NCBI RefSeq assembly: GCF_023897065.1
Contig: NZ_JAMHIV010000004.1
Span: 1-64,000, forward strand
Direction: 5' to 3'
Source: Crossiella sp. SN42
GTDB taxonomy: Bacteria > Actinomycetota > Actinomycetes > Mycobacteriales > Pseudonocardiaceae
Length of the DNA: 64,000 bases
Each line of letters opens with the position of its first letter. Within the stretch, counting starts at the first letter, position 1. The translations under genes and the position numbers were made by a program. This document shows, in pieces, positions 1 to 64,000 of this stretch. The notes under the pieces were generated by a model, which was not told the origin of the DNA, ran no database searches, and saw only the letters and a list, made by a program, of their open reading frames with translations.

Positions 1-1970
1 GAGATCCGCCAGCCGAAGCTGGTGGTGCCCTTGGCCCCGCCGGCGTCAGTGCCGGTGACGGTCACCGTGTAGGTGCCCGCCTTGGTCGGCGTGCCGGTGA
101 TCCGGCCGGCAGAGCTGATGCTCAGGCCCGGCGCCAGCCCGGCGGCGGTGTAGGTCAGCGAGCCGCCCGCGGTGCTGGAACCGTTGACCTGCAACGGACT
201 GATCGCCCAGTTGACGAAGCCCCACTGGTCGCTGGGCTTGGTCACGGTGACCGTGCCGCCACCGCCGTCGGAGGTGATGGTCCAGCTGAACTTGGCGGTG
301 CCGGTCTTGCCGTCGGCGTTGGTCACCGTCACCGTGACACTGCTGGTGCCCGCGGTGGTCGGCGTGCCGGAGATCAGGCCGCTGGTGGCGTTGATGGTCA
401 GCCCGGCGGGCAGGCCGCCGGCGGCGTAGGTCAGCGCCTTGCCGTTCGCGTCGGTGGCCTTGACCTGCACGGAGGCCGCCTGGCCGACCTTGCCGGTCTG
501 GTCGCCGGGACTGGTCACCGAGACCGGGCTGGGGGTGCCGGTCTCCACGGACTCCTTGGCGTCGACCAGGCCCTCACCGTAGAAGGAGTTCTTCGCGGTG
601 GTGCCGGTGCAGCGGTTCTCCCCGGACGGGCAGGCGATGTCGTTGGCCTGGCCGGCCAGCTTGGCCCGCAGGTCGGCGGTGGAGGCGCCGGGGTTGACGC
701 TGGCCAGCAGCGCGGCCACACCCGCGACGTGCGGGGAAGCCATCGAGGTGCCGGACTTGGAGCCGTACTGGCCGCCGAGCACGGTGGAGTACACGTTGTC
801 GCCGGGCGCGGCCAGGTGCACCTTGTCCGTGCCGTAGTTGGAGAACGAGGACTTCACGTTGCTGCTGTTCACCGAGGACACCACGACCACGCCGGGCAGC
901 TCGGTGGGCAGGCTCTGGCAGGCGTCGGTGATGGTGCGGTTCACCGGGGTGGAGTCGTTGGGGCTGGTGGTGTCGGTGGTCTTCTTGGCCAGGTTGTAGT
1001 TCTCGTTGCCTGCCGCGGCCACGTTCAGCACGTTCTTGCCCTCGGCGTAGGCGACCGCCCGCTTGACGCCTTCCAGGATCGCGCCCTGGTCGGTGTCGGT
1101 GGGGCAGGCGAACAGCCACGGGTCGGTGTAGTAGCTGTTGTTGGTGACCTGGATGCCCTTGTCACCGGCGAAGACGAAGGCGCACACGGTGTTCTCCGGG
1201 AAGAACAGCTGGGTGCCCGCCTCGGCCACGCGCACGGAGGAGATCTTCACCCCGGGCGCCACGCCGACCATGCCCTTGCCGTTGCGGGCCGCGGCGATGG
1301 TGCCAGCCACGTGCGTGCCGTGGTCGCCGGCCGGGCGCCAGGAACCCTCGCGGGTGTCCAGCTTGCCGTAGGCGCAGGAGGCGGACTTGCCCGCGTCGAA
1401 GTTCGGCTTGAGGTCGTAGTGCTGGTCGTCCACGCCGGTGTCCAGCACGCCGACGGTGACCGAGGCGGAGCCGGGGTTGACGTCCCAGGCCTTGTCCGCG
1501 CCGATCTGGGTCATGTCCACGCGGTTGGTCTCGGCCGCGGTCGGGGTGGTCTGGCTGGGCGAGGGCGGGATCGCCGGGTTGGCCGCGGCGGCGGGCACGT
1601 CGGAGGTGCGGGTCGCGCCGACCTTCTGGATGCCCTGCACCGCGCGGACCTTGGCCGCGAACTCGGTGTCGGTGGAGTGCGCCACGATGACGCCGATGGC
1701 GTCGTAGGAGGCGTAGACGGTGCCGCCGTTGTTGGTGACCGCGGTCTTGCCCGCCGCGACCTGGCTCGGGTCGGTGATCACGAAGTAGGCGCGCAGCCCG
1801 GCCTGCTTGGCCACCGGAACCGGCTGGGCCGGCTTCTTGCCCGCGATCTCCACCGGAGCCGGGCTCGGCGTGGGGGCGGGCGCGCCGACGGCGAACGCCG
1901 GGGCGATGACGGCCGCTCCGACGCCAAGGGCGAGGGCTAACGCCGTGCGCCGCAGGGGAAACCGTTTCAC
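1..1970 (-). CDS. Secreted S8 subtilisin-like serine peptidase with C-terminal Ig-like repeats (3' end outside window)
   Basis: Extracellular subtilase. The GTG start at 1970 begins an MKRF-type signal peptide with a hydrophobic stretch and an APAFA-type cleavage region. A propeptide-like segment follows, then the catalytic domain. The triad is visible: Asp177 in VLDTGVD, His217 in HGTHVAG and Ser409 in GTSMASPHVAG, with the oxyanion Asn in AAGNEN. After about residue 475 come at least two tandem putative-Ig (He_PIG type) modules with repeated LPAGLTINATSGLISGTPT-like phrases, which in this family usually aid substrate or wall binding. About 656 codons are present with no stop, so the protein continues past base 1. 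It is not part of an obvious operon. Family assignment is firm; the substrate is unknown. Confidence 0.93.
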   Translation of the reverse strand, partial: MKRFPLRRTALALALGVGAAVIAPAFAVGAPAPTPSPAPVEIAGKKPAQPVPVAKQAGLRAYFVITDPSQVAAGKTAVTNNGGTVYASYDAIGVIVAHSTDTEFAAKVRAVQGIQKVGATRTSDVPAAAANPAIPPSPSQTTPTAAETNRVDMTQIGADKAWDVNPGSASVTVGVLDTGVDDQHYDLKPNFDAGKSASCAYGKLDTREGSWRPAGDHGTHVAGTIAAARNGKGMVGVAPGVKISSVRVAEAGTQLFFPENTVCAFVFAGDKGIQVTNNSYYTDPWLFACPTDTDQGAILEGVKRAVAYAEGKNVLNVAAAGNENYNLAKKTTDTTSPNDSTPVNRTITDACQSLPTELPGVVVVSSVNSSNVKSSFSNYGTDKVHLAAPGDNVYSTVLGGQYGSKSGTSMASPHVAGVAALLASVNPGASTADLRAKLAGQANDIACPSGENRCTGTTAKNSFYGEGLVDAKESVETGTPSPVSVTSPGDQTGKVGQAASVQVKATDANGKALTYAAGGLPAGLTINATSGLISGTPTTAGTSSVTVTVTNADGKTGTAKFSWTITSDGGGGTVTVTKPSDQWGFVNWAISPLQVNGSSTAGGSLTYTAAGLAPGLSISSAGRITGTPTKAGTYTVTVTGTDAGGAKGTTSFGWRI

Positions 1971-2098
1971 GTCAGGTCCTTTCCGCAGGGTAACCGGGTC
2001 GGAACGTAATCCGGGCCACACCGGGCTCGGTAGAGCGCATTGGCGACAATGGCCGGATCCCGCCAGCGGACTTACCGCCCTCAACGCCCTGAGCTGCG

Positions 2099-2971
2099 GT
2101 GATGTGGCCATTCTGTGGCAACACCCGGAAAAACCCACCCCGCCTGGCGCAACCCCCGCCCACCCGTTGGACCACCGGGCCGGCTGTTGACACCGCGCCC
2201 GCCCTCTGCCTACCCGCCGCCCTCAGCGTCGCCGCCCTGTTCGCCACCCTCGCCCCGGCCGCCGCAGGCGCCGAGGACAGCGACCTCCGCGGCCCGAAGC
2301 CCACCATCGTGCTGGTGCACGGCGCCTTCGCCGACGCGAGCAGCTGGGCCGAGGTCACCCAGCGCCTGCAGCGCCACGGCTTCCCGGTGCGCGCGGTGGC
2401 CAACCCGCTGCGCGGCCTGGCCCCGGACGCCGAGGCCGTCCGCCAGGTGGTCGACAGCGTCTCCGGCCCGGTCATCCTGGTCGGCCACTCCTACGGCGGC
2501 GCGCTGATCTCCCACGCGGCCGCGGGCGAGAAGGACGTCAAGGCCCTGGTCTACATCGCCGCCTTCGCCCCGGCCGTCGGCGAGTCCGCGCTGGAGCTCT
2601 CCGCGGGCGGCAAGCTCGGCCCGGACACCACCACGACCATCGGCAACGACGTCTACCTCAGGCCGGACCGCTTCCACGAGGTCTTCGCCGCCGACCTGCC
2701 CCGCCGCACCACCGCCCAGCTGGCCGCCGCCCAGCGCCCGGTCGACGCCGGCGCCCTGTCCGCCAAGGCCACCGCCGCCGCCTGGCAGCAGATCCCCAGC
2801 TGGTACCTCATCGCCAAGCAGGACAACGCCATCCCGGCCGGCTCCCAGCGCGCCATGGCCGCCCGCGCCCACTCGCACACCACCGAGGTCAACGCCTCGC
2901 ACGCGGTGAGCCTCTCCCGCCCGGAGGCCACCTACGCCACCATCCTGAACGCGGTCCGCGGCACCCGCTGA
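2099..2971 (+). CDS. Secreted alpha/beta hydrolase (esterase-like)
   Basis: Alpha/beta-fold hydrolase of the short EstC/methylesterase-like type. A hydrophobic segment near residues 34-56 ends in AAAGA and looks like a signal peptide. It is preceded by an unusually long polar, Pro-rich N-terminus, but no later ATG, GTG or TTG lies in frame before the hydrophobic segment. The start is therefore GTG 2099 or ATG 2102, and the N-terminus is uncertain. The core shows the HGAFADASSW oxyanion region, the nucleophile Ser in GHSYGG and a late catalytic His in NASHAVSL. The gene stands alone between the divergent protease and the NCS1 gene. It could act as an esterase or an amidase; the substrate is unknown. 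Confidence 0.85.
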   Translation: MMWPFCGNTRKNPPRLAQPPPTRWTTGPAVDTAPALCLPAALSVAALFATLAPAAAGAEDSDLRGPKPTIVLVHGAFADASSWAEVTQRLQRHGFPVRAVANPLRGLAPDAEAVRQVVDSVSGPVILVGHSYGGALISHAAAGEKDVKALVYIAAFAPAVGESALELSAGGKLGPDTTTTIGNDVYLRPDRFHEVFAADLPRRTTAQLAAAQRPVDAGALSAKATAAAWQQIPSWYLIAKQDNAIPAGSQRAMAARAHSHTTEVNASHAVSLSRPEATYATILNAVRGTR

Positions 2972-3039
2972 CCGGCTGACCGCTTCGGTCCGGAACCTGT
3001 TCGTCACAGTCGCGCCGCACCCCGGAAACACCGCGTTCC

Positions 3040-3045
3040 TAGCGT
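3040..3045 (+). promoter_or_regulatory. -10 box (TAGCGT) for a probable leaderless permease mRNA
   Basis: TAGCGT fits the actinobacterial TANNNT consensus and ends 8 nt before the ATG at 3054. No Shine-Dalgarno sequence lies in the gap. Transcription starting 7-8 nt after the box would begin at or next to the start codon. No clear -35 is visible. Confidence 0.45.
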
Positions 3046-3053
3046 CCGCTGGC

Positions 3054-4715
3054 ATGACGGTGGACGAGCAGGTCGCGCCGGCCCGGACGGACGCGGCCAC
3101 CAGGGAGACCCTGGAGGACTACACGCTGCGGTTCGCCCCGCGCAGCTACCGCCGCTGGACGCCCGCGGTGGTGGGCGGGTCGGCGCTGGGTGGCATGGCG
3201 TACATGGCGGACTTCTCCATCGGCGCGGGGATCGGGCTGAACCACGGCACGCTCAACGCGTTGCTGTCCATCCTGGTGGCGGCCGGGGTCATCTTCGTGA
3301 CCGGTTTCCCGCTGGCCTACTACGCGGCGCGGTACAACCTGGACCTCGACCTGATCACCAGGGGTTCCGGGTTCGGCTACTACGGCTCGGTGCTGACCAG
3401 CGTGATCTTCGCCAGCTTCACCTTCATCTTCTTCGCCCTCGAAGGCTCGATCATGGCGCAGGGCCTGCGGTACGGGCTCGGGCTGCCGCTGTGGCTGGGA
3501 TATCTGGTGTCCACGCTGGTGATCATTCCGCTGGTGGTCTACGGGATGCGCACGCTGGCGCGGTTGCAGACCTGGACGAACCCGCTGTGGCTGGTGCTGA
3601 TCGTGCTGCCGCTGGTCTACCTGGTGCTGGCCGATCCCTCGTCGGTGCAACGGTTCCTGGACCACCCCGGCAAGGGCACCGGGCAGCTGAGCGCGGCGGC
3701 GGTGATGCTCGGCGCGGGGGTGTGCCTGTCGCTGATGGCGCAGATCGGCGAGCAGATCGACTACCTGCGGTTCATGCCGCCGCGGACCGCGGCCAACCGG
3801 CGGTCCTGGTGGGCCTCGGTGGTGCTGGCCGGGCCGGGCTGGGTGGTCTTCGGCGCGCTGAAGCAGGCGATCGGGGTCTTCCTCGCGGTGTACATCGTGG
3901 ACAGTGTGGGGCTGACCAGGGCGGTGGAGCCGATCGAGCAGTTCACCGCGGCCTTCCGGCAGCTCATGCCGGGCTGGCTGGTGGTGCCGCTGGCGCTGCT
4001 GCTGGTGGTGCTGAGCCAGGTGAAGATCAACGTCACCAACGCCTACTCGGGTTCGCTGGCCTGGACCAACTCCGTCACCAGGGTGACCCGACGCTACCCG
4101 GGCCGGCTGGTGTTCGTGGTGGTGAACCTGGGCATCGCGCTGGCGCTGATGGAGGCCGACATGTTCAGCTTCCTCAACGGGCTGCTCAGCTTCTACTCCA
4201 ACTGCGCCATCGCCTGGGTGGTCACGGTGGCTGCCGACATCATGGTCAACAAGCACCTGCTGGGCCTCTCGCCCAAGGTGCCGGAGTTCCGGCGCGGCAT
4301 GCTCTACGCGGTCAACCCCGTTGGCGTGGTGTCGTTCCTGGCCTCCTCCGGCATCTCCATCGCGATGTACTTCGGCCTGCTCGGCGCGGCGTTGCAGCCG
4401 TACTCGCCGCCCGCTGCGGTGCTGATCGCGCTGGTGCTCACCCCGCTGACCGCGGTGCTCACCCGCGGCCGTTTCTACCTGCGCCGCACCGACGACGGGA
4501 TCGACGAACTGGTGCTGGACGCCGACGGCAACCCCAGCGGCACCCGCTACGACTGCGTGGTGTGCCGCCAGGACTTCGAGCGGCCGGACGTGCTCGCCAG
4601 CGCGGCCGGTGGCGTGATCTGCTCGCTGTGCCTGAGCACCGACCGCACCGGCGTGCACGTGCTGCCCGCTCAGCCGCGGACCACGGCGACCTCCTTGGGC
4701 ACCACCGCGTCGTAG
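3054..4715 (+). CDS. NCS1-family nucleobase/cation symporter with C-terminal CxxC/CxxC tail
   Basis: Integral membrane permease of the nucleobase:cation symporter-1 (cytosine/purine/uracil/thiamine/allantoin) family. About 12 hydrophobic segments run from residue 40 to 480, and family-like phrases such as GSGFGYYGSVL and NAYSGSLAW are present. At 553 residues it is longer than typical NCS1 proteins. The extra C-terminus carries Cys501, Cys504, Cys523 and Cys526 in a CxxC-x18-CxxC arrangement, as in a zinc ribbon or rubredoxin-like knuckle. The start has no ribosome-binding site and looks leaderless. Its last 46 bases overlap the 3' end of the convergent yidC-like gene. Transport class is firm; the substrate is unknown. 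Confidence 0.88.
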   Translation: MTVDEQVAPARTDAATRETLEDYTLRFAPRSYRRWTPAVVGGSALGGMAYMADFSIGAGIGLNHGTLNALLSILVAAGVIFVTGFPLAYYAARYNLDLDLITRGSGFGYYGSVLTSVIFASFTFIFFALEGSIMAQGLRYGLGLPLWLGYLVSTLVIIPLVVYGMRTLARLQTWTNPLWLVLIVLPLVYLVLADPSSVQRFLDHPGKGTGQLSAAAVMLGAGVCLSLMAQIGEQIDYLRFMPPRTAANRRSWWASVVLAGPGWVVFGALKQAIGVFLAVYIVDSVGLTRAVEPIEQFTAAFRQLMPGWLVVPLALLLVVLSQVKINVTNAYSGSLAWTNSVTRVTRRYPGRLVFVVVNLGIALALMEADMFSFLNGLLSFYSNCAIAWVVTVAADIMVNKHLLGLSPKVPEFRRGMLYAVNPVGVVSFLASSGISIAMYFGLLGAALQPYSPPAAVLIALVLTPLTAVLTRGRFYLRRTDDGIDELVLDADGNPSGTRYDCVVCRQDFERPDVLASAAGGVICSLCLSTDRTGVHVLPAQPRTTATSLGTTAS

Positions 4716-5341
4716 ACCGCGCGCAGGGCGAGGGTCCAGGCGGTGGTGGTGAGCAGGTAGATCGCGGTGGCCAGCGGCAGGAACAGGCTGAACACCACCA
4801 GCGCGTAGGGCAGCAGGCGGGCCGGCACGCTGGTGGTGCCGGCGCGTACGGCGAGTCGTCCTGACCAGTGCGCGGTGGCGGCCAGCAGCAGGAGCAGCCC
4901 GAGGGCGACCAAGGGGTGCGCGCCGAGCAGCCAGGCCACCCGCTCGCCCAGTGGCGCGCCAAAGAGCTCGTGCTGGAGCAGGCCGTTGGGCTGGCCGGCC
5001 ACGGTGTCGGAGAGGAACAGCCGGTACATCACGAAGAAGAACGGCGCCTGGGCCAGGGTGGGCAGCATCCCGGCGAACAGGGAGCCGCCCTCGGCCTGCG
5101 CCTTGGCCATTTCGCGCGCCAGCCGTTTCGGGCTGTCCTTGTGCTGGTCCTGGATCTCGCGCAGCCGTGTCAGCCAGGCCGTGCGCCGCCGCTCACCGCG
5201 CAGAGCGGCGAGGCTCAGCGGCAGCAGCAGGGCGCGGACGGCCAGGGTGAAGGCGATGATCGCGCCGACGGTGTGCAGGGGTCCGCCGAGTGCGGACACC
5301 AGAAGGTACGCGCCGTGCACGGGCGCGTCGAAGATGGACAT
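4670..5341 (-). CDS. yidC: YidC/Oxa1-family membrane protein insertase (second-copy type)
   Basis: Short (223 aa) YidC/Oxa1/Alb3-type insertase. The first core transmembrane helix carries Arg36 in AVRALLLPLS, the hydrophilic-groove arginine of the family. A charged cytoplasmic hairpin (about residues 48-85, HKDSPKRLAREM) follows, then four more hydrophobic segments. There is no large periplasmic domain. Housekeeping actinobacterial yidC genes sit next to rpmH/rnpA and are longer. This copy instead sits beside a DUF6412-like gene, as seen in other actinomycetes, so it is probably an accessory insertase. ATG 5341 is the only sensible start. Confidence 0.9.
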   Translation of the reverse strand: MSIFDAPVHGAYLLVSALGGPLHTVGAIIAFTLAVRALLLPLSLAALRGERRRTAWLTRLREIQDQHKDSPKRLAREMAKAQAEGGSLFAGMLPTLAQAPFFFVMYRLFLSDTVAGQPNGLLQHELFGAPLGERVAWLLGAHPLVALGLLLLLAATAHWSGRLAVRAGTTSVPARLLPYALVVFSLFLPLATAIYLLTTTAWTLALRAVYDAVVPKEVAVVRG

Positions 5342-5374
5342 GGGTGACCCGGTTTCGCTTGTGCGGTAAGGGAT

Positions 5375-5635
5375 TCAGGCGAAGGCGCGGGTCACGCCGG
5401 GGGCTCGTGGACGGGGACGGCCCGGTGCGTCCGGGTCGCCGAGCCGCAGGTAGCGGTTGTCCGCGAGGCGGCCGAGCAGGTCCGGGGTCCAAGGCTGGCC
5501 CTGGGGCAGCAGGGTCCGCCGGACCTGGGCGAGGAGCTGGCTGGTGAGCAGGGCGGCGAGCAGCGCCACGACCGCGATCGTGGTCAGCAGCAGCGTGTCG
5601 GGCGTCCCGACCAGCGCCAGCCATACCCCCTGCAC
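5375..5635 (-). CDS. Small membrane protein, DUF6412-like
   Basis: An 86-residue protein reading from GTG 5635. One strong hydrophobic helix lies at about residues 8-30 (TLLLTTIAVVALLAAL). A basic linker and a polar C-terminus containing LADNRYLRLGDPDAPGR follow. This matches what I know of DUF6412 proteins, which sit next to accessory YidC genes in actinomycetes. It lies 33 bp upstream of the yidC-like gene in the same direction, so the two are probably one unit. No good ribosome-binding site precedes the chosen start. The same frame stays open upstream across the NIPSNAP gene, but that extension is a shadow. Function unknown. Confidence 0.65.
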   Translation of the reverse strand: MQGVWLALVGTPDTLLLTTIAVVALLAALLTSQLLAQVRRTLLPQGQPWTPDLLGRLADNRYLRLGDPDAPGRPRPRAPGVTRAFA

Positions 5636-5676
5636 GCCCGCACAACGCGCGGGCGGCGCGCGGAGTTCCCGGCCGG

Positions 5677-6357
5677 TTACCGCAGCGCCGAGCCCGCCGT
5701 GGGCAGCAGCGGCAGCTCGGTCGGCGCCGCGATCAGTCGCTCGGTCAGCGCGCGCCAGGCCGTCGTCCCCGCGCGCTCCGTCTGGTGCGCGGCCAGCTCC
5801 CCGGCCGAGGCGAACCGGCTCAGCCAGAGGAAGGCGTGCTCGCCCTCGCGCACCGGCAGCCGGGGGAAGTTGTTGGCCGCGTACTCGGTGCTGAAACAGG
5901 CGAGTACCGGGCCGCCGGTCGCGGTGAGCATCGGCGCGAGCTCCGCCCGGTGGAACGCGCGGAAGTCCTCGGTCACCGGCTGGTCCAGGAAGCACAGGGT
6001 GGCCAGGTACACGCCGGGCTCCGGCCACGGCCCGCGCGGCAGCTCGCCGGTCTCGGGGCGCAGCAGCAGCACGTCGTCGGAGTCGACCATGGTGGCGTTG
6101 GCCGCGGCCCGGTGCTCGGCCCAGACCGGTCCCCCGTAGAAGGCGGTCAGCCCGGCCTGCCTGGCGGCCAGGTCGGCGAACCCGCGCAGCCACACGAACC
6201 GGTCGGCGTCCACCGGCGTCCGGAACTGGCCGAGCACCCGGATGCCGACCTCCTCCTGCGTGTCCACGAACTCCCGCTCGAACAGCTCGATGAGGTCGCC
6301 GACACGCCCCGGATGGATGGTGTACTGACGAAGTTCGATCACGGAGGGGTACGACAT
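5677..6357 (-). CDS. NIPSNAP-family protein
   Basis: Two tandem NIPSNAP-type ferredoxin-like modules in 226 residues. The first begins VIELRQYTIHPGRVGDLIELFE and the second is near residues 120-205 (LATLCFLDQ, REGEHAFLWLSRF). ATG 6357 was chosen because AGGAG lies 6-8 nt upstream and the family N-terminus starts there; a longer ORF to 6489 adds 44 non-conserved residues. It ends just upstream of the DUF6412-like gene and reads the same way. NIPSNAP proteins have no agreed bacterial function, so none is assigned. Confidence 0.85.
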   Translation of the reverse strand: MSYPSVIELRQYTIHPGRVGDLIELFEREFVDTQEEVGIRVLGQFRTPVDADRFVWLRGFADLAARQAGLTAFYGGPVWAEHRAAANATMVDSDDVLLLRPETGELPRGPWPEPGVYLATLCFLDQPVTEDFRAFHRAELAPMLTATGGPVLACFSTEYAANNFPRLPVREGEHAFLWLSRFASAGELAAHQTERAGTTAWRALTERLIAAPTELPLLPTAGSALR

Positions 6358-6521
6358 GCGGCTCCTTCGGTAGTGGAAGCCGCACGGTACGACCCTTTTG
6401 CTGCCATCTACCGTCAGGGTTTGGCGCGGATGAGGGTTTAAGTGCCCACGCTCAGTTACAAACTGTGAAGAAAATTGATGGAGCATCACCCGTTTGTTGG
6501 CCTCATTCCGTTGAGACCCAA

Positions 6522-6544
6522 GTCACAACGTGCGATCCTGTGAC
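6522..6544. promoter_or_regulatory. Inverted repeat GTCACA-N11-TGTGAC
   Basis: A perfect 6-bp inverted repeat with an 11-bp spacer, 40 bp upstream of the Cys-rich small ORF. It lies in a 226-bp intergenic stretch with locally AT-rich sequence at 6440-6490. It could be an operator or part of a promoter. The protein that would bind it is unknown. Confidence 0.3.
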
Positions 6545-6583
6545 GCAGAGGGATCACCACAGTGGGGAAGGCTGTGATCGTCA

Positions 6584-6751
6584 ATGGCGACCGAAGCAGA
6601 TGCCTGGTCAACGTTGCTGGACACCTACCGACAGGCGGCGGCGCAAACGCTGAGCTGCCACTTCTGCGCCGACAACCGGTGCAGCGCCTGCAACCAGGTC
6701 TGGCCGTGCACCGCGGCCTGCGCCGCGGAGTTCACGCTCGATCTGGACTAG
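6584..6751 (+). CDS. Small cysteine-rich protein (55 aa), putative zinc knuckle
   Basis: A 55-codon ORF, ATG 6584 to TAG 6749-6751, below the size usually reported. The first 22 residues look helical (EADAWSTLLDTYRQAAAQ). Six cysteines follow at 25, 28, 33, 36, 42 and 46, spaced CxxC-x4-CxxC-x5-C-x3-C, with one His between the first pair. This suggests a compact zinc- or iron-sulfur-binding fold, smaller than WhiB (whose Cys spacing differs). A GGGGAAGG sequence lies about 12 nt upstream, a slightly long spacing for a ribosome-binding site. Codon usage is GC3-rich like real genes. I do not recognise the family, and the function is unknown. Confidence 0.6.
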   Translation: MATEADAWSTLLDTYRQAAAQTLSCHFCADNRCSACNQVWPCTAACAAEFTLDLD

Positions 6752-6834
6752 ACACCAGCACCGACGCACCAAGCACCCGCGTCACCACCTGAGCCCGTCG
6801 CACCGGCCCGTCCGCCGCGGCGGGCTCCCGTGTC

Positions 6835-7341
6835 TCACCCGGTGAACCGGCCCACCTGCTGCTCCAGCACCCCGACCAGCGGCAACACCCGGTGCGCCAC
6901 CCGGTCGTTGAGCGCGACCTCGGTCCGGGTCCGGACCACCCCCGGCGTGTTGATCATCCGCTCGATCACCGCCTCCAGGTGCCGGTTGTCCCTGGCCACC
7001 ACCCGGCACAGGATGTCGCCCTCGCCCGCGATGGAGTGCGCCTCGATCAGCTCCGGGATCGCCGCCAGGCTGCGCGGCACCTCGGCGAAGCGCTCCTGCG
7101 CCACGTCCACGTGCACGAACGCCAGCACCGGGAAGCCCATCGCAGCCGGGGACAGCCGCGGCGCGTAGCCGTCGATGACCCCGTCCTTGACCATCCGGTC
7201 CAGCCTGGACTGCACCGTCGCCCGCGCCACACCGAGCAGGCGCGCGTACTCCCGCACGCCCGCTCTAGGCTGCTCCATGACCAGGCGGAGCACCGCCAAG
7301 TCGAGTTTGTCGAAGGACGTCGAAGACGACGATGTGGTCAC
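6835..7341 (-). CDS. bkdR: Lrp/AsnC-family transcriptional regulator (BkdR-type)
   Basis: 168 residues. An N-terminal winged HTH (about residues 10-60, LDLAVLRLVMEQPRAGVREYARLLGVARATVQSRLDRM, of which RATVQSRLDRM is the recognition helix) is followed by an RAM/ligand-binding domain (about 75-155). The GTG start at 7341 is divergent from the branched-chain keto-acid dehydrogenase operon, with 163 bp between them. In many bacteria an Lrp-type BkdR controls bkd genes in response to branched-chain amino acids, so that role is inferred from position. Family certainty is high; the target is likely but unproven. Confidence 0.88.
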   Translation of the reverse strand: MTTSSSSTSFDKLDLAVLRLVMEQPRAGVREYARLLGVARATVQSRLDRMVKDGVIDGYAPRLSPAAMGFPVLAFVHVDVAQERFAEVPRSLAAIPELIEAHSIAGEGDILCRVVARDNRHLEAVIERMINTPGVVRTRTEVALNDRVAHRVLPLVGVLEQQVGRFTG

Positions 7342-7504
7342 TTGGCCCCTCCGCAGGACGGATCAGTACCGGTTCAGCAGGCGTGACCGGCGCCACGTGA
7401 CTGTGCCATTGGTAAAAGATTTCCGCCAACTATTGAGCCAACGGCCACGTTTCGCTGAGATGGGCCACACTACTTGGCAGTGGAGCCGAGGAGAGGAGCG
7501 CGCG
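7342..7504. promoter_or_regulatory. Divergent promoter region between bkdR and bkdA
   Basis: The most AT-rich stretch, 7405-7436, holds an imperfect inverted repeat with TTGG at 7409-7412 and CCAA at 7426-7429, and a further TTGAGCCAA at 7433-7441. Lrp-type regulators prefer AT-rich imperfect palindromes, so this is the best candidate operator. A strong GAGGAGAGGAG ribosome-binding site at about 7488-7499 precedes the GTG of bkdA. Confidence 0.4.
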
Positions 7505-8590
7505 GTGACCGTCACCACGGACCAGATGGTCCAGTTGCTCACCCCGACAGGTGAGCGACGGCCGCACCCCGTGTACGAGGGGTTGATCGCCGATCTGGAC
7601 GGCGCCGCCCTGCGCGGGCTGTACGAGGACCTGGTGGTCGTGCGGCGGATCGACGCCGAGGGCACCGCGCTGCAGCGCCAGGGCCAGCTCGGCCTGTGGG
7701 CGCCGATGCTCGGCCAGGAGGCCGCGCAGATCGGCTCCGGCCGCGCGCTGGCCGCCGACGACTTCGTCTTCCCCAGCTACCGCGAGCACGGCGTGGCCTA
7801 CTGCCGGGGCGTGGACCCGGCCGACGTGTTCGGCATGTGGCGCGGCACCAGCCTGAGCTGCTGGGACCCCTACGACATCAACATGGCCATCCCGGCGATC
7901 ATCATCGGCGCCCAGGGCCTGCACGCCACCGGCTACGCGCTGGGCCTGAAGCGGGACGGTGCCGAGGCGGCCGCGATCGCCTACTTCGGCGACGGCGCGA
8001 CCAGCCAGGGCGACATCGCCGAGGCGCTCGGCTTCGCCGCCACCTACCAGGCGCCCGCGGTGTTCTTCTGCCAGAACAACCACTGGGCCATCTCCGAGCC
8101 GGTCGGCCTGCAGGCGCAGGTGCCGATCTACCAGCGCGCGGCCGGCTACGGCATGCCGGGCATCCAGGTCGACGGCAACGACGTGCTGGCCGTGCTCGCG
8201 GTGACCAGGTGGGCGCTGCAGCGGGCCCGCGAGGGCAGCGGCCCGGCGCTGATCGAGGCGGTCACCTACCGGATGGGCCCGCACACCACCGCCGACGACC
8301 CCACCCGCTACCGCCCCACCGGCGAGCTGGAGGAGTGGCGCGAGCGCGACCCGCTCAGCCGGATGCTGGCCCTGCTCCAGCGCGAGGGCCTGGCCGATGA
8401 GGACTACCTGGACAGCGTGCGGGCCAAGGCCGACGCGGTCGCGGCCGAGCTGCGCGCGGGCTGCCTGGCCCTGCCCGACCCGGAGCCGCTGACCATGTTC
8501 GACAACGTCTACGCCGAAGCGCACCCCCTCGTCGCGGAGGAACGCGCCCAGTACGCGGCCTACCTCGACGGGTTCGAAGGGAGCAACTGA
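7505..8590 (+). CDS. bkdA: Branched-chain 2-oxo acid dehydrogenase E1 alpha subunit
   Basis: Thiamine-diphosphate-dependent E1 alpha (361 aa). The TPP/Mg motif runs from GDG at Asp163 to the paired Asn at about 191-192 (FGDGATSQGDIAEALGFA then CQNNHW). HTTADDPTRYR, the conserved phosphorylation-loop region of E1 alpha, is also present. GTG 7505 was chosen because a purine-rich GAGGAGAGGAG site precedes it. E1 beta follows after 3 nt and E2 after that, with a divergent Lrp regulator; this favours branched-chain keto-acid dehydrogenase over pyruvate dehydrogenase. E3 is not in the window. The valine operon at 32-37 kb would take the isobutyryl-CoA product. Confidence 0.9.
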   Translation: MTVTTDQMVQLLTPTGERRPHPVYEGLIADLDGAALRGLYEDLVVVRRIDAEGTALQRQGQLGLWAPMLGQEAAQIGSGRALAADDFVFPSYREHGVAYCRGVDPADVFGMWRGTSLSCWDPYDINMAIPAIIIGAQGLHATGYALGLKRDGAEAAAIAYFGDGATSQGDIAEALGFAATYQAPAVFFCQNNHWAISEPVGLQAQVPIYQRAAGYGMPGIQVDGNDVLAVLAVTRWALQRAREGSGPALIEAVTYRMGPHTTADDPTRYRPTGELEEWRERDPLSRMLALLQREGLADEDYLDSVRAKADAVAAELRAGCLALPDPEPLTMFDNVYAEAHPLVAEERAQYAAYLDGFEGSN

Positions 8591-8593
8591 CCG

Positions 8594-9583
8594 ATGGCGA
8601 CCACCAGGATGTCCATGGCCAAGGCCCTCAACGCGGGGCTGCGCAAGGCGATGGAGGACGACCCCAAGGTCGTGCTGATGGGTGAGGACATCGGCAAGCT
8701 CGGCGGGGTCTTCCGGATCACCGACGGCCTGCAGAAGGACTTCGGCGAGGACCGGGTGATGGACACCCCGCTGGCCGAGTCCGGCATCATCGGCACCGCG
8801 GTCGGCCTGGCCTTCCGCGGCTACCGGCCGGTCTGCGAGATCCAGTTCGACGGGTTCATCTACCCCGCCTTCGACCAGATCGTCTCCCAGGTGGCCAAGC
8901 TGCACTACCGGTCCCGGGGCAACGTGAAGATGCCGCTGACCATCCGGGTGCCCTTCGGCGGCGGGATCGGCGCGGTCGAGCACCACTCGGAGTCCCCGGA
9001 GGCCTACTTCGCGCACACCGCGGGCCTGCGGGTGGTCTCCTGTGCCGACGCCGACGACGCCTACGGCATGCTCCAGCAGGCCATCGCCAGCGACGACCCG
9101 GTGCTGTTCTTCGAGCCCAAGCGGCTCTACCAGCACAAGGGCGAGGTCGACCTGGACCGCGCGCTGACCGCGCGGGAACCGCTGCACCAGGCCCGGATCG
9201 CGCGCAGCGGCACGGACCTGACGGTGGCCGCCTACGGCCCGGTGGTCGGCACCGCGCTGGCCGCGGCCGAAGCGGCGGCCGAGGAGGGCGTGTCGATCGA
9301 GGTGGTGGACCTGCGCACGCTGTCCCCGCTGGACTTCGACACCCTGGAGCAGTCCGTGCTGCGCACCGGCCGCCTGGTGGTCACGCACGAGGCCGCGGTG
9401 TTCATGGGCATGGGCGCGGAGATCGCGGCGCGGATCACCGAGCGCTGCTTCTACCACCTGGAGGCCCCGGTGCTGCGGGTCGGCGGGTTCCACCTGCCCT
9501 ACCCGGCCAGCAAGCTCGAGGAGCACCACCTGCCCGACCTCGACCGCCTGCTGCACGCCACCGACCGCGTGCTCGCGTACTGA
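8594..9583 (+). CDS. bkdB: Branched-chain 2-oxo acid dehydrogenase E1 beta subunit
   Basis: 329-residue E1 beta, a typical full length. It has the N-terminal TPP-binding Pyr domain (GEDIGKLGGVFRITDGL, ESGIIGTAVGLAFRG) and the C-terminal transketolase domain (VEVVDLRTLSPLDFDTL, VTHEAAVFMGMGAEIAARI). It pairs with E1 alpha to form the alpha2beta2 decarboxylase that hands the acyl group to lipoyl-E2. ATG 8594 lies 3 nt after the stop of bkdA, and GGGAGCAACTGACCG just upstream gives a weak ribosome-binding site. The two genes are surely co-transcribed. Confidence 0.92.
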   Translation: MATTRMSMAKALNAGLRKAMEDDPKVVLMGEDIGKLGGVFRITDGLQKDFGEDRVMDTPLAESGIIGTAVGLAFRGYRPVCEIQFDGFIYPAFDQIVSQVAKLHYRSRGNVKMPLTIRVPFGGGIGAVEHHSESPEAYFAHTAGLRVVSCADADDAYGMLQQAIASDDPVLFFEPKRLYQHKGEVDLDRALTAREPLHQARIARSGTDLTVAAYGPVVGTALAAAEAAAEEGVSIEVVDLRTLSPLDFDTLEQSVLRTGRLVVTHEAAVFMGMGAEIAARITERCFYHLEAPVLRVGGFHLPYPASKLEEHHLPDLDRLLHATDRVLAY

Positions 9584-9612
9584 TCCCCTCACCCGAGTCT
9601 TCTGGAGCGGAA

Positions 9613-11088
9613 GTGGCCGACCTCAAGCAGTTCAACCTCCCCGACCTGGGGGAGGGCCTCACCGAGGCCGAGCTGATCACCTGGCACGTGAGCCCCGGCG
9701 AGACGGTGGCGCTCAACCAGATCATCGCCGAGGTGGAGACCGCCAAGGCCGCGGTGGAGATGCCCTCGCCGTACGCGGGCACCGTGGTCGAGCTGCACCA
9801 CCAGCCGGGCAGCACGATGGAGGTGGGCTCGCCGTTCATCACCATCGACTGCGGCGGCGAGGGTTCGGCCGCGCCCGAGCCCGAACCGGCCGCGGCCCCG
9901 GCTGAGCGGGAGAGCGTGCTGGTCGGCTACGGCGCGAAGACCACGACCAGCAACCGCCGCCGCCCCCGCAAGGACACCCCGGCCCGCCCGGCGAGCACCC
10001 CCGCGGCCCCGGTCGCCCCGGCCCCAGCCGCCCGGCAGGTGGCGGCTCCGGCCACCACCGCGCCCGCCGTTGGTCAGGCCGCCGCCGTGGCCACCGCTGG
10101 TCCGGCCGCCGCCGCGCCTGCTTCTGGCCCGGCCACCACGGCGGCCCCGGGTTCGCTCGCCGCGCGCAGCTCCCGTCCCGCGGCCAAGCCGCCGGTGCGC
10201 AAGCTGGCCAAGGACCTCGACATCGACCTGGCCACCGTGGTCGGCACCGGCCCGCAGGGCACCATCACCCGCCAGGATCTGTTGTCCGCCAACGGAAATG
10301 GCGCCCCCGCCGCCGCGGCCGCACCCGCCCCGGTCGCGCCCGTCGCCGCCACCGCAGCGCCCGCCCAGCCCGCCTTCGACCCGGCCGCCCGCGAGGACCG
10401 CATCCCGGTGCGCGGGGTCCGCAAGCTCACCGCCGAGGCCATGGTCGCCAGCGCGTTCACCGCGCCGCACGTCACCGAGTTCATCACCGTCGACGTGACC
10501 CCGACCATGGAGCTGCTCGCCGAGCTGAAGACCAGCCCCACCTTCGCCGGGGTCAAGCTCACCCCGCTGGCGCTGATCGCCAAGGCGCTGCTGCTCGCGC
10601 TGCGCCGCAACCCCTCGCTCAACTCGCGCTGGGACGAGGCGAACCAGGAGATCGTGCTCCCCCGCTACGTCAACCTGGGCATCGCCGCGGCCACCCCGCG
10701 CGGCCTGATGGTGCCCAACATCAAGGACGCCGACCGGCTCAGCCTGATCGAGCTGGCCAAGGCCCTCGGCGAGCTGACCCTGACCGCCAAGGACGGCAAG
10801 ACCCCGCCTGCCGACCTGACCGGCGGCACCATCACCATCACCAACGTCGGGGTGTTCGGGGTGGACACCGGCACGCCGATCATCAACCCCGGCGAGGCCG
10901 CGATCCTGTGCCTCGGCGCGATCCGCAAGCAGCCGTGGGTGCACCACGACGAGCTGGCGATCCGCCAGGTCACCACGCTGTCGCTGTCCTTCGACCACCG
11001 GCTGGTCGACGGCGAGCAGGGTTCGCGGTTCCTGGCCGACCTGGCCGCGATCCTGTCCGACACCCGCAACTTCGTCGCCTTCGGCTGA
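9613..11088 (+). CDS. bkdC: Lipoamide acyltransferase E2 of the branched-chain complex
   Basis: 491 residues with standard E2 architecture. The lipoyl domain (residues 5-80) has the lipoylated Lys45 in VETAKAAVEMPSP. A long Ala/Pro linker (about 90-185) leads to the peripheral subunit-binding domain (VRKLAKDLDIDLATVVGTGPQGTITRQDL, about 195-228), then a second Ala/Pro linker. The C-terminal catalytic acyltransferase domain has His462 and Asp466 in SFDHRLVDGEQ. The start is GTG 9613. It is the last gene of the bkd operon and is followed by a strong hairpin at 11096-11127. Linkers are longer and more Ala/Pro-rich than usual but need not be abnormal. Confidence 0.92.
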   Translation: MADLKQFNLPDLGEGLTEAELITWHVSPGETVALNQIIAEVETAKAAVEMPSPYAGTVVELHHQPGSTMEVGSPFITIDCGGEGSAAPEPEPAAAPAERESVLVGYGAKTTTSNRRRPRKDTPARPASTPAAPVAPAPAARQVAAPATTAPAVGQAAAVATAGPAAAAPASGPATTAAPGSLAARSSRPAAKPPVRKLAKDLDIDLATVVGTGPQGTITRQDLLSANGNGAPAAAAAPAPVAPVAATAAPAQPAFDPAAREDRIPVRGVRKLTAEAMVASAFTAPHVTEFITVDVTPTMELLAELKTSPTFAGVKLTPLALIAKALLLALRRNPSLNSRWDEANQEIVLPRYVNLGIAAATPRGLMVPNIKDADRLSLIELAKALGELTLTAKDGKTPPADLTGGTITITNVGVFGVDTGTPIINPGEAAILCLGAIRKQPWVHHDELAIRQVTTLSLSFDHRLVDGEQGSRFLADLAAILSDTRNFVAFG

Positions 11089-11095
11089 GTCGCGC

Positions 11096-11127
11096 GGGGA
11101 CGGCGGAACAAACGCTCCGTCGTCCCC
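11096..11127 (+). terminator. Hairpin terminator after the bkd operon
   Basis: GGGGACGGCGGA at 11096-11107 pairs with TCCGTCGTCCCC at 11116-11127 (12 bp, one G-U) around an 8-nt loop. It lies 7 bp after the bkdC stop. There is no T-tract, as is common for actinobacterial terminators. Confidence 0.7.
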
Positions 11128-11183
11128 GATCGTGCGATACTGGCACTGCTCCAACCGGGTGTCACAAGGGAAGGACGAGCGGA

Positions 11184-11561
11184 ATGCCGTTCGTAGGCGT
11201 GTTCGGCCTGCTGCTGCTGGCCCTGTGGATCTTCTGCATCATCGACGTGATCCGCACGCCCGAGGGCGAGACCAACCACCTCCCGAAGATGCTGTGGCTG
11301 CTGATCGTGATCATCATCCCCACCGTCGGCTCGATCGTGTGGCTGGTGCTGGGCCGTCCGCAGGGCCTGCTCAGCAACGACGGCGGCGCCAGGGGCGCGA
11401 GCCCGAGGGCGGGCGGCCGATCCGCCGAGTACGACCGGCCGCGACGGCGCGTCGCGCAGAACCCGGATGACGACGAGGCGTTCCTGCGCAGCCTGCGCGA
11501 GCGGGTCGAGGAACAGCGCCGCGCGGCGCAGCAGAAGGACAAGAAGGAAGACGACCAGTAG
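11184..11561 (+). CDS. PLDc_N-domain small membrane protein
   Basis: 125 residues. It matches the 'phospholipase D nuclease N-terminal' domain, which is really a two-helix membrane module: helix 1 at about residues 3-21 (VFGLLLLALWIFCIIDVIR), then LPKMLWLLIVIIIPTVGSIVWLVLGRP at 34-60. A charged, Arg/Asp/Lys-rich cytoplasmic tail follows, with a likely helical segment (DEAFLRSLRERVEEQRRAAQQ). A GGACGAGCGGA site precedes ATG 11184. Only 2 nt separate its stop from the GTG of the siderophore acetyltransferase, so the two are probably co-transcribed; whether they work together is unknown. Confidence 0.85.
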   Translation: MPFVGVFGLLLLALWIFCIIDVIRTPEGETNHLPKMLWLLIVIIIPTVGSIVWLVLGRPQGLLSNDGGARGASPRAGGRSAEYDRPRRRVAQNPDDDEAFLRSLRERVEEQRRAAQQKDKKEDDQ

Positions 11562-11563
11562 TC

Positions 11564-12109
11564 GTGCTGCTGGACCCGGCCGGCCAGGCCCGGGACCTGG
11601 ACTGCGGCCGGTTCACCCTGCGCCGCCTCGACCCGGACGCCGACCTCGGCCTGCTGCACGCCTGGATGAACGACCCCGAGGTGGCCCGGTTCTGGGAACT
11701 GGCCAAACCCCGCCCGGAGATCGCCGCCTACCTGCGCGACCAGGCCGGCAACGGCTGGTGCGCGCCCAGCCTCGGCCTGCTGGACGAGGTCCCGATGAGC
11801 TACTGGGAGCTCTACGACCCGCAGCGCGAGGGCCTGGCCGAGCACTACCCCGCCCAGCCCGGCGACGTCGGCCTGCACCTGCTCATCGGCCCCGGCTCGG
11901 CCCGCGGCCGAGGGCTCGGCGCGCCGCTGCTGCGCGCGGTCACCGACTGGCAGTTCGCCCAGGACCGGCGGGTCCGCCGGATCGTGGCCGAGCCGGACGT
12001 GCGCAACCTGGCCTCCATCCGGGTGTTCGAGCGCGCCGGTTTCACGCGGCGCGGTGAGCTGGACCTGCCCGGCAAACGTGCCGCTCTCATGATCCGCGAC
12101 ACCTGCTGA
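11564..12109 (+). CDS. Siderophore N-hydroxyamine acetyltransferase (RhbD/IucB-like GNAT)
   Basis: 181-residue GNAT enzyme of the Acyltransf_8 group used in hydroxamate siderophore assembly (IucB, RhbD). Visible family features are FTLRRLDPDADLGLLHAWMNDPEVARFW at the N-terminus, EVPMSYWELYDP, an acetyl-CoA loop near GPGSARGRGLG (about 112-122), and RIVAEPDVRNLASIRVFERAGF. It would acetylate the N-hydroxylated diamine before citrate coupling. It is followed within 55 bp by two IucA/IucC synthetase genes reading the same way. The start is taken as GTG 11564, 2 nt after the preceding stop. Confidence 0.85.
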   Translation: MLLDPAGQARDLDCGRFTLRRLDPDADLGLLHAWMNDPEVARFWELAKPRPEIAAYLRDQAGNGWCAPSLGLLDEVPMSYWELYDPQREGLAEHYPAQPGDVGLHLLIGPGSARGRGLGAPLLRAVTDWQFAQDRRVRRIVAEPDVRNLASIRVFERAGFTRRGELDLPGKRAALMIRDTC

Positions 12110-12162
12110 ACGCGACCTCGCCCGTCTAAGCTCCGAACCGGATCACGACGGAGGAGAGGCGA

Positions 12163-13872
12163 ATGGCGGAACCGGAGCGCAGTGCCGACGCGGTCGCGGT
12201 GCAGAACCTGGTGCGTTGCTGGTTGCGGGAGTTCCCGGTGGAGATCGAGGGCGCGGAGCTGTCGCTGGCGCTGCCCAGCCTCGGGGTCAGCGTGCTGGTC
12301 CCGCTGGAGTACACCTCCGCGGTCGGCTGGCACCGTTTCGGCCCGGTCCGCCTGCACACCGGCGCCCGGCTGGACGCCACCACACTGGCCGCGCTGCTCT
12401 CCTTCGAGGCGGCCGCCCGCCGCCCGGACACCGCGGTGGACAACGCCGGGTTCGTCGGCCGCGTGGTCGACTCGCGCAACCGGGTCGCCCGCCACCTCGC
12501 GGTGCGCGCCGGGATCGCCGAGGACGCCGAGCCGAACCCGTTCCTGCGCGCCGAACAGGCCGCCGTGCTCGGGCACCCGCTGCACCCCACGCCGAAGAGC
12601 CGGGAGGGCCTGAGCCCGGCCGAGGCCGACGCCTACTCCCCCGAGCTCCGCGGCAGCTTCCCGCTGCACTACTTCGCCGCCGACCCCTCGGTGGTGGCCG
12701 AGGACTCCGCGCTGGGCCGCCCGGCGCACGAGCTGTTCGCCGAGCTCGCCGGCCCCGAGCTGCACCTGCCGCCCGGCACCGTCGCGGTGCCCGCGCATCC
12801 CTGGCAGGCCAAGGAGATCCGCACCCGCCCCGGCATCCGCGCCCTGCTCGAGGCGGGCCTGCTGCACGACCTCGGCCCGCTCGGCCCGCACTGGACGCCG
12901 ACCTCCTCGGTACGCACCCTGTTCCGCCACGACTCCCCGGTGATGCTCAAGTTCTCCCTGGGCATCCGGATCACCAACTCCAAGCGGGAGAACCTGCGCC
13001 CGGAACTGGCCCGCGGCCTCCAGGTGCACCGCCTGCTGGAAGCGGGTCTGGCCGAGGTGGTCACCGCCGCGCACCCCGGCTTCGGCATCGTCCGCGACCC
13101 GGCCTGGCAGGCCGTCAACGCCCCCGGCGAACCCGCTGAGAGCGGCCTGGAAGTGGTGGTCCGGGACAGCCCGTTCGGCGACACTGACCGGGTGGGCGTG
13201 GTCGCCGGGCTGATCGCCGAACGCCCCGACCAGCCCACCGGCCGCTCCCAGCTGGCCACCCTGGTGCACGAGCTGGCCGGGCGCACCGGTCGCCCGGTGG
13301 AGGAGATCGCGGGCGAGTGGTTCGACCGGTACCTGGAAGCGCTGATCGTGCCGGTGCTCTGGCTCTACGCCAGCCACGGCCTCGGCCTGGAGGCCCACCA
13401 GCAGAACACCCTGCTGGTGCTGGACGAACACGGCTGGCCGGTCGGCGGCCGCTACCGGGACAACCAGGGCTACTACTACTCCCAGACCCGCAGCCAGCGG
13501 CTGTACCGGTGGTTGCCGGACGTGGGCAAGGACCTCGGCACCTACTGCCCCGACGAGCTGATCGACGAGCGCCTCGGCTACTACGTCGGCATCAACAATG
13601 TGCTGGGCATGATCGGCGCCCTCGGCTCGGCAGGCCTGGCCGACGAACGCGACCTGCTGGCCACCGCCCGCCGCACCCTGGCCCGCCTCTACGCCGAGCA
13701 CGGCGAGGACCTCCGGCTGGCCGCCCTGCTGCTGGACTCGCCGACCTTGCCCTGCAAGGGAAACCTGCTCACCCAGGCGCACGGCATGGACGAGCTGGTC
13801 GGCCCGCTGGAGCTGCAGTCGGTGTACGTGCCGGTGCCCAACCCGCTCGCGGTGCCGGGAGCCGTGGCATGA
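12163..13872 (+). CDS. IucA/IucC-family NIS siderophore synthetase (first copy)
   Basis: 569-residue nonribosomal-peptide-independent siderophore synthetase, full length. Family signatures include HPLHPTPKSREGLS, the ATP-binding HPWQAKEI, TSSVRTLF, KFSLGIRITNSKRENL, LEAHQQNTLLVLDEHGWPVGGRYRDNQGYYYS and the closing INNVLGMIGALG region. These enzymes adenylate a carboxylate (usually citrate) and join it to an amine. A GGAGGAGAGG site precedes ATG 12163. Its stop overlaps the start of the second synthetase (ATGA). Two synthetases fit stepwise coupling of two arms to citrate, as in schizokinen, rhizobactin 1021 or aerobactin. Which carboxylate each uses cannot be read from sequence alone. Confidence 0.92.
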   Translation: MAEPERSADAVAVQNLVRCWLREFPVEIEGAELSLALPSLGVSVLVPLEYTSAVGWHRFGPVRLHTGARLDATTLAALLSFEAAARRPDTAVDNAGFVGRVVDSRNRVARHLAVRAGIAEDAEPNPFLRAEQAAVLGHPLHPTPKSREGLSPAEADAYSPELRGSFPLHYFAADPSVVAEDSALGRPAHELFAELAGPELHLPPGTVAVPAHPWQAKEIRTRPGIRALLEAGLLHDLGPLGPHWTPTSSVRTLFRHDSPVMLKFSLGIRITNSKRENLRPELARGLQVHRLLEAGLAEVVTAAHPGFGIVRDPAWQAVNAPGEPAESGLEVVVRDSPFGDTDRVGVVAGLIAERPDQPTGRSQLATLVHELAGRTGRPVEEIAGEWFDRYLEALIVPVLWLYASHGLGLEAHQQNTLLVLDEHGWPVGGRYRDNQGYYYSQTRSQRLYRWLPDVGKDLGTYCPDELIDERLGYYVGINNVLGMIGALGSAGLADERDLLATARRTLARLYAEHGEDLRLAALLLDSPTLPCKGNLLTQAHGMDELVGPLELQSVYVPVPNPLAVPGAVA

Positions 13873-15728
13873 CCGCCTGGCGGGCGGCGGGAAAGGCGTT
13901 GGTGGCCAAGGCGATCGCCGAGTTCTGCTACGAGGAGCTGCTCACCCCGGTCCCCGAGGCCGACCACTACCGCCTCGACTTCCCCACGGCCACCTACACC
14001 TTCGCCGCCACCCGCGGCGCCTTCGGCGCATGGCGGGTCGAAGAGGACTCGGTGCGCCGCGCGCCGCGCGACGACCCGCACCAGCCCGACCGCGACCCCA
14101 GCTCGTCCGACCACGACCCCCGCTCGTCCGGCCACGCCCACGGCACGCCCGACCGCGCCCCCGGCGTACCTGCCGAGGACCCGCTGCTCTTCCTCACCGA
14201 CGCCCGCGCCGCCCTCGGCCTGGACGGCCCGACCACGGCCGAGGCGCTGCGCGACCTCACCGCCACCTGGACCGCCGACACCCAGCTGCTGGCCACCCTG
14301 CCCACCGCCGCGGGCCTGGCCGAGCTGCCCTACGCCGAACTGGAGTCCTGGCAGTCCGGCCACCCCTGCATCGTGCTCAACAAGGGCCGCCTCGGCTTCT
14401 CCGCCGCCGACGCCCGCCGCTACGCGCCCGAGCACCGCCAGACCTTCCGCCTGCCCTGGCTCGCCGTGCACCGGGACCTGGCCGCCTTCGCCGCGGTGCC
14501 CGGCCTGACCGCGGACACCCTGCTCGCCGAGGAACTGGCCCCGGAGACCCGCGCCGAGTTCACCGCCCGCCTGGACCGCGCCCGCCAGGAACAGGCCCAC
14601 CCGGCCGACGCGGCGGACTACGTGTGGCTGCCGGTGCACCCGTTCCACCTGGAGAACGCGGTACGCCCGCTGTTCGCCCAGCAACTCGCCGAGGGCAGCG
14701 TGGTCGAACTGGGCGAGGCCCCTGACCGCTACCGCGCGCTGGCCTCGGTCCGCACCCTGGTCAACGTCGACCACCCGGACAAGCGCAACGTCAAGCTGGC
14801 GCTGCTGATCCGCAACACCCTGGTCTGGCGCGGCCTGCCCGCGGAGTCCGCCGCCCAGGCCCCCGAGATCACCCGCTGGCTGCACCGGCTGCCGCACCGC
14901 GACCCGTACCTGGCCGGCCGGATGGACCTGCTCGGCGAGGTCGCCTCGGTCGCCGTGCGCCACCCCGGTTTCGCCGCCGTGCCGGACGCCCCGTACCGCT
15001 ACCACGAGCTGCTCGGCGCGATCTGGCGCGAACCCGCGACCGGCTACCTGGCCGAGGGCGAACGCGCCCGCTCCCTGGCCACCCTGCTGCTCACCGGCTC
15101 CGACGGCCGCGCCCTGGTCGCCGAGCTGGTTGACCGCTCCGGCGCCGACCCGAGGACCTGGCTGGCCGCGTTCCTGCGCGCGGTGCTGCCCGGCCTGCTG
15201 CACGCCTTGCACGGCAACGGGATCGCCTTCTGCCCGCACGGCGAGAACACCCTGGTGGTCTACGGCCCGGACGAGCTGCCGCGGCGGATCATGCTGAAGG
15301 ACTTCGCCGAGGACGTGAAGCTGCGCACCGAGGACCTGCCCGGCTACGCCGACCTCGCGCCAGCGGCCAAGGCGGTGCTGCTCCGGTGGCGGCCGGACCA
15401 GCTGGCGCACTCCGTCCTCTCCGCCATGTTCACCGGCCACTTCCGTTTCCTAACCCCGATCCTGGACCGCCACCTCGGGGTCGGCGAGGACGAGTTCTGG
15501 GCGATGGTGCGGGCCGAGCTGCTCGCCTACCGCGCCCGGTTCCCGGAACTGGCCGCCCAGCACGAGGAGTACGGCTTCACCGCACCGGAGTTCGACCGGG
15601 TCAGCCTCAACCGCGAGCAGCTGACCGGCGGCGGGTTCCACGACCGCGCGGAGAAGGACGAGAACTTCGACGTCGTGCACCGCACGGTGCGCAACCCGCT
15701 CGCCGAGGTCACCGCGCCGTCGGCGTGA
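13869..15728 (+). CDS. IucA/IucC-family NIS siderophore synthetase (second copy) with low-complexity insertion
   Basis: 619-residue NIS synthetase coupled to the first by a 4-nt ATGA overlap. Core motifs are GHPCIVLNKGRLGFSAAD, PVHPFHLEN, RTLVNVDHPDKRNVKLALLIRNTLVWR, NGIAFCPHGENTLVVYGPDELPRRIMLKDF and a C-terminal FhuF-like region (GFTAPEFDRVSLNREQL). An unusual Asp/Pro/Ser/His-rich insert sits at about residues 62-104, made of imperfect DPxSSDxDP-like repeats. It is probably a surface loop. It is likely the second coupling enzyme of the pathway. The 3' end overlaps the convergent VOC gene by 20 bp. Confidence 0.91.
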   Translation: MTAWRAAGKALVAKAIAEFCYEELLTPVPEADHYRLDFPTATYTFAATRGAFGAWRVEEDSVRRAPRDDPHQPDRDPSSSDHDPRSSGHAHGTPDRAPGVPAEDPLLFLTDARAALGLDGPTTAEALRDLTATWTADTQLLATLPTAAGLAELPYAELESWQSGHPCIVLNKGRLGFSAADARRYAPEHRQTFRLPWLAVHRDLAAFAAVPGLTADTLLAEELAPETRAEFTARLDRARQEQAHPADAADYVWLPVHPFHLENAVRPLFAQQLAEGSVVELGEAPDRYRALASVRTLVNVDHPDKRNVKLALLIRNTLVWRGLPAESAAQAPEITRWLHRLPHRDPYLAGRMDLLGEVASVAVRHPGFAAVPDAPYRYHELLGAIWREPATGYLAEGERARSLATLLLTGSDGRALVAELVDRSGADPRTWLAAFLRAVLPGLLHALHGNGIAFCPHGENTLVVYGPDELPRRIMLKDFAEDVKLRTEDLPGYADLAPAAKAVLLRWRPDQLAHSVLSAMFTGHFRFLTPILDRHLGVGEDEFWAMVRAELLAYRARFPELAAQHEEYGFTAPEFDRVSLNREQLTGGGFHDRAEKDENFDVVHRTVRNPLAEVTAPSA

Positions 15729-16215
15729 CCAGGTCCGCCCCGGAGACGTACGCCATCGCCTCGACGAACTCCGGCAGCTGCATGCGCCGGTACACCTCCT
15801 CCTCCGGCAGGTCCTCGATCCGGGTGTGCAGCCACCACAGGTTGCCGAACGGGTCCCGGACCCGGCCGACCTTGTCGCCGAAGAACAGGTAGGTCATCTC
15901 GGTGACCGACTCCGCGCCCGCGGCCACCGCCTTGGCGTGCACGGCATCGGAGTCCTCGAGGTAGAGCCGCAGGTGCGCCGGGGTCGCTGGCCAGTGCGGC
16001 CGGGAGTCGAAGAGCATCACCACGGAGTCGCCGATGCGCACCTCGGCGTGCCCGATCGCGCCGGTCTCCTCGTCCTGCACCCGGCCCAGCTCGACCGCGC
16101 CGAACACCTCGGCCAGCCAGTCGATCAGCTCCGCGGTGTGCGGGCCGATGATCCACGGCGTCACGGTGTGGTAGCCCTCGGGCTGAAAGCTCTTGGCGGG
16201 GAACGGAACCGTCAT
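15709..16215 (-). CDS. VOC-superfamily (glyoxalase/bleomycin-resistance fold) protein, PhnB-like
   Basis: 168 residues, two beta-alpha-beta-beta-beta modules of the vicinal-oxygen-chelate fold. Phrases of the PhnB/YP_001 type are present: TVTPWIIGPHTAELIDWLAEVFGAVELGR, GHAEVRIGDSVVMLFDS, AHLRLYLEDSDAVHAKAVAAGAESV and GDKVGRVRDPFGNLWWL. ATG 16215 is preferred over two earlier starts (GTG 16233, ATG 16221) because AGGGAG lies 6 nt upstream of it. It is divergent from the PLP decarboxylase and convergent with the second NIS synthetase. Substrate unknown; a role in the siderophore locus is only positional. Confidence 0.82.
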   Translation of the reverse strand: MTVPFPAKSFQPEGYHTVTPWIIGPHTAELIDWLAEVFGAVELGRVQDEETGAIGHAEVRIGDSVVMLFDSRPHWPATPAHLRLYLEDSDAVHAKAVAAGAESVTEMTYLFFGDKVGRVRDPFGNLWWLHTRIEDLPEEEVYRRMQLPEFVEAMAYVSGADLVTPTAR

Positions 16216-16266
16216 CGTCATCTCCCTGGTCACCGGCGCTGGTCCGCGCCGCTGAGAACCAAGCTA

Positions 16267-16314
16267 AGGACCAAGTAGGAACGAATCGGTCCTAGATCGA
16301 ACTCGGTCTAGGAT
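16267..16314. promoter_or_regulatory. Nested inverted repeats and -10 box between VOC gene and PLP decarboxylase
   Basis: TCCTAGA at 16290-16296 and TCTAGGA at 16307-16313 form a perfect 7-10-7 inverted repeat. AGGACC at 16267-16272 and GGTCCT at 16288-16293 form a second one. The right arm contains TAGGAT (16309-16314), a TANNNT -10 box ending 8 nt before GTG 16323, and there is no ribosome-binding site between. This suggests a repressor-controlled, leaderless start for the decarboxylase. The binding protein is unknown. Confidence 0.45.
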
Positions 16315-16322
16315 TTTCTTCC

Positions 16323-17564
16323 GTGGACCTGCCGCTTTCCGCCGGAGGCCGACCCGCGCTCGCCGCGACGGCCGTCCCGCCACACATCCGGGCCGACCTG
16401 CTCGCCCGCGCCGGTAATCCACTGGCGCCGGTCAGCGGCTACGTCTACGACCCGGCGGTGGCCGCCGAGCGGGTCCGCGCGCTGCGGGCCGCGCTGCCCG
16501 GCTGGGCCAAGATCTGTTACGCGGTCAAGGCCAACACCTACCGGCCACTGCTGGCCGCGATGGCCCCGCACCTGGACGGCTTCGAGGTGTCCTCGGCCGC
16601 CGAAGCCGACCTGGCGCGGGGGGTGTCCCCGACGGCGCTGCTCGTCTCCTCCGGCCCCGGGAAGACCATGCCGACGTTGAACAGACTGCTGCACAACAAC
16701 ATCGGCGTGGTCAACGTGGAGAGCCGGTTGGAGCTGGCCCGGCTGAACCAGGCAGCCGGACTGGCCGGGCGACGGGTCGCGGTGACCATCCGGGTCAACC
16801 CGAAACAGGTCGAGGTGGCCGGTTCGCTGACCATGGGCGGCGCCGCCACGGTCTTCGGCCTCCCGGAGGATGAGGTCCCCGCGGCCCTGGCCGCCGCTGC
16901 CGCGCTGCCGAACCTGGACGTCGTGGGTTTCCACGTCCATGCCGTCTGTCAGAACATGGACGCGGCGGCCCACGCCGCCTATGTCCGGTGGTGCCTGGAG
17001 TGGAGCGCGGCGACGGCGGCCGAGCACGGTGTTGAGCTGCGCGCCGTCGGGGTGGGTGGCGGGATCGGGGTGCCCTTCGAGGGCGGTCCCGAGTTCGACA
17101 CTATGGAGTTGTGTGAGCTGCTGGGTGCGATGGCGCCTCCTTCCGGGGTGGACGTGATCTTCGAGCCGGGCCGGTGGTGCGTCACCGACGCCGGGTGGTA
17201 CGCGGCCGAGGTGGTCGACGTCAAACACGCCTACGGCACCTGGTTCGCCGTGCTGCGCGGTGGCATCAACCACTTCCAGCTGCCCACCTCCTGGGACATC
17301 CGGCATCCGTTCGCGGTGCTCCCGGTGGAAACCTGGCCGGTGGACTGGCCGCGGCCGGAAGCGGTGGACGTGCCGGTGACCGTGGTGGGTGAGCTGTGCA
17401 CGCCGGAGGACACGCTGGCGCGGGACTTCCAGGTGTCGCGGGTGCGCGCGGGTGATCTGGTGGTGTTCCCGATGGCCGGTTCGTACGGCTACGAGTTCGC
17501 GATGCCGCACTTCCTCGGCCACCCGCCCGCCGAGCGGCGGGTGGTGCGCGGTCAGGCCAGCTGA
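16323..17564 (+). CDS. Fold-type III PLP-dependent decarboxylase (SbnH/LysA-like)
   Basis: 413-residue Orn/DAP/Arg decarboxylase-2 family enzyme. An alanine-racemase-like PLP barrel has Lys69 in YAVKANTYRP. It is followed by FEVSSAAEADLARG, FHVHAVCQNMD, GVGGGIGVPF and EPGRWCV. A C-terminal beta domain carries GELCTPEDTLARD and AGSYGYEFAMPHF. The same family includes SbnH, which decarboxylates a siderophore intermediate in staphyloferrin B synthesis, as well as diaminopimelate and ornithine decarboxylases. Its place right after the NIS synthetases favours a siderophore-linked amine-forming step, but this is inference. The start is GTG 16323, probably leaderless. Confidence 0.82.
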   Translation: MDLPLSAGGRPALAATAVPPHIRADLLARAGNPLAPVSGYVYDPAVAAERVRALRAALPGWAKICYAVKANTYRPLLAAMAPHLDGFEVSSAAEADLARGVSPTALLVSSGPGKTMPTLNRLLHNNIGVVNVESRLELARLNQAAGLAGRRVAVTIRVNPKQVEVAGSLTMGGAATVFGLPEDEVPAALAAAAALPNLDVVGFHVHAVCQNMDAAAHAAYVRWCLEWSAATAAEHGVELRAVGVGGGIGVPFEGGPEFDTMELCELLGAMAPPSGVDVIFEPGRWCVTDAGWYAAEVVDVKHAYGTWFAVLRGGINHFQLPTSWDIRHPFAVLPVETWPVDWPRPEAVDVPVTVVGELCTPEDTLARDFQVSRVRAGDLVVFPMAGSYGYEFAMPHFLGHPPAERRVVRGQAS

Positions 17565-18247
17565 GCCGGATCCAGGCCCAGCAGGCCGGACACGGCGCGT
17601 TCGCCTGCCGGGGTCAGGCGGACCGCGCGGCCGGTGCCGACCGGTTTGAGCCAGCCGCGGTCGCGAAACCGTTGGCACACTTGGGCTCCGGCCGCACCGG
17701 CGAGGTGGGTGCGGCGTTCGGTCCAGTCCAGGCAGGCCCGGACCAGCGGCCGTCCGGTCGGCGTGGACAGGTCGGCGCCCAGCTGCTCGGTGAGCCAGGT
17801 CCGGCCTTCGGCGGTGAGGCCGAGGCCGTCGGCCGTGCTGAGCAGCCCGGCGGTGGTCATGGCGTCGGTAATCGCCACGCCGAGCCGGCCGGCCAGGTGG
17901 TCGTAGCAGGTGCGGCCGCGGGCCAGGGAGGCCGCGGTGGTGCTGGCGCGCAGGCCGGCCGGGCGTTGCGGGGCAGGGGTGAGGTGGGCAACGAGACCTT
18001 CCAGGAGTTCGGCGGTACGGGCGTCGGCGAGCTGCACGTACCGGTGCCTGCCCTGCCGGCGTTCGGTCAGCAGGCCGCCGGACAGGAGACGGTTGAGGTG
18101 TTCGGTGGCGGTGGAGGGGGCGACCTTGGCGTGCGCGGCCAGCTCCCCTGCGGTCCAGGCCCGGCCGTCCAGCAGGGCCAGACAGATCGCGGCCCTGGTG
18201 GGGTCGGCGAGCAGGGCGGCGAAGGCGGCCAGCTCGGTCGAGGTCAT
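17552..18247 (-). CDS. ArsR-type winged-helix transcriptional regulator
   Basis: 231 residues. An N-terminal ArsR/SmtB-like wHTH (about residues 2-75: FAALLADPTRAAICLALLDGRAWTAGELAAHAKVAPSTATEHLNRLLSGGLL) is followed by a longer C-terminal part with a second winged-helix look (WLTEQLGADL, CLDWTERRTHLAGAAG). No clear Cys metal site is visible. ATG 18247 has GAGG four nt upstream. It is divergent from the mini-P450 / PEP-mutase-like pair, and two palindromes lie in the shared 64-bp promoter region. That arrangement suggests it represses that pair and itself. Its 3' end overlaps the decarboxylase by 13 bp. Confidence 0.85.
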   Translation of the reverse strand: MTSTELAAFAALLADPTRAAICLALLDGRAWTAGELAAHAKVAPSTATEHLNRLLSGGLLTERRQGRHRYVQLADARTAELLEGLVAHLTPAPQRPAGLRASTTAASLARGRTCYDHLAGRLGVAITDAMTTAGLLSTADGLGLTAEGRTWLTEQLGADLSTPTGRPLVRACLDWTERRTHLAGAAGAQVCQRFRDRGWLKPVGTGRAVRLTPAGERAVSGLLGLDPAQLA

Positions 18248-18304
18248 GACCTCATTGTGCGGCCGGATGTTTCGGCCGCGACCGAAACGAACCGCGCCTA
18301 GTTT
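18240..18304. promoter_or_regulatory. Divergent operator/promoter: 14-bp palindrome, TTTCGG-N6-CCGAAA and a -10 box
   Basis: GAGGTCATGACCTC (18240-18253) is a perfect palindrome centred on the regulator's start codon. TTTCGG (18270-18275) and CCGAAA (18282-18287) form a perfect 6-6-6 inverted repeat midway. TAGTTT (18299-18304) ends 7 nt before the mini-P450 ATG with no ribosome-binding site between, so that mRNA is probably leaderless. The layout is typical of an ArsR-family regulator controlling itself and a divergent gene. Confidence 0.55.
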
Positions 18305-18311
18305 TTGTGTC

Positions 18312-19019
18312 ATGCCTCCGATCGATGGCGAGTCCACTGTGGTCACGGAGCCCGCTGTGGTGCGGGCTGTGCTGATGGACCCACGCTATTTTGTGCCAAC
18401 TTGGCACCGCCACCCTCGACCAGGTGAACCCGCTGGCGAGGCGGATATGGCCTGGTTACGGGCTTCTGTGGCCCGGTTCAGCGACGGTTCGGCGCATGAA
18501 CGGCGACGCTCCTTAGCATGTGCCGAGCTGGCACACGTACACACGATGGGGTTGTTCCACTTGGCAGCGGCGAATCCGGCCGCCGAGCCGGTAGTGGTGC
18601 TGGCTGAGGCCATGGGGCTGACCGGGGTGCGGGCCGCCGCCGTCGCGGCCGTGGCCAGGGCTTATCACCCGCACACGGCGGCCGAGTCGACCCCGGAGAC
18701 CGATCGGGCGGTGGCGGAGCTGGTCGAGTGCTGCGGCGGGGCCGCCGACGAGCGCACCGCGGCCCGGATCTGCCTGCTGGTGCAGGCTTCCGCGGCGACC
18801 GCGGCCCTGCGCGCGGCGGTCCAGGCGCACGGCTCGGTCGAGGCCGCGCTCCGGCTGGCCCCACCGGTCCCGCACACCAGGCGGATCGGCCAGGACGGCG
18901 CCGAACTGCTGCTCGAACTCAGCGGCGACCTTGCTTTCGGCGCGGGCCAACACGCCTGTCCCGGCCGCGCCCACGCGCTCGCCCTGGTGGCGGGCCAACT
19001 CGGAGAGGACTGCCCATGA
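18312..19019 (+). CDS. Miniature cytochrome P450-like protein
   Basis: 235 residues, about 60% of a normal P450. The heme-ligand loop is intact: FGAGQHACPGRAHALALV with Cys216, matching FGxGxHxCxG. A MDPRYFVP segment and an SDGSAHERRR segment resemble the B-C region (normally H..xR). The I-helix acid-alcohol pair is missing (LVQASAATAAL). In the K-helix equivalent VEAALRLAPPVPHTRR, the normally invariant Glu of ExxR aligns with Ala. It probably binds heme but may not be a classical monooxygenase. It is coupled to the next gene by an ATGA overlap and divergent from the ArsR-type regulator. Confidence 0.75.
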   Translation: MPPIDGESTVVTEPAVVRAVLMDPRYFVPTWHRHPRPGEPAGEADMAWLRASVARFSDGSAHERRRSLACAELAHVHTMGLFHLAAANPAAEPVVVLAEAMGLTGVRAAAVAAVARAYHPHTAAESTPETDRAVAELVECCGGAADERTAARICLLVQASAATAALRAAVQAHGSVEAALRLAPPVPHTRRIGQDGAELLLELSGDLAFGAGQHACPGRAHALALVAGQLGEDCP

Positions 19020-19783
19020 CCACCGCCTTCCACGCCCTGCACACGGGCCCGGAACCCTTGCTGCTGCCCAACGCCTGGGACTTCGGCTCCGCCGCGATGC
19101 TGGCCGGGGCCGGTTTCGCCGCGGTCGGCACCACCAGCCTCGGCGTCGCGGTCGCCGCCGGACTGCCGGACGCCCAGGGCGCAGCCCGCGCGGAAACCCT
19201 TGCCCTGGCCCGGTTGCTGACCCGGCTGCCCTGCCCGGTGACGGTGGACATCGAGGCCGGGTTCAGCGCGGACCCAGCCGAGGTCGGCGCGCTGGCCGCG
19301 GAACTGGCCAGGCTGGGGATAGCGGGCGTCAACCTCGAGGACGGGCGCTATGCTGGCCTGGCTGATCCCGGACAGCAGGCCGAGTTGATCAGCGCGGTGC
19401 GGGTGGCGGCACCAGGTCTCTTCCTCAACGCGCGCACCGACACCTACTGGCTCGGCCCGGGCGACCTCGCGGAGACCCTGCGGCGGGTGCGCCGCTACGT
19501 CGCGGCGGGCGCGGACGGGATGTTCGTGCCCGGACTCACCGAGACCGCGGACATCCAGCGGCTGGTCGGCGAGGCCGGGGCACCGGTGAACCTGTTGTTC
19601 GTGCCAGGGCGGCACAGCGTGGCTGAGCTGGGCGAGCTCGGGGTGCGCCGGGTGAGCACCGGGTCCCTGCTGTTCCGCGCGGCGCTGCGGGCGGTGGTGG
19701 ACACGGCGGCCGCGGTGCGCGACGGCGAGCCGATCCCGGCAGTGCCCGGCTATGCCGAGGTGGATCGACTCACGGCAAGGTGA
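19016..19783 (+). CDS. Isocitrate lyase/PEP mutase superfamily protein
   Basis: 255-residue TIM-barrel protein of the ICL/PEPM superfamily. It shows LLLPNAWDFGSAAMLAGAGFAAVGTTS, VTVDIEAGFSADP (the metal-binding Asp/Glu strand), GVNLEDGRY and LFLNARTDTYWLG. It lacks the KKCGH catalytic loop of true isocitrate lyases. Members like this cleave or rearrange small oxo acids or phosphonates, and the substrate here is unknown. It is translationally coupled (ATGA) to the mini-P450. The 3' end overlaps the convergent lipoprotein gene by 14 bp. Confidence 0.85.
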   Translation: MTTAFHALHTGPEPLLLPNAWDFGSAAMLAGAGFAAVGTTSLGVAVAAGLPDAQGAARAETLALARLLTRLPCPVTVDIEAGFSADPAEVGALAAELARLGIAGVNLEDGRYAGLADPGQQAELISAVRVAAPGLFLNARTDTYWLGPGDLAETLRRVRRYVAAGADGMFVPGLTETADIQRLVGEAGAPVNLLFVPGRHSVAELGELGVRRVSTGSLLFRAALRAVVDTAAAVRDGEPIPAVPGYAEVDRLTAR

Positions 19784-20498
19784 GCCGGCTGAGCAGCGTG
19801 TCGGCGGTGTGCGCCAGCCCTCGCAGGATGATCTTGGCGAGCGCGCCGTGGTCCTTGCTGCCCTTCACCTTCACCATTGGCATGGTGACGCCTACCGTGC
19901 TGAGCATGGTCGTGCCGGGGCCGTTGCGAGCGAGGTAGGCGAAGCAGTACAGGGTCTCCTGTGTGTTCGCCTTCTTGTTGCTCGCACAGAACGCGAACAC
20001 GCCGTCGACCTTGCTGGTCACCGGGATCCGATGCTCACCGATCACCTTGAAGGCGCCCTCCTCCTCGTCCTGCCACTCCGGGCAGTGCTGGGTGGTCTGC
20101 TCCCGCAGTTCGGTGATCAGCTCCTCGGCCCGCCGACTCGGGTAGAGGTGCGCGGTGCTGGTCACCAGACTGGGCGCCGACTCCCAGCGTCGCAGGTAGC
20201 CGACCAGGTGCGGGGTGCGCAGCCGGGCCCAGCAGCTGATCACCGGCCCCGACTCGAGCCGCTCCTCGTGCATCTCGACGTCCGCGGTCCGCAGTGTGCC
20301 GACGGGCAGCACCGCCTGGAACGCTGCCTCGTGGAACACGCGTTCGGTCTCGGCCGCCGACTTCATGGTGGTGGCAGGCGGTGCGGTCGTGGTCGAGGTG
20401 GGCGCAGCCTCCACAGCACCCGCGGGCGGCGAGTCGGCGGGCTGACCGCAGCCGGTCAGCGTCGCGCCTACGAGCACGGTCAGGAGCAGCCGTCTCAT
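19770..20498 (-). CDS. Predicted lipoprotein, unknown function
   Basis: 242 residues. A type II signal peptide has the lipobox LTGC (lipidated Cys17). A Thr/Pro/Ala-rich linker (about 20-45) follows, then a mixed alpha/beta domain with four cysteines in the mature part (SCWARL, QHCPEW, AFCASNK, LYCFAYL) that could form two disulfides. ATG 20498 is preceded by GGGGAGGAAAACC. I do not recognise the domain. It is divergent from a GNAT gene across two tandem 16-bp operator-like palindromes. Confidence 0.75.
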   Translation of the reverse strand: MRRLLLTVLVGATLTGCGQPADSPPAGAVEAAPTSTTTAPPATTMKSAAETERVFHEAAFQAVLPVGTLRTADVEMHEERLESGPVISCWARLRTPHLVGYLRRWESAPSLVTSTAHLYPSRRAEELITELREQTTQHCPEWQDEEEGAFKVIGEHRIPVTSKVDGVFAFCASNKKANTQETLYCFAYLARNGPGTTMLSTVGVTMPMVKVKGSKDHGALAKIILRGLAHTADTLLSRLTLP

Positions 20499-20514
20499 GG
20501 TTTTCCTCCCCAGT

Positions 20515-20560
20515 TTGAGCGTTCGCTCAATATGAAAGCAGTTCTTAAGCGATTGCTCAA
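20515..20560. promoter_or_regulatory. Two tandem 16-bp operator-like palindromes
   Basis: TTGAGCGTTCGCTCAA (20515-20530) is a perfect 7-2-7 palindrome. TTAAGCGATTGCTCAA (20545-20560) is a diverged copy. Their centres are exactly 30 bp apart, about three helical turns. The half-site TTGAGCG with a short spacer looks like TetR-family operators. No TetR gene is adjacent; the nearest is at 30788. They lie between the divergent lipoprotein and GNAT genes and close to their likely promoters. Confidence 0.6.
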
Positions 20561-20610
20561 GTCTTGCCGGGCGTGATCGGCTGGCCGGACCGCGAGCAGA
20601 GGAGCTGGGG

Positions 20611-21048
20611 ATGGTTGAGATCGGGCCGCTTAACGAGCAGGAGCGCGACGCCTGGCAGGCGTTGTTCCGCGGCTACAACGAGATCTACCAGCGGGTTCTG
20701 CCGCAGGAGGGCTACGACCGGGCCTGGCGGGAGTTCCGCGAGGGCGCCAGGATGCACGCGCTCGGCGCGCGGATCGACGGCAGGCTGGTGGGCATCACGC
20801 ACTTCCTGGTGCACCCGAGCACCTCGTCCGCGGATGTCTGCTACCTCCAGGACCTGTTCACCTCCCCCGAGGCGCGTGGCCGCGGAGTGGCGCGGGCGCT
20901 GATCGAGGCGGTGGTGGACTGGGCGCGGGAACGGGAGTGCGCGCGGGTCTACTGGCACACCCAGGAGACGAACGCGACCGCGCGGCGGCTCTACGACCAG
21001 GTGGCGCTCAACAAGGGGTTCATCCAGTACCAGGTGCCGCTGGACTGA
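20611..21048 (+). CDS. GNAT-family N-acetyltransferase
   Basis: 145-residue GNAT enzyme, full length for the fold. It has RIDGRLVGITHFLVHPS (beta4), CYLQDLFTSPEARGRGVARALIEAV (motif A with the acetyl-CoA pyrophosphate loop ARGRGVA at about residues 88-94) and VYWHTQETNATARRLYDQVA (motif B). GGAGCTGGGG just before ATG 20611 gives a ribosome-binding site. It resembles the many small GNATs of unknown substrate in actinomycetes. It is convergent with the glutamine-synthetase-family gene, 4 bp from its 3' end. Confidence 0.85.
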   Translation: MVEIGPLNEQERDAWQALFRGYNEIYQRVLPQEGYDRAWREFREGARMHALGARIDGRLVGITHFLVHPSTSSADVCYLQDLFTSPEARGRGVARALIEAVVDWARERECARVYWHTQETNATARRLYDQVALNKGFIQYQVPLD

Positions 21049-21052
21049 CCGC

Positions 21053-22408
21053 TCAGAGCCGCTCGAAGCCGCGGCGCAGCTCCCAGTCGGTGACCGCGGC
21101 GGTGAAGGCGTCCAGCTCGGCCTGGGCGGCCCTGGCGTAGTGGCCGACCACCTCGGCGCCGAAGGCGGCCTCGGCGACCGGGCTGGTCCGCCACAGGTCC
21201 AGGGCGGTGGCCAGGTCCGGTGGCAGGGTGCGGCCCTCGGCGCTGAAGGCGTTGCCCCGGAAGGGTTCTTCGAGTTCCAGGCGTTGCTCGATGCCGTGCA
21301 GGCCCGCGGCGATGACCGCGGCGACCGCGAGGTAGGGGTTGGCGTCGCCGCCGGGGACGCGGTGTTCCAGGCGCAGCGACTCGCCCTGGCCGACCACCCG
21401 GATCGGGCAGGTGCGGTTGTCCCGGCCCCAGCCGAGCACGGTGGGCGCGAACGCGCCGGGGGCGAACCGCTTGTAGGAGTTGACGTTCGGGGCCTGGAAC
21501 AGGACCAGCTCCCTGGCACAGGCCAGCGTGCCGGCGAGGAAGTGCCGCATCAGCGCGGACATCCCCGCGCCTTGCGCGAACACCGGCCGGTCGTCCCTGT
21601 CGCGCAGGGACAGGTGCAGGTGGCAGGAGTTGCCCTCGCCGGTGTCGAACTTGGCCATGAAGGTCAGCGCCTGACCGTGCGCGGCCGCGATCTGCTTGGC
21701 GCCGGTCTTGTACAGTACGGTGTTGTCGCAGGTGGTGAGCGCGTCCCGGTGGCGGAACACGATCTCGTACTGGCCTGGGTGACATTCGCCGCGCGCGGAC
21801 TCCAGGCGCAGTCCGGCGCGCACCATGTCCCGGCGGATGCGGTTGACCAGTGGGTCCACATCGGACAGTCCGGCCACCGCGTAGTCCACGTTGTGCCGGG
21901 TGGCCGGGCGCAGGTCCTGGTAGCCGCGGCCCCATGCGGTCTGGTAGTCCTCGCGGAAGACCAGGAACTCCAGCTCGGCGCCGACCTGTGCGGACAGGCC
22001 GAGGGCGGCGAGCCGGTCGAGCTGGGCGCGCAGGACCTGCCGGGGTGCCACGGTCACCGGGTCGCCGCCGGGCCAGTGCGCGTCGGCGAGCACCAGCGCG
22101 GTGCCCTCGTCCCAGGGCAGCAGGCGCAGCGTGGCCGGGTCGGGGATGAGCGTGAAGTCGCCGAATCCCGTTGCGGCGGCGTCGATCGCGTAGCCGGGGC
22201 CGGTAGTCATGTCCACGTCGACGGCGAGCAGGTAGGCGCAGGCCGCGGTGACTCCGGCCGTGTCCAGGTAGTGCTCGGCGTCCACCCGGCTGCCGACCAG
22301 GCGGCCGGTGAGGTCGGGCAGGGCGACGATCACGTTGTCCACCAGGCCCTCGGCCACCGCGGCCCGCAGCCGTTCCGGCGGCAGCGGGACCGGCTGGCGG
22401 GTGGTCAC
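21053..22408 (-). CDS. Glutamine-synthetase-family gamma-glutamyl ligase (GlnA3/GlnA4/PuuA-like) in the siderophore operon
   Basis: 451 residues with an N-terminal beta-grasp domain (VIVALPDLTGRLVGSR) and the GS catalytic barrel: VGAELEFLVF (metal Glu), GQYEIVFRH, TFMAKFDTGEGNSCHLHLSL, NSYKRFAPGAFAPTVLGWGRDNRTCPIRVV and LEHRVPGGDANPYLAVAAVIAAGLHGIEQ. It belongs with GS-like ligases that glutamylate polyamines or ethanolamine rather than housekeeping GlnA. GTG 22408 overlaps the stop of the hydroxylase gene (GTGA), so it is the fourth cistron of the diaminopropane pathway operon. Possible jobs are glutamylating surplus 1,3-diaminopropane or adding glutamate to the siderophore. Neither is proven. 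Confidence 0.85.
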   Translation of the reverse strand: MTTRQPVPLPPERLRAAVAEGLVDNVIVALPDLTGRLVGSRVDAEHYLDTAGVTAACAYLLAVDVDMTTGPGYAIDAAATGFGDFTLIPDPATLRLLPWDEGTALVLADAHWPGGDPVTVAPRQVLRAQLDRLAALGLSAQVGAELEFLVFREDYQTAWGRGYQDLRPATRHNVDYAVAGLSDVDPLVNRIRRDMVRAGLRLESARGECHPGQYEIVFRHRDALTTCDNTVLYKTGAKQIAAAHGQALTFMAKFDTGEGNSCHLHLSLRDRDDRPVFAQGAGMSALMRHFLAGTLACARELVLFQAPNVNSYKRFAPGAFAPTVLGWGRDNRTCPIRVVGQGESLRLEHRVPGGDANPYLAVAAVIAAGLHGIEQRLELEEPFRGNAFSAEGRTLPPDLATALDLWRTSPVAEAAFGAEVVGHYARAAQAELDAFTAAVTDWELRRGFERL

Positions 22409-23682
22409 GGGGCCCCGAAGGTGGTGAAGGCGGTGCGTTCGGGCAGGCGGTGCACGGTGCGGCCGGTGACCGCGTTGAGGATGGTGGCCGCCCGCCAGGC
22501 GCCCAGGGTCAGGTCCGGTGCGCCGACGCCGTGTGTGTGCAGCTCGCCGTTCTGCACGTACAGGCCGCCGGTGACCGCCGGGTCCAGCTCGATCCGGTAG
22601 TCGGCGCCGATGCGGTGGCGGTGGCTGTCGTCCCAGTGCACGAGGTGGCCCAAGGGGCCCAGGAACGGTGGTACGCTCGCGGCGTAGCCGGTGGCGAGGA
22701 CTACTCGGTCGGTGTCCACTGTGTACGGCCGGTCCTGCTGGATCTCGTGGCAGCCCAGGCGATAGCGGCCATCGACCTGTGCGACCGTGCGGATCTCGGT
22801 GTGCGGGTTCAGCTGCGCGGGCACTGCCCCGCCGCCGATGGTGCGTTCGTAGAGCAGGTCGTGGATCTCGGCCAGGGTGTCCACGCTGACCGCCTTGTAC
22901 AGCTGCCACTGCGCAGGCACGAGTCTGTCCCTTGTGGACGGTGACAAGCCGCGGAAGTAGCTGGTGTAGTCCGGGGTGAAATGTTCCAGGCCGAGCTTGG
23001 AGTACTCCATCGGCGCGAACCGGCCCCTGGTCAGCCAGCGCACCCGGCTGCCGGTCTCCGGCTGGCGGCGCAGCAGGTCGAGGAACACCTCGGCACCGGA
23101 CTGGCCGGAGCCGACCACGGTGACGTCGGCGGCCGCGGTGAGCTCGGGCAGGTTCGGCAGGTAGTCGGCGGCGTGGCAGATCTCCTTGCCCAGCAAGGGC
23201 CGGAACGCCTCGGGCACCCGCGGCTGGGTGCCGACGCCGAGCACCACGTTGCGGGCCAGCAGCTCTCCCCCGCTGTGCGTGACCCGGAAGGCGCCGCGGC
23301 CCGCGTCCCAGGACACCGCGGTGACCTCGGTGCCGAAGCGGCAGGAGGGCAGGGACTCGGCGACCCAGCGGCAGTAGTGGTCGTACTCGCGGCGCGGCAC
23401 GTGGAAGCGTTCGGCGAAGAAGAACGGGAACATCCGGTCGTGCTCGCGCAGGTAGTTCAGGAAGGACCAGCGGCTGGTCGGGTCGACCATGGTGACCAGG
23501 TCGGCCAGGAACGGCACCTGGAGCTGGGCGCCGTCGATGAGCAGCCCCGGGTGCCAGCTGAACTCGGCGCGCCGGTCCAGGAACACCGCGTCCAGGCCGG
23601 GCACCGCGTCGGCCAGCGCGGCCAGGCCCAGGTTGAACGGGCCGAGCCCGATCCCGGCCAGGTCGTGCACGTGCGCGCTCAT
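22405..23682 (-). CDS. Diamine/lysine N-hydroxylase (RhbE/IucD family flavin monooxygenase)
   Basis: 425-residue flavin- and NADPH-dependent N-hydroxylating monooxygenase. The FAD loop GIGLGPFNLGLA is at residues 10-21. FSWHPGLLIDGAQLQVPFLADLVT and SFLNYLREHDR are typical of IucD/SidA/PvdA. The NADPH loop VVGSGQSGAEVFLDL and the late ATGY motif (VVLATGYAASVPPFL) are present. By context it hydroxylates N of 1,3-diaminopropane. It is coupled by an ATGA overlap to the decarboxylase upstream and by GTGA to the GS-like gene downstream. N-hydroxylase family is firm; substrate is inferred from neighbours. Confidence 0.9.
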   Translation of the reverse strand: MSAHVHDLAGIGLGPFNLGLAALADAVPGLDAVFLDRRAEFSWHPGLLIDGAQLQVPFLADLVTMVDPTSRWSFLNYLREHDRMFPFFFAERFHVPRREYDHYCRWVAESLPSCRFGTEVTAVSWDAGRGAFRVTHSGGELLARNVVLGVGTQPRVPEAFRPLLGKEICHAADYLPNLPELTAAADVTVVGSGQSGAEVFLDLLRRQPETGSRVRWLTRGRFAPMEYSKLGLEHFTPDYTSYFRGLSPSTRDRLVPAQWQLYKAVSVDTLAEIHDLLYERTIGGGAVPAQLNPHTEIRTVAQVDGRYRLGCHEIQQDRPYTVDTDRVVLATGYAASVPPFLGPLGHLVHWDDSHRHRIGADYRIELDPAVTGGLYVQNGELHTHGVGAPDLTLGAWRAATILNAVTGRTVHRLPERTAFTTFGAP

Positions 23683-25307
23683 CCGGTCTCCTCGGCTTCG
23701 CCCGCGGCGACCACCAGCGCCAGCAGGGCGTCCACGTCGGCGGTGCCGGCGTGCGGGTTGAGCAGGGTGAGCTTGAGCCGGATGCGGCCGTCGACCTCGG
23801 TGCGGCCGATGACCGCGCTGCCCTCGGTGAGCAGGCGGCGGCGCAGCGCGGCGTTCACCCGGTCGTCCTTGCCTGGCCCGGCGTGGAAGTGGAAGACCAC
23901 GGTGGACAGGGTGGGCTGGGCGGCGAGCACCAGGCGCGGGTGCGCGGCGATCACCTCGGCGGCGTGCCGGGCGAGGTCGTGGCAGGCGTCGACCAGTGCG
24001 CCGAGCCCGGCGCGGCCCAGCGCGCGGAAGGTGACCGCGAGCTTGAGCGCGTCCAGGCGGCGGGTGGTGCGCAGCGAGTAGCCGAGCAGGCTGCGGAAGC
24101 CGAGCTCCTCGTCGTCGGCCGGGTTGAGGTAGGCGACCCGGCGGGTCAGGGGCTCGAAGGAGTCCGCGCGCCGGGTCAGGAAGCCGCCCGCGGCAACGGG
24201 TTGCCAGCCGAACTTGTGCAGGTCCACCGCGACCGAGTCGGCCAGGGCGAGGCCGTGCAGCAGCGGGGCGAGCCGGTCGGAGAACAGCGCGCCGCCGCCG
24301 TAGGCCGCGTCCACGTGGAACCAGGCGTCGTGCGCGGTGGCGATCGCGGCCAGCTCCGGCAGCGGGTCGATCACGCCGAAGTCGGTGGTGCCCGCGGTGC
24401 CGACCACCGCGATCGGCCGCCGCCCGTCGGCGCGGTCGGCCATGATGGTGGCCAGCAGCGCGGCCGGGTCGAGGCGCTGGTCCGGGGTGACCGGCACCGG
24501 CACCACGGCGTCCTCGCCCAGGCCGAGGATGCCGGCGTTGCGCTGCACGGAGAAGTGCGCGGCGGCGCTGCAGTACACCCGGGGCCGCTCGGCCGGGGTG
24601 TGCTCGCGGGCGAGCAGCAGGCCCATCAGGTTCGACTCGGTGCCGCCGGAGGTCAGCACTCCCCCGGCCTGGTCCGGCTGGTAGCCCACGAGCTCGGCGA
24701 GCGCGCGGACCACCCAGGGCTCCAGCTCGGTGGCGGCGGGGGCCTGGTCCCAAGAGTCCAGGGACTGGTTCATCGCGCCGGCCGCGATCTCGGCGGCGAC
24801 CGCGATGGCCAGTGGCGGGCAGTGCAGGTGCCCGGCGCAGCGCGGGTCGGCCGGATCGGCGGAACCGGCGGCGATGAGCCTGGTCAGCTCGGCGAGCGCG
24901 GGTTCGGCGCCGATGCCCTTGGCGGGCAAGGGATTGTGGTCGACGGCGGCCGCGGCCGCGGCGGCGATGTGCGCGGGCGGTCCGGCCGGGGTTGGGCCGC
25001 CGCGTTCGGCGGTGCCCTTGGCCAGCGACTCCAGCACGATGTCGACGAGTGGGGCGAGCGCGGCGGCGCCGGCGACGCCACCGGCGAGGGCGGCGGGATC
25101 CGGGGAGCGGAACTGACCGCGGCCGGAAGCGGATGGGCCAGCGGGGCCGGGCGAGCTGGGGCCGGGCGCAGCAGGGCCAGGCGTTGCGGCAGGGCCGGGC
25201 GTTGCGGCGGGGCTGGAGGTGCCGCTCGAGCTGGGTGTGGCGGGACCGCTCGAGCGTTCGGGTGTTCTTGGCACGCCGTCGGTTCGGGCGCTCCACTTGG
25301 CGGTCAT
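23679..25307 (-). CDS. L-2,4-diaminobutyrate decarboxylase (RhbB-like group II PLP decarboxylase)
   Basis: 542-residue pyridoxal decarboxylase of the DDC/Ddc family. PLP-binding Lys365 is in VDLHKFGWQP. Other motifs are TSGGTESNLMGLLLARE, VGTAGTTDFGVIDPL, WFHVDAAYGGGALFSD and the C-terminal RLKLTLLNPHAGTADVDALL. With the aminotransferase just upstream it would turn 2,4-diaminobutyrate into 1,3-diaminopropane, as RhbB does. The first 65 residues are an unusual Pro/Ser/Gly/Ala-rich tail containing ATPGPA-type repeats, probably disordered. ATG 25307 overlaps the aminotransferase stop (ATGA). Lysine or tyrosine decarboxylase is a less likely reading. Confidence 0.87.
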   Translation of the reverse strand: MTAKWSARTDGVPRTPERSSGPATPSSSGTSSPAATPGPAATPGPAAPGPSSPGPAGPSASGRGQFRSPDPAALAGGVAGAAALAPLVDIVLESLAKGTAERGGPTPAGPPAHIAAAAAAAVDHNPLPAKGIGAEPALAELTRLIAAGSADPADPRCAGHLHCPPLAIAVAAEIAAGAMNQSLDSWDQAPAATELEPWVVRALAELVGYQPDQAGGVLTSGGTESNLMGLLLAREHTPAERPRVYCSAAAHFSVQRNAGILGLGEDAVVPVPVTPDQRLDPAALLATIMADRADGRRPIAVVGTAGTTDFGVIDPLPELAAIATAHDAWFHVDAAYGGGALFSDRLAPLLHGLALADSVAVDLHKFGWQPVAAGGFLTRRADSFEPLTRRVAYLNPADDEELGFRSLLGYSLRTTRRLDALKLAVTFRALGRAGLGALVDACHDLARHAAEVIAAHPRLVLAAQPTLSTVVFHFHAGPGKDDRVNAALRRRLLTEGSAVIGRTEVDGRIRLKLTLLNPHAGTADVDALLALVVAAGEAEETG

Positions 25308-26677
25308 CGGCTCGCTCCGCGGTCCACCGCGGTCACGGCCTCGCCCAGGCGGTTGAGCACGCTGGTGGCCTCCTGGTCGGTGATGGTCAGTGGGGGCAGC
25401 AGCCGGACCACCGAGTCGCCCCGGCCGCCCAGCTCCAGGATCAGGCCGCGGTGCAGGCATTCCGCGCGGATCGCGGCGGCCAGTTCCGGGGCGGCCGGGC
25501 GGGCGCCGAGGGCGTCCGGGGTGGCGTCCGGGTTGACGATTTCCAGGCCCAGCATGAGGCCGCGGCCGCGGACCTCGCCGATGCAGGAGGAGTTTCCTTG
25601 CAGGACGCGGAGTTCGGCCAGCATCCTCTTGCCCAGGTCGGCGGCGCGGGCGGACAGGTCCTGTTCGGCGACGAAGCGCAGGGTGGCCGCGCCGGCGGCC
25701 ATGGCGAGCTGGTTGCCGCGGAAGGTGCCGGTGTGCGCACCGGGCAGCCAACTGTCCAAAGTGGACTTATAGACGATCACCGCGAGGGGCAGGCTGCCGC
25801 CGATGGCCTTGGACAGCACCATGACGTCCGGGGTGATCCCGCTGTGCCGCACGGCCCAGAACTCGCCGGTGCGGCCGACGCCGGTCTGCACCTCGTCCAC
25901 GATGAGCGGAATCCCGTGCTCTTCGGTGATCCGGCGCATGTCGCGCAGCCAGCTGTCGGGGCTGGGGATGACTCCGCCCTCACCTTGCACCGCTTCCAGT
26001 ATCATGGCGGCGGGTGGCAGGACCCCGGAGTGGCTGTCGGTGAGCAGCGACTCGACCAGGCGCGCGCCGATGTGGTGCGCCTGCGGGCCGCCGAGGCCGA
26101 ACGGGCAGCGGTAGTCGTAGGGGTAGGGCAGCCGGGTCACGTTGAACCCGTTGTCCGCCAACGGCTCGCGCACCGCGATGTTGCCGCTGGCAGCGAGCGC
26201 GCCCGCGGTCATGCCGTGGTAGGCGCCGGTGAAGGCGAGCACGTTCTGCCTGCCGGTGGCGGTGCGGGCGAGCTTGAGCGCGGCCTCCACCGCGTCGGTG
26301 CCCGCCGGGCCGCAGAAGTGGATCCGGCAGTCCGCGGCCAGTTCCGGTGGCAGGGTGCCCAGCAGCGCGGTGGTGAAGTCGTCCTTCTCCGGGGTGCTGA
26401 TGTCCAGCGCGTGCAGTGGCGCGCCGGAGTCGAGCACCCGGCGGATCGCGGCCAGCACCACCGGGTGATTGTGGCCCAGCGCCAGGGTGCCGGCGCCGGC
26501 CAAGCAGTCCAGGTACTCGCGGCCGTCGGCTCCGGTGACGCGCAGGCCGTCGGCGTGCACCGGGACCACCGGGAAGCTGCGGGCGTAGGTGCGCGCGGCG
26601 GACTCGCGATCCCGTTGCCTGCCCAGCACCGCCGCGAGGTCGACCTCCGCGTGCGCGGCGTCGGTCCAGGCTGTCAT
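25304..26677 (-). CDS. Diaminobutyrate--2-oxoglutarate aminotransferase (RhbA/EctB-like class III)
   Basis: 457-residue class III aminotransferase. PLP Lys290 lies in VLSKAIGGSLPLAV. Other family phrases are YLDCLAGAGTLALGHNHP, FCGPAGTDAVEAALKLART, FTGAYHGMTAGALAASGN, LEAVQGEGGVI, LIVDEVQTGVGRTGEFWA and GTFRGNQLAMAAG. This is the diaminobutyrate aminotransferase pattern (EctB, RhbA, Dat): it makes 2,4-diaminobutyrate from aspartate semialdehyde with glutamate. No ectA or ectC is nearby, whereas a decarboxylase, an N-hydroxylase and siderophore enzymes are, so siderophore synthesis is favoured over ectoine. ATG 26677 overlaps the stop of a 37-codon leader ORF (TGATG). Confidence 0.88.
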   Translation of the reverse strand: MTAWTDAAHAEVDLAAVLGRQRDRESAARTYARSFPVVPVHADGLRVTGADGREYLDCLAGAGTLALGHNHPVVLAAIRRVLDSGAPLHALDISTPEKDDFTTALLGTLPPELAADCRIHFCGPAGTDAVEAALKLARTATGRQNVLAFTGAYHGMTAGALAASGNIAVREPLADNGFNVTRLPYPYDYRCPFGLGGPQAHHIGARLVESLLTDSHSGVLPPAAMILEAVQGEGGVIPSPDSWLRDMRRITEEHGIPLIVDEVQTGVGRTGEFWAVRHSGITPDVMVLSKAIGGSLPLAVIVYKSTLDSWLPGAHTGTFRGNQLAMAAGAATLRFVAEQDLSARAADLGKRMLAELRVLQGNSSCIGEVRGRGLMLGLEIVNPDATPDALGARPAAPELAAAIRAECLHRGLILELGGRGDSVVRLLPPLTITDQEATSVLNRLGEAVTAVDRGASR

Positions 26678-26790
26678 CAGGCATCCCCCAGGGTCGAGTG
26701 GTTCCACGAAGGTCGTTCGGCGCCGGCGGCAGCGCAACTGCAGTGGTGGGGGAGGTGCCGCCGGTCGGTGTGCAGGGCCTTCGTCCGCAT
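26677..26790 (-). CDS. 37-residue leader ORF directly upstream of the siderophore operon
   Basis: ATG 26790 to TGA 26679-26677. The stop shares a base with the aminotransferase ATG (TGATG), so translation of the two would be coupled. The peptide is rich in His and basic residues with a CSC cluster in the middle (RRHLPHHCSC, about residues 10-19). A TAGGAT box ends 7 nt before its ATG and no ribosome-binding site is present, so it would be translated from the first base of a leaderless mRNA. This layout resembles actinobacterial regulatory leader peptides. Coding status is inferred from position, not homology. Confidence 0.5.
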   Translation of the reverse strand: MRTKALHTDRRHLPHHCSCAAAGAERPSWNHSTLGDA

Positions 26791-26797
26791 CAGCCAA

Positions 26798-26803
26798 ATC
26801 CTA
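26798..26803 (-). promoter_or_regulatory. -10 box (TAGGAT) of the siderophore operon
   Basis: TAGGAT on the minus strand, 7 nt before the leader-ORF ATG at 26790. No clear -35 is visible. A 19-bp DmdR/IdeR-type iron box is not convincing here; only TTAGG and GGCT fragments occur in the flanking bases. Confidence 0.45.
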
Positions 26804-26888
26804 ATCTCGGCGTGCGCGCCTTGCGCCCGACCGCGAGGATTTGCGATGATCGGCACATGATCAACGGAAGGGGCCTCGCCCACCGCGC

Positions 26889-29800
26889 ATGGTGAGCGGC
26901 CACCACGGCGACCGTGAGCGCAGCTCCGGAGCCGAGCAGCTGTCCGTACTGCTGGTACTGCCATACACCGAACGCACGACCGCGATCGCGGCGTTCGCGC
27001 GGGCACTGAGTGCGCCCCAGTACCGGGCGATCTGGGCCGAACTGGACATCGACGACCAGCATCAACGTGAGCTGGGCCTGTTCCTGGCCGTGGCCCGGCG
27101 GGACCTGGAAACCCTGGTCAACGCGCTGCTGGACCCACAACTGCGACCGTGGGCGCTGGCCGCCACGGTGCGGTTGCCGGTGCCGGATGACGTGCTGCAC
27201 GAGGTGCTGCGCACCGCGCCGCGCCGGGACCGGCTGCTGCTGTACCGGACGCTGCGGCAGTCCCGGCGGCGCGGGCTGGCCGATGAGTTCCTGCCGGTGG
27301 TCGCGCAGCGGTTCGACCTGACCGAGGCGCGCGCCCTGCTGACCGCCTGTTCGCCCAGCATGATCGGGGTGTGGCTGCCGAAGCTCGGCGCCACGCCCGC
27401 ACTGCTGCGCGGCCTGGCACGGGTGGCGCCGGAAGCGGTGCTGGCGCACCTGACCGCGGACCTGCCGGGCCTGGCCGAGCCCGGCCGGTGGAACTGGCAG
27501 CGGCGGCACGGCGGTCTGCTCACCCTGCTGTTCCGGCGGATACCGGGGGCGGTGGCGCGGGCGCTGGTCAGCACCGAGCACGCGGTGTCGATCGCGGAGG
27601 CGGACCAAACCCCTCGGCTGGCCGCGGCGATCGTGCGGGCGGTCGGGGACGACCTGCCCTCGGTGTTCGGCCGGATCGGCGCGGGCGGTCTGGGCCGGTT
27701 GTTGCTGCGCGCGCTGCCCGAGGGCGAGCGGCTGGCGCTGCTGGACCAGGTGTACCCGGGGCAGGTGGCGGCCAAGGCCGAGCCCGGTCTGCTGGCCGAG
27801 CTGCCCGAGGCGGACCGGGTGCCGCTGGCCAGGGCCGCGCTCGCGCTGGAGCGGGATCCCCGGCTGGAGTTCGAGGCGCTGCTGCCACCGGCGGAGGCCA
27901 CTGCCGCGCTGGCCGGGGCGACCGGCAGCCACCGGGTGCTGACCAGGGCGCAGGGCTGGCGAGTGGCCCTAGCGAGGGCGGCCCGGGGCGGTGATCCGGC
28001 GGCGTTCGCCTCGGCGGCGCGGGAGGCGGTCCGGGCGCTGCACGACCAGGACCGGGTGCGCACCCAGGCCCTGGCACAGCTCCGGCTGGCGCCGTCCCGG
28101 TTGCTGGCCGCGGTGCCGGTGCCGGCGCTGGCCGAGGCGGTCACCACCGTGGTGACGGCCAGGGACAGTTCGAAGTGGACGTTCGAGGCCCTGGACGACT
28201 GGCTGCGCCGCACCATCGCGGCCGATGCCGACCCGGACCGGCGGATCGAGCTCGTACCACTGCTGGCCCGCCTGCACCGGGACCGACGGGCCCCGGCGCG
28301 ACGGCTGGCCCTGCGGCTGCCGTCACCGGTGTGGGCGCGGCTCTGGGCGAGCATGCGGGAACCGGTGCTGCACGAGGCGGCGGGCGAGCGGTTCGGCCCG
28401 GCGCTGCGGGCGGCGGAGATGTTCGGGACCAACCTGGACGCGGCGCCGGAGCTGGACGAGCTGATGTGGCGGATCGCGAAGCACGGCAACGACATCCGGC
28501 AGGTCGAGACCGCGATCCGGTGCTGGCTGGCCGGTTCCGGTCAGCGCGCGGAGCGGGTGCGGCGGATCGTGCGGCACAACCCGGCCTGGGGCGCGCAGCC
28601 CGCGGTGTGGCGGGAGGTGAGCACCCGCCAGACCGACCTGCTGGACCTGGTGCTGCCCGCGGCCGTGCCACCGCGCACCCCGCGGTCGGTGCCACACCGA
28701 TGGACGGCGGCACAGCGAGAACTGGCCGCGCGCCGGGCCGAGGCGGTCGCGCTGGACGAGCGGAACGAGCTGTGGCAGCGGGTGGACGCGGTGTCCGGGA
28801 TCCGGTCGGCGGACACGCTGATCACGTTGACGGACAACAAGAACCAGCCGATCGTGGCCGCCGCGGTGACGGAGCTGGGGGCGAGTGCGCCGGTGCCGGT
28901 GGCGTTGCCGGTGCTGCTGCGGATCGCCGGTGGACCCAGTGGCCCGGCGGCCCGCGCGGCGGTGCGCGCGCTGCGCCGGGCGCTGGACGCCGTGCCGGAC
29001 GCGGAAGCCGTTGCGGTGCTGGGGAATCTGCTGGCCGGGCCGCGGTCGGTGGGCACCGCGAAGGAAGCCGTGCGGATCCTCGGCACGGTCCGCGGCAGTG
29101 AGGCGGCCGGGGTGTTGCTGCGGCTGTGGGCGGAACCCGGGCTGCACCAGGACGTCCGGGCGGCGGTGGCCGGGGCGCTGACCGGTTTCCTTGGCGAACC
29201 GGGCGTGCGCGCGGCGCTGGCCGAGGCGGTGGCCGGGCCGCCCGCGGTGCGCGAGGCGGTGCTGCGGACCGCGGTGGAGCAGGTGGCGCCGCCCCTGCGG
29301 CCGGTGTTCGCCGGACTGGTCGGGCGGGCGCTGTCCCTCGCGCGCACCGACACCGTGCCAGAGTTGAACCTGGCGTTCGGGGCGTGGTGGCGCTACCTGC
29401 CGGACTGCGCGGCGGCACTGGGCGAGCTGCTGGCCCAGGACCTGCCGATGCGCCTCTACCAGCGGGTGGCGGAGAACCTGCTGCGCTCGGTGCCCGGGCC
29501 CGAGGCGCTGCCCGCGTTGCGTTCCCTGGTGGACGGGCTCGCGGCGGCAGCCCGGGACGGCGACGACGCGGCTTGGCGGCAGCTGGGGTGGCTGTTCGGC
29601 GCGCGGGCGCTGAACCACCCCGATCCGGCAGGGCAGGCCGAGCTGGACCGGGTGCTCGTGGACGGCTTCCGGACCGCCGGGATGCTGCGCGAGGCGGCGC
29701 ACCTGCTCGATGTGATGGCGCGGGAGTCGCTGACGCGCGGGGTGCGGGTCGAGTTGTGGGACGAGCTGGTCGCCACCATCGACGAGCGGGCGTTCCGGCT

Positions 29801-30047
29801 GCCCCGGGAGGCTCGGTACGGCGGGCTGTACGAGGAGGGGGTGCCCGCGGAGACGGTGCTGGCGGTGGTCGACCACCTCGGCGGGCTGGGCGAGGTGGTG
29901 CCGGGGTTGCTGGCGGCGCGGTTGGTGCGGTTCGGGGGGAAGCGGGCGCGGTGGTCGGGGCCGTGGGTGGCTCGGCGGGAGTTGTTGCTGGGGCATGCGG
30001 ATGCGGATGTGCGGGCGGCGGTGCGCGGGGTGCGGGTCGGCGGGTGA
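26889..30047 (+). CDS. 1052-residue HEAT-like alpha-solenoid protein
   Basis: Almost entirely helical, with repeated 30-40-residue helical hairpins rich in Ala, Leu and Arg throughout. The region from about 640 to 800 reads clearly as HEAT repeats (IVAAAVTELGASAPVPVAL, PSGPAARAAVRALRRAL, VGTAKEAVRILGTV, DVRAAVAGALTGFL). There is no signal peptide, transmembrane helix or enzymatic motif, so it is probably a cytoplasmic scaffold or peptide-binding solenoid. ATG 26889 is used; AAGGGG about 14 nt upstream is a weak ribosome-binding site. A 12-codon ORF (ATG 26857) ends across its start. It is divergent from the siderophore operon and followed by a long G-rich gene-free tract. Function unknown. 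Confidence 0.75.
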   Translation: MVSGHHGDRERSSGAEQLSVLLVLPYTERTTAIAAFARALSAPQYRAIWAELDIDDQHQRELGLFLAVARRDLETLVNALLDPQLRPWALAATVRLPVPDDVLHEVLRTAPRRDRLLLYRTLRQSRRRGLADEFLPVVAQRFDLTEARALLTACSPSMIGVWLPKLGATPALLRGLARVAPEAVLAHLTADLPGLAEPGRWNWQRRHGGLLTLLFRRIPGAVARALVSTEHAVSIAEADQTPRLAAAIVRAVGDDLPSVFGRIGAGGLGRLLLRALPEGERLALLDQVYPGQVAAKAEPGLLAELPEADRVPLARAALALERDPRLEFEALLPPAEATAALAGATGSHRVLTRAQGWRVALARAARGGDPAAFASAAREAVRALHDQDRVRTQALAQLRLAPSRLLAAVPVPALAEAVTTVVTARDSSKWTFEALDDWLRRTIAADADPDRRIELVPLLARLHRDRRAPARRLALRLPSPVWARLWASMREPVLHEAAGERFGPALRAAEMFGTNLDAAPELDELMWRIAKHGNDIRQVETAIRCWLAGSGQRAERVRRIVRHNPAWGAQPAVWREVSTRQTDLLDLVLPAAVPPRTPRSVPHRWTAAQRELAARRAEAVALDERNELWQRVDAVSGIRSADTLITLTDNKNQPIVAAAVTELGASAPVPVALPVLLRIAGGPSGPAARAAVRALRRALDAVPDAEAVAVLGNLLAGPRSVGTAKEAVRILGTVRGSEAAGVLLRLWAEPGLHQDVRAAVAGALTGFLGEPGVRAALAEAVAGPPAVREAVLRTAVEQVAPPLRPVFAGLVGRALSLARTDTVPELNLAFGAWWRYLPDCAAALGELLAQDLPMRLYQRVAENLLRSVPGPEALPALRSLVDGLAAAARDGDDAAWRQLGWLFGARALNHPDPAGQAELDRVLVDGFRTAGMLREAAHLLDVMARESLTRGVRVELWDELVATIDERAFRLPREARYGGLYEEGVPAETVLAVVDHLGGLGEVVPGLLAARLVRFGGKRARWSGPWVARRELLLGHADADVRAAVRGVRVGG

Positions 30048-30787
30048 CGGCGGGCCGCGCGACGGCAGCGGCGGCACGGCGGCAGCGGGCGAGCGGGGTG
30101 CGGCGGCGGGGCGGCGGCGGGCGGCAGCAGCGGCGCGGCAATGGCGGGTGGCGGCACGGCGGCGGGCGGCGGGCGGCAGGCGGCGGCACGACAGTGGCGG
30201 GCGGCGGCAGCGGGCGGCGGGCGGCGGCGATGGCGCGGGCAGGGTGCAGCGGCGGCGGGGTGCGGGCGGATTGCGGCGGGGCGGGCGGGGTGCAGCGGCG
30301 AGGCAGCAGCGCGGTCGCATTGCGGTGGCGGTGGATGGCCACGGACGCGAGCGCGGTGCGGCGGCGCGGTGGCTATGGCGCGGCGGCGGTGGCGGCGCGG
30401 TGGCGGTGGCGGCGCGGCGGCGGTGGCGGCGCGGCGGCGGTGGCGGCGCGGCGGCGGTGGTGGTGATGCGGCGGCGGCGGCGGTGGTGGTGATGCGGGCG
30501 GGGCACAGCGACGGTGGGGCAGCAGCGCCCGGGCGGGGTGCGGCGGAGGGCCGCCGGTCCGGGCGGGGTGCGGTGGCGGGTGATCGCGTCACGCTGTGGG
30601 GCGAGTGCGGGCGGGCACGGAGCCTGGCGCGGTGGCGGGTTGTGGGGTGGCGTCTCGATGCGCGAGGGGGATGAACGTGTCGACCGCGCAGGTGCCCCGG
30701 CGGTCGGGCCGAACCGTGGTCTGCCACCATGCGTGGCATCCTCGGCGACTTCTCGCCGGCCGGGGGACCCCCAGACGAGGAGCGCCG
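30048..30787. other. 740-bp gene-free, strongly G-rich tract
   Basis: Between the solenoid gene and the TetR gene. The plus strand is packed with GGC, GGT and GGGC runs and has few C-runs, giving strong strand asymmetry. Open frames across it exist only because stop codons are scarce; they encode monotonous Gly/Ala/Arg or Pro/Arg/His polymers. It contains a 17-bp tandem repeat (30377-30461) and two copies of a roughly 23-bp GGCGGTGGTGGTGATGCGG-containing unit up to about 30497. It could be a decayed gene end, a G-quadruplex-prone spacer or an assembly-sensitive minisatellite. The last ~80 bp hold the TetR ribosome-binding site (GAGGAG). Confidence 0.7.
30377..30461 (+). repeat. Five tandem 17-bp units, GGCGCGGCGGCGGTGGC
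   Basis: Units at 30377-30393, 30394-30410 (C to T changes), 30411-30427, 30428-30444 and 30445-30461 (last base T). Three copies are identical. The unit length is not a multiple of three, so it is unlikely to be a protein repeat. The G-runs make quadruplex formation on the plus strand plausible. Confidence 0.85.
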
Positions 30788-31459
30788 GTGACCGTGACCA
30801 AGGCGGCCAAGTCCGCTCCTGCGGCGGACCGGATCCGGCGGGCGGCGCTGACCCTGTTCGCGGCGAAAGGCTTTCACGGCACCGGGATCCGGGATCTGGC
30901 CGAGGCGGCCGGGCTGTCCTCGGCCAGTCTGTACCACTACATGGGCACCAAGGAGGACCTGCTGCTGCGGATCATGCGCGAGTGCATGGCCCGGCTGCTG
31001 ACCGCGGGCCATCGGGTGGTCACGGGGGATCCGGATCCGCGGTCGCGGCTGGCCGGGCTGGTGCAGGTGCACGTGCTCAGTCACGCGCTGCATCCGCTGG
31101 AGACCGCGGTGGTGGACCACGAGCTGCGGGCCCTCTCCCCCGCCGCGCGGGCGAGCGTGGTGGCGCAGCGGGACGAGTACGAGGACCTGTGGCGGGCGGC
31201 CATCGAGGAGGGTTGCGCCAGTGAGGTGTTCCGCAGCTCGGCGCCCGCGGTGACCCGGTTGGCGCTGCTGGAGATGTGTGGCGGGGTGGCCCGCTGGTAC
31301 TCACCGCGTGGCAGGCTGGCGCTGACCGAGTTGGCCGTGCACTACACCGAGATCGCCTTTGGTGCGCTGCGCGCCGAACCGTCCACAGTGGACACCGAGG
31401 CGGCGCGGCTGCGGACCGGGCTGGTCAGCGAGGTGTGGGGCGGGGCAGTGCGTCGTTGA
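30788..31459 (+). CDS. TetR/AcrR-family transcriptional regulator
   Basis: 223 residues. The N-terminal TetR HTH (about 12-60) reads RIRRAALTLFAAKGFHGTGIRDLAEAAGLSSASLYHYMGTKEDLL. The larger C-terminal ligand domain resembles the acyl-CoA-responsive KstR2/FadR-like group (HPLETAVVDHELRALSPAARASVVAQRDEYEDLW). GTG 30788 has GAGGAG 6 nt upstream. It lies just beyond the 3' end of the valine operon, with one small convergent gene between, so it is a candidate regulator of that operon; the sequence does not prove this. The 3' end overlaps the convergent membrane-protein gene by 35 bp and contains a perfect GTCCACAGTGGAC. Confidence 0.88.
   Translation: MTVTKAAKSAPAADRIRRAALTLFAAKGFHGTGIRDLAEAAGLSSASLYHYMGTKEDLLLRIMRECMARLLTAGHRVVTGDPDPRSRLAGLVQVHVLSHALHPLETAVVDHELRALSPAARASVVAQRDEYEDLWRAAIEEGCASEVFRSSAPAVTRLALLEMCGGVARWYSPRGRLALTELAVHYTEIAFGALRAEPSTVDTEAARLRTGLVSEVWGGAVRR
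31381..31393. repeat. GTCCACAGTGGAC, type copy of a recurrent 13-bp palindrome
   Basis: Perfect palindrome around a central base, in frame TCC-ACA-GTG-GAC (Ser-Thr-Val-Asp). Other perfect copies are at 45074-45086 and 62890-62902. Variants with a mismatch in the arms or centre are at 18332, 22714, 22927, 25754, 31662, 33818, 51967, 62051 and 63457 (start positions). All lie in coding sequence, in the same reading register on whichever strand is coding. ACA, ACT, ATT and TTG codons inside it are otherwise rare here. Confidence 0.8.
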
Positions 31460-31877
31460 GCGTCTCGCCGGTCGGTGTGCGCGCGGTGCAGACCAGCGGT
31501 TGTCCCGGTTCCGCCGTCCTGGTGGCCAGCACGCGTTCGCGGCTGCGACCCTTGTCCAGGGTGATCACGCAGCTCAGGCCGGCGGCCGGGTCGGCGATGC
31601 TGACCCTGGCCTCCGCGCCGGGTGGGATGGCCACCTCTTCCTTCCACGGCAGCGAGACACCGTCCACAGTGGTCTGCACCGGTGGCTTGTCCCGGTCGCC
31701 GGTGGGCTGATCGAGGTACTCGATCCGGGCCGGGGCGACCGCGCCGGAGACCTCGTAGGTGACCGCGTAGATGTCGATCGGCCGATACACCACGGTGAGC
31801 AGGTAGGTCACGTAGACCACCACGACCAGGCCCACCACGCCGAGTGAGGCCAGCAGCGTCTTCGCCCACGGCTTCAT
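31425..31877 (-). CDS. Small membrane-anchored protein, MmpS-like
   Basis: 150 residues. One N-terminal transmembrane helix (about 7-30, LLASLGVVGLVVVVYVTYLLTVV) is followed by an extracytoplasmic beta domain (VTYEVSGAVAPARIEYLDQ, VSLPWKEEVAIPPGAEARVSIAD). The pattern is that of MmpS-type accessory proteins: a single helix, then a strand with VTYEV.G. There is no MmpL transporter next to it. One Cys in the middle and one near the end could pair. The gene is convergent with the TetR gene. The similarity is from pattern only; function uncertain. Confidence 0.65.
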   Translation of the reverse strand: MKPWAKTLLASLGVVGLVVVVYVTYLLTVVYRPIDIYAVTYEVSGAVAPARIEYLDQPTGDRDKPPVQTTVDGVSLPWKEEVAIPPGAEARVSIADPAAGLSCVITLDKGRSRERVLATRTAEPGQPLVCTARTPTGETLNDALPRPTPR

Positions 31878-31947
31878 GACCCCCAGCTTGCCACCGGGCT
31901 CGCGCGCCGGTGGGCAGCTGGGGGTGTGCTGGCGTGTCCGGACCAGG

Positions 31948-32721
31948 TCAGTTGTGCTCGAACTTGGCCGCGCGCTTCTCGATGAAGGCGGCCATGCCCT
32001 CCTTCTGGTCCGCGGTGGCGAAGGTGGCGTGGAACAGGCGACGCTCGAACCGGACGCCCTCGGCCAGGGTGGTCTCGTAGGCGCGGTTCACCGCCTCCTT
32101 GGCCATGATCGCGATCGGGGTGGACATCCCGGCGATGGTGGCCGCGGTGGCCAGCGCGTCCTCCAGCAGCTGGTCCGCCGGCACGATGCGGGAGACCAGT
32201 CCGGCCCGCTCGGCCTCCTCGGCGTCCATCATCCGGCCGGTCAGGCACAGCTCCATCGCCTTGGCCTTGCCGATCGCGCGGGTGAGCCGCTGCGAGCCGC
32301 CGATGCCGGGGATCACGCCGAGCTTGATCTCCGGCTGGCCGAACTTCGCGGTGTCGGAAGCCAGCAGCACGTCGCAGATCATGGCCAGCTCGCAGCCGCC
32401 GCCCAGCGCGTAGCCGGAGACCGCGGCGATGATCGGCTTGCGCACCTGGGCCAGCTGGTCCCACTCGGCGAACCAGTCGTCCAGGTAGACCTGCGGGTAG
32501 CCGTTGGGCTGCATCTCCTTGATGTCCGCACCTGCCGCGAAGGCCTTGGCCGAACCGGTGATCACCAGCGCGCCGATCTCCGGGTCGCGGTCCAGCTCAC
32601 GCGCGGCGGTGGTGACCTCGCGCATCAGCTGGAGGTTGAGCGCGTTGAGCGCCTTGGGCCGGTTGAGCGTGATCAGGCCGACCCGCTCACGTCGCTCGAG
32701 GAGGATGGTTTCGTAGCTCAC
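31948..32721 (-). CDS. Enoyl-CoA hydratase (methacrylyl-CoA hydratase of valine degradation)
   Basis: 257-residue crotonase, full length. The oxyanion-hole motifs are [11 protein letters not shown] and [11 protein letters not shown]. The catalytic Glu pair falls in [10 protein letters not shown] and [15 protein letters not shown]. It hydrates an enoyl-CoA; as the last gene of a valine operon the natural substrate is methacrylyl-CoA, giving 3-hydroxyisobutyryl-CoA. GTG 32721 overlaps the mmsB stop (GTGA). A general short-chain EchA8-like hydratase is the alternative reading. Confidence 0.88.
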
Positions 32722-33617
32722 GCCTGGTCTCCCTGCTTCGACCGGTCACGGATGGCGTTGATGATGCCGGAGAAGTCGGTCCCGGCCCCACCCTCGGCGG
32801 CATAGGCGCGGAACAACTCCGCGGTGTGCCGTCCCAGCGCGGTGTCCGTGCCGGTCTCGGTGGCCGCGGCCTCGGCCAGGCCGAGGTCCTTGAGCATCAG
32901 CGCGGTGGCGAAGCCGGGCTGGTAGTCCCGGTTGGCCGGGCTGCCGGGCACCGGGCCGGGCACCGGGCAGTTGGTGGTCAGCGCCCAGCACTGGCCGGAA
33001 GCGGTGGAGGCCACGTCGAAGAGCGCCTGGTGGGACAGGCCGAGCTGCTCCCCCAGCACGAACGCCTCGCTGACCGCGACCATGGAGATGCCCAGGATCA
33101 TGTTGTTGCAGATCTTGGCGGCCTGCCCGGCCCCGGACTCGCCGCAGTGCACCGAGCGGCGGCCCATCACGGCCAGGATCGGCTCCGCGCGGGCGAAGTT
33201 GTCGGTGCTGCCGCCTACCATGAAGGTCAGGGTGGCGGCCTGGGCGCCGACGACGCCCCCGGAGACCGGGGCGTCCAGTGCGGCGTGCCCGGCGTTCGCG
33301 GCCGCCTCGGCGGCCTGGCGGGCGGCGGCCACGTCGATGGTGGAGCAGTCCAGGAACAGGGTGCCGGGCTTGGCCTCGGGCAGGATCTCCCGGTAGCAGT
33401 CCAGCACGTGCGCGCCGCTGGGCAGCATGGTGATGACCACCTCGGCCGCCCGCACGGCCTGCACCGCGCTGCCCGCCGGGCTGACGCCCGCGGCTTCGGC
33501 GGCGTCCACCGCGGCGGCGACCGGGTCGTAGCCGTGCACGGTGTGCCCGGCCTTGACCAGGTTGGCGGCCATCGGGCCACCCATGTTGCCCAGGCCGAGG
33601 AATCCGATGACGGTCAT
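32718..33617 (-). CDS. mmsB: 3-hydroxyisobutyrate dehydrogenase
   Basis: 299-residue NAD-dependent beta-hydroxyacid dehydrogenase. The Rossmann loop is [23 protein letters not shown] (residues 5-27). The substrate motif is [22 protein letters not shown], the catalytic Lys lies in [12 protein letters not shown], and the C-terminal domain has [10 protein letters not shown]. It oxidises 3-hydroxyisobutyrate to methylmalonate semialdehyde. It is coupled to the hydrolase gene (ATGA overlap) and the hydratase gene (GTGA). The neighbours make the assignment strong. Confidence 0.93.
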
Positions 33618-34651
33618 GCCGAACCTCCGAACACGGGCTGCTGTCCTGGCTTCGGGGTGAAGTACTCCTCGACCGCGGCGTCGGAGACCTCGGCCAGGGT
33701 GGCCGGCTGCCAGGTCGGGTTGCGGTCCTTGTCGATGACCGCGGCGCGGATGCCCTCGGCCAGGTCCGGCGCGGTGAGGAACCGGCTGACCAGGCGGTGC
33801 TCCAGGTTCAGGCATTCCTCCACAGTGGACAGTTCGCGGGCGGTGCGCAGCGCGCGCAGGGCGACCTTGACCGCGGTGGGCGCCTTGGCCTGGATCTCCT
33901 TGGCCGCGGCCTCGGCTCCCGGGTGCCCGCTGCCGTGGAGGTTGGCCAGGATCTGCTCGACGGTGTCGGCGGCGTAGCAGGAGTCGATCCACTCGCGGTC
34001 CTCGGCGAGCTGACCCGCCGGCGGGGTCTCCGCGCGGGCGGCGATCTCCACCAGCAGCTGATCGGCGGGCAGTTCGGCCAGATCGGGCAGGGCCGCGCTG
34101 GGCAGGTACTGGTCGGCCAGGCCGCACAGGATCGCGTCCGCGGCGCCGATCCGGCCGCCGGTGAGCGCGAGGTGGGTGCCCAGCTCGCCGGGCGCGCGGG
34201 AGAGCAGGAAGGTGCCACCCACGTCGGGGATGAAACCGATGGAGACCTCGGGCATGCCGATCGCGGTCCGCTCGGTGACCACCCGCACGCTGCCGTGCGC
34301 GGACACCCCGACCCCGCCGCCCATGACCAGGCCGTCCATGAACACCGCGTACGGCTTGGGGTAGTTCGCGATCAGCGCGTTGACCTGGTACTCCTCGCGC
34401 CAGAACGCGATCGGCCCGTCGGTGCCGTCCTGGATCGCCTGGTAGATCGAGCGGATGTCGCCGCCGGCGCACAGGCCGCGCTCGCCCGCGCCGTCCAGCA
34501 GCACCGCGTGCACCGCTGGGTCGTTCGCCCACGAGGTGAGCGCCTTGCCCATCTCGCGCAGCATGTCGTCGCTGAGCGCGTTGATCGCGCGCGGCCGGTT
34601 CAGGGTGATCCGGCCGACGCCACCGGTGACCCTGATCAGGATGTCGTTCAC
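33614..34651 (-). CDS. 3-hydroxyisobutyryl-CoA hydrolase
   Basis: 345-residue crotonase-fold hydrolase of the HIBCH type, about 90 residues longer than hydratases. Signatures are GRITLNRPRAINALS, LCAGGDIRSIY, MDGLVMGGGVGVSAHGSVRVVTERT and MPEVSIGFIPDVGGTFLLSR. The HIBCH-like C-terminal extension has STVEECLNLEHRLVSRFL and GIRAAVIDKDRNPTW. It frees 3-hydroxyisobutyrate from CoA so MmsB can oxidise it. GTG 34651 overlaps the acyl-CoA dehydrogenase stop (GTGA). Confidence 0.92.
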   Translation of the reverse strand: MNDILIRVTGGVGRITLNRPRAINALSDDMLREMGKALTSWANDPAVHAVLLDGAGERGLCAGGDIRSIYQAIQDGTDGPIAFWREEYQVNALIANYPKPYAVFMDGLVMGGGVGVSAHGSVRVVTERTAIGMPEVSIGFIPDVGGTFLLSRAPGELGTHLALTGGRIGAADAILCGLADQYLPSAALPDLAELPADQLLVEIAARAETPPAGQLAEDREWIDSCYAADTVEQILANLHGSGHPGAEAAAKEIQAKAPTAVKVALRALRTARELSTVEECLNLEHRLVSRFLTAPDLAEGIRAAVIDKDRNPTWQPATLAEVSDAAVEEYFTPKPGQQPVFGGSA

Positions 34652-35817
34652 CGGTCACCGCCCATCAGGCCGCGGGAGACGATGACCCGCATGATCTCGT
34701 TGGTCCCTTCGAGGATCTGGTGCACCCGGAGGTCACGCACGATCTTCTCCACTCCGTACTCGGCGAGGTATCCGTACCCACCGTGCAGTTGCAGCGCGCG
34801 GTTCGCCACTTCGAAGCCGGTGTCGGTGGCGAAGCGCTTGGCCATCGCGCACAGCCGGGTGGCCTCGGGGTGGCGGGCGTCCAGCGCGGAGGCGGCCCGC
34901 CACAGCAGCAGCCGGGCCGCTTCCAGCTCGGTGCCCATGTCGGCCACGGTGAACCGCAGCGCCTGCTGCTTGCTCAGCGGCCCACCGAAGGCGGTGCGCT
35001 GGCCGAGGTGCTCGATCGACTTGTCCAGCGCGGCCTGCGCGCCACCGAGGGAGCAGGCGGCGATGTTGATCCGCCCGCCGTCCAGGCCGGACATGGCGAT
35101 GCGGAAACCGTTGCCCTCGCCGCCGATCAGGTTGGCCGCGGGCACCCGCACGCCGTCCATGATCACCTGGCGGGTGGGCTGGGCGTTCCAGCCCATCTTC
35201 TGCTCGTTGGCGCCGAACTCCAGGCCCGGCGTGCCCTTCTCCACCGCGAAGGCGGACACCCCGCCCGCGCCCGGCCCGCCGGTGCGCGCCATCACCAGGT
35301 AGAAGTCCGAGGACCCCGCGCCGGAGATGAACTGCTTGACCCCGGTGAGCACGTACTCCTCCCCATCGCGGACCGCGCTGGTGCGCAGCGCGGCGGCGTC
35401 GGAACCGGCGTCGGGCTCGGTGAGGCAGTAGCTGGCCAGCAGGTCCATCGAGACCAGGCCGGGCAGCCACTTGGCGCGCTGGGCCTCGTCGCCGAAGCGG
35501 TCCAGCATGCCCGCGACCATGTTGTGGATGGACAGGTAACCGGCGATGGACGGGCAGCCGGTGGCCAGTGACTCGAACACCAGCACCGCGTCCAGGCGGC
35601 TGAGCCCGGACCCGCCGTGCTGCTCGCCGACGTAGATGCCGCCCATGCCCAGCTGCGCGGCCTTGCGCAGCACGTCGACCGGGAAGTGCTTGCGCTGGTC
35701 CCAGTCCACCGCGTGCGGGGCCAGGTGCTCGGCGGCGAAGTCGGCGGCCATCTCCCGGATGGCGCGCTGGTCCTCGTTGAGCCCGAACACGTCCGGCCGG
35801 ATCTCCGAGATGGTCAT
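34648..35817 (-). CDS. Acyl-CoA dehydrogenase (probable isobutyryl-CoA dehydrogenase)
   Basis: 389-residue FAD acyl-CoA dehydrogenase with N-terminal helical, middle beta and C-terminal helical domains. Visible are YCLTEPDAGSDAAALRTSA (FAD/substrate loop), SGAGSSDFYLVMARTG and the C-terminal QLHGGYGYLAEYGVEKIVRDLRVHQILEGTNEIMRVIV with the usual catalytic Glu in LEGTNEIM. It sits 4 nt after mmsA and is coupled to the hydrolase, so isobutyryl-CoA is the likely substrate (ACAD8-like); sequence alone cannot exclude other short branched acyl-CoAs. Confidence 0.9.
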   Translation of the reverse strand: MTISEIRPDVFGLNEDQRAIREMAADFAAEHLAPHAVDWDQRKHFPVDVLRKAAQLGMGGIYVGEQHGGSGLSRLDAVLVFESLATGCPSIAGYLSIHNMVAGMLDRFGDEAQRAKWLPGLVSMDLLASYCLTEPDAGSDAAALRTSAVRDGEEYVLTGVKQFISGAGSSDFYLVMARTGGPGAGGVSAFAVEKGTPGLEFGANEQKMGWNAQPTRQVIMDGVRVPAANLIGGEGNGFRIAMSGLDGGRINIAACSLGGAQAALDKSIEHLGQRTAFGGPLSKQQALRFTVADMGTELEAARLLLWRAASALDARHPEATRLCAMAKRFATDTGFEVANRALQLHGGYGYLAEYGVEKIVRDLRVHQILEGTNEIMRVIVSRGLMGGDR

Positions 35818-35821
35818 CGGC

Positions 35822-37321
<1,500 letters not shown>

Positions 37322-37411
37322 GGACGCACCCCACTGTGCTAGCGGACAAGACGCCGCCCGGGGGTCGCCCCGGCGGCCGGTGAGTGATCAGCGCCACCCA
37401 CGGCCGAACAT

Positions 37412-37455
37412 ATAGTAGGACGTCCAACTATGTCGATACGGAGTGACGGACGTCC
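37412..37455. promoter_or_regulatory. Operator-like palindromes upstream of the valine operon
   Basis: ATAGTAGGACGTCCAACTAT (37412-37431) is a 20-bp palindrome with one mismatched pair. The core GGACGTCC recurs at 37448-37455, and the centres are exactly 30 bp apart. The second copy lies within the end of the kinase gene. The minus strand of the first copy contains TACTAT, a possible -10 for mmsA about 90 bp before its ATG. The spacing and symmetry suggest a TetR-type operator pair. Confidence 0.55.
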
Positions 37456-38375
37456 AAGTGTTCTAAGACTTCCGGCAGCCGGTCGGTCCAGTCGAGCAGC
37501 CGTCGCCGCCAGAGTCCGACCCTGGTCACCGCGGCCGCGGGCAGCGACTCGTCGGCGGCCCACTCCGCCCAGTCCTCGCCGGCCAGCCAGTCCAGGCAGC
37601 CCACGACGCGGTGCAGCAGCAGCGGGATCTCCGGCACGGTGCGGCCGTAGCCGGTCCAGAAGGCCGGGGGCAGCTCGGCGCCGTGCAGGTAGGCGTGCTC
37701 CTGGAAGGCGGACAGCTCGTCAAGGGGCTGGCGGACGCCGGGGTAGTCCCAGTCGATCAGGGTGGCCCGGTCCGGCCCGACGATCACGTTGAACAGGTTG
37801 ACGTCGCCGTGCACCAGGCAGGGACGCTCGGCGCGCAGCTCACCGGCGTGCGCGAGCAGCGCGGCGTCGACCGCGGGCAGCAGAGGCAGCAGCGCGGGGC
37901 GGTGTTGCCGCACCCACGGCTGGGTCGCGGCCAGTTCGGCGCGCAGCCGGTCGACCGGGTCGGCCGGGGTCAGCCGGAGGCCGTCGGGGCGGAGCTCGCC
38001 GTGCAGGTGCGCGGGAAAGCCCACCGCGTGCACCGCGGCCAGCGCCCGGCCGACCGCGTGCCAGACCCGGTCGGTCGCGGTGCCCGTGCGCACGGCCTCG
38101 GCCAGGGTGATGCCCTCGACATAGGCCACCAGGCGGTCGCCGCGGTCGTTCGCGGCCAGCAGGGCCGGTGCGCCGACCTGGTTGGCGGCCAGGAAATCCG
38201 CCATCGCCCTCGGGCTGGGCCGGGGGTGTTCGTGTTGGCGCAGCACCACTTTGCGGCCGTCGGCGAGCACGGCCAGGTGCAGCGTGTTGTCCAGTCCGTC
38301 GCCGCCGATCGGCTCGACCTGGGCCGCCGCGGGCAGTCCCGCGGCGGCGATCAGGTCGCCGAGGGCTTGGTTCAG
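37428..38375 (-). CDS. Aminoglycoside-phosphotransferase-fold (APH) kinase, probable CTG start
   Basis: APH/choline-kinase fold. The N-lobe has GGDGLDNTLHLAVLADGRKVVLRQ, with the ATP-binding Lys or Arg in VVLRQ. The catalytic loop is LVHGDVNLFNVIV (Asp of HGD) and the metal Asp is in LIDWDYPG. The first ATG/GTG/TTG in frame is GTG 38270, but that would remove the conserved N-lobe. The frame is open to CTG 38375, which overlaps the preceding stop as CTGA with GGTGGG just upstream, mirroring the ATGA/GTGA couplings elsewhere. I therefore place the start at CTG 38375 (315 aa). The phosphate acceptor is unknown; resistance should not be assumed. Confidence 0.75.
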   Translation of the reverse strand: MNQALGDLIAAAGLPAAAQVEPIGGDGLDNTLHLAVLADGRKVVLRQHEHPRPSPRAMADFLAANQVGAPALLAANDRGDRLVAYVEGITLAEAVRTGTATDRVWHAVGRALAAVHAVGFPAHLHGELRPDGLRLTPADPVDRLRAELAATQPWVRQHRPALLPLLPAVDAALLAHAGELRAERPCLVHGDVNLFNVIVGPDRATLIDWDYPGVRQPLDELSAFQEHAYLHGAELPPAFWTGYGRTVPEIPLLLHRVVGCLDWLAGEDWAEWAADESLPAAAVTRVGLWRRRLLDWTDRLPEVLEHLDVRHSVST

Positions 38376-40717
38376 CGGCCCACCAGGTCGCGGCTGATCA
38401 GCGACGGCAGGTCGACCCCGCAGCGCTCGGCCAGCTCGCGCACCGGGTCCGGCAGCGGCAGCAGCTTGCGGATGTCCTTGGTCGCCGGGACGCCCTCACT
38501 GCCGCCGATCAGGCTGTGCGGGGTGCTCATCCCGGACAGCTGGTAGCTGCGCCAGGTCGGCGGCTTGCCCTCGGTGAAGGCCAGCGAACGTCCGCTCCAC
38601 AGCAGCAGTGCCATGGTGCGGCGGTTGCTCACCACCACCGCGGTGCCGCCCTGCTTGCTCACCGCGGCGAAGTCGGTGATCATCCGGGCGGCTTCGCGCA
38701 GCGGGCGCCGGCACTCGCCGGTCACCACCCACGCGCCGTCCAGCCGGTCGATCTCGAATCCTCGCTCGCGCAGATCCTCCTGCACGGCCGCGCTCGGTTC
38801 GTCCACCGAGTTCTCGGCCAGTTCCAACACCTGCTCGACCTCGGTCACCGTGGTCGTTCTCCCTTCGAACCGCCGCGTGTCCGGCAACAGCGGTTCCACC
38901 AACTCGGGCCTGCCGAATGCGGCCCATTCATAACATCGCTCCCACGCGTGGCGCGCGGTCCGGTCGGCGGCTGAGCCGCCTTGGAGATCGGCATCCTGCA
39001 ACAGCAAGGCGAGGCAGGCGGCGAGCAGGGTGCTCAGCCGCGCCTGCGCCTGGTCGGGCAGTGCCTTCTGCTCGGCCTCGGTGGGGCACAGGGACTGCGC
39101 CAGCGCACTGAGGCCGGGCCGCCATTCGTCGTCGTGACCCCAGACCCCGGCGGCGAGCAGGTCCAGGTACAGGCAGGTGAGCAGCATGCGCACCGGCAGT
39201 GGCGCGCCGGGCTCGGCCGCGGCGACCCAGCGAGCGGCCAGTGCGCGGACCTTGTCCCGGTCCTCGTCCTGGAGCAGCGCTCCGGCGGGGTGGCCGTCCT
39301 CGGCGAGCTCGCCGACGGTCCAGGCGGCAGGCCTGGGTTCGGGCAGCACGGAGACCGCGCCGGGCAGCACCCGCTCGGTCAGCGGGTCGCCGAGAACCGA
39401 TCGGGTGAACTGCACGTAGGCGGCCCAATCCGGCCGGAACGGCAGTTGATCAGCGGTAATCTTGCCGAGGGTGTCGGTGAACCGGCTCAGGCGGGCCGGG
39501 TCGGCGAGCAGCGCGGCCGCGGGCCGGTCGGACAGGCCGGAGCCGCTGCTCTGCTCGGTGCGGGGCGCGCAGGCGGTCAGGTCGGTGACGTGCGCGGGGC
39601 CGGAGGCGACGCGGCGCTCGTCCACCAGTGCGCTCACCCGGAGCGCGACTCCCGGTTCCTCGGCGGGAACCCGGGCGCGCACGGGGCCGTTGACGTACAG
39701 CTCGGCGGCGGGCACCCGATGGGCAGCGAGCCAGCCGTTGCCGGTCAGGGTTTCCACGATGACGCCGTGGGTGCCGCGCGGCACCAGGAACTCCACCACC
39801 GTAGTGTCGTCCTCGCGAAAAGCGCCGAGCAGCCGGGGTCCCCTTGTGCTCTGCGACACAGCGTCCTGGGACACAGGGGTTTCCGGGGGCAGCGGACCGC
39901 TTTCGCCTTCCGGCGCAACGGACTCCGCGCGCGGGTGCAGGGCGGCCAGCACGCAGTCACCGCCCTCGGCGACCGAGCGCAGCAGCCCGGACCCGGTGAG
40001 GTGGCCGCCGGCCAGCGCGGTCCACCGGCCGTCAGTGGCCTGCCATTCAATGAGCGTCGCGTCCGCGGGCGCGGTGCGGACCTCGCGCGGCTGGAGGTGC
40101 TCGGTGAGGGCGTGCACGGCGGCCGGGTCGGCGGCGGGCGCGGTCAGGCCGAGCACCCGGACCGGACCCGGGGGCAGCTGGGCCAGCAGGGGTTCGGTGA
40201 GGTTGCCGAGGAAACGCAGCCCGGCGGCTCGGGTGGCTGAGGGCACCATGGCGATGGCGATCTCGTCCAGGGTGTCGGCCAGCCAGGACGGCAGGGTCAG
40301 CGCCTGGGCCAGGTCGGCCAGCCAGGTGCCGAGGTCGGCCAGCGCCACTGGTCCCTCGGCCAGGTCGCTGTGCACGGCCAGCCACAAGCCGCCGCCGGTG
40401 TACCCGTCCAGGGTGGGATCGCCGGAGCCGACCGCCACCGCGACCCGGTCCGCACCGAGCAGCACCGCGAGCCGGGGCAGGAACCTGCCCTGGCCCAGCG
40501 CGTGCCCGTGCTGGTAGGCGCGACCGGCGAAGCGGACGTCGGCCGGGTCGTGCTGGGCCGCGCCGTGCCCGGTGAGCACGGTGACCCGCGCGCCGAGCTC
40601 GCGCGCCCTGGGCAGGCAGTGCCGTTCCAGGTAGTCGAGGTCGACGGCGTGGCCGGTGATCAGCAGCTCGCGCAGCGGGCCGGTCCACTCGGCGAGCAGG
40701 GACAGCGGGGTGCTCAC
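38372..40717 (-). CDS. 781-residue protein with degenerate PLD-like N-terminal domain, unknown function
   Basis: Residues about 12-130 follow the plan of the helicase-associated PLD-like nuclease domain (DLDYLERHCLPRARELGARVTVLTGHG, then RFLPRLAVLLGADRVAVAVGSGDPTLDGYTGGGLWLAV). The usual FHPK / VGSxNLT motif has become FLPR / VGSGDPT, so the catalytic His-Lys pair is not present. The middle and C-terminal parts (FEGRTTTVTEVEQVLELAE, AWVVTGECRRPLREAARMITDF, TMALLLWSGRSLAF) are not recognised. It is coupled upstream (ATGA) to another unknown protein and downstream (CTGA) to the APH-type kinase. A role in nucleic-acid sensing is a guess only. Confidence 0.7.
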   Translation of the reverse strand: MSTPLSLLAEWTGPLRELLITGHAVDLDYLERHCLPRARELGARVTVLTGHGAAQHDPADVRFAGRAYQHGHALGQGRFLPRLAVLLGADRVAVAVGSGDPTLDGYTGGGLWLAVHSDLAEGPVALADLGTWLADLAQALTLPSWLADTLDEIAIAMVPSATRAAGLRFLGNLTEPLLAQLPPGPVRVLGLTAPAADPAAVHALTEHLQPREVRTAPADATLIEWQATDGRWTALAGGHLTGSGLLRSVAEGGDCVLAALHPRAESVAPEGESGPLPPETPVSQDAVSQSTRGPRLLGAFREDDTTVVEFLVPRGTHGVIVETLTGNGWLAAHRVPAAELYVNGPVRARVPAEEPGVALRVSALVDERRVASGPAHVTDLTACAPRTEQSSGSGLSDRPAAALLADPARLSRFTDTLGKITADQLPFRPDWAAYVQFTRSVLGDPLTERVLPGAVSVLPEPRPAAWTVGELAEDGHPAGALLQDEDRDKVRALAARWVAAAEPGAPLPVRMLLTCLYLDLLAAGVWGHDDEWRPGLSALAQSLCPTEAEQKALPDQAQARLSTLLAACLALLLQDADLQGGSAADRTARHAWERCYEWAAFGRPELVEPLLPDTRRFEGRTTTVTEVEQVLELAENSVDEPSAAVQEDLRERGFEIDRLDGAWVVTGECRRPLREAARMITDFAAVSKQGGTAVVVSNRRTMALLLWSGRSLAFTEGKPPTWRSYQLSGMSTPHSLIGGSEGVPATKDIRKLLPLPDPVRELAERCGVDLPSLISRDLVGR

Positions 40718-41691
40718 GGGGAGACCTCCAGCAGGCGCGCGCCGAGCGGGGTGACACCGAGGCCTTCGTCCTCAGTGGCGGAGAAGAGGTTCTCGGCCTG
40801 GGCGAGCTGGCCGAGGGTGTTGAGGTGCAGGGGGATCGGGCCTGCGTCCGGCGGGGCCGGGGAGGCGGCGGCCGGGGCCGGACTGGCGGCGGGCGGCGGG
40901 CCGGGGTGCGGCTGGTTGCGGCGGACACCGATCCGGTGCGCCTGGGCCAGCATGTCCGCCACCAGTGTGCGCCCCAAGGCCCGCAGGCTGCGCGCCGACT
41001 CCGCGCGCTGGGCCACGAAGCCGGGGTCCAGGTACACCCCGGTCTGACCGAGGAAGGCGATCTTGGCCTTGCCGCGCAAGGTCTCCGCGCGCTGGGCGCC
41101 GATCAGCAGGGTGGCCAGCGCGCCGGGGATGGGGGGCAGGCGGAGGGAGAGCTCGGCGGGAGCCGGGTGGCCCGCGGCGTCGGTGTGCGCGGGCAGGTCG
41201 GCGGTGAAGGCGGCGACCGTGACATCGGGGAGGGACTCGGTGGTGAGCTGCTGCGGGTCGGGATGTCCGGCCAGTGCGGCCCACCAGCGGCGCCAGGCGT
41301 CCACGCTGTGCCGGCGGAGCAGCACGCCGCGCCAGGTGGCCGCGACCTCCAGGCCGCGCAGCAACGGGTCCTCGGCCAGGTAGGCGTCGTAGGCGATGGC
41401 CTGCTCGGCGGCTTCCTGCCAGTCCTGCGCCTCGGGCAGCAGCTGGGCCGCGCGGGCGAGCATTCGCAGGCTCGCCCGGCGCGGCCGGTCCTCGGCAGGC
41501 CAGGGATGTCGGCCGGAGAGGGTGAGCCACTCGGGGCCGGATCCGGACGGCGGGGAGATTCCGGGCAGCAGCCGCGCCAGCGCGGCCAGCACGGGGGCTT
41601 CGACGTTGAGGGGGTAGCGCGGGACGCCCGGGGTGCCGGTGGGTTCGGTCCATGCCGGGCCGGACACAGCACTGGCGTTGGGCACGCGCAC
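40714..41691 (-). CDS. 325-residue protein, unknown function
   Basis: Mostly helical, Ala/Leu/Arg/Trp-rich, with no signal peptide or transmembrane helix. Distinct stretches are TWRGVLLRRHSVDAWRRWWAALAG, LRLPPIPGALATLLIGAQRAETLRG and ARSLRALGRTLVADMLAQAHRIGVRR. An Ala/Pro linker (about 270-290) leads to a C-terminal tail (LNTLGQLAQAENLFSATEDEGLGVTPLGARLLEVSP). GTG 41691 is the track start, but GTG 41685 has better spacing from GAGGGGG. It is the first gene of the three-gene unit with the PLD-like protein and the APH-type kinase. I do not recognise the family. Confidence 0.65.
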   Translation of the reverse strand: MRVPNASAVSGPAWTEPTGTPGVPRYPLNVEAPVLAALARLLPGISPPSGSGPEWLTLSGRHPWPAEDRPRRASLRMLARAAQLLPEAQDWQEAAEQAIAYDAYLAEDPLLRGLEVAATWRGVLLRRHSVDAWRRWWAALAGHPDPQQLTTESLPDVTVAAFTADLPAHTDAAGHPAPAELSLRLPPIPGALATLLIGAQRAETLRGKAKIAFLGQTGVYLDPGFVAQRAESARSLRALGRTLVADMLAQAHRIGVRRNQPHPGPPPAASPAPAAASPAPPDAGPIPLHLNTLGQLAQAENLFSATEDEGLGVTPLGARLLEVSP

Positions 41692-41771
41692 CCCCTCGTC
41701 GATCTTCGCCTGACCACCGTGTCACATCACGGCCCGGTTTCCCACCGCGAGCGGCCCGAGTGTGACCAGGG

Positions 41772-43031
41772 TCAGGCTCTGGCGCCCAACCTAGCCACCG
41801 CCTCGATGACCCGGCCCGCGCCATCCTCCTGCGCCACCCGCTCGGCCAATGCGGCAGCGCGGCGGCGGTAGCCGGGGCCGGTGACCGCGTCCCTGATCAA
41901 CGCGGCCAGCCGGGGCGCGGTGATCTTCTTCATCGGCACCGAGCCGGGGCTGACGCCGAGCTCGGCCAGCCGGTCGGCCCACAGCGGCTGGTCGCCCAGC
42001 ACCGGCACGATCACCGAGGGCACGCCCGCGCGCACCCCGGCGCCGGTGGTGCCCGCGCCGCCGTGGTGCACCACCGCGGCCATCCTCGGGAACAGCCAGC
42101 CGTGCGGCACCTCGCCGATGGAGAGCACGTGCTCGCCGGTGGCGGCCAGCTCGTTCCACCCGGCCTGGACCACGCCGCGGACCTTGGCCAGCGTCATCGC
42201 CTCGACCGCGATCTCGGAGAGCTCCCGCGCCCGGCCGGGGGCCATGCTGCCGAAGGACAGGAACACCGGCGGCTCCCCCGCGGCCAGGAACTCGGTCAGC
42301 TCGGCGGGCGGCTGGTAGTCCGGGGACTGCCAGGGCCACCAGTAGCCGACCACCTCGGCCTGGGCGGGCCAGTCACTGGGCCGGGGCAGCACCTGCGGGC
42401 TCCAGCCGTGCAGCACCGGCCAGCGGGTCTGCCGGATCTCGCGGTAGAGCGCGCCCGCGCTGCGCACGCCCTGCTCGCGCAGGAACTCCTTGTACCCGGG
42501 CAGGAACCCGCCGCCCAGCTGGGCGAAGCCGCGCATCATCGCGTGCGCGGCCAGGTTTCCGGTGCGCCCCAGCGAGCGGGTGGCCAGCGAGATCGGCGGC
42601 AGCTCGCCGGAGGGGATGACCCCGCTGGGGAACAGCTCCAGGCCCATGCTCGGGATGCCCGCGTTCCGGGCGATCCAGTACACGAAGCCGAACGCGGCGC
42701 GGTGGGTCAGCACCAGGTCCGCGCCCTCGACCGCGCGCTGCGCGCCCCGGCCCAGGTCGCTGATCATCTTGCTGGCGAAGCGGAGCTGCGCGGGCAGCCC
42801 GCGCAGGCCGATGCCGTGGTGCTGGAAGTCCTGGCCGGCCTTGCTGGCGAAGTCCGCGCGGATGTCGCCGGGCATCTCCCGGAAGCCGAGCCCGGCCTCC
42901 CGGACCATCGGCTCGAACAGCTGCTGCGTGGCCAGCGACACCTCGTGCCCCGCCTCCCGCAACCGCACCCCCAGGCCGACGAACGGCGCGGTGTCCCCGC
43001 GCGAGCCCGCCGTCACGATCACGATCTTCAC
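41772..43031 (-). CDS. UDP-glucosyltransferase-like glycosyltransferase (macrolide GT / GT1 family)
   Basis: 419-residue GT-B enzyme. The N-terminus is KIVIVTAGSRGDTAPFVGLGVRLREAGHEV and the C-terminal donor site is PHGWLFPRMAAVVHHGGAGTTGAGVRAGVPSVIVPVLGDQPLWADRLAELG, the GT1 signature with the HHGGAGTT loop. These enzymes glycosylate lipids, sterols or antibiotics. GTG 43031 has GGAGGAG 6 nt upstream, and the ferredoxin stop overlaps it (GTGA), so the earlier ORF start at 43067 is rejected. It is the last gene of an MFS / P450 / ferredoxin / GT unit, which suggests tailoring or inactivation of a small molecule. Confidence 0.9.
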   Translation of the reverse strand: MKIVIVTAGSRGDTAPFVGLGVRLREAGHEVSLATQQLFEPMVREAGLGFREMPGDIRADFASKAGQDFQHHGIGLRGLPAQLRFASKMISDLGRGAQRAVEGADLVLTHRAAFGFVYWIARNAGIPSMGLELFPSGVIPSGELPPISLATRSLGRTGNLAAHAMMRGFAQLGGGFLPGYKEFLREQGVRSAGALYREIRQTRWPVLHGWSPQVLPRPSDWPAQAEVVGYWWPWQSPDYQPPAELTEFLAAGEPPVFLSFGSMAPGRARELSEIAVEAMTLAKVRGVVQAGWNELAATGEHVLSIGEVPHGWLFPRMAAVVHHGGAGTTGAGVRAGVPSVIVPVLGDQPLWADRLAELGVSPGSVPMKKITAPRLAALIRDAVTGPGYRRRAAALAERVAQEDGAGRVIEAVARLGARA

Positions 43032-43228
43032 GAACTCTCCTCCAGCGTGATGGCCGCCGCCGGGCACAGCTGGGCCGCCTCCCGGACCGCGGCGAGCTCA
43101 CTCGTCAGCGGTTCCGGGGTCAGCAGCAGCACCGTGCCCGCCTGCTCGTCCTGGTCGAAGACCGCGGGCGCGGTGAGCGCGCACATGCCGGCCCCACAAC
43201 AACGATCGGTGTCGACCTCGACCCGCAT
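43028..43228 (-). CDS. [3Fe-4S]-type ferredoxin, electron donor to the adjacent P450
   Basis: 66 residues. Cluster cysteines are Cys10, Cys16 and Cys55 (DRCCGAGMC, QLCPAAAI), with Ala13 where a fourth ligand would sit in [4Fe-4S] ferredoxins; Cys11 is an extra. This is the short actinobacterial ferredoxin that partners P450s. ATG 43228 shares one base with the P450 stop (TGATG), and its own stop overlaps the glycosyltransferase start. Confidence 0.93.
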   Translation of the reverse strand: MRVEVDTDRCCGAGMCALTAPAVFDQDEQAGTVLLLTPEPLTSELAAVREAAQLCPAAAITLEESS

Positions 43229-44436
43229 CAGGACTCCCAGGTGACCGGGAGGCTGTGCACGCCGTAGATGCCCATCTTGGTGCGCATCGGCACCTCCTCG
43301 GCGGGCACGGCCAAGCGCAGGGTCGGGAAGCGCTGGAACAGCTTGCGGTAGCCGATCCGCATCTCCACCCTGGCCAGCTGCTGGCCGAGGCACTGGTGCA
43401 CGCCGTGGCCGAAGGCGAGGTGCCCGCTGGCGTGCCTGCCCAGGTCCAGCTGGTCCGGGTGCGGGAACTTCTCCGGGTCCCGGTTCGCGGTCGGGGTGTG
43501 CAGCTGCACGCACTCCCCCTTGGCGATGGTCACCCCGGCGATCTCCACGTCCTCCAGCGCCACCCGCTGCAACCCGAAGTGGGTGATGGTCAGGTAGCGC
43601 AGCAGCTCCTCCACCGCGGGCTCGACCAGCTCGGGATCACCGGTGAAGGCCTTGAGCTGGTCCGGGTTCTCCAGCAGCGCGAAGGCGCCGAGGGAGAGCA
43701 TGTTCGCGGTGGTCTCATGGCCTGCGGTGAGCAGCAGCACGGCGAAGGAGATCAGCTCCTCCTGGTCCAGCTCGCCGCCGGTGACCAGGCCGCTGAGCAG
43801 GTCGTCGGCCGGTGTGACCCGCTTGCGCTCGATCAGCTCGCCCAGGTAGGCCATGATCTCGCCGAAGGCCGCCATCACCTCCTCGTCGCCGCTTTCCAGG
43901 TTCATCATCAGCTTGGTGCGCTCGTGGAAGACCGCCCGCTCGGCATAGGGCACGCCGAGCAGCTCGCAGATCACCAGCGACGGGATGGCCAGCGCGTAGT
44001 CGTGCACCAGCTCGGCGGGCGGGCCCTTGCGGGCCATCGCGTCCAGGTGCTCCTCGGCGATCTGCTCGATCCGCGGGATCAGCTCGTTCATCCGGCGCAC
44101 GGTGAACTGGCCGGTGAGCAGCTTGCGGTAGTGGCTGTGCTCGGGCGGGTCCATCTGGATGAACATGCCGCGCGGCACCGGCGGCAGGGCCTTGCCCTTG
44201 AACCGCTCCACGTCGATCGGCACGTGCCGCAGCTCGCCGCGGGAGCTGAACCGGGAGTCGGCCAGGATCTGCCTGGCCAGCGCGTGCCCGGTGACCACCC
44301 AGCCGAGGTGGCCGTCCGGGAAGCGCATCCTGGCCACGGGTTCGGTCTCCCGCAGCCGCCCCAGCTCCGCGGGCGGGTCGAAGGGGCAGCCAGCGGGCCG
44401 CGTGGTGGGCAGCGCGTTCGGCAACGAGATCGTCAT
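43228..44436 (-). CDS. Cytochrome P450 (bacterial class I)
   Basis: 402-residue P450. Heme-ligand Cys349 lies in FGHGVHQCLGQQLARVEM, the I-helix acid/alcohol pair in LLLTAGHETTANML and the K-helix ExxR in VEELLRYL. The C-helix MDPPEHSHYRKLLTGQFT is also standard. ATG 44436 is preferred; two in-frame GTGs lie 6-9 nt upstream. Tightly followed by a ferredoxin and a glycosyltransferase and preceded by an MFS gene, it probably hydroxylates a hydrophobic small molecule that is then glycosylated or exported. The substrate is unknown. Confidence 0.94.
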   Translation of the reverse strand: MTISLPNALPTTRPAGCPFDPPAELGRLRETEPVARMRFPDGHLGWVVTGHALARQILADSRFSSRGELRHVPIDVERFKGKALPPVPRGMFIQMDPPEHSHYRKLLTGQFTVRRMNELIPRIEQIAEEHLDAMARKGPPAELVHDYALAIPSLVICELLGVPYAERAVFHERTKLMMNLESGDEEVMAAFGEIMAYLGELIERKRVTPADDLLSGLVTGGELDQEELISFAVLLLTAGHETTANMLSLGAFALLENPDQLKAFTGDPELVEPAVEELLRYLTITHFGLQRVALEDVEIAGVTIAKGECVQLHTPTANRDPEKFPHPDQLDLGRHASGHLAFGHGVHQCLGQQLARVEMRIGYRKLFQRFPTLRLAVPAEEVPMRTKMGIYGVHSLPVTWES

Positions 44437-44453
44437 GCCCACCACGCTACAGA

Positions 44454-44475
44454 AGTTTCACAAACTCATGAAGTT
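44454..44475. promoter_or_regulatory. Overlapping inverted repeats between MFS and P450 genes
   Basis: AGTTTCACAAACT (44454-44466) is a perfect 5-3-5 inverted repeat. AACTCATGAAGTT (44463-44475) is a 4-5-4 repeat sharing the middle half-site. The result is three alternating AGTT/AACT half-sites about 9-10 bp apart in an AT-rich pocket just upstream of the P450 start. It may be a second, internal promoter or operator for the P450/ferredoxin/GT genes. Confidence 0.4.
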
Positions 44476-45694
44476 AATGTTCCGTATAAATCCGTCGGCG
44501 GACGGCCGGCCCGATGGCGAGCGCGCCGGCCGCGCCGAGCAGGCCGAGGACGAGGCAGCCGGTCCAGGCGGCGGCCGGTCCACCGTGCTGGTAGACCCAG
44601 GTGCCCAGCAGCGGCCCGGTGAGCGCGGCGGCGCTGAACCCGAAGCCGATGGCGGCCTGGTAGCGGCCGCGCGCGGCCGGTGGCGCGAGGTCGGCGGCCA
44701 GCGCGCCGAGCAGTCCGGCCATGGCGATCTCGCCGAGGGTCCACACCACCACGGTCAGCACGTACTCCAGCGCGGTCTCGGCCAGTCCGGTGAGCGCCAT
44801 GCCGATGCCGACCACGGCCCAGGCGATGGCGAGCACCCGCATCCGGTCGAAGCGCGCCACCCAGGTGCTGGCCAGCGGTTGCAGGATGACGATGAGCACG
44901 CCGTTGACCGCGACGATGCTGCCGTAGCCCGCCGCGCCGAGCCCGGAGTCCTTGATGGCCAACGGGATGATGACCTCGGCCTGGGTGTAGACGGTGGCGT
45001 GCACCAGGACCAGCAGCACCAGCCCGAGCAGCAGCCGGTCCCGCAGCAGCGCGCGCAGCCCGAACACCGGAGTGTCCACAGTGGACTTGACCACGCGTTC
45101 GGCGGACTTGGGGATGCCGAGGCCGACGATGACCGCGAAGGCGGTGCAGCCGGTGGCGTTGAGCGCGAACAGCAGCCAGTAGCCGGAGTCGGCGAGGTGG
45201 CCCGCCATCACGCTGGCCACCGAGAAGCCGAGGTTGATGGCCCAGAACTGGAGCCCGTAGGCCTTGGTGAGCAGCGGCCGTTCCACCACGTCGGCGATCA
45301 GCGCGGCGGCGGCCGGGCGGAAGATGTCGGCCGCCACGCCGTGCAGGAAGGCCGCGCCGATCAGCAGCGGCAGGCTGTGCACCGCGCCGAGCAGCATCAG
45401 GCAGCCCGCACTGGACAGCAACCCGAGCATCAGGGTGAACCGGCGGCCGACCCGGTCGGTGAGCACCCCGCCGAGGGGCTGGCTGAACAGCGCGCCGACG
45501 CCCTTGGCCGCCAGCACCAGGCCGACCTGGTCCAGGGGGATGCCCATGGCGGTCAGGTAGAGCACGAGGAAACCGGCGACCACGCCGCCGATGCGGTTGA
45601 CCAGGCTGCCGTAGAACAAGATCCAGAACGGCCGCGGCAGACCGGCGAAGGGCCCGGTCCGCGCGGGGCTGGCGGGGGTGGTCTCGATGCTCAC
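44474..45694 (-). CDS. MFS transporter
   Basis: 406 residues, about 12 hydrophobic helices. It has the MFS motif A in the loop after helix 2 (GGVLTDRVGRRFTL). The helices group six plus six around a polar central loop (IPKSAERVVKSTVDTPVFGLRALLRDR), which contains a perfect 13-bp GTCCACAGTGGAC at the DNA level. The type is that of drug/metabolite exporters. GTG 45694 is the start; the ribosome-binding site is weak. It is divergent from an ArsR-type regulator across a 20-bp operator-like palindrome and 37 bp upstream of the P450. Confidence 0.9.
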   Translation of the reverse strand: MSIETTPASPARTGPFAGLPRPFWILFYGSLVNRIGGVVAGFLVLYLTAMGIPLDQVGLVLAAKGVGALFSQPLGGVLTDRVGRRFTLMLGLLSSAGCLMLLGAVHSLPLLIGAAFLHGVAADIFRPAAAALIADVVERPLLTKAYGLQFWAINLGFSVASVMAGHLADSGYWLLFALNATGCTAFAVIVGLGIPKSAERVVKSTVDTPVFGLRALLRDRLLLGLVLLVLVHATVYTQAEVIIPLAIKDSGLGAAGYGSIVAVNGVLIVILQPLASTWVARFDRMRVLAIAWAVVGIGMALTGLAETALEYVLTVVVWTLGEIAMAGLLGALAADLAPPAARGRYQAAIGFGFSAAALTGPLLGTWVYQHGGPAAAWTGCLVLGLLGAAGALAIGPAVRRRIYTEH

Positions 45695-45733
45695 GGTGAG
45701 GAGCCTGCGCCCCTTACCCGAGGACCGAGCAAT

Positions 45734-45753
45734 GATTTAGAGTGGGCTAAATC
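45734..45753. promoter_or_regulatory. 20-bp palindromic operator GATTTAG-N6-CTAAATC
   Basis: GATTTAG (45734-45740) and CTAAATC (45747-45753) are perfect inverted arms with a 6-bp spacer, 14 bp before the regulator's ATG and between the divergent MFS gene and the ArsR/DUF5937 gene. The 6-bp spacer matches the other ArsR-linked palindrome at 18270-18287. It is very probably the regulator's own operator. Confidence 0.65.
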
Positions 45754-45767
45754 CTGGGGGGTGCACC

Positions 45768-46757
45768 ATGCCTGAGCTGGAGCTGGAGTTCTCCGTCGCC
45801 GACCTGGCGCGGACCCGGTTCGCGTTCTCGCCGCTGTGGGAGACGGTGGTCAGCGTGCGGGTGCTCAAGACGCCCGGCGAGCACGCGCTGCACTTCCCGT
45901 GGCTGCGCGAGACCCGCGAGCGGCTGGCCGACTCCGGGCTGGACCTCACCCCGCTGACCGACCTGATCCCCGGGCCGCACAGCGGTTTCCCGGACTTCCT
46001 CACCCCGCCACCGGACACCGCGGTGCCCGACTTCGACACCGAGCTGGCCCTGATGGCCCGGTCCACGCCGGCGCAGATCCGCAAGGACCTGGCCTACTTC
46101 GACTACCCGCCGCAGGCCACGTTCGTCCGGGCGCTGCACGCCGACCCGGGGCGGCTGGCCGAGCTGGTGGAGGTGGTGCGGGCCTACTGGGAGCTGGCGA
46201 TCCAGCCGTACTGGCCGCGCCTGCGGGACCTCCTGGAGGCCGAGGTGCACTTCCGCGCCCGGCGGCTGGCCCTGGGCGGGCACCAGCTGCTGTTCGAGGA
46301 CCTGCACCCGCACCTGCACTGGGCTGACGGCGTGCTGCGGGTGGACAAACGCTGCTGCGTGCTCTCCGCCCAGCTCACCGGCGACGGCCTGCTGCTGGTG
46401 CCCTCGGTGTTCACCTGGCCGGACGCGCTGACCATGGTCGAGGCGGCGGGCTGGCAGCAGACCCTGTTCTACCCGCCACGCGGCATCGCCACCCTGTGGG
46501 ACCACCGCGAACAGCGCTGCCCGCCGGAAGCCCTGGCCGGGGTGCTGGGCCGCTCCCGGGCGAGGTTGCTGCTGGCGCTGGGCGATCCGCTGTCCACCAC
46601 CGACCTGGCCCGCCGCACCGGCCTGACCGCCGGTGGGGTGTCCCAGCACCTGGGCGCGCTGAGCGCGGCCGGGCTGGTCACCGGGCACCGGCTGGGGCGG
46701 CAGGTCAAGTACACCAGGACCAGGGTGGGCGAGCTGCTGGTCTCAGCGCCCCGCTAG
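45768..46757 (+). CDS. ArsR-family regulator with N-terminal DUF5937
   Basis: 329 residues. The N-terminal DUF5937 domain (LEFSVADLARTRFAFSPLWETVVSVRVLKTPGEHALHFPW) occupies most of the protein. A C-terminal ArsR-like winged helix (about 262-325) reads SRARLLLALGDPLSTTDLARRTGLTAGGVSQHLGALSAAGLVTGHRLGRQVKYTRT. ATG 45768 has GGGGGG 8-13 nt upstream. It is divergent from the MFS/P450/ferredoxin/GT unit and probably represses it until a ligand binds the N-terminal part. Its 3' end overlaps the convergent lipoprotein gene by 15 bp. Confidence 0.88.
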   Translation: MPELELEFSVADLARTRFAFSPLWETVVSVRVLKTPGEHALHFPWLRETRERLADSGLDLTPLTDLIPGPHSGFPDFLTPPPDTAVPDFDTELALMARSTPAQIRKDLAYFDYPPQATFVRALHADPGRLAELVEVVRAYWELAIQPYWPRLRDLLEAEVHFRARRLALGGHQLLFEDLHPHLHWADGVLRVDKRCCVLSAQLTGDGLLLVPSVFTWPDALTMVEAAGWQQTLFYPPRGIATLWDHREQRCPPEALAGVLGRSRARLLLALGDPLSTTDLARRTGLTAGGVSQHLGALSAAGLVTGHRLGRQVKYTRTRVGELLVSAPR

Positions 46758-47717
46758 CCGGGGGATGACCGCGGCCAGCACGTCCTCCGGCACCGGTCCG
46801 GCCAGGTGCACCTGCTGCGCCGACCCCTCCCGCAGCCCGATCCACACCTGGTCCTCGCCCTCCCGCGTCACCGGCTGTCCCGCCACCGTGCCCTGGTAGG
46901 GCCGGTCCCGGCCGGCCTGGGTCATGGTCGCGACCACCCGCCCCGCGCGCAGCGGGATCGCGCACACGCCATGGGGTTCGGCGGTGCCGAGCGCCGGGTC
47001 GACCCGGAACGCCTCGCCCAGGATCAGGCAGAGTTGCTGGGCGGCAACGGGAAGTGGCTGGTCGGCCACGCCGAAGCCGGGCAGCGGCGACTGGGGTGTC
47101 ACCGCGGCCAGCTCGCCCTTCTCGTTGAGCCGCGGCAGTTCCGGCCCCGCTGCCCCGGCCCGGCGCAGCACCGCCTCGGCCGCCTCCTTGGCGATCTGGC
47201 CGGTCTCGCCCTGCTCGTCGCGGGCGGACTGCTCGCGCAGCTTCACCGTGACGCTCAGCGTGGGCCGCAGTCCCCGGTAGGGCCGGGCCACTTCCTCGGT
47301 GACCAGCTCCACGTCCAGGTCGCTGGCCCGCTCCTGCCGGTCCACCCTGGCCCGCCGCCCGGCCACCGTGTCCGCGCCGGTGACCAGGTCGCTGGTCAGC
47401 CGGGCGGTCAGCTCGAACCGGGCGGAGACCACGTGGCACTGGTCGGTGAGGAAGACCTCGGTGCGCACCTCACCGCGCATCGCGGCCCGCCAGTCCTGCG
47501 GCGTCGGCGCGGTGCAGAGCACGTGGCCCGCGGTCAGCTCCGGCAGGTAGCCGAGCAGCTGACCGGCGGGCATGGGCACCTCGCGCACCGCCGTGCCGTG
47601 CTGGGTGGGCCAGTCCGCGGGCAGGCTCGGCGCGGGCGCCGGTGGAGGTTCGGCCTGGCCGCAGGCCTGGGTGGCCAGCACCAGGGCGAGCAGGACCGCG
47701 CTGCACCGGGTTCGCAT
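46743..47717 (-). CDS. Secreted protein or lipoprotein, unknown function
   Basis: 324 residues. The N-terminal signal (MRTRCSAVLLALVLATQAC) ends at Cys19. The -3 to -1 residues TQA are not a standard lipobox, so lipidation is likely but not certain. A Pro/Ala-rich linker follows. The mature part has Cys pairs (LCTAPT, DQCHVVS, LCLILGE, GVCAIPL) that suggest two disulfides, and a helical segment with EQGETGQIAKEAAEAVLRRAG. No domain recognised. It ends just inside the ArsR/DUF5937 gene, and the terpene synthase lies upstream in the same direction. Confidence 0.72.
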   Translation of the reverse strand: MRTRCSAVLLALVLATQACGQAEPPPAPAPSLPADWPTQHGTAVREVPMPAGQLLGYLPELTAGHVLCTAPTPQDWRAAMRGEVRTEVFLTDQCHVVSARFELTARLTSDLVTGADTVAGRRARVDRQERASDLDVELVTEEVARPYRGLRPTLSVTVKLREQSARDEQGETGQIAKEAAEAVLRRAGAAGPELPRLNEKGELAAVTPQSPLPGFGVADQPLPVAAQQLCLILGEAFRVDPALGTAEPHGVCAIPLRAGRVVATMTQAGRDRPYQGTVAGQPVTREGEDQVWIGLREGSAQQVHLAGPVPEDVLAAVIPRLAGR

Positions 47718-47784
47718 CTCTACAGCATGTCAGCGTCCGGCCGTCGCGGTCAGCACCGCCGTGACCGGCAGGGCGAGCCGTGCG

Positions 47785-48828
47785 TCATTCCCGCAGCTCG
47801 TCCCACCACCAGGCCACCGTCGGGTAAGGCAGCGGCTCCGGGCGCGGGTCCAGGGGCGTCTCCGACCACCCAGGGCTGCCCAGCCCCTGGTAACGCGGCA
47901 CCCGCAGCGCCCAGTCGATGTTGCCCCTGATCCCGTGCCCCAGACAGTCCACATAGGACCGAAGCGGCGCGGAACCGCCCCGCCGCACCCGTTCCGCCAA
48001 GCGCAGGAACAGGCTCATCAAGCGGTCCCTGATGCCCACCGCGGCCAGCACCGCCTCCTCCAGGGAGCGCTCGGACCCGGTGCGCAGCACGGTGACCAGG
48101 TTCTGCTCGGTCTGGCCCAGCAGCCTCTCCTTGCGGTAGGAGTGCAGGTCGTTGTCCAGCGCGGCCACCATGCTGGCGCAGTCGGTGAGCGCGCGGACCC
48201 GTGGTGAGTCCATCTCCGACGATGGCACCTCCTCGCCGAGGCCGATCTCCAGCATGGCCATGGTGGGCGGGCCGCCGCTGGTGCCCAGGCGCATGCTCAG
48301 GTACTCGTCCAGGCCGGGCATCCGGCCGGTGGCGCGGTTGGCCACCTGCCAGGCCACCGCGAACAGCCAGCGCCGGTGCGCCTCGGTGAAGCGGCGGACC
48401 TGGGTCGGGGTGGCGCAGCCGCGGAAACGGGCGCCGATGTCGTGCAGGGCAAGGGCGTACGGGTCGGTCAGGCCGGCGCGCGCCGGATTTTCCAGCGCCT
48501 GCTGGACTTTCGCCGCCTCCGGCAGGAACTGGGCCGGGTTGGCGGAGAGCACGCCGGTGTCGCAGCGGACGTCGTCGAAGGCGAAGCCCCAGTACACCCA
48601 CAGCGTCGCGGCCAGCACGTTGTGCGTGGCGCCGGTGGGCACAAAACGGCAGAAGAACTCGGCGCTGCGGGTGCCGAGCAGACGTTTGCGCGACACCCCC
48701 GGCAGGGCCATCCGGTCCAGCCAGGCCACGGCGCGCTGCTCGATGTCGGCGACCGCGGGGTGCACGGCGGGCTCGATCGGGCAGTAGCAGGGCAGCAGCT
48801 CGAAGTCCTGTTCCAGCGGCTGGGTCAC
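47785..48828 (-). CDS. Class I terpene synthase
   Basis: 347-residue bacterial terpene cyclase. The Asp-rich metal motif is DDVRCD (Asp85, Asp86, Asp90) and the NSE triad is N226-D-L-H-S230-Y-R-K-E234. The RY-like effector region and the C-terminal WWDELRE end look intact. The length is that of single-domain sesqui- or monoterpene cyclases. GTG 48828 overlaps the ispG stop (GTGA), so the precursor gene and the cyclase are translationally coupled. The product cannot be predicted from sequence; geosmin synthase is excluded because that protein has two domains. Confidence 0.9.
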
Positions 48829-49952
48829 TCGCGTTCCACCTCCATCCGCTCGGCCAGCGCCAGCGCCTCCTCGATCAGGGTCTCCGCGATCCGGTGCTCC
48901 GGCACCGTCTTGATCACCTTGCCCTTGACGAAGATCTGGCCCTTGCCGTTGCCGGAGGCCACCCCTAGGTCGGCCTCCCTCGCCTCGCCGGGTCCGTTCA
49001 CCACACAGCCCATCACCGCGACCCGCAGCGGCACCGACATGCCCTCCAGGGCCGCGGTCACCTCCTCGGCGAGCCGGTACACATCCACCTGCGCCCGCCC
49101 GCAGGACGGGCAGGAGACGATCTCCAGTCCGCGTTCGCGCAGGCCCAGGGACTCCAAGATCCCGATGCCCACCTTGACCTCCTCCACCGGCGGCGCGGAC
49201 AGCGAGACCCGGATGGTGTCGCCGATGCCCTCGCCGAGCAGCGCGCCGAAGGCCGCGGCGGACTTGATGGTGCCCTGGAAGGCCGGTCCGGCCTCGGTGA
49301 CGCCCAGGTGCAGCGGGTAGTCGCACTGGGCGGCGAGCTGGCGGTAGGCGTTGACCATGACCACCGGGTCGTGGTGCTTGACCGAGAGCTTCAGGTCGGT
49401 GAACCCGTGCTCCTCGAACAGCGAGCACTCCCACAGCGCCGAGGCGACCAGCGCCTCCGGGGTGGCCTTGCCGTACTTGCGCAGCAACCGCTCGTCCAGT
49501 GAACCGGCGTTGACCCCGATCCGGATCGGCACGCCCGCCGCGCCCGCGGCCCTGGCGATCTCGCCGACCCGGTTGTCGAACTGGCGGATGTTGCCGGGGT
49601 TGACCCGCACCGCGGCGCAGCCGGCGTCGATCGCGGCGAAGACGTACCTCGGCTGGAAGTGGATGTCGGCGATCACCGGCAGCGGGGACTTGCGCGCGAT
49701 GGCGGGCAGCGCGTCCGCGTCGTCCTGGCTGGGCACCGCGACCCGGACCAGTTGGCAACCGGCCGCGGTCAGCTCGGCGATCTGCTGCAGGGTGGCGTTG
49801 ACGTCCGCGGTCGGGGTGGTGGTCATGGACTGCACGCTGATCGGCGCGTCGCCGCCGACCTGGACCGCGCCCACGCGCAGCGCGCGGGTCTGCCTGCGCC
49901 GGGCGAGCGGGACCGGCGAGCGGACCGGCATTCCGAGGGGCACAGCGGACAC
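48825..49952 (-). CDS. ispG: 4-hydroxy-3-methylbut-2-enyl diphosphate synthase (MEP pathway)
   Basis: 375 residues. A TIM-barrel N-domain ([56 protein letters not shown]) is joined to a C-terminal [4Fe-4S] domain with the ligands in VSCPSCGR and [17 protein letters not shown]. It reduces MEcPP to HMBPP. The housekeeping copy usually neighbours dxr/rseP; here the gene is coupled to a terpene synthase, so it is probably a dedicated second copy that lifts precursor supply. GTG 49952 is the start. Confidence 0.93.
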
Positions 49953-50395
49953 GAATTCCTCCTTGGCCGCCGATGCGCGGAATGCGCGACGACGGGACTA
50001 CTTGCGGGGAAGAGGGATCGATCGAATGACGCCTGTGGCCGGACGGCAGGGAGCCTAAGTCACGAACTCGGCAGGTCAGCGAGTCCTCCGGCGCGTTCAC
50101 ACGAATTCGTGATGACTCACTCGTTCGCCGCGGACTGGGCCGTTCGGGGCGCGTTCCGGTGCCGTACATCGCGCGAATGGCCGCAGTACACCACGGGTTC
50201 CGCGGCGTGCGGGGCCGCTGGCGACGACCGCCCACCCGGCTGGCTGTCAGGCTGCCGTTGGAATTGCGGACTACTGGTCACCCTGAGCGAAAAGACCAGG
50301 GAAGAATCAGGGTCCGAAGCGACTTTCGTCTGCTCTTTGTGCGGCTTTTTGTCAATGCGCCACCGCACACGTGATGAAGCTGAAACATAAAGCGC
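49953..50395. other. 443-bp intergenic region between ispG and the large subtilase
   Basis: No convincing gene. It should hold the divergent promoters. A perfect palindrome CACGAATTCGTG lies at 50100-50111, with related elements CACGAACTC at 50061-50069 and CACGAATTC at 49950-49958, the last touching the ispG start codon. A 92-codon frame from ATG 50112 to 50390 is open but low in GC3 preference and unlike known proteins. Confidence 0.5.
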
Positions 50396-53300
50396 ATGCG
50401 ACATCCCGGGAAGAGAACACTGCCGGTCGCCGCGCTGGCGACCGCACTGCTGGCACTGGGCGTGCCCGCCCTCGCCGACCCCGCCCCGCCCGGCCCGCCG
50501 CCGGGCGGAGCCGCCACCGGCGGCCTGCGGACCATCACGCTGATCACCGGCGACCAGGTGCACGTGGACGACCGCGGCCGTCCGGTGCACGTCGAGGCCG
50601 GGCCGGAGCGCACCGGCACCGCCTTCCGCAGCTGGACCGAGCAGGGCCAGTGGCAGGTGCGCCCCAGCGACGCCGAGGCGCCGGTGCGCGCGGGCCGGGT
50701 GGACCCGCGGCTGTTCAACATCAGCCTGCTGCTGGAGTCCGGCTACGAGGACGCCAAACGAGCGGACGTGCCGCTGCTGCTGGCCGGGGACAACGCCCGT
50801 TCCGCGCCCAGCGCCCTGGAGGGCACCACCCGGACCAGGGAGCTGCCCGCGCTGGGCCTGACCGCGGTGTCCGCGCCCAAGAACACCGCGGTCCGCACCT
50901 GGAACACGGTCAAGGAACAGGCGCGCGCCCGGTCCACCGGCAAGGTGTGGCTGAACGCGACGCTGAAGTACACCCTGCACGAGAGCGTGCCGCTGATCGG
51001 CGCGCCCGCCGCCTGGCGGGCCGGGCACACCGCCAAGGACGTGCCGGTGGCGGTGCTGGACAGCGGCATCGACGTGGACCACCCGGACTTCGCCGGGGTG
51101 CTCAAGCAGGCCAAGGACTTCTCCGGCTCCCCGCACGGCATCAAGGACACCATCGGGCACGGCACGCACGTCTCCTCCATCGTCGCCGGCAGCGGCGCGG
51201 CCGGGGGCGGCAAGCAGGTCGGCGTGGCCAAGGACGCGAAGCTGCTCTTCGGCAAGGTCGGCGACTTCGGACCCACCGAGGACGCCGCGCTGGCCGGGAT
51301 GACCTGGGCCGCGGCCGAGCACAAGGCCAAGGCGGTGAACATGAGCTTCGGGCTCCGGCAGACCCAGCCGGACCCGGTGAGCGAGGCCATCACCCGCCTC
51401 TCCGCCGAGCACGGCACGCTGTTCGTGATCGCCGCGGGCAACAGCGGCGAGCAGGAGCCGGTCGGCCACCCGGCGACCGCGGACGCCGCGCTCGCGGTGG
51501 CCAGCTCCACCAAGGACGGCAGGCTCAGCGACTTCTCCTCGCGCGGCCCGCGGGCCGGGGACTACGGGCTCAAGCCGGAGATCGCCGCGCCGGGCGGCGA
51601 GATCCTGGCCGCCAAGGCCGGCTCCGGGGGCGGCGAGCGGTACCAGGCGATGTCGGGCACCTCGATGGCCGCCCCGCACGTGACCGGCGCGGCCGCGGTG
51701 CTGGCCGGGGCGCACCCGGACTGGAGCGCGGCCCGGCTGAAGGCGGCGCTGATGAGCACCGCCAAGCCGCTGGCCGGCGTGTCCGTGCACGGCCAGGGCG
51801 CCGGCGTGGTCGACCTGGACCGCGCCACCAGGCAGCAGGTGACCGCGGAGACCGGCGGCCTGTCCCTGGGCTACTTCACGTGGCCGCACCAGGGCCAGCA
51901 GCCCGCGAGCAAGGACGTGGTGTACCGCAACGACGGCGACACCCCGGTCACCCTGGACCTCGCACTGTCCATTGTGGACAAGCAGGGCGGCGCGCCGGAT
52001 CCCGGCCAGTTCGGGCTGAGCACGCAGCGGATCACCGTGCCCGCCAAGGGAACCGAGAAGGTCAGCCTCACCGCGGACCCCGGCAAGCGGGTCGGCCTCT
52101 ACGGCGGCTGGCTCACCGCGACCGCCGGGGACGTGGTGGTGCGCACCGCGGTCAGCTCCTACGTGGAGGAGGAGCGCTACGACCTGACGGTGAAGGTCAC
52201 CGGCCGCGACGGCAAGCCGGTCACCGACCAGCACGAGGCCACGCTCACCGTGACCGACCTGCGCGACGGCAGCAGTCAGCAGCTCTCGCCCGGTGCGGAC
52301 GGGGTGGCCACCCTGCGCGCCGCCAAGGGTGACTACCAGCTCAGCAGCACCATCAAGGAGTACGACCAGCGCGGGGTCGAGCAGGCCGACCCGGTCTCGC
52401 TCACCCAGCAGGTCGCGCCAAAACTGCGGCTGGACAAGGACATCACGCTCAACGTCGACGCGCGCACCGCGAAGCGGGTGGAGGTGGAGCTGGACGATCC
52501 GAGCCTGCGGGTCACCGGGATCGAGCTGAGCGCGGTCTCCGGCGGCAAGTCCTCAGCGCTGTTCCCGCCGTTCACCGACACCGACGCGCCGGTCTACCTC
52601 GGCTCGCTCGGCGGCTCGGCCCCGGACTTCCGGCACCTGACCCACGTGACCGCCGCGCGCCCGGAGATCAGCGCGGAGCTCGTTGCCCCGCAACGGCTTC
52701 CGCTCGGTGTGTGGCGCAACCGGTCCTCGCCGCAGCTGCTCGGCGAGCACACCCTGCCGGTGGTGGACGTCAAGGCGGGCGACCCGGCGGACCTGGCGGG
52801 CAAGGACGTCAAGGACAAGCTGGCCCTGCTGACCCCGCCGGTCCGGGAGGACGCCGTCGACCGGATCACCGCGGTGGCCAAGGCGGGCGCGAAGGCGGTG
52901 CTGCTGGTCGAGCCCAGCCGGGTGCGACCGCAGACGAAGCTGCCGCTGCCGGTGCTGGGCAGCACCGAACACCGCCTCACCACCCTGCGCGAGCTGCTGG
53001 CCAAGGGCCCGGTCTCGATGCGGCTCAACGGGATCGCCACCAGCCCGGTCAGCTACGACCTGGCCTTCACCAGCTCCGGCACGATGGCCGAGGGCGGCAA
53101 GCTGCGCGCGCACCGGCACCAGCTGAGCCGGATCGAGGCCACCTACCGCGAGGACGGGATCACCAGCACCTTCCGGCCCACCTGGCGTCCGGGCCTGGAC
53201 GGGCCGGTCGCCGCGGAGATCCCGGACAGCTACCCCTTCCGCGAGGGCGCGCCGCCGGTGCCGGCCGGGGCCACCCGCACCGAGTACGTGACGCCGGGCT

Positions 53301-54052
53301 GGTGGCGCAAGCACAGCGAGCTGGGCAACGGTTTCGACCGCGCCTCCGGTGGTGACAGCAGTCAGTTCGACCTGGCGGCCACCCGGTTCACCCGGCACGG
53401 CGCCCAGCGCGTGGACTACAACGCCGGTCCGTTCGCAGCCAGGCCCGGTGGCGGCCACGGTGGCGCGGCCCGTCGAGGTGACGAGCTGATGGCCAACGTG
53501 AACCTGTTCGTGCCGCAGGGAAACCCGGCGCAGTACGGACGGCAGGCCTACCGGTCGGTCACCGGCGAGACCACGTTGTCCAGTGGGGGCACCGTGATCG
53601 GCCGCACCGAGCAGCCCGGCAACGGGCACTGGCGGGTTCCGGCCGGTCCGGCCACCTTCGAGCTGAGCGCCAAGGCGACCTACGGGGACCGGCAGGCCGA
53701 GGCGGGCTGGACCTTCCGCTCCGACACCGCGGCCGAACTCCGCCACCTGCGCCTGCTGTACGTGACGCCGAACCTCGGCCTGGACCGGGACAACACCGCC
53801 AAGGCCGGGAAACCGTTGCCGGTCACGGTGTCCGCGCACCACGGTGAGGGCGAGACCAAGGCGACCCTGGAGGTCAGCCTGGACGGCACGAGCTGGCAGC
53901 CGGTGCCGCTGCGCAAGGCGGGCGGGGGCTGGAGCGGCCTGCTGCCCGCGCTGGGCAAGGCGGGTGACAAGGTGTCGCTGCGGCTGACCGCCGAGGACGC
54001 CGGCGGAGCCAAGGCGCACCAGACGCTGCGGCGGGCCTACACCCTGCGCTGA
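50396..54052 (+). CDS. Large secreted S8 subtilisin-like peptidase (1218 aa)
   Basis: Signal peptide of about 27 residues (RTLPVAALATALLALGVPALA). A propeptide-like region (about 40-200) is followed by the catalytic domain: Asp222 in VAVLDSGIDVDHPDF, His255 in GHGTHVSS, Asn in IAAGNSG and Ser423 in SGTSMAAPHVTG. Some 700 further residues form beta-rich modules, including Fn3/Ig-like parts (LTVKVTGRDGKPVTDQHEATLTVTDL) and a C-terminal beta domain (ATLEVSLDGTSWQPVPL). It resembles the 1100-1250-residue actinomycete subtilases with Pro-rich N-termini. It is a single gene, closed by a strong bidirectional hairpin at 54061-54094. Substrate unknown. Confidence 0.93.
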   Translation: MRHPGKRTLPVAALATALLALGVPALADPAPPGPPPGGAATGGLRTITLITGDQVHVDDRGRPVHVEAGPERTGTAFRSWTEQGQWQVRPSDAEAPVRAGRVDPRLFNISLLLESGYEDAKRADVPLLLAGDNARSAPSALEGTTRTRELPALGLTAVSAPKNTAVRTWNTVKEQARARSTGKVWLNATLKYTLHESVPLIGAPAAWRAGHTAKDVPVAVLDSGIDVDHPDFAGVLKQAKDFSGSPHGIKDTIGHGTHVSSIVAGSGAAGGGKQVGVAKDAKLLFGKVGDFGPTEDAALAGMTWAAAEHKAKAVNMSFGLRQTQPDPVSEAITRLSAEHGTLFVIAAGNSGEQEPVGHPATADAALAVASSTKDGRLSDFSSRGPRAGDYGLKPEIAAPGGEILAAKAGSGGGERYQAMSGTSMAAPHVTGAAAVLAGAHPDWSAARLKAALMSTAKPLAGVSVHGQGAGVVDLDRATRQQVTAETGGLSLGYFTWPHQGQQPASKDVVYRNDGDTPVTLDLALSIVDKQGGAPDPGQFGLSTQRITVPAKGTEKVSLTADPGKRVGLYGGWLTATAGDVVVRTAVSSYVEEERYDLTVKVTGRDGKPVTDQHEATLTVTDLRDGSSQQLSPGADGVATLRAAKGDYQLSSTIKEYDQRGVEQADPVSLTQQVAPKLRLDKDITLNVDARTAKRVEVELDDPSLRVTGIELSAVSGGKSSALFPPFTDTDAPVYLGSLGGSAPDFRHLTHVTAARPEISAELVAPQRLPLGVWRNRSSPQLLGEHTLPVVDVKAGDPADLAGKDVKDKLALLTPPVREDAVDRITAVAKAGAKAVLLVEPSRVRPQTKLPLPVLGSTEHRLTTLRELLAKGPVSMRLNGIATSPVSYDLAFTSSGTMAEGGKLRAHRHQLSRIEATYREDGITSTFRPTWRPGLDGPVAAEIPDSYPFREGAPPVPAGATRTEYVTPGWWRKHSELGNGFDRASGGDSSQFDLAATRFTRHGAQRVDYNAGPFAARPGGGHGGAARRGDELMANVNLFVPQGNPAQYGRQAYRSVTGETTLSSGGTVIGRTEQPGNGHWRVPAGPATFELSAKATYGDRQAEAGWTFRSDTAAELRHLRLLYVTPNLGLDRDNTAKAGKPLPVTVSAHHGEGETKATLEVSLDGTSWQPVPLRKAGGGWSGLLPALGKAGDKVSLRLTAEDAGGAKAHQTLRRAYTLR

Positions 54053-54060
54053 GCCGGAAA

Positions 54061-54094
54061 GCCGTGCGGGCCGGGCGTTTCCGGCCCGCACGGC
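54061..54094. terminator. Bidirectional hairpin terminator
   Basis: GCCGTGCGGGCCGG (54061-54074) and CCGGCCCGCACGGC (54081-54094) pair perfectly over 14 bp around a GCGTTT loop. It sits between the convergent subtilase (stop 54052) and catalase (stop 54102) genes and can serve both. Confidence 0.88.
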
Positions 54095-54101
54095 GGTCCG
54101 G

Positions 54102-55760
54102 TCAGTCGCCCGGCTGGTACCGCTGGTCAGGCACGCAGTGCGTCATGGTGAGCCCATCCACCGGCCGCGGCCCGTTCTTGCCCAGCCGCGTCAGCCGGTC
54201 CCGGTCGTCCGCGGACAGGTCCTGGCTGGCCAGCGGCGGCAGATCCGCGACATCCGCGGGCGCGATGCCCAGCCCGTCCCCGACCCGCAGCCCGAGCTCG
54301 TCCTCCACCAGCAGGAAGTGCCACACCATCCGCTCCTGGATGGCTCGCTCGCACTGTCCCAGCTGGTCGATCAGGTTGTGCACCAGGTCGTCCTGCTCCC
54401 ACTGCTCCATCAGCCGGAACCGCTGCCCCGCCTGGAGGTAGTCGTTGGTGCGCGGGATCCGCCTGCGGGTCACCCGGCCGGTGATCTCCGGTCCCTGCTC
54501 GTCGTGGGCCGGGTACTCCGCCTCGCGCAGGCCGCCGGTGATCGAGGGTTCGTAGTTCACGTGCGGGTTCTCCCCCGCCGCGTCCACCCGGTAGGTCATC
54601 GCGCCGTCCCGCTGGTTGGTGCGCACCTGCGCGTTGCGGGCCTGGTTGACCGGCAGCTGCAGGTAGTTCGGGCCGACCCGGTAGCGCTGGGTGTCGCTGT
54701 AGGAGAACGTGCGGCCCACCAGCATCTTGTCGTCGGAGAAGTCCAGGCCGTCCACCAGCACCCCGGTGCCGAAGGAGATCTGCTCGTTCTCGGCGAAGTT
54801 GTCCGACACCGGACGGTCCAGCACCATCCGGCCCACCGGCAGCGCCGGGAACTCCTGCTCCGGCCACACCTTGGTGTCGTCAAGGGGGTCGAAGTCCAGC
54901 TCCGGGTGCTCCTCGTCGGTCATCAGCTGCACCAGCAGCTCCCACTCCGGGTAGTCACCGGCCTCGATGGCGTCCCGCAGGTCCTTGGTGGCGTGGCCCA
55001 GCTCGTTGGCCTGCACCGCCGCCGCGTCCGCCGCGGTCATGCTCTTGACCCCGCACTTGGGCATCCAGTGGTACTTCACCAGGTGCGTGCGCCCGTCGGC
55101 GTCGACCCACTTGTAGGTGTTCACGCCGAAGCCCTGCATGTGCCGGTAGTCCGCCGGGATTCCCCTGGGGCTGAACAGGTTCACCAGCATGTGCATGGAC
55201 TCCGGGGTCTGCGACATGAAGTCGAAGATCCGGTTCGGCTCCTGGCGGAAGGTCACCGGGTCGGGTTTGAGCGCGTGGATGACGTCCGGGAACTTGATCG
55301 CGTCCCTGATGAAGAACACCGCCAGGTTGTTGCCGACCAGGTCCCAGTTGCCGTCCTCGGTGTAGAACTTCACCGCGAACCCGCGCGGGTCCCGCGCGGC
55401 CTCCGAGGAGTCCCGGCCGCCGATCACGGTGGAGAAGCGCACCGCGACCTCGGTGCGCTTGCCCGGCTCGGCGAACAGCTTCGCCCTGGTGTACCGGGAG
55501 ATCGGCTCCTCACCCCACTTGCCGTAGGCCTCGAAGTAGCCGAAGGCGGTGGTGCCGCGGGCGTGCACCACCCGCTCCGGGATCCGCTCCCGGTCGAAAT
55601 GGCTGATCTTCTCCAGGAACTGGTAGTTCTCCAGCGTGGCCGGTCCGCGCGCGCCGACCGTGCGCTGGTTCTGGTTGTCGTACACCGGATGGCCCTGCCG
55701 GTTGGTCAGCACCGGGCGCTCATCGCCCGGCCCGGACCCCTTGCTCGCCACGTCGGTCAT
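54102..55760 (-). CDS. katA: Heme catalase (monofunctional, clade 3-like small subunit)
   Basis: 552 residues. The distal His motif is [20 protein letters not shown], with [62 protein letters not shown] and the proximal heme-ligand Tyr in [23 protein letters not shown]. It breaks hydrogen peroxide into water and oxygen. ATG 55760 is chosen (GAGGAGAGG with 9 nt spacing) over GTG 55769. It lies 65 bp downstream of a manganese catalase in the same direction, so both could be made from one transcript. Confidence 0.95.
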
Positions 55761-55825
55761 CGCGGTCACCCTCTCCTCTGGCACGATCCTGCCGCGCTCG
55801 GGGTACCCGGACCGGGCGCATCCAC

Positions 55826-56689
55826 TCAGGTCAGCTTGTCGATCGCCCGATCGATGAGCTTCAGGTTGGCCGGTGAGGTGGCGTAGAGCAGCGGGTTCGG
55901 CTTCGGCGCCGAGGCGGGACCGCCCAGGGGCTCCGGGTGCTCCAGGTAGCCCATCTGGTGGGCGCCGTCCGGCGCGAGGCCGCTCGCCCACGGCCCCTCC
56001 GCGGACTCCTGGCCCTCGGAGAGGTTCCACAACGTGCCCGCGTGCTCGGTCTCCTCCTCGTCGAAGAGGTCGTTGGGCGCCACCGTGCCCTCCAGCCCCT
56101 CCTCCTTGAGCTGCTCGATCGCGGCCAGCCACATGTTCTGGTGCGCGGTGTCGCGGGCCAGGTTGAACTTCAGCATCGCGCGCACGCCCGGGTCGTCGCT
56201 CATGTGGTAGAGCCGGGCGGTCTGCAACCGGCCCTGGGCCTCGGCGGCCACGTTGGCCCGGAAGTCGGCGAGCAGGTTGCCGCTGGCCACGATGTAGCGG
56301 CCGTTCCACGGGTAGCCGTTGCTGTCGGCCAGCAGCGGGCCGCCACCGGCCACGATGGCCTGCTGCGGGTCCATGCCGCCGATCACCGCGGCCAGCACCG
56401 GGTCGTTCTCCACGGCCTTGGCGGTGACCTCCGACGGGGCGCCCTCCAGCAGCCGGGCGATCATGGTGGAGATCATCTCCACATGCCCGATCTCCTCGGT
56501 GGCGATGTCCAGGATCAGGTCCTTGTACTTGCCCTCCAGCCGGCAGTTCCAGCCCTGGAACAGGTACTGCATGGTCACCGTCATCTCGCCGTACGCGCCG
56601 CCCACCAGCTCCTGGAGCTTGCGGGCGTAGTGCGGGTCCGGGGCACTGGGCTTGGCCTCGAACTGCAGTCGCTTGCTGTGGTAGAACAT
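55826..56689 (-). CDS. Manganese (non-heme) catalase
   Basis: 287-residue ferritin-like dimanganese catalase. Metal ligands fall at the expected places: Glu35 ([16 protein letters not shown]), Glu66 and His69 ([12 protein letters not shown]), and the second-half motif [17 protein letters not shown]. It removes hydrogen peroxide without heme. ATG 56689 is preceded by TAGGGAGCGCG. A TAGCGT -10 and two CGTCACC direct repeats lie upstream, facing a divergent SARP-like regulator. It is the first gene of a two-catalase unit. Confidence 0.94.
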
Positions 56690-56720
56690 CGCGCTCCCTA
56701 CTCTGCTCGGGTCCTCCCCG

Positions 56721-56753
56721 ACGCTAGGCAGGGCCCGTCACCACGACGTCACC
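56721..56753 (-). promoter_or_regulatory. SARP-like direct repeats and -10 box of the catalase unit
   Basis: CGTCACC occurs at 56736-56742 and again at 56747-56753, an 11-bp period. On the minus strand these read GGTGACG twice, followed 9 nt later by TAGCGT (56726-56721), a TANNNT -10 box. SARP activators bind heptameric direct repeats with 11-bp period placed about 8 bp upstream of the -10, which is almost exactly this geometry, and it points at the manganese catalase gene. Confidence 0.6.
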
Positions 56754-56798
56754 GCAAGGGGGGCGTTTCCCTGGTGTGGCAACGGGAATCCCGCCGCC

Positions 56799-57458
56799 GT
56801 GCCAGCCTCTCTCCAGCTGCTCGGTCAGTTCGCGCTGCACGACGACCGGCCCCTGTCCACCACCCCCGTCTGCCGCAGGCTGCTCGCCTATCTGGCGCTG
56901 CGCGCGCACCCGGTCAGCAGAGCGGCCACCGCGGCCCAGCTGTGGCCGGACCTACCGGCGCAGCGGGCGCACGCCAGCCTGCGCACCACGCTGTGGCGGC
57001 TGGCCGGGCGAGAGCTGGTGTGCACGGGGCACAGCGAGCTGGCCCTGTCCGGGACCGTGCGGGTGGACGTGCGCGAGGCGCACCGGCTGGCCGGGGACCC
57101 GGAGGCGGACATGGCGCTGTTCGAGCGGGACCTGCTGCCGGACTGGCCGGAGGACTGGCTGCTGCTGGACCGCGAGTGGTTCCACGAGCTGCGGCTGCGC
57201 GCGCTGGAGGCGCTGAGCGAGGCGCACCTGCGCCAGGGCAGGCCGGTGCCCGCCTGGGCGGCGGCCACCGCGGTGGTGCGGGCCGAGCCGCTGCGGGAGA
57301 GCGGGCACCGGCTGCTGCTGCGGCTGCACCTGGCCGAGGGCAACGCGGCGGCGGCGCTGCGGCACTACGAGTGGTTCCGGCGGCAGCTGCGGGCCGAGCT
57401 GCGGGTCTCGCCCTCGCCCCGGCTGCACCGGCTGATCGCGCCGGTGTTGCGCGGTTGA
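56799..57458 (+). CDS. Minimal SARP-type regulator (winged helix plus BTAD)
   Basis: 219 residues. The OmpR-like DNA-binding domain (about 3-92) reads SLQLLGQFALHDDRPLSTTPVCRRLLAYLALRAHPVSRAATAAQLWPDLPAQRAHASLRTTLWRL. The bacterial transcriptional activator domain (about 100-215) has LLDREWFHELRLRALEALSEAHLRQG, VVRAEPLRESGHRLLLRLHLAEGNAAAALRHYEWFRRQLRAEL. It lacks the ATPase and TPR parts of larger SARPs. GTG 56799 is the start. It is divergent from the manganese catalase across SARP-type direct repeats, so it probably activates the catalase unit, an unusual target for a SARP. Confidence 0.85.
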   Translation: MPASLQLLGQFALHDDRPLSTTPVCRRLLAYLALRAHPVSRAATAAQLWPDLPAQRAHASLRTTLWRLAGRELVCTGHSELALSGTVRVDVREAHRLAGDPEADMALFERDLLPDWPEDWLLLDREWFHELRLRALEALSEAHLRQGRPVPAWAAATAVVRAEPLRESGHRLLLRLHLAEGNAAAALRHYEWFRRQLRAELRVSPSPRLHRLIAPVLRG

Positions 57459-57495
57459 GCCGCCCCTGACCGACGACGGCGGTCAGGGGCGGCTC
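57457..57495. terminator. Bidirectional hairpin terminator
   Basis: GCCGCCCCTGACCG (57459-57472) pairs perfectly with CGGTCAGGGGCGGC (57480-57493). Two more flanking pairs make a 16-bp stem around a 7-nt loop. It lies between the convergent SARP-type gene (stop 57458) and the secreted-protein gene (stop 57509). Confidence 0.88.
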
Positions 57496-57508
57496 GGTCA
57501 GCGGGCGG

Positions 57509-58117
57509 TCAGACCACGCGCTTGAGGTTGAGGCTGATGGTGTTGTCCGGGCCCGGGATCATGAAGTTGATCAGCAGCTCGGCCAGGTGGCAGTTGCTGA
57601 ACTCCGGGATGGTGTAGGCGCCGCTGAGCTTGCCGCCGGTGAGCGGGTTGAAGCCCGGCTCGCTGGTCAGGTCGATCTGCATCGGGGCCTTGCTCTGGCA
57701 CTTGTCCCCGACCGGGTAAGGGATGCCGCCCGCCTTCACATCGCGCAGCCGCAGCACCACCTGGGAGCTGGAGGTCACCACCCCGCGCACGATCTTGCCG
57801 GTGGTCTGCCCCTGCGGCAGGAACTCGATCGTCGCGGTGACCGGGATCAGGCCGAAGACCTTGAACTCCGAGTGCGCCGGCGGCAGCGTCAGGTCACCCG
57901 TGAGGTTTCCGGTGGCCGCGTTGAGGTCGACCGACAGCGCGCCCGGCCCCAGCGGCAGGGTCGAGCCGGTCTTCTTGACCACGCTCTGCCCCTCCACCGA
58001 ATAGTTGATTTTCACCGCCGGACCGGCGGGCTCGGCCGCCGCGCCACCGGCGAAGGTGACAACTCCGATCAGGGCCACCGCGAGCACCCGTAACGCCGAC
58101 TTACCCGATCTCCTCAT
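57509..58117 (-). CDS. Secreted beta-rich protein, unknown function
   Basis: 202 residues. A signal peptide (MRRSGKSALRVLAVALIGVVTFAGGAAA) is followed by an all-beta mature protein with repeated strand patterns (VKINYSVEGQSVVKK, ALSVDLNAATGNLTGDLTLPPAHSEF, VTATIEFLPQGQTTGK). It contains one Cys pair (DKCQSK, SNCHLAEL). ATG 58117 has GGAGGG 7 nt upstream; two earlier in-frame starts are less well placed. It sits 44 bp after the DUF6801 gene in the same direction and may be its partner. Domain not recognised. Confidence 0.75.
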   Translation of the reverse strand: MRRSGKSALRVLAVALIGVVTFAGGAAAEPAGPAVKINYSVEGQSVVKKTGSTLPLGPGALSVDLNAATGNLTGDLTLPPAHSEFKVFGLIPVTATIEFLPQGQTTGKIVRGVVTSSSQVVLRLRDVKAGGIPYPVGDKCQSKAPMQIDLTSEPGFNPLTGGKLSGAYTIPEFSNCHLAELLINFMIPGPDNTISLNLKRVV

Positions 58118-58161
58118 GGACATTCCCTCCACGGATCGAACTACGGAATTCGTTTTCGCGC

Positions 58162-58797
58162 TTACCTGGCGGCGGTAACCGGAATCTTGGCCAGCAGCGG
58201 GTCCTGCCCGGCGTCCTGCTTGCAGGTCAGGTCGAAGGTGCCCAGCTCGGTGGGCGAGCCGTCGGCCTTGCGCGGGGTGAGCTTGGAGACGTGGTCGCCC
58301 ACGCTGACCCCGATGTGGCCGGGCGCCCGCACGCCGATCCCGGGCACCGGGCCGCGGGCCACGGTGACCAGGTCGCCGGTCTTGGGCACCGGGGTGCTCG
58401 GGATGCGCAGGCCGGGCAGGGTGACGTCGATCAGCGCGCCGTTGGCGTCCACCGCGAGCATCGCCTCGGCGTCACCCTCGATGGTCTCGGCCTCGAACAA
58501 CAGCAGGGCCTGGGCGGTCGCCTCGGGCACGGTGATGGTCGCGGAGAAGTTGGTGGTGCGCATGAGCTCGCCGACCTTGACCGTCTCCGGCATGGTGACG
58601 TCGATCTTGGTGGTCAGCTGGGACGGGCCGATCAGCGGGAACTCGCAGGTGTAGGTGAGGGTCTTGGTGATCGGCCCGCTGGCGGCGGCCGGCGCGCTCG
58701 CCCCGGCGTCGGCGACCGCGCCGGTCAGCACCAGTGCGGCGGCGCCGAGGACGGCGGCGGCTCGTCGGGACAACCGTGCGGAGAATGCGGCTCTCAT
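58162..58797 (-). CDS. Secreted DUF6801-type protein
   Basis: 211 residues. A long signal peptide (about 1-38, ends ADAGASA) precedes a DUF6801-like domain: LTYTCEFPLIGPSQLTTKIDVTMPETVKVGE near the mature start, VPKTGDLVTVARGPVPGIGVRAPG, and a closing LGTFDLTCKQD with the second Cys. ATG 58797 is preferred over an upstream ATG at 58818 because AAGGAG lies 9 nt before it. Such proteins occur in actinomycetes on their own or in pairs, and function is unknown. The mce operon lies upstream in the same direction, 208 bp away. Confidence 0.8.
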   Translation of the reverse strand: MRAAFSARLSRRAAAVLGAAALVLTGAVADAGASAPAAASGPITKTLTYTCEFPLIGPSQLTTKIDVTMPETVKVGELMRTTNFSATITVPEATAQALLLFEAETIEGDAEAMLAVDANGALIDVTLPGLRIPSTPVPKTGDLVTVARGPVPGIGVRAPGHIGVSVGDHVSKLTPRKADGSPTELGTFDLTCKQDAGQDPLLAKIPVTAAR

Positions 58798-58878
58798 GTC
58801 GGACGTCTCCTTTGACATCGAATCTCAGAGAGGGAACGGCTGATCCGCGGATGCCGCACAACTTGCGACGAATCGGAG

Positions 58879-58894
58879 CCTACTCGCAAGTAGG
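58879..58894. promoter_or_regulatory. Inverted repeat CCTACTCGCAAGTAGG upstream of the DUF6801 gene
   Basis: A perfect 6-4-6 inverted repeat about 85 bp before the DUF6801 start. A second, overlapping arm pair ACTTGCG (58861-58867) and CGCAAGT (58885-58891) shares its right half. The symmetry suggests a TetR-like operator. The regulator is unknown. Confidence 0.45.
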
Positions 58895-59005
58895 TAACGT
58901 CACAAGAAATTCACTGCCCCTTCTGTGAACCGATCGCAGAAACGTACTCCGGTGATAATTCAAGCCGACGTGCGACGGTGTTGTTTTGTCATCTGAATGC
59001 AGTCC

Positions 59006-59764
59006 TCAGCGCGGTTGTAGTTCGGTGATCAACCATTTTTCGCCGGTGCGGCGGGCGGTGACGCCGAGCTGGGCGGCCGAGGCGGAGGTCTGGTTGTTGT
59101 CGCCGCGGGTGGCGGTCTGGTCCAGGAAGACCAGCAGCACCGCCCGGTCGGCCGACAACTCCCGGACCCCGGTGGTGACGGCCTTGGTGGAGAGCACCAG
59201 TTTCTGCTGCGGGGCCTGCTCGCGCACCTGGGCGAACAGCGCGTCGTACTGCGCCCGCGCGGCGTCCACCAGCACCTCGGCCGCGGCCGCCTCGGTGCTC
59301 GCGGTGTCGTCGTGCCGGTAGGAGAACACCCGGCGCAGCGCCTCGGCCACCTGCCCGGCGACCTCGGCCGTGGCCGGCCCGTTGACCAGGGCCTGGTTGC
59401 GCGCGGCCGGGCTGCCGCTGGTCCGCCAGCCCTGCACCAGGAAGAACCCGGCCAGCAGCGCGAGGGCGACGGTGAGCGCGACCAGCCAGCGCCCCGCCCG
59501 GGGTGGCCGGGACCGGACCCGTTCCGCGACAACAGGTTCGGCCCCGGCCTCGTCCGCCGCGGTGACTTCCTCGGCCACTGCGGCAGCACCGGTCCCCCGA
59601 GCAGCGTCGGCCACGGGTGCGGCACCGGCCGCCGGGGCGGTCTCCGCCGCTTCCGGCCCGCCGGCGTCCCCTTCCTGGCCGGGCCGCGCGGGGTGCGTGC
59701 TGCGGGTGCCGGCCACCGCGGGCCTGCGGCGGTGCGGGGCGGTGGCGCGTCGGGTGGGAGCCAT
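59006..59764 (-). CDS. Mce-associated membrane protein (distal)
   Basis: 252 residues. A long disordered cytoplasmic N-terminus (1-88, Ala/Pro/Arg/Glu-rich) and one transmembrane helix (about 92-110, WLVALTVALALLAGFFLV) precede an extracytoplasmic NTF2-like/VirB8-like domain (VAGQVAEALRRVFSYRHDDTAS, VLSTKAVTTGVRELSADRAVLLVFLDQTATRGDNN, GEKWLITELQPR). This is the layout of Mas proteins encoded after mceF. It starts 11 bp after the first Mas gene. It is thought to stabilise or assist the Mce lipid importer. Confidence 0.85.
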   Translation of the reverse strand: MAPTRRATAPHRRRPAVAGTRSTHPARPGQEGDAGGPEAAETAPAAGAAPVADAARGTGAAAVAEEVTAADEAGAEPVVAERVRSRPPRAGRWLVALTVALALLAGFFLVQGWRTSGSPAARNQALVNGPATAEVAGQVAEALRRVFSYRHDDTASTEAAAAEVLVDAARAQYDALFAQVREQAPQQKLVLSTKAVTTGVRELSADRAVLLVFLDQTATRGDNNQTSASAAQLGVTARRTGEKWLITELQPR

Positions 59765-59775
59765 CAGAGGTCCTT

Positions 59776-60309
59776 TCAGGAGGCCGCGACCGGGACCGGA
59801 CCGAGCCCGCTGAGCTTCCAGCCGGTCTCGGTGCGGGTCAGCTCGGCCTGGAACCGGTTGCGCTTGGTGGTGGCCGCGGCCCCGTCCGGGGCGACCTCGA
59901 TCTCCACCGCGGCGATCAGCTTCGCCTTGCCCGCGCGGTCGTCCAGCTCGGTGACGGCGGCGTCGGTGACCCGCCCGGTGGTGACCGTCTTGGTCTCCTC
60001 GATCTGCTTCTTGCTGCTGGCCCCGGTGTTGCGCAGCTCCTCGTGCAGCGCGCCGGTGGAGGTCTCCAGCCAGCGGCGCATGCCCTCATCCACCCGCCGG
60101 TAGTCCAGGCTGTTGAACTCCGCCACCGCCCGCTCCCCGGCGCTGCGCACCTGCTCGCGCAGCTCGGCGAACTTGACGCCGTCGTCCTCGGCGGCGGCGT
60201 ACCACCACCAGCCCGACCCGGCGGCCAGCAGCGCGGCGGCCACCGCGAGGATCACGGGCAGCCGCAACGGGTTCCGGCGTGCGGTGGCCGGTTCGGTGGT
60301 CTCGCTCAT
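59776..60309 (-). CDS. Mce-associated membrane protein (proximal)
   Basis: 177 residues. A short cytoplasmic tail and one transmembrane helix (about 16-37, LPVILAVAAALLAAGSGWWWY) precede a Mas-type domain (FNSLDYRRVDEGMRRWLETSTGALHEEL, DAAVTELDDRAGKAKLIAAVEIEV, GWKLSGLGPVPV). ATG 60309 overlaps the mceF stop (ATGA), so it is translated with the mce genes. Confidence 0.87.
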   Translation of the reverse strand: MSETTEPATARRNPLRLPVILAVAAALLAAGSGWWWYAAAEDDGVKFAELREQVRSAGERAVAEFNSLDYRRVDEGMRRWLETSTGALHEELRNTGASSKKQIEETKTVTTGRVTDAAVTELDDRAGKAKLIAAVEIEVAPDGAAATTKRNRFQAELTRTETGWKLSGLGPVPVAAS

Positions 60310-61520
60310 CGGTTTCCTCCCGGCAGACCGAGCAAGCCGCCAAGGGTGGCGGTGTCCGGACTCAGGCTTTCCAGCTGTGCGGGTTGCCAGTTCGAGGTGG
60401 CGGCGGTGGCCTTGCCGCCCTTGGGCGCGTTCTGCGATCCCCTTACGCCCGTGGGGTGTCCGCGCGGCAGGGTGCAGGCGGCCTGGGTGTTCAGCGGCTT
60501 GCCCGGGGTGGTGGTCAGGCCGTTGCGGTACTCGGTGCCCTCATAGCCCTGGGTGCAGGGCAGCGGGTTGAAGTAGGTGACGGTCATGCCGAAGTGCGCG
60601 CCATCGGCCCGCGCCACCGTGCTGCCCGCGGCGACCGCGGCCGGCGCGGTGAACAGCAGCTGCTCCAGCCCGGCGTTGCGGGTGACCATGACGTTGGCCG
60701 TGGTCAGCAGGTTCGCGATGACCACGCCCAGGTTCGGCCCGGTCTCCCGCAGCACGGCGGAGACCTGGTCGGAGACCGGCGGCACCGCGGCCACCACCTT
60801 GCGGAAGTCGCCGTCGGAGGAGCGGAACTGCTGGGCCAGCAGCTTGGCGTTGCGGGTGAGGTCCTTGAGCGCCTGGGACTGCTCGGCCTGGGTGTCCAGC
60901 ACGGTGCGGCCGTCGGTGAACAGCTGCTTGGTCTGCGGCAGGTGCTCGATCGCGGCCTCGGTGAAGGAGCCCGCGGAGTCCAGGATCTGCTGGAGGTTGC
61001 GGCCGGAGTCGGTGAACGCGGTGCCCAGCTCGTCCACCACGGTGCGCAGCGACTTGGTGGGCACCGAGGACACCAGGCCGTCCACGGCGGCCAGCACGTG
61101 CTCCACCGGCTTGGGGATCCTGGTGTCGCTCTGGCCGATCACCGAGCCCTGGGCCAGGTACGGCCCGCCGTCGCGGCGCGGGCGCAGGTCCACGAACTGC
61201 TCGCCGACCGCGGACCGGTTGCTCACCACGGCTTGCGCGTCGGCGGGCACCTGGGGGCCGTCGTCGTCCAGGATCAGGTCCACCTCCACGCCGCGGGCGG
61301 TCAGCCGCAGCGGGCCGACCCGACCGATCGGCACGCCGCGGTAGGTGACCTCGGCGTTGGTGAAGATGCCGCCGGAGTCGGCCAGCTGCACCCGCACGGT
61401 GTAGCCGGCGTAGCCGAACCAGCGGTCCAGTCCGGCGTAGCGGGCGCCCACGTAGGACACCCCGACCAGGGCGACCAGCACGAAGATGCCGATCTGCCAG
61501 CGAATCCGCGCGGAGAGCAT
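60306..61520 (-). CDS. mceF: MCE-family protein MceF
   Basis: 404 residues. An N-terminal membrane helix (about 9-27) and an MlaD/MCE domain (YTVRVQLADSGGIFTNAEVTYRGVPIGRVGPLRL to RSAVGEQFVDLRP, about 38-118) are followed by a long helical region and a Pro/Gly-rich C-terminus. It is the sixth and last Mce subunit, part of the periplasm-spanning hexamer of the Mce lipid/sterol importer. It shares one base with mceE (TGATG). Confidence 0.9.
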   Translation of the reverse strand: MLSARIRWQIGIFVLVALVGVSYVGARYAGLDRWFGYAGYTVRVQLADSGGIFTNAEVTYRGVPIGRVGPLRLTARGVEVDLILDDDGPQVPADAQAVVSNRSAVGEQFVDLRPRRDGGPYLAQGSVIGQSDTRIPKPVEHVLAAVDGLVSSVPTKSLRTVVDELGTAFTDSGRNLQQILDSAGSFTEAAIEHLPQTKQLFTDGRTVLDTQAEQSQALKDLTRNAKLLAQQFRSSDGDFRKVVAAVPPVSDQVSAVLRETGPNLGVVIANLLTTANVMVTRNAGLEQLLFTAPAAVAAGSTVARADGAHFGMTVTYFNPLPCTQGYEGTEYRNGLTTTPGKPLNTQAACTLPRGHPTGVRGSQNAPKGGKATAATSNWQPAQLESLSPDTATLGGLLGLPGGNR

Positions 61521-62623
61521 CAGCGCACCCCCGTGGAGACCGCGGGCACGCCGTCCACCGGCGGCAGCGGCAGCACCGGCTTGGCCGCGTTGTCCGGTTT
61601 CGGCTGGGTCCGCTGTTGTGGTTGCTGTGCCTCAGGTCCTGGGTTCTTGACGTGCAGGGTGAGGTAGGTGTTGAGGTAGTCGCCCTTGATCGCGTTGAGC
61701 GCGGCGTCCGGGAACGGGTAGGTGAACAGGATCTCCAGTGACTGCGGCAGGTTCTGCCCCGCCTCCACCAGTCGTTGCAGGATCGGTTGCAGCGCCTTGA
61801 GATCGGCCACGAAGTCGTCCTTGCTGCGCCGCACGGTGTCCACCGCGACCTTGCCCATCTTGTCCAGCGCGGCCAGCATCGCCACCATCGACTCCCGCTG
61901 CTCGTGGAAGACCTGGAGGCCGGGGCCGAGGTCGGTGATGGCCTTGTCGATCTGCCCGGTCCGCCCGGCCAGCACGGTGTTGAGCCGGTTCATCCCGTCC
62001 AGGGCCTTGGTCAGGCTCTCCTTGTTCTGGTCCAGCTGGGTGACGAACTTGTCCATTGTGGACAGCAGCGCCTTGAGCTGGGTCTCGTTGCCGTCGAAGG
62101 CCGAGGCCAGCTCGCGGCTGATGTCCCGCAGCTGCTGCACCCCGCCGCCGTTGAGCAGCAACGACAACGCGCCGAAGACCTCTTCCACCTCGGGGTTGCG
62201 GTTGGTCCGACTGACCGGGATCACCGCCCCGTCGGCCAGCATCGCGGTGTCCGCGCCCTGCTCGGCGGGCCGGGCCAGCTCCACGTACTTCTCGCCCAGC
62301 AGGCTGGACTGCCGCAGCCTGGCCAGTGCCGCGGCGGGCAGCTTCACCTCTCCGTTGACCGCGACCGTGACGTCCACGGTGCGCCCGTCCTCGGCCAGCT
62401 CGATCCGCTCCACCTTGCCCACCGCGACGTCGTTGACCTTCACCGCGGCCTGCGGCACCAGGTCCAGCACGTCCCGGAACTGCGCGGTGACCCGGTAGGG
62501 CCGCTCGCCGAGGTCCGCGCCGCCGGGCAGCGGCAGGTTGTACAGCCCGTCGAACCCGCCGACGCCGCACCCGGTGGCCAGCAGCGCCACCGCGCCCAGG
62601 GCCAGGATCTGTTTGCGCATCAC
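61520..62623 (-). CDS. mceE: MCE-family lipoprotein MceE (LprK-like)
   Basis: 367 residues. A lipoprotein signal peptide has the lipobox LLATGC (Cys19). The MCE domain (YRVTAQFRDVLDLVPQAAVKVNDVAVGKVERIEL to SLLGEKYVELARP) and a coiled helical region follow. The C-terminus ends in a Pro/Gln-rich tail (QQPQQRTQPKPD). The lipobox identifies it as the E subunit. Start GTG 62623 overlaps the mceD stop (GTGA). Two GTCCA-type 13-mers lie in or next to this gene. Confidence 0.92.
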   Translation of the reverse strand: MMRKQILALGAVALLATGCGVGGFDGLYNLPLPGGADLGERPYRVTAQFRDVLDLVPQAAVKVNDVAVGKVERIELAEDGRTVDVTVAVNGEVKLPAAALARLRQSSLLGEKYVELARPAEQGADTAMLADGAVIPVSRTNRNPEVEEVFGALSLLLNGGGVQQLRDISRELASAFDGNETQLKALLSTMDKFVTQLDQNKESLTKALDGMNRLNTVLAGRTGQIDKAITDLGPGLQVFHEQRESMVAMLAALDKMGKVAVDTVRRSKDDFVADLKALQPILQRLVEAGQNLPQSLEILFTYPFPDAALNAIKGDYLNTYLTLHVKNPGPEAQQPQQRTQPKPDNAAKPVLPLPPVDGVPAVSTGVR

Positions 62624-63708
62624 CGTTCTCCTGCCGGGAGGGTGTGCAGGTCGCCGACCACCGGCAGCGGCAGCACGGGCAACTTCTTGGCATCCGCGCC
62701 CGCACTGACCGGGACCAGCCTGGTCTTGGCCTTCGGCGAGAGCTCCAGCAGGTTGACCCGCCCGTCGATGACCCGCTGCTCCGGGTTGTAGGCGTTGAGC
62801 AGGTTGGTCATCGCCAGCGGGGCCACGTCCAGGGCCTCGGCCAGTGCGGAGCGCTGGTCGGCCAGCACCTTGGTGATCCCGGTGAGCTTGTCCACTGTGG
62901 ACTTGACGCGACCGCGGTGCTCGCCGATGAACTCGCCGACCTGGCCGAGCGCGGCGGGCAGCTCGGCCAGCGCGGCGCGCAGCGCGTCCCGGTCGGCGGC
63001 CAGGAAGCGGGTGACCTCGGCCAGCTGTTGTTCGGCCGCGACCACCTGGTTGTCGTTGCGGGCCAGCATGCCGGTGAACTTGGCCAGGTTGTCCACGGTG
63101 CCGAACATGTCCTGCTGCGAGCCGTCCAGGGTCTTGGCGGCCTGGCCGAGGTCGCGGAACAGCTTGTTCAGCGCGGCCCCGTTGCCTTCCAGGTTGGCCG
63201 CGCCGGTCTCCAGCAGGCTGGAGAGCGCGCCCTCCTTGTTGGCCCCGTTGGGTCCCAGCGCGGTGGCCAGCTTCTCCATGCTCTCGTAGAGCTGGTCCAG
63301 CTCCACCGGGCTGGCGGTGCGCTCGACCGGGATCACCGCGCCGTCGGCCAGGACCGGCCCGCCGCGGTAGACCGGGGCCAGCTGGAGGTAGCGGTCGGAG
63401 ACCAGGCTGGGCGCGATCGAGACCACCTTGGCCTCGGCCGGCGCTTTCACCCCACTGTCCAAAGTGAACTCGACGCGGACCCGTTGTCCTTGCGGCTCAA
63501 CGGAGTCGATGGTGCCGACCCGCACGCCGAGCATCCGCACGTCGGATCCGGCGTACACGCCGACCGCGGCGGCGAACCAGGCGGTGGCCCGCACCCGCTC
63601 GGCGCCGCCGCGCCACCACCACACCCCGGCCACCCCGGCGACCAGGGCGAGCACCGCCACCCCGATCAGCACCCGGGTTCCCTTGCCACGACTGCGGAAC
63701 CAGCTCAT
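62620..63708 (-). CDS. mceD: MCE-family protein MceD
   Basis: 362 residues. An N-terminal helix (about 12-30, RVLIGVAVLALVAGVAGVWWW) and an MCE domain (TAWFAAAVGVYAGSDVRMLGVRVGTIDSVEPQG to SLVSDRYLQLAPV) are followed by a helical domain (LDQLYESMEKLATAL, VDKLTGITKVLADQRSALAEALD). ATG 63708 overlaps the mceC stop (ATGA). A longer ORF start at 63789 lies inside mceC and is rejected. Confidence 0.92.
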   Translation of the reverse strand: MSWFRSRGKGTRVLIGVAVLALVAGVAGVWWWRGGAERVRATAWFAAAVGVYAGSDVRMLGVRVGTIDSVEPQGQRVRVEFTLDSGVKAPAEAKVVSIAPSLVSDRYLQLAPVYRGGPVLADGAVIPVERTASPVELDQLYESMEKLATALGPNGANKEGALSSLLETGAANLEGNGAALNKLFRDLGQAAKTLDGSQQDMFGTVDNLAKFTGMLARNDNQVVAAEQQLAEVTRFLAADRDALRAALAELPAALGQVGEFIGEHRGRVKSTVDKLTGITKVLADQRSALAEALDVAPLAMTNLLNAYNPEQRVIDGRVNLLELSPKAKTRLVPVSAGADAKKLPVLPLPVVGDLHTLPAGER

Positions 63709-64000
63709 TTGCCGCCTCCCTTGGGTGGCACGCAGCCCTCTTCGCCGGAGACCGGCGCGAGCAGGCCGCACATGTAGCTGTCCACCCACCGGCCGTTGCC
63801 CGCCGCGTTGTTGATCAGCCGGTAGTACGGACCGGACAGCGAGAGCGCCTTGTTCAGGTTGTCCTGGTTGCGCTGCAACACCTCGGCCACCTTGTCCAGC
63901 CGGTCCAGCGCGGGCCCGAACTGGGCCTTGTTGTCCTGCACCAGCCCGGTCAGCTCCCTGGACAGGTCGCGGATGCCGGTGAGCAGCTTGCTGATCGCCT
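63705..64000 (-). CDS. mceC: MCE-family protein MceC, C-terminal part (5' end outside window)
   Basis: About 97 codons of the 3' end, open to the right edge. The helical region (ISKLLTGIRDLSRELTGL, LDRLDKVAEVLQRNQDNLNKAL) and the motif GPYYRLINNAAGNGRWVDSYMCGLL with a second Cys near the end (EEGCVPP) are typical of MceC C-termini, where the two cysteines may pair. The order C-D-E-F-Mas-Mas is the standard actinobacterial mce layout; yrbEAB and mceA/B should lie beyond the window. Confidence 0.88.
   Translation of the reverse strand, partial: AISKLLTGIRDLSRELTGLVQDNKAQFGPALDRLDKVAEVLQRNQDNLNKALSLSGPYYRLINNAAGNGRWVDSYMCGLLAPVSGEEGCVPPKGGGK

Follow-up and report, generated by a model that had tools for sequence, protein, structure and literature searches.

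A palindrome iterated in the coding DNA of Pseudonocardiaceae, and a PadR-family protein as its candidate binding partner

The genome to which our window belongs (the window being the whole stretch of 64,000 nucleotides analysed) measures 9.72 Mb and contains the 13-bp palindrome GTCCACWGTGGAC 473 times in exact form, mostly within genes; the reversed sequence, taken as a control, has 0 copies. Comparison of genomes makes it probable, in our view, that a homodimeric winged-helix protein of the PadR family, PadR-X, binds the palindrome at its dispersed sites and acts as a nucleoid-associated protein. The evidence that links this highly iterated coding-DNA palindrome to a candidate protein is evolutionary, and comes from a family rich in antibiotic producers.

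The palindrome and selection on the DNA itself

An earlier note, made from the window alone, had counted at least 12 copies or near-copies, and all 12 coordinates and sequences proved correct (three exact, seven with one mismatch and two with two mismatches). Several copies, two of them absent from that earlier list, belong to an extended form of the motif, GTCCNNWGTGGAC, which occurs about once per 8.6 kb. In the following list, reading frames are those of a simple gene caller built for this analysis.

31381..31393, + strand: exact copy, GTCCACAGTGGAC, within the + strand gene 30596-31459, reading P-S-T-V-D-T
45074..45086, - strand: exact copy within the - strand gene 44474-45694, reading K-S-T-V-D-T
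62890..62902, - strand: exact copy, GTCCACTGTGGAC, within the - strand gene 62620-63789, reading K-S-T-V-D-K
51967..51979, + strand: extended-motif copy, GTCCATTGTGGAC, S-I-V-D, one mismatch to the 13-mer
62051..62063, - strand: extended-motif copy, GTCCATTGTGGAC, coding strand S-T-M-D, one mismatch to the 13-mer
25754..25766, - strand: extended-motif copy, GTCCAAAGTGGAC, S-T-L-D, one mismatch to the 13-mer
21854..21866, - strand: extended-motif copy, GTCCACATCGGAC, S-D-V-D, absent from the earlier list
47947..47959, no strand: extended-motif copy, GTCCACATAGGAC, intergenic, absent from the earlier list
22927..22939, no strand: extended-motif copy, GTCCCTTGTGGAC, intergenic, two mismatches to the 13-mer
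18332..18344, - strand: one-mismatch copy, GTCCACTGTGGTC, T-T-V-D
31662..31674, - strand: one-mismatch copy, GTCCACAGTGGTC, T-T-V-D
33818..33830, - strand: one-mismatch copy, CTCCACAGTGGAC, S-T-V-E
22714..22726, - strand: one-mismatch copy, GTCCACTGTGTAC, in a different frame (V-H-S-G), a weak member
63457..63469, - strand: two-mismatch copy, GTCCAAAGTGAAC, F-T-L-D, a weak member that may be due to chance

The earlier statement that each copy reads TCC-ACW-NTG-GAC applies to ten of the 12 (NNG TCC ACW GTG GAC or a close variant), and 'each' was slightly too strong, since the copy at 22714 is in another frame and that at 22927 is intergenic. The fixed frame would follow from selection at the level of DNA, because among the three frames only G TCC ACW GTG GAC keeps G/C at most third positions. 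Across the genome, the copies are nearly invariant at CC, at the centre (strictly W, i.e. A or T) and over one full GTGGAC arm, with the rest loose, a strict N1 spacing between the arms and no conserved flank outside the motif. In a 1.264-Mb sample, versions centred on G/C were depleted (12 observed, 24.4 expected from shuffles). In a separate count, which allowed up to three mismatches to the 13-mer, 34 were found and 22.9 expected; the signal is carried by the exact and one-mismatch copies, and the three-mismatch count is weak evidence.

In the same sample, which represents 13% of the genome, there were 41 genic exact copies, compared with a mean of 0.55 (maximum 2) in 60 synonymous-codon shuffles, an excess of about 75-fold and a gross one by the codon-aware standard that a HIP-like element would call for. 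The recurrence is thus beyond chance, as had been claimed. Could it nevertheless reflect convergence of proteins on Ser-Thr-Val-Asp, or a chance product of codon usage? It is true that 40 of the 41 genic exact copies read STVD, and that the shuffles ignore codon-pair bias and are exceeded, by about three-fold, by further palindromes too, CTGGCCAG among them. Against this stand the size of the excess, the occurrence of intergenic copies (5 of 46 exact ones in the sample) and the conservation of rare third positions within the motif, so that this explanation is already refuted and deserves almost no credence. ACA or ACT encodes the threonine in 46 of 49 STVD peptides, against 4.8% of all threonine codons, and is somewhat raised (20/124) where STV is followed by a residue other than D. 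Neither of the two outcomes that the earlier note had named as telling against its idea (counts at shuffle level, and ordinary use of ACA/ACT in STVD-like peptides) was seen in this sample. Its list of rare codons holds for ACA and ACT (2.4% each) and ATT (2.6%), while TTG makes up 6.3% of leucine codons.

Comparison of 463 kb of one contig with a single relative (95% identical) gave 8 mismatches in 684 motif positions, the centre excluded, and 157 in 2280 flanking positions (P=1e-10), or about six times fewer in the motif. ACW codons had changed other than by an A/T swap in 0 of 26 cases within the motif and in 128 of 361 outside it, and in none of the 26 had ACA or ACT become ACC or ACG. With so little change in the motif, and not one of its ACA/ACT codons turned into ACC/ACG, it is the DNA word, as judged from these alignments, and not the peptide STVD, that is conserved. 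Seven of eight control palindromic words had no such drop in change (the eighth has 4 sites); a comparison with an 82%-identical species spanned 24 kb only. The shuffles, the conservation against one near relative and the strict A/T centre all support the earlier suggestion of selection on the DNA itself. Motif sites also constrain protein sequence (STVD), and in these genomes rare codons and brief peptides that are conserved should be interpreted with caution.

A/T swaps at the centre were seen in 3 of 18 exact copies and in 0 of 40 imperfect ones (P=0.026), as well as in 1 of 48 generic W-centred palindromes with arms of 6-7 bp; with only three cases, they might hint at inversion of the palindrome. 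Such swaps might also arise by strand exchange or repair, and this bears on the possibility that the palindrome is produced and maintained by an orphan DNA methyltransferase together with biased mismatch repair, and needs no binding protein, in the manner supposed for HIP1, which in the part of PMC4390886 drawn on here is likewise an iterated palindrome that is scarce in or missing from some lineages. But with its 13 bp, its gap and one loose arm, the site has the look of an operator bound by a dimer and not of a methyltransferase target, the one-off variants are unlike mutational decay (at position 2, T->C 0, T->A or G 15), and the promoter link described below would be left unexplained; we regard such an origin as unlikely.

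Nor are the copies plausible as operators of nearby genes in an ordinary regulon: 29 of 147 extended sites (GTCCNNWGTGGAC type) are intergenic, but this is no excess (P=0.16), most copies are intragenic, and they are spread evenly along the length of genes, all of which makes a regulon very unlikely. DnaA boxes, of sequence TTGTCCACA, were considered too: this 9-mer was found 7 times (1.1 in shuffles) and TGTCCACA 51 times (9.1), in counts that include motif copies, and the presence of a second arm at a strict N1 distance tells somewhat against this identity.

PadR-X and the promoter of its gene

The lead to PadR-X was a close pair of motifs in a genome from outside the family. A few close inverted pairs lie between convergent genes. 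Inverted pairs between convergent genes are also a feature of Neisseria uptake sequences, and the motif might be imagined as a selfish or uptake-driven repeat, or as decayed mobile palindromes; however, there is no conserved flank beyond the motif, the site itself is strongly conserved, and uptake sequences are, to our knowledge, not palindromic, which together leave this the faintest of the origins still entertained. As a general pointer to a binder gene, close pairs (16 listed loci, L256-L271) were rejected: the pair that is shared within the window's genus falls inside a helicase-nuclease-like gene whose SPSTVD seems, by eye, to be native protein sequence.

In the window's genome PadR-X has 166 amino acids and is encoded outside the window (G000:C8:121563-122057, - strand), directly before prfB and then an ftsE-like gene (ftsE named by eye). 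It scores 33.5 bits against PF03551 (cut-off 27), and by sequence it matches solved PadR chains (5X11, E=7.5e-18). Among 79 distinct named padR-X promoters (from 80 loci, one being skipped as short or duplicate), 78 have within 150 bp a site with at most two mismatches, where 0.016 would be expected per promoter, and 60 have two sites; prfB lies no more than 600 bp downstream in 78 of the 79 loci. In a wider set that includes promoters from outside the family, 50 of 54 have a site within 130 bp, and near-motif sites are absent upstream of seven weaker PadR matches (L307-L313). The promoter sites are usually paired, about 22 bp apart, at about -66 and -44. They share the invariant positions of the genomic copies (CC, W centre, full GTGGAC arm) as well as the loose ones, a likeness that is partly built in, because they were picked at two mismatches or fewer. 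Unlike the exact dispersed sites, the core sites are imperfect in every family promoter read (0 exact among the 79), although two promoters of genus g11 (g-numbers being arbitrary labels for genera), L301 and L304, have an additional exact copy further upstream; the four Pseudonocardia-type promoters that were read (L302, L303, L394, L434) have an eroded site or none.

Outside the family, nine of 245 genomes of the class have a strong homologue (E<1e-44). In four of these (G507, G446, G633, G417) exact copies lie about 110 bp or less upstream of the homologue, and five of the six exact sites listed in these four genomes are in that position. The other five have no exact site, and since three of them (G585, G484, G402) carry the same TRSQVYREL helix, recognition helix and site are not matched one to one. 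In two outside homologues the helix is altered to TQSQVYREL, and a palindrome related to the motif, TTCCACTATGGAA/-G, stands at the same place (by eye). From all this we infer that PadR-X binds the motif and represses its own gene, and that the binding protein sought in the earlier note is this PadR-family protein.

Distribution and a possible evolutionary course

The motif is over-represented in much of one family, taken from named loci to be the Pseudonocardiaceae, and at background level elsewhere in the class, and its restriction to this family was shown by sequence searches for the genomes covered. Genera range from about 500 copies through 150 and 50 to 0, the last being true of every one of the 18 genomes in genus g5. 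In the low-copy genome G001 (160 kb), the top palindromic word is GGCCAN6TGGCC (9, compared with 0.46), and relaxed forms of the motif have little if any enrichment (CCANWGTGGAC 2, CCANSGTGGAC 4, GTCCNNWGTGGAC 3). Viral contigs have single motif matches per stretch, among the matches listed. Our literature search, made mainly among open-access papers, listed no relevant report of the motif or of iterated palindromes in actinobacteria.

A search of 386 genomes for PadR-X, mostly with nine candidates scored per genome, left 29 with no match at 1e-15 (nine of the match-less genomes being identified by comparing two genome lists). They comprise all 18 genomes of g5, the genus with no motif, and 11 others. 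The latter include G096 and G099, 99% complete, with 146 and 142 copies, and the fragmented assemblies G175 (52 copies) and G207 (14 copies); these missing matches may be failures of search or assembly. Conversely, some genera (g2, g3, g7 and most of g30) have PadR-X but hardly any motif copies or none at all, so that possession of the protein is not enough to make copies spread.

It seems likely, from these distributions, that the spread of an autoregulator's operator over the chromosome gave rise to a nucleoid-associated role. The four outside genomes have exact sites almost solely in the homologue's own promoter, the pattern of an ordinary autoregulator. In many Pseudonocardiaceae the full palindrome has become fixed at between tens and hundreds of places, most of them intragenic. 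PadR-X would then be expected to occupy, in the window's genome, a site every 8-20 kb or so of the chromosome and to work as a nucleoid-associated protein with sequence specificity, autoregulating through weaker promoter copies. The benefit to the cell might be folding, replication or a coupling to division.

A more speculative extension, which we consider rather improbable, is that PadR-X serves as a chromosome counter. Several hundred high-affinity sites would titrate the dimer, and the weaker core sites kept in the promoter of padR-X (probably governing prfB and the ftsE-like gene too) would allow repression of the operon only when PadR-X exceeds DNA; translation termination and division genes would be coupled to chromosome content, and the bound dimers would also fold the nucleoid. 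The additional exact upstream copies in L301 and L304 make this slightly less probable. If true, it would mean that a transcription factor's autoregulatory operator had spread chromosome-wide within one family. The genera, some of them with PadR-X and one lacking it, carry about 500, 150, 50 or 0 copies and form a natural series in which to ask how an operator of local action could turn into an element of the whole genome, and why bacteria retain hundreds of sequence-specific intragenic sites.

Position along the chromosome and comparison with known systems

SlmA/SBS, Noc/NBS and MatP/matS each pair a DNA-binding protein with palindromic sites that are dispersed, many of them within coding DNA, and whose positions are coded relative to ter or ori. 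The earlier note had raised segregation as a role, and position-coded markers of segregation or division, of these types or of the KOPS type, might be suspected from the genes that follow padR-X (prfB and the ftsE-like gene) and from the 13-bp odd-palindrome layout, which we take to resemble matS. On a complete chromosome, unlike the sites of those systems, 201 sites picked by their flanking bases from 460 exact copies show a uniform distribution of distances from parS/ori (KS P=0.44), with neither depletion nor confinement at ter and no ter gap (the largest gap is 258 kb, with about 241 kb expected by chance). The arms are palindromic, and the centre base has no KOPS- or Chi-like strand bias along the replichores overall (114/201, P=0.07), although one subset of sites out of three shows a preference for one strand in each replichore (58/91, P=0.012; the others 32/55 and 24/55). 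The even spread of the mapped sites does not support a segregation role encoded by position, which we judge highly improbable.

The closest parallel in iteration is HIP1 (GCGATCGC) of cyanobacteria, also a highly iterated palindrome of one bacterial group that is rare in some lineages. HIP1 is contiguous, 8 bp long and tied to DNA methyltransferases in the part of PMC4390886 drawn on here, whereas our motif has 13 bp, a W centre, an arm that may be loose, and as its candidate partner a PadR transcription factor. As a precedent, a PadR-family nucleoid-associated protein, NapM, is reported from mycobacteria, related actinobacteria, in the corresponding part of PMC13340245, which names no dispersed sequence-specific site. 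NapM (8JXK) matches the PadR-X profile weakly (43.8 bits), and its recognition helix is different by eye, both of which speak somewhat against orthology. With the PadR regulators (PF03551) in general, PadR-X shares the winged-helix domain, above the curated cut-off, and, to judge by the predicted sites in 78 of 79 of its own promoters, probably autoregulation. Known PadR regulators act on few operators; unlike them, PadR-X has a candidate operator word with hundreds of copies, most of them within coding DNA.

The palindrome as a feature of the DNA

The 13-bp palindrome is a feature of the DNA. All 12 positions at which the earlier note had placed it in the window were correct (three exact copies, seven with one mismatch and two with two); the single coding frame claimed for them was kept by ten, the others being, according to our own gene caller, one in another frame and one intergenic. 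The preference for this frame calls for no particular explanation, because only in it are third positions mostly G or C. Recurrence of the 13-mer beyond chance was borne out by a scan of the whole genome for the exact motif (9.72 Mb, 82 contigs), which gave 473 copies and none of a reversed control.

Coding analysis used 1.264 Mb of this genome (contigs C1–C4 and C34, window included), with 46 exact copies, 41 of them genic; 40 of these 41 read STVD. Sixty synonymous-codon shuffles, preserving every protein and the codon usage of each gene, gave 0.55 (maximum 2) against the 41 genic copies. The rare codons noticed earlier in the shared tetrapeptide are equally real, as ACA or ACT is used in 46 of the 49 STVD peptides of the sample, compared with 4.8% of threonine codons. 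Such shuffles leave codon-pair bias uncontrolled, and other palindromes also exceed them, mostly few-fold, although the excess is about tenfold or more for TTGCNNNGCAA (47 versus 4.4) and for certain related or overlapping words.

Among 85 one-mismatch variants, hardly any change falls at position 3, position 4 or the centre (3, 1 and 0 variants, respectively), and positions 1, 2, 5 and 6 are variable; the one-base spacing between exact arms is strict. The extended motif with which we worked is GTCCNNWGTGGAC or its complement (a full arm, a partial arm and an A/T centre). Its genic occurrences in the sample number 118 (3 in shuffles), and the genic G/C-centred form is depleted (12 versus 24). 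The 147 extended sites per 1.264 Mb (about one per 8.6 kb, mean gap 8.4 kb) are spaced in near-Poisson fashion and distributed evenly along genes, with no intergenic excess (29 of 147 between genes, P = 0.16).

Three of 16 loci read with simple gene calls (L256, L261 and L268) have close inverted motif pairs, one A-centred and one T-centred, between convergent genes; these could fold as terminator hairpins. Elsewhere in the genome, at C3:90303-90784 (in L066), eight copies of the 13-mer AATGTGACCGGTC or its complement lie within about 480 bp, seven of them intergenic by our own gene calls, in what looks like an iteron array. TGGGAGCGCTCCCA, which we take to be a CebR-type operator, occurs nine times in the 1.26-Mb sample, on C1 and C2.

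Conservation and distribution

The complete genome G188, labelled as the same species, is 95.4% identical over 463 kb of contig C1. At 57 aligned extended sites, non-centre motif positions differ in 8 of 684 cases, compared with 157 of 2280 in the flanks. Inside the motif, 23 of 26 ACA/ACT codons were unchanged, three were A/T swaps and none had become ACC or ACG, whereas of 361 outside it 230 were unchanged, 87 had become ACC or ACG, three were swaps and 41 were otherwise altered. In seven of eight other palindromic words, over-represented ones included, divergence was not lowered to a similar degree (0.6–1.4 times that of the flanks), the eighth being uninformative with only four sites. The second gapped palindrome over-represented in coding DNA of the sample, TTGCNNNGCAA (also GTTGN5CAAC), retained its TTG codons in 35 of 38 cases (662 of 923 outside), and TTGCNNNGCAA as a whole did not clearly exceed its flanks in conservation.

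Centre A/T swaps were confined to exact palindromes (3 of 18, compared with 0 of 40 imperfect sites; P = 0.026), an excess that may reflect inversion of the palindrome or may simply mean that either base is tolerated.

Centre A/T swaps between G188 and the window's genome
C1:247444, exact palindrome
C1:276842, exact palindrome
C1:629401, exact palindrome

At least one copy is present in 326 of 390 Pseudonocardiaceae genomes, and more than two in none of the 294 outside genomes among 296 drawn from the class.

Motif copies per genome, by genus
Crossiella: 330–500 (5 genomes)
g9: 323–426 (3 genomes)
g21: 640 (1 genome)
g11: 6–293, mostly above 100 (80 genomes)
g30: 0–4 (62 genomes)
g5: zero in 18 of 18 genomes

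On the G188 chromosome, where parS at 9,166,395 marks the origin, the 201 sites mapped (selected by flanking bases from 460 exact copies) are uniform from origin to terminus.

PadR-X, a candidate binding protein

In G507, a genome outside the family, the region between a PadR-family gene and its divergent neighbour holds two exact copies, spaced by 33 bp. With this PadR as query in 24 genomes, 22 of 23 family genomes (G026 being the exception) gave an orthologue-like best match, 37–44% identical. Each of the 22 carries, no more than 400 bp upstream of the match, one or more copies with at most two mismatches, typically a pair spaced by about 22 bp; no such copy accompanies the seven weaker PadR matches. 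The protein, PadR-X, matches PF03551, and downstream of its gene come prfB (assigned by TIGR00020 at two loci) and, as read by eye, an ftsE-like gene.

Eighty named loci, one skipped, supplied 79 distinct promoters. Within 150 bp, 78 have a site with at most two mismatches and 60 have two, no promoter having an exact copy; prfB lies less than 600 bp downstream in 78. An additional exact copy, at about −113, is present in two g11 promoters of another set. The best named match is from Crossiella sp. S99.2 (96% identity), and almost all the others are from Pseudonocardiaceae, which is our basis for the genus and family names used here. L401 (Rhodococcus rhodnii NRRL B-16535) and L404 (a Melainabacteria bin), about 78–80% identical to the PadR-X of the window's genome and with family-type promoters, probably come from records that are contaminated or carry the wrong name.

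A profile search of 246 class genomes (our own included) found nine strong outside homologues (E < 1e-44). Four have exact copies directly upstream, one a copy with two mismatches, two a changed recognition helix with a related palindrome, and two, with the usual helix TRSQVYREL, degenerate matches only, by eye. Three of the outside homologues have this helix but no exact site, which very slightly lowers our confidence in PadR-X as the binding protein.

At E ≤ 1e-15, PadR-X is present in 357 of 386 family genomes and absent from all 18 zero-motif g5 genomes (15 listed directly, three deduced by comparing genome lists). Eleven other family genomes lack a match: seven have 0–3 copies, and G175 (52 copies) and G207 (14) are fragmented assemblies, but G096 (146) and G099 (142) weigh against the proposed model. 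In the other direction, few copies accompany the gene in g2, g3, g7 and most of g30. From this co-occurrence, PadR-X is perhaps necessary, and clearly not sufficient, for dispersal of the motif.

A possible nucleoid role, and known systems

The sequences themselves establish the motif, its conservation and spread, the promoter sites and the gene neighbourhood. We infer that PadR-X binds the motif, represses its own gene and has a role in the nucleoid. It would be an old autoregulator, the full palindromic site of which may have been selected many times over the chromosome in many Pseudonocardiaceae; such chromosome-wide selection leads us to propose PadR-X as a sequence-specific nucleoid-associated protein, possibly titrated by the chromosome itself. 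The publications searched did not yield the motif in a relevant sense, or iterated palindromes in actinobacteria. For NapM, a PadR protein of mycobacteria, a role in the nucleoid has been reported (PMC13340245); to judge from its sequence, PadR-X does not look like a NapM orthologue. HIP1 is a phenomenon of the same genre, but here the word and the host group are different, and there is a candidate transcription-factor partner.
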